Shown here piece after piece: positions 1-64,000 of a stretch of DNA of 64,000 nt. Both the position numbers and the translations under genes were made by a program. The stretch covers positions 6,762,191 to 6,826,190 of the forward strand of contig OZ024789.1 in assembly GCA_964017065.1 (NCBI GenBank), in the 5' to 3' direction. Position 1 is the first letter of the stretch; every line of letters begins with the position of its first letter. The notes below the pieces were generated by a model. That model was given only the letters and a program-made list of their open reading frames with translations, searched no databases and was not told where the DNA came from. This DNA comes from Haliclona indistincta (taxonomy: Eukaryota; Porifera; Demospongiae; Haplosclerida; Chalinidae).

Positions 1-335
1 TAGAAGTGCGCCATTAAAACCTTGTCAAAGTATGAATGGCATCATAATTAATTTTATTCATGAATAAACTGTTAGACTCTCACTTGTTGCCAGTGGTATT
101 GAAACGAGAGCAAAAATTATCACAAAAGTAGTGCATGTCAAGTCATTACAAACCACTCCCCATCTATTGAACACATAGTATAATTATAGTAACATAATCA
201 CATGGTTGGTTCATTACTTTACTGTACAAAGGAATAAATACCACGCCTGACTATTACTATTTTGAAACTTGTTCATAACTGCAGACTCCATTGAGTAAGA
301 ATGAATTACAGGAAGACCTTGAAGAGTTGATGACA
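1..335 (-). pseudogene. Truncated fragment of an ABCC4-like transporter (TMD2 exons)
   Basis: These bases match 3878-4210 in unit 1 nearly base for base. They cover a stub of the exon before NBD2, the exon that in unit 1 reads NRWGVV, and the beginning of the exon that in unit 1 reads RSPIFSQL. Similarity stops abruptly at about 335 inside that last exon, and unrelated sequence follows. This is the broken 5' side of a further transporter copy whose 3' part, on the minus strand, would lie left of the window. It may be a relic of an older unit. It cannot encode a full protein from this side. Confidence 0.8.
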
Positions 336-1083
336 AGAAAGTTTAAACTCTATGAATCAATTACTAGTTGTTTAGGTGGGTTCTGCTAACCTTTAGCAGC
401 ACACAAATCTAACTTTCGTTAGAATCGGTGCTAAAATGGCTGAGTTACAACGGGTTTTGTGACGGTTACTGTGGGCTTGTCCCCGTTTTTATCTGAATTT
501 CTCTGGAATCATTTCATTACTCAGTTTCTGGCAATCTGACATATCGTGTACTTTTCATTTTATGTGTCCCTGCTCTTCATGCTCATTTCTTCCTCATTAG
601 ATAATTCTATTGTAGTAGGCTGCTCCACTAGTTGGAGTTTGTCCTTCGGCTTGTGTTGTAAAGTTTCAATAATAATAATAATACAGCATAGCATTAGTAG
701 TAGATTCTCAAGAACGATTAATATCTACATTGATTTTGGTTTGTAACTCATGGCTGACATAGACTTTGAATTATCTTTTTTGCTTACTTAGTGTAATGTT
801 AGTAGCTATAATTATCTTATTTTATTTTTCCATTATGTATTTTTCATATTATTGTTAATACTTTTTCTTCACTCATTAGCATTCTATAATCCAGCTATAA
901 TCATTCAAATTATTAAAAAACACACAGCATGTCATTAATAGAGGCATGGTATAATAAACGCTGCAGGAAAACAACACTAAAGCGCTAGCATGGCGCTGCG
1001 CCGGGCACGCGCGCAGGTAATAACGCGAATCAATGTTGTGAACCCATTCCCTTACAGCGCTTTGAATAGATCTTGCAACGCCA
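336..1083. other. Gene-free spacer left of the NADAR gene
   Basis: No coding exon is recognised here. The stretch is AT-rich, has no counterpart in the three units, and ends in a GC-richer patch around 970-1020 with several GCGC steps. It lies upstream of the only complete NADAR gene, so the promoter is probably in its last few hundred bases. Confidence 0.5.
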
Positions 1084-1216
1084 CAGTCAAAGCGGAAGTA
1101 ATAGACGTCTACGTTGACCAATCAAACACTGCTGGTCACGTGTGGGCCTGCATCAGAGAATTAAAGCGCGTGATTGATTGGTCAACGTAAGAAAACGTGT
1201 TACTTCCGCTTTGACT
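1084..1216. mobile_element. Short inverted-repeat element (MITE-like) at the NADAR promoter
   Basis: The left arm begins CAGTCAAAGCGGAAGTAA and the right arm ends with its complement TTACTTCCGCTTTGACTG. The shared inner part, CGTTGACCAATCA, is also inverted. The whole element is about 133 bp and could fold into a hairpin. It ends 35 bp before the NADAR start codon. No clear target-site duplication was seen. It is absent in front of the truncated NADAR copies because the duplication breakpoint lies downstream. Confidence 0.6.
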
Positions 1217-1251
1217 GGTGTGCACGTGGTTAGCTTTGACAACTTTACATC

Positions 1252-1965
1252 ATGGCGGCTGCTGGCTTTTGCAAGTTCCCTGGTTGTTCTCGTCCACAAT
1301 ATGTTGAACTTGGATTTATTCACGAATTTTGTGGCAAGAAACACGCTGAATCGTACCGACAAATTTATGAAAATAACGGTAAGAATTATAGTGACATTGG
1401 TCAACCTTGATGATTTCCATACACTGTAGGTACTTCTTCTACCACAACAACTTTCACCTCTAAAGCGTTCTCTAGTGAGCCATCAAGGAAAGGAAAACTT
1501 CAACCTGATGTGAAACGAGTGTTGCCCATACATTTCTATAATAGCAATGATCCGTACTACTACTTAACAAATTTTTACGCGACATCCATTGAATTAGATG
1601 GTTATGTGTGGCCAACGACTGAACACTACTTTCAGGCTCAGAAATTTTTTGGTACTCCTTACTATGACTACATTAGGTCATTACCAACACCACGAGAAGC
1701 ATTTCAAGTGTCTCGATTGCCCCAAGCTGCCGAACGGGTCAGAGGAGACTGGCCAAGAGTGAAGGAACGAATCATGTTGAAAGCGCTGAGAGCAAAGTTT
1801 ACACAAGATAAACACTTACGGCAGCTGTTGCTAGACACAAAGGATGTCGACCTAGTAGAGCACACAACGAATGACTCATACTGGGGTGATGGAGGAGATG
1901 GGAGTGGTCAGAACCAACTAGGAAAGCTCTTAATGCAAGTTAGGAAAGAACTTAAAGACGAATAA
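1252..1965 (+). CDS. NADAR (DUF1768/YbiA-like) domain protein, intact copy
   Basis: Two exons, 1252-1378 and 1430-1965, are joined by a 51-bp GT-AG intron and give about 220 residues. The N-terminus holds a small Cys/His module (CKFPGC, then FCGKKH at about residues 29-34). The rest is a NADAR domain, with SNDPYYYLTNFY, the TTEHYFQAQKF segment containing the conserved Glu, and the C-terminal SYWGDGGDGSGQN plus LGKLLMQVR. Family members act on N-glycosidic bonds: bacterial YbiA on riboflavin intermediates, others as ADP-ribose hydrolases. The substrate here is unknown. The ATG at 1252 is chosen because it opens the Cys/His module and the frame joins cleanly over the intron. This is the only complete copy in the array. 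Confidence 0.88.
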
Positions 1966-2496
1966 TAATTATTATTATTATTATTGTGAAACACACCACG
2001 TAAGGTGCAGAATTGAAATAAAATAAGTTTTGCCGTAGCAATTGTTCTTAACATTGTTTACCAGCCACACCTAGTTCAACTCTTAGTAACATGTCTAGTG
2101 TCAACTACAACATTATTTCCAATGTATAACGCTTACATTGATGTGTAAATTTCATTATAATAACGTTTCATACTAAACACAGAATGTTCTGATCTGTTAG
2201 CATCCTGTGTTCATCTGTTTTTAAAATTAGGCAATTTTTACATGCGCATAAAAATTTACTTTGTTGTATGCTAATGCTATGTGCATTGTTGCGTGAATAG
2301 CTATTCCAAGCAGCAATGTTGCAAGTAACAAACTTGAGTAGCTTACAAAAATTAGTAGTACGTTCTTAATAAGTAGCCAAGCATAATACTATTAGCTTTT
2401 TCTGAATAGGAAACCGTTACTGTAAAATCATAACTTGGTCACACTACATGTGTACTCCAATTTGAAGTAAGTGCTACGTTCATGTATAAGTTGTTA
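1966..2496. other. Spacer between convergent NADAR and transporter genes
   Basis: No gene is seen. A short ATT microsatellite directly follows the NADAR stop, at about 1965-1985. From about 2060 the sequence matches the equivalent spacers of units 2 and 3. Both flanking genes end here, so it probably contains their 3' UTRs. Confidence 0.5.
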
Positions 2497-10583
<8,087 letters not shown>

Positions 10584-11067
10584 GGTGCCAGCAGCGAGGC
10601 AACGCCAAGTTCAGCAAAATTTGTAAGCCAAGACCTTTTATAATAGATTCTCGATCTGTTCCGCCAGTGCTGCCTCGTACGAATAACCCGTGCATAACAG
10701 CTTTAAACTAGTATCGCGGACTAGAAATTACTTGCTAATCATAATGCACCGAATTCGCACGAGCCGAAACAACTTACGAAGGTGCGTCAGAGGAAGGCAA
10801 GTTATATAATGGCTGACGCAATAACCATCAACTAAAAACACATCCTCTATCAATGAATATAGTGAGCTAAAGTAGCTAGCTGTTATGTACGCCTGACTTG
10901 ATGTAAACACTGCATTTTATTTTCTCAAATTTTCACCCATGCATTTTGACCAAAGTTCTCGCTATAACAAGTACAGCATTCAAAAAAGGCAAGCTTAGAC
11001 ACCTGAGCTCAGAAAGTTATTAGTATGGATCTGTCTATCGTATATTCTAAGACAATGAAAATAATTA
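10584..11067. other. Spacer between the transporter 5' end and the F-box-like gene 3' end, unit 1
   Basis: No gene is recognised. It must contain the transporter promoter on the 10584 side and the 3' UTR of the F-box-like gene on the other. Matching spacers are at 27075-27623 and 42067-42558. Confidence 0.5.
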
Positions 11068-13089
11068 TTATTCATTATAATTGACAATGACTTCCTCTGC
11101 TATTGATAATAGTAGGATCATTATAGAATCACAGTCTTGTCTTGCTAGTTTAGATGGAGTATACACTATTTGTTTGATTTTTCGATCTTTGAATTCATCT
11201 CCAAGCGAAGAAGTAGACAAAAGCTGTCGATACACACTAGCGTTTACCGGTGCAAAATGGAGAGTGGTTCCACAACAGTGCGAGAGATCCCGCATGTTAG
11301 TAAAGAATGCTTGTCTCACTTGAGATTCTTCACTGGTAAGCAAAACTGGACTGAGCTGTATGATATCTGGACCTCGACCTTCTTGAATCAACTGATTAAG
11401 GCAGTGGTTTAGAGCTGGAATAACACCAGCATAATTGTCAACAAAGATTAATTGTTTGAGAGAAGTATTGGATAATATGTATCTTGCAAGCTGTACCGGT
11501 GACACAGTGGGCCCGTGGTATTCTCCCAAGAAAGAAACTCGCTCGATGTGCACAACAAAATCCAAAGGAATAAGATTAAGATGTCTGAGTGTCATCGTAA
11601 GCTCACTCAACCTTAGCTCTTGACAAAACCGAAAAAGTTGATTGTAGGCTTGACAAGTGGAGATGTTGCAATTGACAGAATAGCATGAAGGAGCCATGTT
11701 AAGAAGTTTGAATGAGTAATTTGAAAGCGGAGGCTGGATCTGTGATAACGGCTTACATTCAACTTTGGATACTATCGGAGCACCTTCAGGACGTGGTTCA
11801 AAAACTTCACATTTCTGCAACATTTTGTACTCTTCTAAGTCGATTGCAGCGATTTCCAGAGACTGCTTGTGGGTAGCAGGTGTTGCCAGAAATGTCTCAA
11901 CAAGATGAAAAGTCTCGGGCAATGGTGATCGAGTGACTCGGACTGAGCGGACTTGAGGTTGCTTAAGGAGATTAGACAGTGTCGAAAGAAGGCTCTTGTA
12001 TTCGGGAATAACAATCTTCTTGTCACAGAAGCCTAGCCCATCCACAGTCAGTTGAATAAGATTTTGAAGTTGAAAATCAACTATTGCTTTGATAGCAGTG
12101 GATATTCTAACACAGGCATTCTCTGAAACAATATGTTCTTTGATAAACGTCATACCGACCCAAGTATTCTTAATCGTAATCGAAAGTTCTTCTAAAAGAT
12201 AGGGCGGAGGAGAAACAGGAAGTTGATGGTTTGATGGGTCGAGTATCTTTTCACGGGACGTGTCGTAGAAAAACTCAGAAATTGAATCCAATATCCAAGC
12301 AATAGACTCAGGAGAACTAGTAATCTTGAGGTGCTTCAGCTGAGACTGCTTGCTGGTGACTATGTTGTGGAGAAGAGCATATGGAATCACTTCTCCATCA
12401 GTCCCTTTCACTGAGTCATCAGATTCAAGAACAAGTTTTTGGATAGGACTGAGTACTTTACCAAGAGCTGGATGGGACGCCTGAAGATCAGTGAAATGCT
12501 TGAACCAGAGTGGACTATTTGCTATACGTTGCAATACCACGGAGCACTCATCAACAGGAGATAGTTTAGAGCAGTATTCAAGCAATGGCTGCACCGATAC
12601 TGCTAAATCTTTCGTTCCTTTGACAAATCCCCATAAACAAGCAAACAACTGGAATCTTCTGGCAGGAATAAAGCTTCCCATTAAAAATGTTCCAAGTGTT
12701 GCATACTGCTTGCTAAAAAGATTGAATAACTCGGGGCATACAAGTACATTGTCTTCTGTATCATGGTCGACGTGTGTGCAGCAGAGTCGCAGAGAAAAGA
12801 ATTTGTCCATACGAACTATCGTCTTCAGATTACCAAGGCACCAACTGACGAGGAGTTTACTGGCAGCAGACAAGAGGAAGTCCGCTTCCACACCATTAAA
12901 GATGGCCGACTCTTGTAGATGGAGCACGTCAGCAAAGGAGAGAGAGTTGACTAGTTTGCAACGAATATCCCGAGGTAAGAGAGCTAGAGCTTGTATTGGG
13001 AACTCCTCTAAACGTGCCATGATCTGTAACATGCACATGTCCTGCAATGGTAGAGGTGACACACCAGAAAGATAGTAACGAGAAGGCAT
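11068..13089 (-). CDS. Intronless F-box-like protein of unknown function, unit 1 (673 aa)
   Basis: One uninterrupted exon begins MPSRYYLSG. Residues about 36-62 (LPRDIRCKLVNSLSFADVLH) fit an F-box-like helix pattern. The rest is a long alpha/beta region with LRR-like strand spacing (for example LKHLKIT, LEELSITI, IQLTVDGLGF) but no regular repeat I can count. If the F-box is real it would act as a substrate receptor for an SCF ubiquitin ligase; that is inference only. It has no signal peptide or membrane segment. The copy at 42559 is nearly identical and also intact, while the copy at 27624 is broken. Being intronless among intron-rich neighbours suggests origin by retroposition or an old intronless family. 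Confidence 0.75.
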   Translation of the reverse strand: MPSRYYLSGVSPLPLQDMCMLQIMARLEEFPIQALALLPRDIRCKLVNSLSFADVLHLQESAIFNGVEADFLLSAASKLLVSWCLGNLKTIVRMDKFFSLRLCCTHVDHDTEDNVLVCPELFNLFSKQYATLGTFLMGSFIPARRFQLFACLWGFVKGTKDLAVSVQPLLEYCSKLSPVDECSVVLQRIANSPLWFKHFTDLQASHPALGKVLSPIQKLVLESDDSVKGTDGEVIPYALLHNIVTSKQSQLKHLKITSSPESIAWILDSISEFFYDTSREKILDPSNHQLPVSPPPYLLEELSITIKNTWVGMTFIKEHIVSENACVRISTAIKAIVDFQLQNLIQLTVDGLGFCDKKIVIPEYKSLLSTLSNLLKQPQVRSVRVTRSPLPETFHLVETFLATPATHKQSLEIAAIDLEEYKMLQKCEVFEPRPEGAPIVSKVECKPLSQIQPPLSNYSFKLLNMAPSCYSVNCNISTCQAYNQLFRFCQELRLSELTMTLRHLNLIPLDFVVHIERVSFLGEYHGPTVSPVQLARYILSNTSLKQLIFVDNYAGVIPALNHCLNQLIQEGRGPDIIQLSPVLLTSEESQVRQAFFTNMRDLSHCCGTTLHFAPVNASVYRQLLSTSSLGDEFKDRKIKQIVYTPSKLARQDCDSIMILLLSIAEEVIVNYNE

Positions 13090-13106
13090 GGTTGTATGAC
13101 GTTGAC

Positions 13107-13186
13107 CAGGAGCGCATAATGAGAGTGCATGAGCGCGGTAAGAAGGCTCACTCTCTTACCGCGCTCACTCTCATTATGCGCTCCTG
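13107..13186. mobile_element. 80-bp hAT-like mini element upstream of the F-box-like gene, unit 1
   Basis: Ends are CAGGAGCGCATAATGAGAG and its inverted complement. CGTTGAC flanks it on both sides (13100-13106 and 13187-13193). Unit 3 has the empty site, a single CGTTGAC just upstream of its gene start, while unit 2 has a shortened copy at 29635-29699. CAG...CTG ends with a 7-8 bp duplication fit the hAT group. It lies 18 bp from the start codon, so it should be in the 5' leader or promoter. Confidence 0.7.
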
Positions 13187-15328
13187 CGTTGACGTAATTG
13201 AAATTGCACTTTTGCAGCTTGATCCATGCATCCACAACCATGACAAACTGCACGTAATAAAACCTTGAGTTTTACCAAAAATAATGTATTATCTACAAAA
13301 ATATGAACACGCCGGACAATATGCAACAATGAATGATGACAATAATATTGTTTGATGACTAGTCTTTGCAGTAGTGGACTAAAATGCCACTTTGGAACTC
13401 TTTCTCTGTCGCTGATGCTCCTTCTTCTCCTCGTATTCTTTCCTGGCAACACTATTGGCGTCTTTTAGAATAATGTTGACCTTACGAACAATCTCCTCTA
13501 AGAAAAAGACGTGAGCATTAAAATCACAAGTAGATTGAGGTTTAAATATCAGTTGTACGCCATCTGGTTGACATAGGTTCAACATGCTTTGGGCATAAAC
13601 CACTAGATTTACTACACCTGTGACAGACCCAGATATACTCACTAGCGGTCAAGGTGGTTGTTTCAAAGTCAATGGTCTTGTAGGCACTGTCCTTACTGAA
13701 CACACTCAATGCGTTACCTCGGTCCTCAAGTATTTCACATGCACAAATGGCATCAATGTCATATCTCATCTGAAGAGCAAACAGAAAATTGTAAGCTTTT
13801 TGTTGCAACACACATTAGTAGTTCAATAGTTAGCACCAATTCCACAATTTGGTATACATTACTAGAAGGTTTGATTTTAGAATGTAACTAGAAAAAATTC
13901 ATTCTAATACTGAAATTGGAGCATGCTACTACTTAAACCAAAATGAAGAGGCTGAACTTTTATGGACACAATGTGTGTGTGCTAACGGGTTTTGTCAAAG
14001 TCTTGAGGAATGACTTTGTCGGTTAATCAACTGGTTGTATCTCAATCCGCTCAGGGTCAACTCCTTTAGAATGAATAATGATATGTATGCTAACTGAGTT
14101 CCAGCCGTATGGCTATGCTGTTATCAACTTGATACGGATGAAGTTATCAATATTCAACTACATGTACATACCAAGGTGAACTTTGGTGTTGGCTCTGATC
14201 TTCTGTAGCATAGTCACTGTGTAAGACTAAGGCACAGTGAAAAAATCAAATAAAATCATGAAATGAACACTCCACATGCATATCTACTATATTATGGACC
14301 ACTTTTATTAAACATCATGGCTTACCTTGTACTGATGGCTGGTCAGTTCTGCTCGAACAGTAGTCTGTGTCTTTCTGCCTAATGAACTTTCTAACACTTC
14401 CTCTGCACCTAGAAATGATGATCGTCTTCCTGAAGAGAAAACAAGATGGCAAAGTGCCAAACAGTTCACTAGTTGGCAATGTTCTTAAAGCAGCAGTCAT
14501 AGCCAACTACCAAAATACCGTTTGTAAGGAAGTTTTGATAATTGAAATTACAGCACAAAAATTGAATTTAACCTTTAATTCACACTTACTGATGTTTCTG
14601 ACGAGCACAAAATCCATTGTGCCCTGACTTGATAGTGTACTACCAAGATCAACCAACTCATCAGGATAATCCTTCTTTTCAAGCTCATAATCTGTATGTA
14701 GACAGAAAATAGTAAACATATTGATAGGGATAGCTACAAATATTAAAATGATCCTTATAACTTGTAAATTGTATGTAGGTAAACACAGTGCAAATCCCCA
14801 TATTGACCGATAACCAAGGTGTTTAATTTATACTTGCCTGAAAGAGATACAACACTGTTGCTGTATCAGTGCAAAACTCGCTGATAGGGCACTATATTGC
14901 TGTCTAGTGCACGATGGCAGCCATTTTCTTACAATTGCCCATGCACTAGGTCAAGAGTTTATATCTGAGAGTATTGTACGCTCAATGTCACAATGTAAAT
15001 AGCATTCTCCACAAACTAGGTCATCAGTTGGGTGATGATCTCAATTGAGGCCCACCTGTGGGTAGCTGCATGATTACTGATAACAGTACGTCAATATGCC
15101 TACTTACACATGGTCCTCAAATGACTGATCTACTGTTTAGATTGCTCTATTCAGCGTTGAATGCTCAGTTATGAACTCTTGACTAGGATTACATGAAAAT
15201 TTGGACATCAAAAGGAACAAACAATTTGGACACAAACATACATGTACAGTTTAATAATCATACACCATCCATAAAAAATATTAAGACCACTCATTAATAA
15301 TTCATTGAGTCAGAAGCTGTGAAGTCAC

Positions 15329-15364
15329 GAATTAATGGCGGGTGTTCATGTCCGCCATTAATTC
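15329..15364. repeat. Hairpin GAATTAATGGCGG in a SIN1 intron
   Basis: Perfect 13-bp arms surround a short loop. It is conserved in unit 2 and degraded in unit 3. Confidence 0.6.
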
Positions 15365-15566
15365 GTTCATGTTAGATCCCTCATGAATAAACTCATTTTG
15401 CAAAAAAAGACCGTTTCTTTCACTGTGGAAGATCCAAGACGTGTCGAAGAGCTAAACCGCGTTACCTAACCATGCCACTATGTTCTTCGCAAACGGCAAA
15501 CGAGCTCCTAGTACACAAAAATGGCAGCAGTCATCGTCAGGTCAGTGTGAGCGTGGTCTAAGTCAG

Positions 15567-15735
15567 TTAGATCACCCAGACTCAGAATCTAACTGACATG
15601 AACGTCCCTTGGGCTATAGCGCTAATCACGACCCCTCGGATGGTCTTACACCCCTCTGGCTGTAAAACCATCCTCGGCTCATGACTGTCCCGCGGGATGT
15701 TCATGTCAATTAGATCCCTCCTTTGGGTGATCTAA
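15567..15735. mobile_element. Inverted-repeat element TTAGATCACCCA...TGGGTGATCTAA
   Basis: The terminal 12-bp arms are perfect, and inner inverted parts (GACATGAAC and GTTCATGTC) also match. It is shared with unit 2. In unit 3 the right half is replaced by other sequence. No clear target duplication was seen. Confidence 0.55.
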
Positions 15736-15951
15736 GTATTACATAGTGTATACTGACCATGAATTTGGAGTCTTCTTCTACGAATCACTCTTGTCAATAG
15801 TTCGCTCATTTCTACTTCAAGATTGTCCACAGCAAGTGTAGAAAAACCACCATTCTCATAGTAACTACAAACATACAAAATATTATATTCTATTTAGTTG
15901 AGCAATAGTCTCATACAACAATAAAGTACATGAACTATAGCTCTTACATGT

Positions 15952-17415
15952 TAATAGGGCAGATTTTCAAAAAGATGGGGACCAGCCGGATAAAAGCACC
16001 AAATTTTTTCTTGCATGTCCTTGGCTACTAAGCTTTGATTTTTTAATAGGACCCAACCGCGTAGTGCATTCTTACAACTTTTAAGGCAATTTTATATTTT
16101 AACGTTCATGAATAATTAATGAGCACATACATTTTGTACATAAAACTGGCTAAAACTTACTCTACTATGTATTTCTACTGGTATATTAAATAACGAATCA
16201 TCCCCAGCAATGATTTTGTTACAAAATGAAAAGAACATTTTTTACTAAGTTCAGTGCTTAATTTCTTGCAAGTACATCGATCTGCACCACAGCCTTTCTC
16301 ACTTTTACATCCACACTTAGCTAACTAGTTCAAGACATGCTTTGTTGGCTATTGGTTGTGTCATCCAAATAGGCATCTATTTCTGCTGCATGCTGTCAGT
16401 CTATGCAAGTCCCCAAGATTCTGGAGTAGGCCTCCACTGTTCACTTGTAGCCCAGATACTTCTCAAAACTGCTACTCATTATGAAAGGCTATAGGATAGT
16501 GCAAGAAAGCTAAGGCTGTAAGCCGGATAGTGCAAGAAAGGCTGTAAAATAGTGCAAGTAAGATAGTGCAAGAAAGGCTGTAAGATAGTGCAAGAAGGAT
16601 AGTGCAAGAAAGGCTGTAAGATAGTGCAAGAAAGATAGTGCAAGAAAGGCTGTAAGATAGTGCAAGTAAGATAGTGCAAGAAAGGCTGTAAGATAGTGCA
16701 AGTAAGATAGTGCAAGAAAGGCTGTAAGATAGTGCAAGAAAGGCTGTGTGCAAGAAAGGCTGTAAGATAGTGCAAGAAAGAGTGCAAGAAAGACTGTCAG
16801 GTAGTGCTAGAAATACTGCTTGGAATATGTCAGATAGTGCTAGAAGTACTGTAAGATAGTGCTTGAAATACTGTAAAATAGTGCTAGAAAGACTGTAAGA
16901 AATGCTGTGGAAACATCATGGGAAGCAATTGCAAGGCTGCCTTTGCAGCAAGAGTAGCAGTTTTGAGCTCATCGATGAAGCAAGAATGACAAGAAAGCAA
17001 AACTATGGAATACGTTCCACCAACAGTCAATACTCTATTGCAACATGCAAGGTGAGCTGCTTATCAGGTTAGTATCTGAGCTACAAGTGAACAGTTGTTA
17101 GTATAATGCAAACTAAAATGTTCTACCAACAAAATAATTGCTGGAGATGATTCATTATTTAATATACCAGTAGAAGTACATATTAGAGTAAGTTTTAGCC
17201 AGTTTAGAAATGGTTTATGTACAAAATGTATGTACTCATTAATTATTCATGAACGTTAAAATATAAAATTACCATAAAAGTTGTCAGAATGCACTACGCG
17301 GTTGGGTACTATTAAAAAATCAAAGCTTAGTACCCAAGGACATGCAGGAAAAAAATTGGTGCTTTTATCCAGTCTGTCCCTATTCCTCCAAAATAGTCCA
17401 AAAATCTGCCCTACT
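15952..17415. mobile_element. 1.46-kb foldback element, unit 1 only
   Basis: Long inverted arms of roughly 300 bp or more (AATAGGGCAGATTTT at the left, its complement-like partner at the right) share TCCTTGG, AAGCTTTGATTTTTTAATAG and AACGTTCATGAATAATTAAT. Between the arms lies a 22-bp-type minisatellite. ATGT is present at both edges (15948-15951 and 17416-17419). Units 2 and 3 keep the empty site (CTTACATGTGGATT). No transposase frame is seen, so it is non-autonomous. It is inside an intron of the broken SIN1 copy. Confidence 0.85.
16480..16900. repeat. Minisatellite in the centre of the foldback element
   Basis: Irregular tandem copies of a unit close to GATAGTGCAAGAAAGGCT, alternating with shorter forms. 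Three open frames on the minus strand over this stretch are by-products of the repeat. Confidence 0.85.
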
Positions 17416-17771
17416 ATGTGGATTGCTTACACTTTGACAATGAGGTGTCTTTTTGGTGAATCTTTTTGCACATCATGAGGCTCAGACTAGTATAAAAAAT
17501 AATAATCTCAACATAAAAAGAAAGAAAGACGTTTGAACCACATCCGCATGTCTGCAAACGTTTTTGAATCAAAACATGATTTTTAGATCTAGTCTGCTAT
17601 GACAAAGGTAAAGAAGGGCAACCATAACAAATTTCAGCATGTAAGGACCATATGATTGATTCCAGCTAGGAGGATAGTCTCATACTAGTGTAACCTAAGA
17701 GGTAGAAGCCATCTTGTCTAATGCAGCCACAAGCTAGTGTCCCATGATGTAACTTGTACATAATGCAGCCA

Positions 17772-17802
17772 CCTGCCTAATCAAGCCATTTGATTAGGCA
17801 GG
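17772..17802. repeat. Perfect 12-bp-stem hairpin beside a SIN1 exon
   Basis: CCTGCCTAATCA and its complement surround a 7-base loop, just inside the intron next to the donor of the exon that ends SLSV. It is kept in all three units (near 32840 and 48155). Confidence 0.65.
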
Positions 17803-18557
17803 TTTCACTGTACAGACAAACTGCAAGCTCCGTTTCCAAAAATTGCACGAATGATTTTTTGAAAAAATCTGTACTATTGCCACCTTTCTAAACATTCAAA
17901 TAAAATATTATATCGCGTATCACCTTGTTAACTTAATTTATCATTGATGCATACCTCCACAATACCAAGATTATTTGAAGCCAAACTTAGCAATATAGTC
18001 ATCACGTTGTAGCTCAGGTAGGTCTACATCAATCTCTCCATCGTCTTCAGCGACGTCTTCAGCGATCATCACTGAATAATTACTGACCTTTTTCTGTGAT
18101 CAAATAACAAACATGTGAAATATCAAATACAGTAAGCACAATACTATTTACTACTCAGTTGCCCGCCATAATGCTTAAATTATCACATGTAACTTACCAG
18201 GGGAATCGGTTCTCTCTCTTCTAGATACTTCCAGAATGTTAGACCTATCAGATCTTCAACAGTAGCTGTATCTAGTGAAGAGAACACAAACAGTGGTTCA
18301 CAGCACAAGAGAGAACAACATACGTAGCACAGTCACTTTGACAGGTACAGTCGGCTCCTGAAAAAGAATACATACTAGCATGCATGTAGTAAACACTACG
18401 CTACTTGTAGCTTACCTTTGCCATTGCTAGAAAGATGTAGTATTTGTTAGTTGAAGCAGCACCGTGATTCTGAAAAACAACAAGTATTGTTATAATGTTT
18501 TTAAACACACCTGTTCTAATAACTAACTAATGCACATGTATGAGCTAGATATTAACA

Positions 18558-18560
18558 CTG
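18558..18560. other. Duplication junction between units 1 and 2
   Basis: To the left, sequence matches the SIN1 intron at 51600-51683. To the right, it matches NADAR exon 2 from 1505. The bases CTG are common to both parents, so the breakpoint has 3 bp of microhomology. Confidence 0.9.
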
Positions 18561-19056
18561 ATGTGAAATGAGTGTTCTCAAAAGGGCCCATAAATTTCTA
18601 TAGTCGCAGTGATCCTTACTACTACTTCACAAATTTCTACCCAGCATGTATTGAATTAGATGGTTATGTGTGGCCAACGACTACTTTCAGGCTCAGAAAT
18701 TTTTTGGTACTCCTTACTATGACTACATTAGGTCATTACCAACACCACGAGAAGAATTTCAAGTGTCTCGATTGCCCCAAGCTTCCGAATCGGTCAGAGG
18801 AGATTGGCCGAGTGTTAAAGATCAAATCATGTTGAAAGCGCTGAGAGCAAAGTTTACACAGGATAAACACTTAAGGCAGCTGTTACTAGACACTAAGGAT
18901 AGGAAGCTAGTAGAGCACACAACCAACGACTCATACTGGGGTGATGGAGGTGATGGGAGTGGTCAGAACCATCTAGGAAAGCTCTTAATGCAAGTTAGGA
19001 GTGAATTGAAAGACGCACCATTGAAGGACCTGTATATTCATAAAAAACCTGTATAA
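18561..19056 (+). pseudogene. NADAR gene remnant, unit 2
   Basis: Exon 1 and the start of exon 2 are missing because of the junction. The codon CGA at the place of 1519 has become TGA. A 7-bp deletion removes part of the TTEHYF segment, including its Glu and His, and shifts frame. The downstream part still reads NADAR-like to SGQNHLGKLLMQVR. It cannot make a working NADAR protein. Confidence 0.88.
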
Positions 19057-19137
19057 CATCGTAAATCTTCTGAAGGAGGCATCAGTACACGATGTACTAG
19101 ACCATCCAACTCAACCCCATATGCTCCACTGCATGTA

Positions 19138-19377
19138 CCCAGGTAGAAATAACATAATATGTTACATAATTATGTAGAACTATGTTTTTTCTGGTCATTT
19201 GGCACTGTTCTCTAAAGCCTCTAATACATTTTGTATTCTATGTCAAAGCTGTGTACATATGTGTTGTATATGTAACATATATGTTGCATATAGGATTTAT
19301 ATGTAATTTCTGGTCATTTGGCACTCCATATATGTAACATATTATGTGCAACATATATTATGTTATTTTTACCTGGG
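19138..19377. mobile_element. 240-bp TA-flanked MITE, unit 2
   Basis: Ends are CCCAGGTAGAAATAACATAA and the inverted complement-like TTATGTTATTTTTACCTGGG, with TA on each side, as for Tc1/mariner-type elements. An equivalent copy is at 33972-34214 in unit 3. Unit 1 has nothing similar after its NADAR gene. Confidence 0.75.
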
Positions 19378-19843
19378 TAGGTGTTCAAAGACATTTACCA
19401 GCCACACCTAATTCAACTTCCTCCTCTCAGCTCTCTTCTAAGCCAACTCATACTAACAAGTCTGGTGTCAGCTATAACAGTGTAAATTTCATTATAATAA
19501 CGTTTCATGTTAAACATAGAATGTCTCCGCCCTCTGTTAGTATCCTGTGTTCATCTGTTTTTAAAAATGATGATACATATTAGGCATTTTTACATGCAAC
19601 AAAATTGCCTAGTGTGCCATACAAATTTATGCTATGTACATTATTGCGTGAATAGCTATTCCAAGCAGCAATGTTGCAAGTAACAAACTTGAGTAGCATA
19701 CAATAATTAGTAGTACATTCTTAATAAGTAGCCTTGCATAATACTATTAGCTTTTTTTGAATAGGAAAATAAAATCATAACTTGATTACACTACATGTGT
19801 ACTCCAATTTGAAGTAGGTGCTACATTCATGTATAAGTTGTTA

Positions 19844-27074
<7,231 letters not shown>

Positions 27075-27623
27075 GATTCCAGGAGGCAGCAGCAAGGCAA
27101 CGCCAAGTTCAGTACTGAAATTTTTTAATTTTTAAGCCCAAGACAGAACTTTTATAATAAATTCTCTGTTCCGCCAGTGCTGCCTCGTACGAATAACCTG
27201 CATAACGGCTTTAAACTAGTAACGCGAACTAGGAATTACTTGCTAATGCACAGAATTCGCACGAGCCGAAACAACTTATGAAGGTGTGTGGAGCGTGCAA
27301 TCCCGAGGAAGGCTAGTAAATGGCTTACGTAATAAATAATAAAAACACATCCTCCATTAAAATTAACCCTTTTACCGCGACGCGCATATATTTATGCGCG
27401 ATGAAATCGCTGAATTAGCTAGCTGTTACATGTATGTACGCCTGAATTGGTGTAAAAACTGCATGTTATTTTCTTAAATTTTCACCCATGCACTTTGACC
27501 AAAGTTCTCGCTACTACAGCATTTAAAAAGGCAAGCTTAGACACCTGAGCTCAGAAAGTTATTCGAGGTTAATTATTAGTATGGATTTGTCTATCGTATA
27601 TTCCAAGACAATGAAAATAATTA
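27075..27623. other. Spacer between transporter and F-box-like remnant, unit 2
   Basis: No gene is seen. A small unit-2-specific patch near 27360-27410 (TTACCGCGACGCGCATATAT) replaces the sequence found in units 1 and 3. Confidence 0.45.
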
Positions 27624-29617
27624 TTATTCATTACAATTGACAATGACTTCCTCTGCTATTGATAATAGTAGGATCATTATAGAATCACAGTCTTGTCTTG
27701 CTAGTTTAGATGGAGTATACACTATTTGTTTGATTTTTCGATCTTTGAATTCATCTCCAAGCGAAGAAGTAGACAAAAGCTGTCGATACACACTTGCGTT
27801 TACCGGTGAAAAATGGAGAGTGGTTCCACAACAGTGCGAGAGATCCCGCATGCTAGTAAAGAATGCTTGTCTCACTTGAGATTCTTCACTGGTAAGCAAA
27901 ACTGGACTGAGCTGTATGATATCTGGACCTCGACCTTCTTGAATCAACTGATTAAGGCAGTGGTTTAGAGCTGGAATAACACCAGCATAATTGTCAACAA
28001 AGATTAATTGTTTGAGAGAAGTATTGGATAATATGTATCTTGCAAGCTGTACCGGTGACACAGTGGGCCCGTGGTATTCTCCCAAGAAAGAAACTCGCTC
28101 GATGTGCATAACAAAATCCAAAGGAATATATAAGATTAAGATGTCTGAGTGTCATTGTAAGCTGACTCAACCTTAGCTCTTGACAAAACCGAAAAAGTTG
28201 ATTGTAGGCTTGACAAGTGGAGATGTTGCAATTGACAGAATAGCATGAAGGAGCCATGTTAAGAAGTTTGAATGAGTAATTTGAAAGCGGAGGCTGGATC
28301 TGCGATAACGGCTTACATTCAACTTTGGATACTATGGGAGCACCTTCAGGACGTGGTTCAAAAACTTCACATTTCTGCAACATTTTGTACTCTTCTAAGT
28401 CGATTGCAGCGATTTCCAGAGACTGCTTGTGGGTAGCAGGTGTTGCCAGAAATGTCTCAACAAGATGAAAAGTCTCGGGCAATGGTGATCGAGTGACTCG
28501 GACTGAGCGGACTTGAGGTTGCTTAAGGAGATTAGACAGTGTCGGAAGAAGGCTCTTGTATTCGGTAATAACAATCTTCTTGTCACAGAAGCCTAGCCCA
28601 TCCACAGTCACTTGAATAAGATTTTGAAGTTGAAAATCAACTATTGCTTTGATAGCAGTGGATATTCTAATGCAGGCATTCTCTGAAACAATATGTTCTT
28701 TGATAAATGTCATACCGACCCAAGTATTCTTAATCGTAATTGAAAGTTCTTCTAAAAGATAGGGCGGAGGAGAAACAGGAAGTTGATGGTTTGATGGGTC
28801 GAGTATCTTTTCACGGGACGTGTCGTAGAAAAACTCAGAAATTGAATCCAATATCCAAGCAATAGACTCAGGAGAACTAGTAATCTTGAGGTGCTTCAGC
28901 TGAGACTGCTTGCTGGTGACTATATGTTGTAGAGAAGAGCATATGGAATCACTTCTCCATCAGTCCCTTTCACTGAGTCATCAGATTCAAGAACAAGTTT
29001 TTGGATAGGACTGAGTACTTTACCAAGAGCTGGATGGGACGCCTGACGATCAGTGAAATGCTTGAACCAGAGGGGACTATTTGCTATACGTTGCAATACC
29101 ACGGAGCACTCATCGACTGGAGATAGTTTAGAGCAGTATTCAAGCAATGGCTGCACACATACCGCTAAATCGCGAACAACTGGAATCTTCTGGCAGGAAT
29201 AAAGCTTCCCATTAAAAATGTTCCAAGTGTTGCATACTGCTTGCTAAAAAGATTGAATAACTCGGGGCATACAACATTGTCTTCTGTATCATGGTCGACG
29301 TGTGTGCAGCAGAGTCGCAGAGAAAAGAATTTGTCCATACGAACTATCGTCTTCAGATTACCAAGGCACCAACTGACGAGGAGTTTACTGGCAGCAGACA
29401 AGAGGAAGTCCGCTTCCACACCATTAAAGATGGCCGACTCTTGTAGATGGAGCACGTCAGCAAAGGAGAGAGAGTTGACTAGTTTGCAACGAATATCCCG
29501 AGGTAAGAGAGCTAGAGCTTGTATTGGGAACTCCTCTAAACGTGCCATGATCTGTAACATGCACATGTCCTGCAATGGTAGAGGTAACACACCAGAAAGA
29601 TAGTAACGAGAAGGCAT
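27624..29617 (-). pseudogene. F-box-like gene remnant, unit 2
   Basis: It aligns along its length to the intact copies at 11068 and 42559 but has at least three lesions: a 4-bp TATA-type insertion near 28127, a 2-bp insertion near 28922, and a loss of about 30 bp near 29170. Open pieces remain between them. The start MPSRYYLSG at 29617 is kept. Confidence 0.88.
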
Positions 29618-29634
29618 GGTTGTATGACGTTGAC

Positions 29635-29699
29635 CAGGAGCGCATAATGAGAGTGAGCGCGGTAAGAAGGCTCACTCTCTTACCGCGCTCACTCTCCTG
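29635..29699. mobile_element. Shortened hAT-like mini element, unit 2
   Basis: Same insertion site as 13107-13186 with the same CGTTGAC flanks. Internal bases and part of the right arm are lost. Confidence 0.65.
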
Positions 29700-29876
29700 C
29701 GTTGACGTAATTGAAATTGCACTTTTGCAGCTTGATCCATGCATCCACAACCATGACAAACTGCACGTAATAAAACCTTGAGTTTTACCAAAAAAATGTC
29801 AAAAATATGAACACGCCGGACAATATGCAACAATGAATGATAATATTGTTTGATGACTAGTCTTTGCAGTAGTGGA

Positions 29877-32800
29877 CTAAAATGCCACTTTGGAACTCTT
29901 TCTCTGTCGCTGATGCTCCTTCTTCTCCTCGTATTCTTTCCTGGCAACACTATTGGCGTCTTTTAGAATAATGTTGACCTTACGAACAATCTCCTCTAAG
30001 AAAAAGACGTGAGCATTAAAATCACAAGTAGATTGAGGTTTAAATATCAGTTGTACGCCATCTGGTTGACATAGGTTCAACATGCTTTGGGCATAAACCA
30101 CTAGATTTACTACACCTGTGACAGACCCAGATATACTCACTAGCGGTCAAGGTGGTTGTTTCAAAGTCAATGGTCTTGTAGGCACTGTCCTTACTGAGTC
30201 TGGTCAGTCTGAACACACTCAATGCGTTACCACGGTCCTCAAGTATTTCACATGCACAAATGGCATCAATATCATATCTCATCATCATGCAACTAGAAAA
30301 AATTCATTCTTGAAAAAATACTAATACTGAAATTGGAGCATGCTACTACTTAAACCAAATTGAAGAGGCTGAACTTATATGGACACAATGTGTGGTGCTA
30401 ACGGGTTTTGTCAAAGTCTTGAGGAATGACTTTGTCGGTTGATCAACTGGTTGTATCTCAATCCGCTCAGGGTCAACTCCTTTAGAATGAATAATGATAT
30501 GTATGCTAACTGAGTTCCAGCAGTATGGCTATGCTGTTGTCAACTTGATACGGATGAAGTTATCAGTATTCAACTACATGTACATACCAAGGTGAACTTT
30601 GGTGTTGGCTCTGATCTTCTGTAGCATAGTCACTGTGTAAGACTAAGGCACAGTGAAAAAATCAAATAAAATCATGAAATGAACACTCCACATGCATATC
30701 TACTATATTATGGACCACTTTTATTAAACATCATGGCTTACCTTGTACTGATGGCTGGTCAGTTCTGCTCGAACAGTAGTCTGTGTCTTTCTGCCTAATG
30801 AACTTTCTAACACTTCCTCTGCACCTAGAAATGATGATCGTCTTCCTGAAGAGAAAACAAGATGGCAAAGTGCCAAACAGTTCACTAGTTGGCAATGTTC
30901 TTAAAGCAGCAGTCATAGCCAACTACCAAAATACCGTTTGTAAGGAAGTTTTGATAATTGAAATTACAGCACAAAAATTGAATTTAACCTTTAATTCACA
31001 CTTACTGATGTTTCTGACGAGCACAAAATCCATTGTGCCCTGACTGGATAGTGTACTACTAAGATCAACCAACTCATCAGGATAATCCTTCTTTTCAAGC
31101 TCATAATCTGTATGTAGACAGAAAATAGTAAACATATTGATAGGGATAGCTGCAAATATTAATGATCCTTATAACTTGTACATTGTATGTAGGTAAACAC
31201 AGTGCAAATCCCCATATTGACCGATAACCAAGGTGTTTAATCTATACTTGCCTGAAAGAGATATAACACTGTTGCTGTATCAGTGCAAAACTCGCTGATA
31301 GGGCACTATATTGCTGTCTAGTGCACGATGGCAGCCATTTTCTTACAATTGCCCATGCACTATAGGTCAAGAGTTTATATCTGAGAGTATTGTACGCTCA
31401 ATGTCACAATGTAAATAGCATTCTCCACAAACTAGGTCATCAGTTGGGTGATGATCTCAATTGAGGCCCACCTGTGGGTAGCTGATTACTGATAACAGTA
31501 CGTCAATATGCCTACTTACACATGGTCCTCAAATGACTGATCTACTGTTTAGATTGCTCTATTCAGCGTTGAATGCTCAGTTATGAACTCTTGACTAGGA
31601 TTACATGAAAATTTGGACATCAAAAGGAACAAACAATTTGGACACAAACATACATGTACAGTTTAATAATCATACACCATCCATAAAAATTATTAAGACC
31701 ACTCATTAATAATTCATTGAGTCAGAAGCTGTGAAGTCACGAATTAATGGCGGGTGTTCATGTCCGCCATTAATTCGTTCATGTTAGATCCCTCATGAAT
31801 AAACTCATTTTGCAAAAAAAGACCGTTTCTTTCACTGTGGAAGATCCAAGACGTGTCGAAGAGCTAAACCGCGTTACCTAACCATGCCACTATGTTCTTC
31901 GCAAACGGCAAACGAGCTCCTAGTACACAAAAATGGCAGCAGTCATCGTCAGGTCAGTGTGAGCGTGGTCTAATTAAGTCAGTTAGATCACCCAGACTCA
32001 GAATCTAACTGACATGAACGTCCCTTGGGCTATAGCGCTAATCACGACCCCTCGGATGGTCTTACACCCCTCTGGCTGTAAAACCATCCTCGGCTCATGA
32101 CTGTCCCGCGGGATGTTCATGTCAATTAGATCCCTCCTTTGGGTGATCTAAGTATTACATAGTGTATACTGACCATGAATTTGGAGTCGTCTTCTACGAA
32201 TCACTCTTGTCAATAGTTCGCTCATCTCTACTTCAAGATTGTCCACAGCAAGTGTAGAAAAACCACCATTCTCATAGTAACTACAAACATACAAAATATT
32301 ATAATCGAGCAATAGTCTCATGCAACAATAAAGTACATGAACTATAGCTCTTACATGTGGATTGCTTACACTTTGACAATGAGGTGTCTTTTTGGTGAAT
32401 CTTTTTGCACATCATGAGGCTCAGACTAGTATAAAAAATAATAATCTCAACATAAAAAGAAAGAAAGACATTTGAACCACATCTGCATGTCTGCAAACGT
32501 TTTTGAATCAAAACATGATTTTTAGATCTAGTCTGCTATGACAAAGGTAAAGAAGGGCAACCATAACAAATTTCAGCATGTAAGGACCATATGATTGATT
32601 CCAGCTAGGAGGATAGTCTCATACTAGTGTAACCTGAAAGGTAGAAGCTAACGCACCACAAGCTAGTGTTGTTATGACAAAGGCAAAGAAGGGCAACCAT
32701 AACAAAATTTCAGCATGTTAGGAGCCATACGATTGATTCCAGCTAAAAGGATAGTCTCATACTAGTGTGACCTATAGTAGAAGCCACCTTGTCTAATGCA

Positions 32801-33527
32801 GCCACAAGCTAGTGTCCCATGATGTAACTTGTACATAATGCAGCCACCTGCCTAATCAAGCCATTTGATTAGGCAGGTTTCACTGTACAGACAAACTGCA
32901 AGCTCCGTTTCCAAAAATTGCACGAATGATTTTTTGAAAAAATCTGTACTATTGCCGCCTTTCTAAACATCGCGTATCACCTTGATAACCTAATTTATCA
33001 TTGATGCATACCTCCACAATACCAAGATTATTTGAAGCCAAACTTAGCAATATAGTCATCACGTTGTAGCTCAGGTAGGTCTACATCAATCTCTCCATCG
33101 TCTTCAGCGACGTCTTCAGCGATCATCACTGAATAATTACTGACCTTTTTCTGTGATCAAAATAACAAACATGTGAAATAGCAAATACAGTAAGCACAAT
33201 ACTATTTACTACTCAGTTGCCCGCCATAATGCTTAAATTATCACATGTAACTTACCAGGGGAATCGGTTCTCTCTCTTCTAGATACTTCCAGAATGTTAG
33301 ACCTATTAGATCTTCAACAGTAGCTGTATCTAGTGAAGAGAACACAAACAGTGGTTCACAGCACAAGAGAGAACAACATACGTAGCACAGTCACTTTGAC
33401 AGGTACAGTCGGCTCCTGAAAAAGAATACGTATTAGCATGCATGTAGTAAACACTACGCTAATTGTAGCTTACCTTTGCCATTGCTAGGAAGATGTAGTA
33501 CTTGTTAGTTGAAGCAGCACCGTGATT
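29877..33527 (-). pseudogene. Truncated SIN1 copy, 3' exons only, unit 2
   Basis: It has the same exon set and the same CRIM-exon defects as unit 1: the 12-bp duplication and the extra base giving TAA at 33028-33030. In addition, the splice acceptor and upstream intron of the first PH exon are removed by a deletion near 30285, while the RLTRL segment lost in unit 1 is kept. It lacks both the 1.46-kb foldback element and the 5' exons. Confidence 0.88.
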
Positions 33528-33611
33528 CTGAAAAACAACAAGTATTGTTATAATGTTTTTAAACACACCTGTTCTAATAACTAATGCACATGTATGAGCT
33601 AGATATTAACA

Positions 33612-33614
33612 CTG
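33612..33614. other. Duplication junction between units 2 and 3
   Basis: The join between SIN1 intron and NADAR exon 2 is identical to that at 18558, with the same CTG microhomology. This shows that one original join was copied. Confidence 0.9.
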
Positions 33615-33912
33615 ATGTGAAATGAGTGTTCTCAAAAGGGCCCATAAATTTCTATAGTCGCAGTGATCCTTACTACTACTTCACAAATTTCTACCCAGCA
33701 TGTATTGAATTAGATGGTTATGTGTGGCCAACGACTACTTTCAGGCTCAGAAATTTTTTGGTACTCCTTACTATGACTACATTAGGTCATTACCAACACC
33801 ACGAGAAGCATTTCAAGTGTCTCGATTGCTCCAAGCTTCCGTATCGGTCAGAGGAGATTGGCCAAGTGTTAAAGATCAAATCATGTTGAAAGCGCTGAGA
33901 GCAAAGTTTACG
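33615..33912 (+). pseudogene. NADAR gene remnant, unit 3
   Basis: It has the same early TGA and 7-bp deletion as unit 2. A further deletion of about 220 bp, compared with unit 2, takes away the C-terminal half including the WGDGGDGSGQN motif. Confidence 0.88.
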
Positions 33913-33971
33913 GCATCAGTACACGATGTACTAGACCATCCAACTCAACCCCATATGCTCCACTGCATGTA

Positions 33972-34214
33972 CCCAGGTAGAAATAACATAATATGTTACA
34001 TATGTATTATGTAGAACTATGTTTTTTCTGGTCATTTGGCACTGTTCTCTAAAGCCTCTAATACATTTTGTATTCTATGTCAAAGCTGTGTACATATGTG
34101 TTGTATATGTAACATATATGTTGCATATAGGATTTATATGTAATTTCTGGTCATTTGGCACTCCATATATGTAACATATTATGTGCAACATATATTATGT
34201 TATTTTTACCTGGG
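33972..34214. mobile_element. TA-flanked MITE, unit 3
   Basis: Near-identical to 19138-19377 and at the same site after the NADAR remnant, so it was inherited with the unit rather than inserted twice. Confidence 0.75.
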
Positions 34215-34680
34215 TAGGTGTTCAAAGACATTTACCAGCCACACCTAATTCAACTTCCTCCTCTCAGCTCTCTTCTAAGCCAACTCATACTAACAAGTCT
34301 GGTGTCAGCTATAACAGTGTAAATTTCATTATAATAACGTTTCATGTTAAACATAGAATGTCTCCGCCCTCTGTTAGTATCCTGTGTTCATCTGTTTTTA
34401 AAAATGATGATACATATTAGGCATTTTTACATGCAACAAAATTGCCTAGTGTGCCATACAAATTTATGCTATGTACATTATTGCGTGAATAGCTATTCCA
34501 AGCAGCAATGTTGCAAGTAACAAACTTGAGTAGCATACAATAATTAGTAGTACATTCTTAATAAGTAGCCTTGCATAATACTATTAGCTTTTTCTGAATA
34601 GGAAAATAAAATCATAACTTGATTACACTACATGTGTACTCCAATTTGAAGTAGGTGCTACATTCATGTATAAGTTGTTA

Positions 34681-42066
<7,386 letters not shown>

Positions 42067-42558
42067 GATGCCAGGAGGCAGCAGCAAGGCAACGCCAAGT
42101 TCAGCAAAATTTTTTGATTTGTAAGCCAAGACAGAACTTTTATAATAGATTCTCTGTTTCGCCAGTGCTGCCTCGTACGAATAACCTGCATAACAGCTTT
42201 AAACTAGTAACGCGGTCTAGAAATTACTTGCTAATGCACAGTGCACGAGCCGAAACACCTTACGAAGGTGCGTGGAGCGTGCAATCGTGTAAGCTGACGT
42301 AATAACCATCAACTAAAAACACATCCTCTATCAATAAATATAGTGAGCTGAATTAGCTAGCTGTTATGTACTGTTATGTACGGTTGTGTACGACTGACTT
42401 GGTGTAAAAACTGTGTTATTTTCTCAAATTTATGTATTTTGACCAAAGTTCTCGCTATTACAGCATTCAAAAAAGGCAAGCTTAGACACTTGAGCTCAGA
42501 AAGTTATTAGTATGGATCTGTCTATCATATAATTATTCTAAGACAATGAAAATAATTA
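42067..42558. other. Spacer between transporter and F-box-like gene, unit 3
   Basis: No gene is seen. It matches the unit 1 spacer with scattered small gaps and should hold the transporter promoter. Confidence 0.45.
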
Positions 42559-44577
42559 TTATTCATTATAATTGACAATGACTTCCTCTGCTATTGATAA
42601 TAGTAGGATCATTATAGAATCACAGTCTTGTCTTGCTAGTTTAGATGGAGTATACACTATTTGTTTGATTTTTCGATCTTTGAATTCATCTCCAAGCGAA
42701 GAAGTAGACAAAAGCTGTCGATACACACTTGCGTTTACCGGTGAAAAATGGAGAGTGGTTCCACAACAGTGCGAGAGATCCCGCATGCTAGTAAAGAATG
42801 CTTGTCTCACTTGAGATTCTTCACTGGTAAGCAAAACTGGACTGAGCTGTATGATATCTGGACCTCGACCTTCTTGAATCAACTGATTAAGGCAGTGGTT
42901 TAGAGCTGGAATAACACCAGCATAATTGTCAACAAAGATTAATTGTTTGAGAGAAGTATTGGATAATATGTATCTTGCAAGCTGTACCGGTGACACAGTG
43001 GGCCCGTGGTATTCTCCCAAGAAAGAAACTCGCTCGATGTGCACAACAAAATCCAAAGGAATAAGATTAAGATGTCTGAGTGTCATCGTAAGCTCACTCA
43101 GCCTTAGCTCTTGACAAAACCGAAAAAGTTGACAGTAGGCTTGACAAGTGGAGATGTTGCAATTTACAGAATAACATGAAGGAGCCATGTTAAGAAGTTT
43201 GAATGAGTAATTTGAAAGCGGAGGCTGGATCTGCGATAACTGTTCGCATTCAACTTTGGATACTATGGGAGCACCTTCAGGACGTGGTTCAAAAACTTCA
43301 CATTTCTGCAACATTTTGTACTCTTCTAAGTCGATTGCAGCGATTTCCAGAGACTGCTTGTGGGTAGCAGGTGTTGCCAGAAATGTCTCAACGAGATGAA
43401 AAGTCTCGGGCAATGGTGATCGAGTGACTCTGACTGAGCGGACTTGAGGTTGCTTAAGGAGATTAGACAGTGTTGAAAGAAGGCTCTTGTATTCGGGAAT
43501 AACAATCTTCTTGTCACAGAAGCCTAGCCCATCCACAGTCACTTGAATAAGATTTTGAAGTTGAAAATCAACTATTGCTTTGATAGCAGTGGATATTCTA
43601 ACACAGGCATTCTCTGAAACAATATGTTCTTTGATAAATGTCATACCGACCCAAGTATTCTTAATCGTAATCGAAAGTTCTTCTAAAAGATAGGGCGGAG
43701 GAGAAACAGGAAGTTGATGGTTTGATGGGTCGAGTATCTTTTCACGGGACGTGTCGTAGAAAAACTCAGAAATTGAATCCAATATCCAAGCAATAGACTC
43801 AGGAGAACTAGTAATCTTGAGGTGCTTCAGCTGAGACTGCTTGCTGGTGACTATGTTGTAGAGAAGAGCATATGGAATCACTTCTCCATCAGTCCCTTTC
43901 ACTGAGTCATCAGTTTCAAGAACAAGTTTTTGGATAGGACTGAGTACTGTACCAAGAGCTGGATGGGACGCTTGACGATCAGTGAAATGCTTGAACCAGA
44001 GTGGACTATTTGCTATACGTTGCAATACCACGGAGTACTCATCGACTGGAGATAGTTTAGAGCAGTATTCAAGCAATGGCTGCACACATACCGCTAAATC
44101 TTTCGTTCCTTTGACAAATCCCCATAAACAAGCAAACAACTGGAATCTTCTGGCAGGAATAAAGCTTCCCATTAAAAATGTTCCGAGTGTTGCATACTGC
44201 TTGCTAAAAAGATTGAATAACTCGGGGCATACAACATTGTCTTCTGTATCATGTTCTTGTGTGCAGCAAAGTCGCAGAGAAAAGAATCTGTCCATACGAA
44301 CTATCGCCTTCAAGTTACCAAGGCACCAACTGACGAGGAGTTTACTGGCAGCAGACAAGAGAAAGCGGCCCGCTTCCACACCATTAAAGATGGCCGACTC
44401 TTGCAGATGGAGCACGTCAGCAAAGGAGAGAGAGTTGACTAGTTTGCAACGAATATCCCGAGGTAAGAGAGCTAGAGCTTGTATTGGGAACTCCTCTAAG
44501 CGTGCCATGATCTGTAGCATGCACATGTCCTGCAATGGTAGAGGTAACACACCAGAAAGATAATAACGAGAAGGCAT
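42559..44577 (-). CDS. Intronless F-box-like protein of unknown function, unit 3 (672 aa)
   Basis: One open exon is near-identical to the unit 1 copy, with scattered substitutions such as EQLSQ for KPLSQ and SCTQE replacing a longer HVDHD stretch. The N-terminal F-box-like helix (LPRDIRCKLVNSLSF) is unchanged. Indels relative to unit 1 are in multiples of three, which supports selection to keep the frame. It lacks the 80-bp element found upstream of the unit 1 and 2 copies, so its 5' leader differs. It ends about 270 bp from the 3' end of the complete SIN1 gene upstream on the same strand. Function is unknown. Confidence 0.75.
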   Translation of the reverse strand: MPSRYYLSGVLPLPLQDMCMLQIMARLEEFPIQALALLPRDIRCKLVNSLSFADVLHLQESAIFNGVEAGRFLLSAASKLLVSWCLGNLKAIVRMDRFFSLRLCCTQEHDTEDNVVCPELFNLFSKQYATLGTFLMGSFIPARRFQLFACLWGFVKGTKDLAVCVQPLLEYCSKLSPVDEYSVVLQRIANSPLWFKHFTDRQASHPALGTVLSPIQKLVLETDDSVKGTDGEVIPYALLYNIVTSKQSQLKHLKITSSPESIAWILDSISEFFYDTSREKILDPSNHQLPVSPPPYLLEELSITIKNTWVGMTFIKEHIVSENACVRISTAIKAIVDFQLQNLIQVTVDGLGFCDKKIVIPEYKSLLSTLSNLLKQPQVRSVRVTRSPLPETFHLVETFLATPATHKQSLEIAAIDLEEYKMLQKCEVFEPRPEGAPIVSKVECEQLSQIQPPLSNYSFKLLNMAPSCYSVNCNISTCQAYCQLFRFCQELRLSELTMTLRHLNLIPLDFVVHIERVSFLGEYHGPTVSPVQLARYILSNTSLKQLIFVDNYAGVIPALNHCLNQLIQEGRGPDIIQLSPVLLTSEESQVRQAFFTSMRDLSHCCGTTLHFSPVNASVYRQLLSTSSLGDEFKDRKIKQIVYTPSKLARQDCDSIMILLLSIAEEVIVNYNE

Positions 44578-44845
44578 GGTTGAATGACGTTGACGTCATT
44601 GAAATTTGCACTTTTTCAGCTTGATCCACAGCATGGGATGGGCATTGACAGTAGCAGGCCAACTGCATGTAGCTAGTATGACTGCTTCTCTTTCAGTCTC
44701 TCATTCATTACTGTCTCTCAAAATTATCTTATTGTTCTTGAGTTTTACCAAAAATAATGTATTATCTACAAAAATATGAACACGCCGGACAATATGCAAC
44801 AATGAATGATAATATTGTTTGATGACTAGTCTTTGCAGTAGTGGA

Positions 44846-47800
44846 CTAAAATGCCACTTTGGAACTCTTTCTCTGTCGCTGATGCTCCTTCTTCTCCTCG
44901 TATTCTTTCCTGGCAACACTATTGGCGTCTTTTAGAATAATGTTGACCTTACGAACAATCTCCTCTAAGAAAAGACATGAACTTTAAAATCACAAGACTA
45001 GTGTAGATTGAGGTTTAAATATCAGTTGTACGCCATCTGGTTGACATAGGTTCAACATGCTTTGGGCATAAACCACTAGATTTACTACATCTGTGACAGA
45101 CCCAGAAATACTCACTAGCGGTCAAGGTGGTTGTTTCAAAGTCAATGGTCTTGTAGGCACTGTCCTTACTGAGTCTGGTCAGTCTGAACACACTCAATGC
45201 ATTACCTCGGTCCTCAAGTATTTCACATGCACAAATGGCATCAATATCATATCTCATCTGAAGAGCAAACAGAAAATTACAAGCTTTTTGTTGCAACACA
45301 CATTAGAGTAGTTCAATAGTTAGCACCAATTCCACAATTTGGTATACTAACACCCTTTACTAGAGGGTTTGAATTTAGTATGCAACTAGAAAAAATTCAT
45401 TCTTGAAAAAGTACTAATACTGAAATTGGAGCATGCTACTACTTAAATCAAAATGAAGAGGCTGAACTTTTATGGACACAATGTGTGCGTGCTAACGGGT
45501 TTTGTCAAAGTCTTGAGGAATGACTTTGTCGGTTGATCAACTGGTTGTATCTCAATCCGCTCAGGGTCAACTCCTGTAGAATGAAAAATAATATGTATAC
45601 TAACTATTCCAAGAGTTCCAACTATTCTATGAGTTCCAGCTGTTGTCAACTTGATACGGATGAAGTTATTAGTATTCAACTACATGTACATACCAAGGTG
45701 AACTTTGGTGTTGGCTCTGATCTTCTGTAGCATAGTCACTGTGTAAGACTAAGGCACAGTGAAAAAATCAAATAAAATCATGAAATGAACACTCCACATG
45801 CATATCTACTATATTATGGACCACTTTTATTAAACATCATGGCTTACCTTGTACTGATGGCTGGTCAGTTCTGCTCGAACAGTAGTCTGTGTCTTTCTGC
45901 CTAATGAACTTTCTAACACTTCCTCTGCACCTAGAAATGATGATCGTCTTCCTGAAGAGAAAACAAGATGGCAAAGTGCCAAACAGTTCACTAGTTGGCA
46001 TAGTATACAATGTTCTTAAAGCAGCAGTCATAGCCAACTACCAAAATACTGTTTGTAAGGAAGTTTTGATAATTGAAATTACAGCACAAAAATTAAATTC
46101 ACACTTACTGATGTTTCTGACGAGCACAAAATCCATTGTGCCCTGACTTGATAGTGTACTACCAAGATCAACCAACTCATCAGGATAATCCTTCTTTTCA
46201 AGCTCATAATCTGTATGTAGACAGAAAATAGTAAACATATTGATAGGGATAGCTGCAAATATTAATGATCCTTATAACTTGTACATTGTATGTAGGTAAA
46301 CACAGTGCAAATCCCCATATTGACCGATAACCAAGGTACTTGCCTGAAAGTGATACAACACTGCTGCTGTATCAATGCAAAACTCGCTGATAGGGCACTA
46401 TATTGCTGTCTAGTGCACGATGGCAGCCATTTTTTACGATTGGCCATGCACTAGGTCAAGAGTTTATAACTGAGAGTATTGTACGCTCAATGTCACAATG
46501 TAAATAACAAACTAGGTCATCAGTTGGGTGATGCATGATCCAACCTGTGGGTAGCTGATTACTGATAACAGTACTGCTGAATAGCAATCAGCTACTTATA
46601 CATTGACCTCAAATGACTAATCCGCTATTTACATTGCTCTATTGAGCGTTTAATGCTCAGTTATGAACTCTTGACTAGGAGTACTGGACATCAAAAGGAA
46701 CAAACAATTTGGTCACAAACATACAATTTAATAATCATACACCATCCATATTTAGACCACTCGTTAATAATTTGTAAGCTGTGAAGTCACGAATTAATGG
46801 CAGGCGTTCATGTCAGTTAAATCCCTCATGAATAAATTCATTTTGTAAAAAATGACCGTTTCTTTCACTGTGGAAGATTCAAGACGTGTCGAAGAGCTAA
46901 CCGCGTTACCTGGAGTGAAGAAATCATGCCACTATGTTCTTCGTGAAAGGCAAACGAGCTCCTAGCACACAAAAATGGCAGCAGTCATCGTCAGGTCAGT
47001 GTGAGCGTGGTCTAAGTCAGATCACCCAGAGTGAGACTCAGAATCTAACTGACATGAACGTCCCTTGGGCCAATCACAACCCCTCGGATGGTCTTACAGC
47101 CCTCAGGCGGTATAATTAACCAGCCTCGGGTATATCCCATACCACCTCGGAACCCATGGGTTAACCCATACGTACTACATAGTGTATACTGACCATGAAT
47201 TTGGAGTCTTCTTCTACGAATCACTCTTGTCAATAGTTCGCTCATCTCTACTTCAAGATTGTCCACAGCAAGTGTAGAAAAACCACCATTCTCATAGTAA
47301 CTACAAACATACAAAATATTACATTCTATTTAGTTGAGCAATAGTCTCATACAACAATAAAGTACATGAACTATAGCTCTTACATGTGGATTGCTTACAC
47401 TTTGACAATGAGGTGTCTTTTTGGTGAATCTTTTTGGACATCATGAGGCTCAGACTAGTATAAAAAATAATAATTTCAACATACAAAGAAGCACACGTTT
47501 GAACCACATCTGTATGTCGGCAAACTTTTAAAATAAAAAACATGAATTTGGATCTAGTCCGATTCATTTGCTATGACAAAGGCAAAGAAGGGCAACCATA
47601 ACGAAATTTCAGCATGTAAGGGCCATATGATTGATTCCAGCTAAGAGGATAGTCTCATACTAGTGTAACCTGAGAGGTAGAAGCCACCTTGTCTAATGCA
47701 GCCACAAGCTAGTGTTGCTATGACAAAGGCAAAGTAGGGCAACCATAACAAAATTTCAGCCATATGATTGATTCCAGCTAGGAGGATAGTCTCCAGGGCT

Positions 47801-50800
47801 TCAAATTAGCACTAGCCTGCTAGCCCGAGACTAGTAAAATTTAGCTTGGGCTAGTAAAATTTATAGGTTGGTAGCCCAGCTGGCTAGAGAAACTAGTAAG
47901 CTTACTGCAGAATTTGAGTAGAAGCAAGTTCATAAAAGCATAAAATTAGCTTAATTATTCCATCGGGCTAGTAGGAACTGGTTTGGGCTAGTTACAATTT
48001 AAGTTTGCTAGTCCTGCTGGTTAAATTGAAAAGAAGTTAATTTGAAGCCCTGATAGTCTCATACTAGTGTAAACTGAGAGGTAGAAGCCACCTTGTCTAA
48101 TGCAGCCACAAGCTAGTGTCCAAATTATAGTGACTTTTACTTGTACATAATGCAGCCACCTGCCTAATCAAGCCATTTGATTAGGCAGGTTTCACTGTAC
48201 AGACAAACTGCAAGCTCTGTTTCCAAAAATTGCACGAATGATTTTTTGGAAAAATCTGTACTATTGGTCACATTGCCGCCTTTCTAAACATTCAAATAAA
48301 ATATATCGTGTATCACCTTGTTAACCTAATTTATCATTGATGCATACCTCCACAATACCAAGATATTTGAAGCCAAACTTAGCAATATAGTCATCACGTT
48401 GTAGCTCAGGTAGGTCTACATCAATCTCTCCATCGTCTTCAGCGATCATCACTGAATAATTACTGACCTTTTTCTGTGATCAAAATAACAAACATGTGAA
48501 ATAGCACATAGATGTCCGGTATCACCATTCTCTGTCTATTGATACATTAATAATCCTTTCTTGTACCATGGTACCACATTGACAGTACTGGGAACTACCA
48601 TATTCACAGTAACTAAGCTAACCCTACTTGCCAGTACCATTGTACCATCATGTACTATCCAGTACCATTGTACCGTGCTACAGTACCAGAATGTACCATA
48701 CTTACTATTCATAGTACAGCACCATTCATGTACATTGTACCATGGTACGGCATGGACAGTACTGGGATGTATCACTATGTACCATAACACTGCTATCTTA
48801 AGTGTCCATCCCTACTATTGTACCATATATTGAGATATTGAGGGTGGGATAATATCCACCAAGATATTGCAACTGAGGTAAGTAGTACGAAACCTGGCTC
48901 TCCACTTGTTATCTTTGTCCTCTGTAGGAAAAGCTAATTCAACTATGAGATGTACCACAGTTGTTGTGGTACATCTCATGTGTCTCTAGTGTGTCCTACT
49001 GGAATGTACCACAGTACATCCCAGTAGGACAATTGCTGATGGCTAGGAAGCCTAGAAAATGCATTCATAATGCATTCTACAGTGCTACAACTGATTCCCA
49101 GGTAGAAATTGATCCCCACTGTGTTCCCAAGCAAGGACAAGTCACTTATTCTCGCCATTATCCTCATTGTCGTTGTTGGTTGGTGACGGAAGGATGCCGA
49201 GTCTCACTAAGACAAGCGCCAGCAGTGTAGTTGTACCAATGAAAGCAGTAATTTGGAAATCTACTGTGGTATTTGTTCCCGCTGACTCTAGTGGTTTTTC
49301 GTTTTTACTATGGTATGGACACTATGCACATTTTTCAAAAGTACACTAGGCTTCATTGTATTATCAGCATCAAGACTCTATGGTGTAATAGTTTCTAATG
49401 ATGTACAATGTACTTAAATTGTAAATTAATTTCAAAATTTTAAATTACGACAATTGTACGACAATTTTTTAGAAACTATTACACCATAGAGTCCTGATGC
49501 TGATAATAGAATGAAGCCTAGTGTACTTTTGAAAAATGTGCATAGTGTCCATACCATTGTAAAAACAAAAAAACACTAGAGTAAGCGGGAACAAGTGGTC
49601 CTCTGCTCCTAAGACCCAACAAGCAACTGCCCCCAAAATTTAATAATAATAAGTTTTAACAAGTGTAGGAGATGATGATTGCAAAAGTAAAAGTGCCAAG
49701 TATCCCTATACATCTCGAGTCGTGTACACCAACATCTAGGCTGGTAGATATCTGGACAATTGCTGGTAGCAAGAGTATATAATCTAACAAGAGTATCGAA
49801 CGCCAATTGCCACTGTAGAAACACTCTCGGGAAAGTAACGTGACCAGCACGTGAGATATTTTACGCATTGTGACCAAAGCGTGTTACACAAATCCACGAC
49901 TATGTCACAATGAAGGCGTGTCCTGCAGGAAGCAAGCGCCCATGATGGAAAATACAGCTACTCAGGGCTCTTTATTGACAAGATACCTCTAAAAAGCAGG
50001 CGTTCGTTAGTCGCCAAACATCGACAATGTGATTTTTGTAGACGAACGCGCTCTGACAAACCGAGCTCGCTGCTGTTCTTATTCTTCAATTAAAGAGCAT
50101 AACTAGCATGTGTTTCTGTTTTCTCAGCATTTGTCGTGTCTACATCGCTATATTCTCGCCTGCAACAGTCCAATTATCATCTAAAAAGCTTGGCTAGCAT
50201 CGTTGCTGAACGTCGATGATGTCAATGGCTAGCCTGCGGTGTGGGCGTATACGTCATCAGATCACGTTTCTGTCACGTTACTTTCCCGAGAGTGTTTCTA
50301 CAGTGGCAATTGGCGTTCGATACTCTTGTTAGATTATATACTCTTGCTGGTAGATATTTGATATTTTTCAGTGGAAATTTTGATAAAATTAATTATGGCA
50401 CAACAGCTATAATTTCTCCTATCAGCGAACAGTGCATATCACTGGCAATGACGATCCAAATTTCGTGCAACTAATTATACAAAAGTTATGATAGCAAACG
50501 TTTGTGACTCCTCATAACACACTATAGTTGTGTACACATGCATGCATGTGATGCTCACTCACTACTAGTGATAGTGGAAGGGCGTAGTGGACTGAGTTTT
50601 TTCAGTGATTGTTGGATTGGTGACCTCACTACAAACCAGTGGAAGAAGGTATAGTGTTTGTATCTTAGACACATTCAAGATTGGTTTGATATTGTATACA
50701 TTCTTCAGCTATCCCTCCCTGACTCGTCTGTGACTGAACGATACTATCACTCACTTACCCTACCATGGTACATTGGTACGGGATGGACACTTGGGATAGC

Positions 50801-53800
50801 AGTGTTATAATGTGGTACATAGTGGTACATCCCAGTACTGTCCATACCCTACCATAGTACAAAATGGTACGGGATGGACACTTGGGATAGCAGTGTTATA
50901 ATGTGGTACATAGTGGTACATCCCAGTACTGTCCATACCCTACCATAGTACAAAATGGTACGGGATGGACACTTGGGATAGCAGTGTTATAATGTGGTAC
51001 ATAGTGGTACATCCCAGTACTGTCCATACCCTACCATAGTACAAAATGGTACGGGATGGACACTTGGGATAGCAGTGTTATAATGTGGTACATAGTGGTA
51101 CATCCCAGTACTGTCCATACCCTACCATAGCACAAAATGGTACGGGATGGACACTTGGGATAGCAGTGTTATAATGTAGTACATAGTGGTACATTATTAT
51201 GGTACAGGATAGATACTTGCAACGGGATTGTAGTGATGGAGTGTGGTGCTTGCAATTGATAGTGAGCACAATACTGTTTACTACAGTATATGTGCCATAA
51301 TGCTTAAATTATTGCATGTAACTTGCCAGGGGAATCGGTTCTCTCTCTTCTAGATACTTCCAGAATGTTAGACCTATCAGATCTTCAACAGTTGCTGTAT
51401 CTAGTGAAGAGAACACAAACAGTGGTTCACAGCACAAGAGAGAACAACATACGTAGCACAGTCACTTTGACAGGTACAGTCGGCTCCTGAAAAAGAATAC
51501 GTATTAGCACGCATGTAGTAAACACTACACTACTTGTAGCTTACCTTTGCCATTGCTAGAAAGATGTAGTATTTGTTAGTTGAAGCAGCACCGTGATTCT
51601 GAAAAACAACAAGTATTGTTATAATGTTTTTAAACACGTGTTCTAATAACTAATGCACATGTATGAGCTAGATATTGACACTGCTCTAGAAGACAAGCAG
51701 AACAGCTAATTCACAATGTACAATACTGCTCGGCAGTATATTTAGTGGAGGCTTCTACACAGCAGAATGTACTTGAAAGTAACATTACAGCCTACATAAA
51801 TTTAAGGTTTGGGCTGCTTCATGACTAAGCAAGATTTTTGTTGTGAGCTCTGTGCACTACAGTGCTCAGGATGGCTTGCTATACATGAGAGACTAGTCCT
51901 GGAGTACTGCTACATAATTTCGGATTGTTTGTGTAAGAATGTTGAAGGCATAGACAACCTGCTAATTGGTGCGAAACTATAGAGTTTCCAATTCTGTTTG
52001 TGTTACAATGCGGTGAATTCTGGACAGAATTGCTATCTGCTGCTGTACAAATCCAAAACGGCAGTACAATTATTTTGTGTTTCATTGATAGTGTTACACA
52101 TGCAGCTAGCAAGTATCAGCAAGTAACAACATATTTTTTATTCAAAACAAGACAATGCATAATACTATACTATACCATACTATACTATACTAGGCTACTA
52201 TACTATACTAGGCTACTATACTATACTAGGCTACTATACTATACTAGGCTACTATACACTATTAGTACAAGTCAAGCAGTTCAAACAGATTCAGCGGCTG
52301 GTAGCGGATGAACTTGTGTGTTAAAACACTTGCAGTAATCTTGGGTCAAACTTTTAAGAGCACCACGAACTGGCTTGAGAAAAACAATGATTATAATAGG
52401 TGTTGCGATAGCGGGAATGTTGTACACCACACGTATGGCGTAGTTCACAGCCACAAACTTCACCACGCTATTGGAGAGCTGCTTTATTATTGACGGATTG
52501 GCAATTGGAATAACATTCACGATGAATGTTATTATCGAACTAATGACAAAATATACCATGACCTTAGTAATGACTTTCTTCAAGCTAATATTTCCATCCA
52601 GTACATTTTTCTTCATGTATACCAATGTAAATATAATGCAAACGACTTGGATGGCTATAAAGAACAAAGATAGACCAACAAGAGAAAAAGCAAGTCCTTT
52701 GAATAAAGAAGAATCCGGGTTAGTTTTACAGAATCCTTTGATGTTGGATGTTTGGACGTCCTCAAGAAATGGTATTATTCCCATTGCAATAGAAATAATC
52801 CACGATATGACTACGAATGAGAAAATTATGTACCACTTCATTGTTTTCTTTCCCCATATGATGAAGACGCTGACAATTATTGCATATAAGGTATCTGACG
52901 TGATCTTCTGTCCTGCAGCAACGTAAAATAGACCAACAAAGATTTTGCAAGATACATCTTCTTCATAAAGCAGACGCACTGGTACCCCAAGATAGAAGAA
53001 ACTGAAGGCAGAACATCTCAGGAGCTCACCAGCAAACAAATTGATAAGAGAAAAACGAATTTTAGCATTAATTTCTTTAGTAGAGATCAATCCAACTATG
53101 CACAATAAAGACAGGACAAGCGGAGGAATGATTACAAGCGTGAACAGAGCCAAGCTTATCATCAAATTATAGTTGAAATACAAGCTGGCATCTATATCAC
53201 TGCTATTGAATGCCATAGTTTCAAACTACCAAACGATAGATTGCACTGTTTACTGCTGCTATATAACAACACTCAGTAAAATTATCACATTTCTTGGGCC
53301 TTTGGTGCAATTAACAAGACTTTATTTGTTAACATCAAGCCTGACGTAATTTTGCGTAACATTTTAAGGTCAAAGATCAAAGCCACCCCATGCTTTAACC
53401 TTTGCAAGTGTAGACAAGAATGTTTTGACCAAGATATGTACCTGATAAGTGTAGAACTTTCTCCGTAATCACTAGTTAGTCACCCCACTTGACAATCTAG
53501 AATCTACCAACCTCATCAGTACTGTTTCAAAAAACTTTTCGATTGACCTTTAGTAGGTCAAACAGCAATTGCGCTATTCATGTCAAGAGGGCCTGGGAGA
53601 CCAAGTAGTACATTGTTTGTGTACATGTTATCACTCATAAGTGCTGTACAATACCAGTGATACAATAATGTTTGTGATTGATAAAGCAACAGACTGCAGT
53701 AACAAGGTACAATTGCTAACCAGCAGAATCATGTGACAGTACTAGACACAATAATTCACAACCTCCATTACTGACACGTACGTGAACTTGAAAGCAAATA

Positions 53801-55603
53801 TATGACCTAGTCTCCTAGACAACTCTACGCCTCCATCAAGGGCTCTATTTTGCTTTATTTTGTTTTGCATTGCATTATTCACTTCATAAAAACTAATTCA
53901 TTTTAGGAATCAACAATTACAATTCTAATGGCTAAAAAGAGTGGTAGAAGAATGACCACACAAACATTTAACCCTTTTAAATCTATTCACCCACGCTTCT
54001 ATCTCACCCACACACAAAGTAGTCCAGCTATACCTAATGCAAATGAGTACTATTCAAGTTCTTTGAAAGATCAACGGGAAGGAAAAGTCAGTCATTGCAT
54101 GATGAACAGATCAGTGATACTGATATTTGACTGCTATAGTACACACACAGACACACAAAGCAAAAAGTAAAGTTTTTCAGCCATCAAAATCGATGATGCC
54201 TAGAGCCAGATGTCACAATAGTAACCGACAAAGCTGGGAGAGTACTAGTGCACTAAGCAGGTGTACAAAGCTGGTGCATGGCAGATACTCTCCTGGAGCC
54301 GGGCTAATGAACTCGCAGGAGCACTAGCTGATCAGGATTAGAGGTATGAAGAGACACATGAACCTCCCAGTGACCAAAGTCAGTGTATTTTACTTCCCCA
54401 GTACAGGACCAGGTACCTGTTTACAGATGGGTGGGCTGGAGGCACTTTGATGCATTTTCTCTCTCCTGCCCTGGTGGGGTTGGAACCAGTGTCCCTTGGG
54501 TTGGAACCCAAGACTCTACTGGAGAACCACCAGGGCACCCACACACAAGAAAAGAAAACACACACGCACGCACGCACACTAGTAAACATGGTGAACTGTA
54601 CCTCTCCATTAAATTTGCTGTACTCAAAGAACATGTTAGCTGTTTTCTTTTCTTGCTCAGCTAGCAGCTTAGTGAGAGGAGAAGGACCTCTTTGCTGATC
54701 AGGATCGACAGGTTGAGGAAGAAATTGGTTTTTATCCACTAAAGAACAGAACAAGAAAGAAAATTAGAAGCACATTACATGTACATTTCAGCTAGCATAG
54801 CCAGCCTATACACTGTTTGTGTACACCTACATGTAGGCTAAAATCAGTGTTTAGCTAGTACTACCGTATATAATTTGACTAATGCAGTCATTGCCAGACT
54901 GTGGCTGTACTAAAGTAGCAGCTTACAAAGTTCAGTAGGTGTTTCACGCCACATAACTGTCTTTGCTTTCTCGTTCTTTCTCTTTCTGTGTAGAGACAAT
55001 AAATTATGATTAGTTTCCTCATTAAACAAGCAAAATTTCATCTTTCTATAATAAAATATTATTATTACACTATACTCGTTGGAGAGTAATAAGATCACCT
55101 CTTCTCCATTACTTGAAACATGTTTGCGTTGTTCCTGAGTGGTGGTCGTCGCGGTAATGTGGGGCTGGTTTGAATATCAAAGGACATTGCCATGGGTAGT
55201 CGTCTTTCAGGCTGAGGTTTACTGCAACAAATATACAGTGACATATACCAGCTACCACTGTAAAACACTCACTATCGTTGCTGCATGCGTATCGACTTCT
55301 TTTGAAAAGAGCGGTCAGTTTGAATCTCTTTGTCGAGATCTTCATTCACCATTATCAATTCACACATTCCTAAACAACACAAAATCCACGAGTACAAGTA
55401 CATAGCACACGTGTATTATTATGTATATAAAAACTAGGGATCTACACAACAAAAGCTTTATTATCGAATTTAAACTTCTGTTCCATTGTCTAACGCTCTT
55501 CGTTGTCTTTTTCTGCTAGTTTGAACTCACCTGTATCGTCACTGGTGATGAATGAGTGGCGAATATGGGACAGTAACATGCGCCTATCGTCGAAGAAAGC
55601 CAT
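44846..55603 (-). CDS. MAPKAP1: SIN1/MAPKAP1, TORC2 subunit, complete gene
   Basis: Seventeen exons join in frame to 509 codons, close to the usual vertebrate length. From the 5' end: 55603-55531, 55369-55273, 55221-55113, 54981-54927, 54738-54602, 51598-51545, 51486-51453, 51400-51327, 48473-48348, 48260-48196, 47300-47194, 46210-46109, 45951-45848, 45748-45694, 45573-45497, 45257-45116, 44964-44846. The N-terminus MAFFDDRR...SDDTG, EYSKFNGE, CRIM segment AEDDGEIDVDLPEL with KFGFKYLGIVE, Ras-binding strand GFSTLAVDN and YELEKKDYPDE, and PH end EIVRKVNIILKD all match SIN1. SIN1 brings substrates such as Akt and PKC to mTORC2 at membranes. The exon ending IPL uses a GC donor (51326). One intron hosts a 7TM receptor gene, another a 2.75-kb insertion. 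Confidence 0.95.
47794..48052. mobile_element. 259-bp hAT-type MITE in a SIN1 intron, unit 3 only
   Basis: It has perfect 15-bp terminal repeats, CAGGGCTTCAAATTA and its complement, and an 8-bp duplication ATAGTCTC (47786-47793 and 48053-48060). The empty site remains in units 1 and 2. CAGGG ends plus an 8-bp duplication are the hAT hallmark. It has no coding capacity. The interior has repeated GGGCTAGT words. Confidence 0.92.
49264..49602. repeat. Large inverted repeat (arms about 135 bp)
   Basis: The left arm 49264-49398 and right arm 49471-49602 are near-perfect complements (for example CTCTATGGTGTAATAGTTTCT-type ends beside the loop). They enclose about 70 bp of AT-rich loop. Confidence 0.85.
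49742..50359. repeat. Second inverted repeat with a 420-bp spacer
   Basis: Arms 49742-49846 and 50268-50359 are complements (AACGCCAATTGCCACTGTAG and partner). The spacer holds no clear gene. Confidence 0.8.
50756..51195. repeat. 91-bp minisatellite, nearly five copies
   Basis: Each unit contains GGTACGGGATGGACACTTGG and CATCCCAGTACTGTCC. The copies from 50847 onward are almost identical with an exact 91-bp period. Open frames across it are by-products. Confidence 0.9.
51684..52280. other. Intron sequence between the array edge and the nested receptor gene
   Basis: This is unique SIN1 intron beyond the right duplication breakpoint. Apart from the short tandem repeat at 52163-52260, nothing coding is recognised. 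Confidence 0.5.
52163..52260. repeat. 18-bp tandem repeat downstream of the receptor gene
   Basis: About four copies of TACTATACTATACTAGGC, just past the stop codon of the receptor on its 3' side. Confidence 0.8.
52281..53216 (-). CDS. Intronless seven-transmembrane receptor nested in a SIN1 intron
   Basis: One exon of 311 residues. Seven hydrophobic segments lie at about residues 18-44, 53-77, 90-115, 125-146, 168-198, 213-237 and 255-280. The N-terminus is short with a possible glycosylation site (NSS). A Cys at the start of TM3 (VSCKIF) and one in extracellular loop 2 (GFCKTN) could form the usual rhodopsin-class disulfide. TM7 has YNIPAIATPI, a poor match to NPxxY, and no DRY is seen after TM3. 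A divergent class A-like GPCR is most likely, ligand unknown. It lies inside the intron between SIN1 exons 5 and 6, on the same strand. Confidence 0.75.
   Translation of the reverse strand: MAFNSSDIDASLYFNYNLMISLALFTLVIIPPLVLSLLCIVGLISTKEINAKIRFSLINLFAGELLRCSAFSFFYLGVPVRLLYEEDVSCKIFVGLFYVAAGQKITSDTLYAIIVSVFIIWGKKTMKWYIIFSFVVISWIISIAMGIIPFLEDVQTSNIKGFCKTNPDSSLFKGLAFSLVGLSLFFIAIQVVCIIFTLVYMKKNVLDGNISLKKVITKVMVYFVISSIITFIVNVIPIANPSIIKQLSNSVVKFVAVNYAIRVVYNIPAIATPIIIIVFLKPVRGALKSLTQDYCKCFNTQVHPLPAAESV
53217..54601. other. SIN1 intron sequence upstream of the nested receptor
   Basis: It should contain the receptor promoter near 53220. No exon is recognised. It includes a CACACG/CACGCA microsatellite near 54540-54580 and the palindrome at 54467-54536. 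Confidence 0.45.
54467..54536. repeat. 70-bp tRNA-like palindrome
   Basis: The outer arms TGCCCTGGTGG and CCACCAGGGCA pair perfectly, and an inner CTTGGGTTCCAACCCAAG hairpin lies on the minus strand. The minus strand loosely recalls a tRNA (7-bp end stem, GGTTCCAACCC), but the arms do not fit standard lengths. It is more likely a SINE relic or a MITE. Confidence 0.4.
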
Positions 55604-55665
55604 TTTAGGTGGGTGGGTGTGTCGATAGGCGTGGTTAGTTAAACTAGCCCCACCTCACAGACAGC
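55604..55665. promoter_or_regulatory. Shared SIN1/mS25 intergenic promoter
   Basis: Only 62 bp separate the two divergent start codons, so both leaders and the core promoter must overlap here or extend into the genes. It contains a GGTGGGTGGGTGTG run. No TATA box is evident. Confidence 0.6.
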
Positions 55666-56897
55666 ATGCAGTCGTTGGCCCAGCACTACAAGCTCGCTAG
55701 CTACAAGTATCTATTTCGTTACAGCCGTAACCTGGATCACTTACTCTCATGGCGTTTCTTGTTACCAGAGAGTATCAAAGAGTCTGTAATATCTTTCCAG
55801 TCTAGTAACAAACATCACTACGGAACAATGTAAGATTGAACACACACGTGCGCTTTATGTATAGTGATTTATCTAGTGCTGAAACAATATTTTAGGCTAT
55901 TCCTACACCAGCATGTGCCACAGCTTCGTTACCATAATCCTGACGTCAAGTTTGTGTTCAACGATAAGTCTTCCATCAACTGCAGTATTACCTTCCACCA
56001 TAGTGAGTTACTCTGCATCATGTTCTTCATGTCATTGTATAAAGCATTATCAGGCCTGCTATCACGGTTTACTTGTGTGACTAAAGGTTCCATGAATCTC
56101 TGTATACTACATGTAAAAATGTATAGATGACTTTGGTGTGAACTCTCACCTCATTAAACGCAAGGCGATCTTGGTAGGCGTGCATGCCTATCTCCACGTT
56201 TGAGTTACACACACCCAATTTGGGGCCAACAGTCAATACAAGTGGTCCATACCTGCTTGGCTTTTGGGTGTAGTAATCGCTCTTCAAGTAACCCAGGCCT
56301 TGGATTGTATAGTTTTCCTGCTTTACCTGTTTACCACACAAAAGGCAGCGCTGACCCCAAAGAGGTGTAACTCGCACGTGGAGATAGGCACACCTACCAG
56401 AGGTGAGAGTTCACACCAAAGTCATCTACCGTATAGCGAGAAATTTTGGTGGTCAAAATTTTGGCGGATTTGGCGGATTGCTCTCGAAACGCCAAAATTT
56501 TAACCGCCAAAATCGGATATACATGGGCGTGTATATCCGCCTTGGCATCAATCCGCCAAAATATTAACCGCCAAAATCTGTTCTTAGCAAATCCGCCAAA
56601 ATTTTGACCACCAAAATTTCTCGCTATACGGTATACCAAACTTTGTTTGTATACTTCTGTAATCTAGAATTTCACAAAAATAAGTTAGCATGGTTGGGCT
56701 GGTGCATTTTTGAAAAATATCAAGTAGAACATTGGAAGTTCATAAGCCCCTGGTTTTAACATGTTAAATGTTAGCAAGTTGTCTTTCTTGCAGAGGACGG
56801 TAGCAGTCATTCACTGGACACCACAAACCTGTCACATATACAGGTGAAGCAGAAGCTAATACTAGAACTGAGTCAAGAGACTGAAGACGTATCATAA
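55666..56897 (+). CDS. MRPS25: Mitochondrial ribosomal protein mS25-like (L51/S25/CI-B8 domain)
   Basis: Three exons, 55666-55829, 55896-56002 and 56794-56897, join in frame to about 124 residues. The N-terminal half (FRYSRNLDHLL... ESVISFQ) and the segment VPQLRYHNPDVKFVFND align with mS25 (VPQ..Y.NP....F), followed by a short tail ending TEDVS. It would belong to the small subunit of the mitochondrial ribosome. Family assignment rests on the pattern of one conserved segment; other L51/S25/CI-B8 proteins are possible. The second intron holds two inverted-repeat elements. The stop lies 110 bp from the rabenosyn-5 stop on the other strand. Confidence 0.7.
56128..56426. mobile_element. 299-bp inverted-repeat element in the mS25 intron
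   Basis: The arms begin GATGACTTTGGTGTGAACTC and are complementary for about 100 bp with gaps (CTATCTCCACGT is shared). It directly adjoins the next element. Confidence 0.7.
56429..56631. mobile_element. 203-bp TA-flanked MITE in the mS25 intron
   Basis: Ends are CCGTATAGCGAGAAATTTTG and its complement, with TA on both sides. The arms are almost perfect for 40 bp or more, and the interior repeats CCGCCAAAAT words. The TA duplication fits the Tc1/mariner type. Confidence 0.85.
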
Positions 56898-57007
56898 ATT
56901 ATTATGGCACAATAAATTATCATTGTCGTGTATAAAGCAATAATACATGTACTGTATGTACACTCTGAACACAATATTATGGGTCGGCGCTAAAAATATT
57001 AATTTTT

Positions 57008-59298
57008 CTAAGTCTCTCTCATCTCTATTTCAGCCTCAATGTCTCTCAGTGACTCTTGTATAGCGGCTACTTCGTCCGCTCTTCCTGCAATCTTTGCTTG
57101 TTCCAGATATTCTGTCAGTTGCTGACGCTGTACTTCAAAAGGATCATCAATGCTATCATGTCGGTGTCTTCCTGACTCGACCGCCCAGCCCTTGGTCTGT
57201 TTCTTTTGACTCTCTTCTCTTAAAAAGGATCGCTTCACGTCAGATGAAAACTTAGAGAGACGCCCTTCGATAGAGAATGTAGAAAACTCTGATGAAAGCT
57301 TGTTAAAGTGACCTTCTATAGAACGCATGCTAAGTGGATTGGCGTCCGTGGGAGCTGGTTTATCAAATAAGACTGCTTTACGGGCTGCACTTGCTGCAGC
57401 TTCTTCCTCTTGTATACGAAGCAACTCACAGCGTCGCTGCTCTTCCAGCTGTCGTTCTATTTCTTTTCTTCTCTCTTCTGCCTCCCTCTCTTTCTCATTG
57501 CGAATTTTGTTCAGCTTCTCTCTTGTTGGAAGAGCAGGCAATGTGAGGAGATTGTCCTGTAAATAGGTGCTGGCAAATATTCTCACTCCTCTTTGAACTT
57601 TTAAGTTACGTGAGGATGGCTCACGACCATCATTGTACTTTAGAGCCATAACCTGTTTACTGGAAACAAAGGAAAAAATGGTAAGTAGAATTATAATGGT
57701 TATGAGATGAAAGTTTTATGAAAAACATGAAATTTTCATGCGCGAAATTTTCTACGCTTACGGTAGTTTGAGACTTAACATTGTACAACTCTTACCTGGT
57801 AGAATCGATCTTTTCATACAGACTGACCAATTGTTGTCGTTTCTTTTGAGCTTCGATTAACTTGAAGTGATATTGGCCGTCTCTGCAAAAACAAAAAGTG
57901 AAGTTACACTATTATCACACAGTGTCAGTGTGTGCTCAGACTGCTCACAGAAGAGATTCTGCCATTTCCATGTAAGTTGGTTTCAGTCTATCAGCTTCCT
58001 CCATAGTAAGAGTAAGATTCTGAGCACAAGAAAAATAAGGCTGACATTTTCACATTGACAGGTTACCTCATATAATCCGACAATCATAGTTTTTCCATGT
58101 AAAACAACCTTAGCCAATTGTCTACACGATGCGAAAAGTGATCATTTAGGTTGTGAATGCTATTCACTGACCTCACAAACAGCTCCTCACACACTGGACA
58201 CACTCTCAGTTCATCGCTCTTATCGTCTTCCTCTCTCTTTCCAGCCTTCCTTCTTCTCTGCTGAGATGGAGACATCTTGTAGCTGGGATCCATTGATATT
58301 AGTTGGTCTGAAGAGAAACAAAGAGAAAAAGCGCTCAGTTATAGCTGTGTTAAGTCGTTTTCATTTGTGCTTACTTGCTTCAGAAAGAGGCAGAAAAGCT
58401 GAGCATTCTTTACAGATAACGTCTCCACACAATCTACAGTGATGGCGCCTTCTTTTTACTGCCGAGAAAGGAAGGTGACACTTCATGCAGCGTTTCTGGT
58501 CTTCGTCCTTTTTCCAAGGCACAATATCTTGCTCTAGAGCTAGAGATTGAAAAGCAAGAGAAACGTGTGATACTGACTAAGAAGGGTGACGACAGATAAA
58601 AGGGTAATGGGTGGGTGTGTTATAAATATTGACTACAGTGAGGTTAAAGTTTGCACCACACCTTTCACTTGTTTAGCTTTTGCTGATCGTTGCTGTTCCA
58701 ACATAGTGAGTAACTGGAGGATGAGGAGACATGTGTAACACCAAATATTTTGCAAGTGTAAAAATTGTGCAAAGGCAGTAATCTCTTGAAAACTATAGCC
58801 CCTTTCCAAGCATTATTTCACCTTCTCCAGTCGCACTAGCAGCCTGTTAGTTTCCACAGCAATACGCTGTACTCTGCGATTGCGTACAACTCGAAATTTT
58901 TCCATGTGATCATAGTGGTATCCTGTGGTAAAATACTGCCAGATCACATACGTGTAAGATTTTGTTAGGTATCACTGACCAAATTCTTGTTCTGGCCACA
59001 GGTCTGTGTTGACACCACTCGAACTAGTTGACCTCCACTCATCTTCATCATCCTCAAATTCATCCTTTTTCCACGTAGCTACAGCAGCTGCACCTTCACT
59101 CACATTTGCCCCAGCTCCCCCTCCACCTCCAATTTTTTTACTAAAGGTCTTAGCCTTGCCTAGAAAGCTCTTGAAGTTAGCTTTGACCTTCTTGGTGACA
59201 CTATCGCCGTGCTCCTCTCTCATGTGTTCTTCTAGCTGGCTTACTCCAGCCAACGCCTGCATACACAATGGACAGATAAATCCTTCCAATTCGGCCAT
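57008..59298 (-). CDS. RBSN: Rabenosyn-5 (FYVE-domain Rab effector)
   Basis: About eight exons are traced. Exon 1 (59298-58980) has a C2H2 finger (CPLCMQ...HMREEH). The exon at 58539-58375 has the first half of a FYVE domain with WKKD and RRRHHCRLCG. The next exon has the final Cys pair (CPVCEE). The exon 57649-57008 has a charged coiled coil and a C-terminal Rab-binding helical hairpin (QAKIAGRADEVAAIQESL) like human rabenosyn-5. It would bind PI3P and Rab4/Rab5 on early endosomes and support recycling. It is shorter than the human protein and I see no NPF motifs, only a single DPF. The exon joins near 57960-58110 are not settled. Confidence 0.88.
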
Positions 59299-59492
59299 GG
59301 CCGCGTAAAGGTCAAGCTAAGAGATACGAGAGTTAGCTAGAGCTGAGGTATAAACGAGAGGTACATGACAACAGATGGGCGCGCCGTTTCAGTGCCGTGA
59401 CCGCGCCCTATAACCACACCTTATGGTTTAAAGCTAGATAAACGTTGCCCCGGGCGACATACCCTCAGGATCTAGCGCTGGCTGCATAAATC
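59299..59492. promoter_or_regulatory. Divergent promoter region, rabenosyn-5/FBXL13
   Basis: 194 bp lie between the two start codons. It is GC-richer than its surroundings, with GGGCGCGCCG and CCCCGGGCGACAT near the middle. Confidence 0.55.
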
Positions 59493-62400
59493 ATGCAGAA
59501 CCTCGTTTCATTGGATGGCTATGAACCACATCTACGAGAGTATCTTGCCTCTCATCAATGGCCTGATTTAATGGAGGTTAGTTTAGCTGACCTTTCTTTG
59601 ACACAAATCACACAATCAACCAACGTAACTGCAGGCTCTAGTAAGTGGGTTGGTGGTAATGCTACCTGAAGATCCGTGGGAATTTGTAGTGGCCAAATTA
59701 ACCTTATTTCGACAACAGCACTATGATCTTGATGGTCTGCAATGGTAAGACGAAAATGATGATTCTAAAAATCTGTCCTATGCTCATGCATGCACATGTA
59801 GGGATAGTTTTATTGATCCATCATGCCGACCGGCTGCTCCTATCTTCAAACGGTACACATTCTCATCAGATGAAGCTGATCTACCAACCGAAGAGATGCT
59901 AGAAAAAGCATTCAAGTTTCGAAGGAATGTTCTGTTTCGCATGGTTATGGAGTAAGTGAGCGCACACATCATACTAGATCATACCATCATACTACATCAT
60001 ACTAGCCTCTGTTTGCTCATGTAAAAGTGCAACATTCAAGCATTATGACATACTTTTATGACAAATTTTGAATACATGCATGGTTGCACCAAACAACAGT
60101 GTACAAGAATGGAAACTGAAAAATTACAAAATAATTTGTACTATAATAAATTATGTCATCTTAGACCTGCCTTTTTGTACCTTAAATACACTATTATTGA
60201 GAGTGACTCTGTGATAGTAATGTTTGTTTGTTTCAGTGCATGGCTGAGACATCATGATATGGTGCTAAAGGAACACGAAAAACATCAAATGCAAATGAGC
60301 ATTGCAGCTAATCACTACTGTGATAACCTGAAGAGAAAAATCACCATAAAATGGAAGATATCCTTTCTATGTATAATAATACTTGCAGAAGTTCATAGCA
60401 TTGATATAATTATTATGATATAGCATCAATTTTAACACTTTGTTTAACACTTGAGAACTAGTTTTCTTTGACTATTCACACGTCTATTCTGTCATGAAGA
60501 AACGACGGTTTATCAAAGGTGTAAGCAGGCTCAGAAAAATGGTGCACCAGTTCAAGATAGAACTCTTCTTTCGATCCTGGTTGGCAGCCACTCGTGAGTC
60601 AAAGAAGGCTGCTCTCTTCTTTAGACATCGAGAGCATGGAGAAGACGGTGGAGAGGAAGCAGAATGGTTCTATCCTGAGGGTCAAGATCCCATCTCTCTT
60701 CTTCCTAGGAAAGTTACCATCAAGGTTAGTGTATTGATGACCATGATTCAGAATACATGTGTATAGTGATAATACTTTTAAAATGTGATAATTTAAACAA
60801 GTTTGACACCTTATCTGCCTTTTGATAAGCATTTCCCAAAAAGCAAAAACGTTCTAATTGCATGACCAGATTCATGTCTCTGTTCATAGATATTCAGTGA
60901 TGTTGGTATATGTGGGCTGTGCCGTTCAGCTCAAGTGTGCCGCACATGGAAAGACATCACTGAAGATCCTCAGCTTTGGAACAAGGCAAGAAAGAACAAG
61001 CATTTATGATGTCACATTATGTGAGTTTTTTTTCCAACAGGTTGACCTGACATCTATAGGACATTAGTAAGTTGTAACACAATTCTGATATGTCTCTGAT
61101 TTTTACTCTATAATGCAGTATTGTTCATAGTATCACTTGTTCAGTCTCACAGATACTGATGCTTTGCAGCTGTTACAAAAGTGTCGTCCTCTTCTTGGTC
61201 ACATCAACATGAGAGGATGTCTATTGTTGTCAGCGGAAAGCTTCAAGTACATCGGACAATGTCAGAACTTGCAAGACCTCAACTTGTCGGAATGTCAAGG
61301 ACTCACGGTACTGCCCTAACTAAGCACCTTAGCTTATATTACTGTAAGTTAGATTATAATGAGTTCATATTTTTTCTTCACTGTACAGGATGAAGCATTA
61401 AAGAGCATTGTCACTGGTTGCAGTGGAATGTTTTATCTCAATCTCTCATACTGTTATGTTACAGATTTTATGATAAGAATTCTCACTAGGTAAAACTTAA
61501 CCTCTTGCTATGCACCATGTACAGTAAGTTCTTCTGTTCATTCATCCTGCAGGTATTGTCACAGCATTAACTATCTCAGTCTAGCTCACTGCACTCAGTT
61601 CACTATTAGAGGAATTCAATCAATCACTGCGGGAAAGGGATGTCGCAAACTGGTTCATCTCGACTTATCAGGCTGTGTTCAGGTACATGTAATCTTCATA
61701 GTGCTAGAATGAAAAAATAGTATTAAGGGCAATGTTAGCAATGACAGAATCTTCAGCTTTCTGTACTGAGTTATTTTTGTCACCATTTAGCTCATTCCAG
61801 ATGCCATGCATTACATTGGCAAAGGATGTCTCATACTCCAGACCTTATTTCTCAATGATATACCTAATCTTACAGATGAGACACTTGTGGTGAGACTCTT
61901 ATACATTGTAGTACTTTAAAGTTTACTACATAGCAAATTAGTTTGCTATAACTGTTACATAATTACAGCTTTTTGTGCAAAGATGTAATTTTTGTTTTAA
62001 CAATGCTCACAAAAGTGGGAACAACTTTCCTTACAATTATTCACCCGTTTCGTTCTTCTTTAGAGTCTTGTTGCTCATTGTCACACACTGCGTAACATCT
62101 CATTTCTTGGTGGATCCTCTCTATCTGATAGAGCATTCAAACACCTTGCACTGGAGAACAGAAAATTAAAACAAATCAGAATAGAGAGTAAGTTATTGTA
62201 CTCTAATGCTGTCTAACTTCTCTTTCTTGCACAGATAATGATGTGATGAGTGATGTTGCTTTGAGAGCACTATCTAGAGCATGCAAGGACCTGCAGGTTG
62301 TGTATCTTGCTGGTTGCAGCAGAGTGACTGACCAAGGACTGAAGGCTCTTTCACACGTCAAGAAAATGAGAGTTCTCAACATTGCAGACTGCAGTCGGTA

Positions 62401-64000
62401 TGTGAGTTTACATCGGGTTCTCATGTACTTTGTAGAAGAAAGAAATTGTTGTGAGAGCAATTCAGTATACATGCTTAATATTGTTGACGATTCAGCTTCT
62501 GTATTTTATATAGGTTAGTTTTAAAAGTAAAACAATTATGAATTGCAGCACTTACAGTACATGATGACAATAGTAACATACTTGTCTTACGACATTCTGT
62601 GTGGAGGAAATATGACTAACAACACACAATAGTTCATGTGCAATGTTGTTGTGTGTGTGACTTAAGTATTTTACTGTTGTCACACACTATTTTCAATTTG
62701 CAGGGTGTCTGATGCAGGAATCCGCTACATAGTAGAGGGACCTGCTGGCTTAGCATTACATGAATTAAACCTGACTAACTGTGCCAAAATCAGCGATGTC
62801 ACTCCTCTTCGAATTTCACAAAAGTGAGAATAACATTGTTTTTCTGGCAACGATGCACTCAGAGACACTTCATGTGTACAATGCCTTATTTACTACCATG
62901 CCCATTAAATTGATTCGAATGTATTGACTGTGTTTACATGTTGGTACTATATTTCTGTTCATTAGTTGCAAGAATCTGTCACACCTCAGTCTGGGTTACT
63001 GTGAGCACATATCTGACAGTGGTGTGGAGTTGCTGAGTCAACTACGATCCTTAGTGGATCTTGATGTGACTGGATGCAGCAACCTCACTGATCAGGTTAG
63101 CACTCACTGCTGTACTGGAGTATGCTTTTCAAATACATGTACATTGTAATACAGTAGAACTCACCATTGAAATACAGACCCCAATGTTCATGAGAAAACT
63201 ATTGTAGATTCAAAATTTATTCTGACACTGATATTGCCCTCATCTGGTGATTGTACCATCTTTGTGTTTTCACAGGGAATAGGGTCACTACAAAATAATC
63301 CAAGACTTCGTCATCTAGGACTGGCTGAGCTTGTGGAGATAACTGATGATGGTATACAGGTGAGGAAGAGTGCATATTGACTGATGCCAGTAGTAGCATA
63401 AACATTATTCAATTTTGTGTACAGGTGATGTCTTTGTCGCTCACTAACTTGGAAACCATTGATTTATCCAGCTGTGAGGTAAATTGTCTTTTGTTTTTTA
63501 ACTTTGCATGCAAAGACCTTGCATACTGTACAGAGTATTACTGATGCCGGGCTGCAAGCACTGGTATTCAACTGTCAGTTGCTGAGGAGAATTCTACTGG
63601 CTGGATGTCCTTTGGTGAGTGACTGATGTGTTTACGCAGTGCTGTGCATTTCCCTGTCCTTAATTTGCGTTAGGGATGTTTCATAACTTTCACCTTTCGT
63701 GTAATGATTCGTTGCTAGTACAAAAAGAAGCATAGTTTGTCCAAAATAATGCAGTGTAAACATGTATCATACAACTTTATTTGGTTGTGCTACACAGATT
63801 GGAGATACCTCAGCTAAATACATCAGTCAAGGATGTTCCAGTATTGCTCACATCAGTCTGTCTGCTACTAAAATAACGTACGTTCGTAAACACGCATGTA
63901 CCACAACTACATTCCAGTGCATAAATTTGTGGATGCATGTAGATCCTAATGCTCTTGACAGTTGATTTGAACACAATAATCATTCACTAAATCTCACTCC
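59493..64000 (+). CDS. FBXL13: FBXL13/DRC6-like F-box and leucine-rich-repeat protein, 5' part
   Basis: The gene runs off the right edge. Exons 59493-59576, 59635-59744 and 59802-59951 give the N-terminal region (MQNLVSLDG...). An F-box follows (ISLLPRKVTIK joined to IFSDVGICGLC, then CRTWKDI) across the intron at about 60725-60890. After it come at least ten cysteine-containing LRRs (for example LDLSGCVQLI, LDVTGCSNLTDQG, IDLSSC), one or two per exon. This order matches FBXL13, the dynein regulatory complex subunit DRC6 of motile cilia. The intron after LWNK (60986-61040, 55 bp) has a GC donor. FBXL20/FBXL2-type proteins are alternatives, but the long pre-F-box region favours FBXL13. Confidence 0.85.

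Follow-up and report, generated by a model that had tools for sequence, protein, structure and literature searches.

A block of animal-like genes of ~15-18 kb lies in three tandem copies within the window, by which we mean the whole stretch of 64,000 nucleotides that was analysed (C7:6762191-6826190; the genome comprises 144.0 Mb in 46 contigs). The three tandem units of the first-pass annotation are borne out at the positions given below. Two truncated units directly adjoin the long ones upstream (C7:6755029-6762526, window -7161 to +336), which brings the array to five members or more. The truncated units consist of NADAR and the tail of the transporter-like gene and have a period of ~3.9 kb. 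To the right of the array, an ORF at 57008-57715 encodes a Rabenosyn Rab-binding domain (Pfam E 1.2e-9). In window positions, the array is laid out as follows.

About -7161 to -3561: truncated upstream unit um2
About -3896 to +336: truncated upstream unit um1; its right end lies at 1..336, the remainder left of the window
~1505-18560: unit 1, with NADAR (plus strand; open) and, on the minus strand, a transporter-like gene, an F-box-like gene (open, 695 aa stop to stop) and a partial SIN1 gene with a broken CRIM exon
6177-7085: first private insertion of unit 1 (909 bp)
15948-17411: second private insertion of unit 1 (1468 bp), with inverted ends 15978-16220 and 17128-17380
18524-18754: unit 1/unit 2 junction; it is identical to the unit 2/unit 3 junction over 37 bases on the left and 194 on the right side of the joint
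~18561-33614: unit 2, the mosaic, with a 7-bp deletion in NADAR, an F-box-like ORF interrupted by private indels of 4, 2 and 31 bp, and a partial SIN1 gene with the CRIM exon broken as in unit 1; its private losses include 31 bp and 108 bp
33578-33808: unit 2/unit 3 junction, identical to the first junction over 231 bases
~33615-51683: unit 3, with 7-bp and 220-bp deletions in NADAR, an open F-box-like ORF (678 aa stop to stop) and an open CRIM exon
48510-51261: private stretch of unit 3 (~2.7 kb; 2749 bp) inside the SIN1 region, containing an inverted repeat (49273-49594) and a ~90-bp tandem repeat (50756-51194)

The NADAR ORF of unit 1 matches its Pfam family with an E-value of 3e-37. CRIM matches above the cut-off were obtained in units 2 and 3 only (two matches, five candidates scored); unit 1 has the same CRIM exon sequence, though without a match above the cut-off. 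No Pfam domain (E 0.001) was found in six of the eight ORFs tested, the "F-box-like" ORF being among the six. The families SIN1 (PF05422) and SIN1_PH (PF16979) gave no hit anywhere, nor in any of the 14 control genomes, so that these searches carry no weight. The labels F-box and MITE are those of the first-pass annotation and the label transporter-like (ABC type) is a reading by eye, all of them without a family match in this analysis. Between units 1 and 3, the F-box-like ORFs have a dN/dS of 0.23 over 671 codons. The unit 2 copies of NADAR, of the F-box-like gene and of the CRIM exon all carry frame-changing indels, and because these three gene copies are broken, unit 2 looks like a decayed passenger that would be free to be overwritten. 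The 220 bp lost from the NADAR gene of unit 3 at 33911 are kept in unit 2, and as both units are otherwise near-identical there, this loss looks recent.

Exchange or recent copying between units is also indicated at the upstream edge of the array. Over unit-1 1781-2243, unit 1 and um1 are near-identical (1 of 250 five-way columns differs) and each of them differs from unit 2 at 55-56 of the 250 columns, which is a further sign of such events.

Pair sharing along the middle unit

The first-pass annotation described the middle unit as a left/right mosaic of its neighbours, and unit 2 is indeed like unit 3 on the left and like unit 1 on the right, far above chance. The alignment of the three units used 12,249 of 13,753 ungapped columns, those at most five columns from a gap being dropped. 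Across its whole length, units 1 and 2 agree against unit 3 at 217 sites, units 2 and 3 against unit 1 at 247, and units 1 and 3 against unit 2 at 82. The best single switch gives a two-segment gain of 145.4 log units, which none of 2000 shuffles reaches (largest 11.1). Comparing pair sharing along the aligned units, as had been proposed, reveals a clear switch and strongly non-uniform similarity, but not the location near 27-29 kb that was expected for it. Instead of a single switch at 27.1-29.3 kb, sharing between units 2 and 3 stops well to the left and steady sharing between units 1 and 2 begins only later:

22,172-22,426: main switch interval, from the last 2/3-shared site (22172) to the first 1/2-shared site (22426)
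29,163-29,225: second switch, at which steady 1/2 sharing begins; found in the three-segment fit, not in the four-segment fit

When the switch is forced to 27.1, 28.2 or 29.2 kb, 194, 191 or 195 recent-pair differences result, as compared with 170 at the best position. The BIC decreases from 1115.8 with one segment to 844.1 with two, 808.6 with three and 803.1 with four, and rises beyond four. The four-segment fit keeps the switch at 22.2-22.4 kb, with its remaining switches at 31.26 and 32.16 kb and none at 29.2 kb. A description in three zones is hence a choice and not the BIC optimum, the four-segment fit being slightly better; it was chosen because the sites past 29,225 are steadily of the 1/2 type and the divergence of units 1 and 2 falls there. 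A small conversion patch had also been suggested at 28.2-28.3 kb. A closed 1/2-type patch (28,170-28,543) appears in the eight-segment fit only, and a break at 28,164-28,170 is present in six- to eight-segment fits, none of which is favoured by the BIC. The three zones of unit 2 are the following.

18561-22289: zone L; 8/2963 sites differ from unit 3 (33615-37126)
22290-29223: zone M; near-star, with all pairs at ~2.2-2.8%
29224-33614: zone R; 31/3423 sites differ from unit 1 and 135/3423 from unit 3

In zone L (2963 columns), the divergence is 5.64% between units 1 and 2, 0.27% between units 2 and 3, and 5.50% between units 1 and 3. The corresponding values are 2.23%, 2.66% and 2.81% in zone M (5863 columns), and 0.91%, 3.94% and 3.97% in zone R (3423 columns). 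Substitutions shared by pairs 1-2, 2-3 and 1-3 are distributed 2:161:6 in zone L, 95:70:61 in zone M and 120:16:15 in zone R. The 198 indel events show the same zoning (3:23:2, 32:29:28 and 52:17:12, respectively). The recent pair is less diverged in zone L than in zone R (0.27% vs 0.91%; Fisher 0.001), and zone M exceeds both (p<=1e-6). Zone R is uneven within itself, as units 1 and 2 differ there at 14/1691, 0/631 and 17/1101 sites; the stretch with 0/631 differences lies at unit-2 31265-32172, where unit 3 differs by 9.5%. Of this stretch, a segment of ~460 bp (unit-1 15284-15747) has dozens of relatives genome-wide, mostly 66-76% identical among the best 40 of 75 candidates.

Indel markers and outgroup polarity

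Several indels had been put forward as derived states that mark the two sides of the mosaic, and most of them were confirmed. On the left, the 7-bp NADAR deletion of units 2 and 3 is found neither in unit 1, um1 and um2 nor in two aligned NADAR copies elsewhere. The left insertion named a MITE is present in units 2 and 3 and missing from unit 1 and um1, and um2 has an empty site as read by eye. On the right, the element before the F-box-like gene occurs in unit 1 (87 bp, 13,100-13,186) and unit 2 (72 bp, from 29,628) and not in unit 3. The 12-bp CRIM duplication is likewise confined to units 1 and 2, in both of which the exon frame is changed, the exon being open in unit 3.

Two left-hand markers fared less well. 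Near 23570, the insertion of 80-odd bp does not qualify as a clean shared-derived state of units 2 and 3, because three C1 outgroup copies carry ~45 bp there and unit 1 is deleted at this place. The idea that the 77-bp block near 23570 is wholly ancestral was rejected too, as the C1 copies hold only ~45 bp. A transporter linker frameshift said to be common to units 2 and 3 was not located under that name; the transporter-like gene does contain two derived indels of units 2 and 3, with 8 bp lost at unit-2 19,768 and 5 bp gained at 21,115, and these two positions fall left of 22.29 kb. Two clean derived indels of units 1 and 2, at unit-2 26,731 and 26,763, lie left of the 27.1-29.3 kb within which the switch had been proposed.

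Outgroups for the transporter part are three copies on C1 and one at C7:5.72-5.73 Mb. They span unit-1 ~2.26-6.16 and 8.05-10.63 kb; of the intervening gap (6.16-8.05 kb), only the ends are covered. The DNA outgroup search with the F-box-like block matched this block in the three units only (best 40 of 55 candidates), the other 40 of 43 matches being pieces of 33 to 51 bases at the query end. For unit-1 13.90-15.95 kb, no outgroup beyond repeat-like pieces was found among the best 40 of 75 candidates. As no outgroup was found in these parts, the counts for zone R and for much of zone M are unpolarised.

Sites were polarised only where the outgroups present agree. Shared-derived states of pairs 2-3, 1-2 and 1-3 then number 17:0:1 in zone L (23/78 two-state sites ambiguous), 4:0:0 in segment L2 (8/25 ambiguous), 0:3:0 in M1 (16/44 ambiguous) and 7:6:5 in M2 (24551-27100; 45/130 ambiguous, 1 other). 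Constrained trees agree with this pattern. Zone L rejects both alternatives to the grouping (2,3) with p-AU <=1.1e-4, and L2 does likewise (<=0.008). M1 prefers (1,2), the other groupings having a p-AU of 0.03 but a p-SH of 0.07, and M2 chooses no topology. Adjacent segments hence differ in topology, with (2,3) in L and L2 and (1,2) in M1, the latter by p-AU and more weakly by p-SH. In the free M1 tree, the C7 copy joins units 1 and 2 and leaves unit 3 outside (support 89), and because of this grouping it may not be a plain outgroup in M1.

Within zone M, a 1/2-type patch at 26538-26961 holds three shared-derived substitutions and the two clean shared-derived indels, but its run pattern is not significant. 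Neither is the clustering of the conflicting sites in M2 (p 0.23, or 0.09 with the two indels added). By a hand estimate, homoplasy would be too rare to account for the 18 shared-derived sites of M2; a polymorphic ancestral array could yield part of the conflict even without conversion.

Junctions and the history of the array

Both junctions have an A where the own end of unit 3 has a G, and the parent ends overlap by CTG at the joint, as read by eye. As the junctions are identical, one join followed by homologous copying explains them better than two separate joins. The third unit probably came from an unequal exchange, the crossover position of which is no longer readable. The likeness of the junctions could also be due to conversion across the joint.

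That the middle unit arose by unequal crossing over between two older units, as proposed in the first-pass annotation, is thus right in part. A crossover between units A and B predicts the order A, B-left/A-right, B, and the observed direction of the mosaic agrees with it, as do the identical junctions; the single switch and the single age that also belong to this proposal fail. If one crossover were the whole history, unit 2 should be equally recent with one of its neighbours everywhere, scaled by the local rate, and units 1 and 3 should show the old A-B divergence all along. Constraint and mutation rate vary along the units, and the 1-3 divergence was used as the control, which overlaps in some sites with the other counts. 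Constraint does act, as the dN/dS of the F-box-like gene shows, and is taken into account by this yardstick. Divided by the 1-3 differences, the recent-pair differences give 8/163 (0.05) in zone L, 131/165 (0.79) in zone M, or 156/165 if pair 2-3 is used instead of 1-2, and 31/136 (0.23) in zone R. These ratios differ strongly (chi-square 94, p ~3e-21; L vs R p 6e-5). The initial 0.8 kb of unit 1 is badly aligned and um1-like and contributes part of the 163 differences of zone L. That zone L is special merely through this stretch was ruled out by trimming, since trimmed zone L (unit-1 2311-4949) has a ratio of 6/91 (vs R p 0.005, vs M p 2e-13). Counted per 500 sites, recent-pair differences still vary between 0 and 22 when the switch is set at its best single position (index of dispersion 5.5, p ~2e-16). 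One switch combined with one age for unit 2 does not describe these data, and because the dispersion and the zone ratios contradict it, more than one exchange is needed.

The middle unit is a real mosaic, and we think it probable that no fewer than two exchanges lie behind it, which amounts to ordinary concerted evolution. Overall, the array would be a tandem segmental duplication under repeated non-allelic homologous exchange. As the joint sequence suggests, end joining with a 3-bp overlap may first have linked the SIN1 region to the start of NADAR, giving two units. A homologous unequal exchange would then have copied the joint and produced the third unit, as the identical junctions suggest. 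Beyond this, two or more later exchanges, by gene conversion or paired crossovers, are required to account for the current zone edges. The resemblance of units 1 and 2 on the right (~0.9%) would go back to one or more older exchanges and that of units 2 and 3 on the left (~0.3%) to a recent one, with an older patchwork remaining between. Judged from sequence, each of these may have been a gene conversion or a crossover pair.

Both similarity zones could alternatively have been made at once by a single exchange tract of ~8-9.5 kb, offset by one unit and spanning the junction, which would have transferred the right part of unit 1 with the left part of unit 2 to, or from, the right part of unit 2 with the left part of unit 3, all three units existing already. 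In both copies, the zones of low divergence run through the junction without a break (~12.7-22.3 kb and 29.2-37.1 kb) and the joint is identical over 231 bases, as such a tract would leave them, and the apparent unequal-crossover hybrid would then be the footprint of one long conversion. We consider this unlikely, as zone R (0.91%) looks older than zone L (0.27%), zone R is uneven within, and differences increase near the junction (5 in unit-1 18365-18560 and 4 in unit-2 18561-18810). One unequal crossover with a single switch is quite unlikely as the full history. It has the mosaic direction, the identical junctions and the strength of the single switch in its favour, but leaves the dispersion along the unit and the different ages of zones L and R unaccounted for, and it is contradicted by zone M, where unit 2 has no close kinship to either neighbour, unless zone M was overwritten later. 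An assembly artefact with haplotypes stacked in tandem is very improbable: the array is known from the assembly alone and some pair divergences could be allelic, but every unit shows insertions or losses of its own, the F-box-like block occurs at these three places only (best 40 of 55 candidates), and under stacking of haplotypes the divergence should be even over a full period.

The exchange history that we favour is of a known kind, and the biology of the array is otherwise ordinary. It is well resolved here, with outgroup copies of one part present in the same genome. A middle tandem copy can mimic a one-step crossover hybrid while holding exchanges of several ages, and this cautions against inferring the history of an array from a handful of indel markers. 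Tandem duplicates can evolve in concert through non-allelic gene conversion and unequal crossing over. The present array resembles such cases in the patchy similarity of neighbours, the sharp switches in high-identity stretches and the apparent conflict among shared-derived sites, and it does not differ from them in kind, only in the clear zoning of its middle unit. A single unequal crossover between the members of a two-unit array can create a hybrid middle unit, as in opsin or globin arrays. Unit 2 is like such a hybrid in that its left part comes from the downstream unit and its right part from the upstream unit, with identical junctions, but unlike it in that its kinship with the neighbours is of more than one age and its centre is star-like over ~7 kb.
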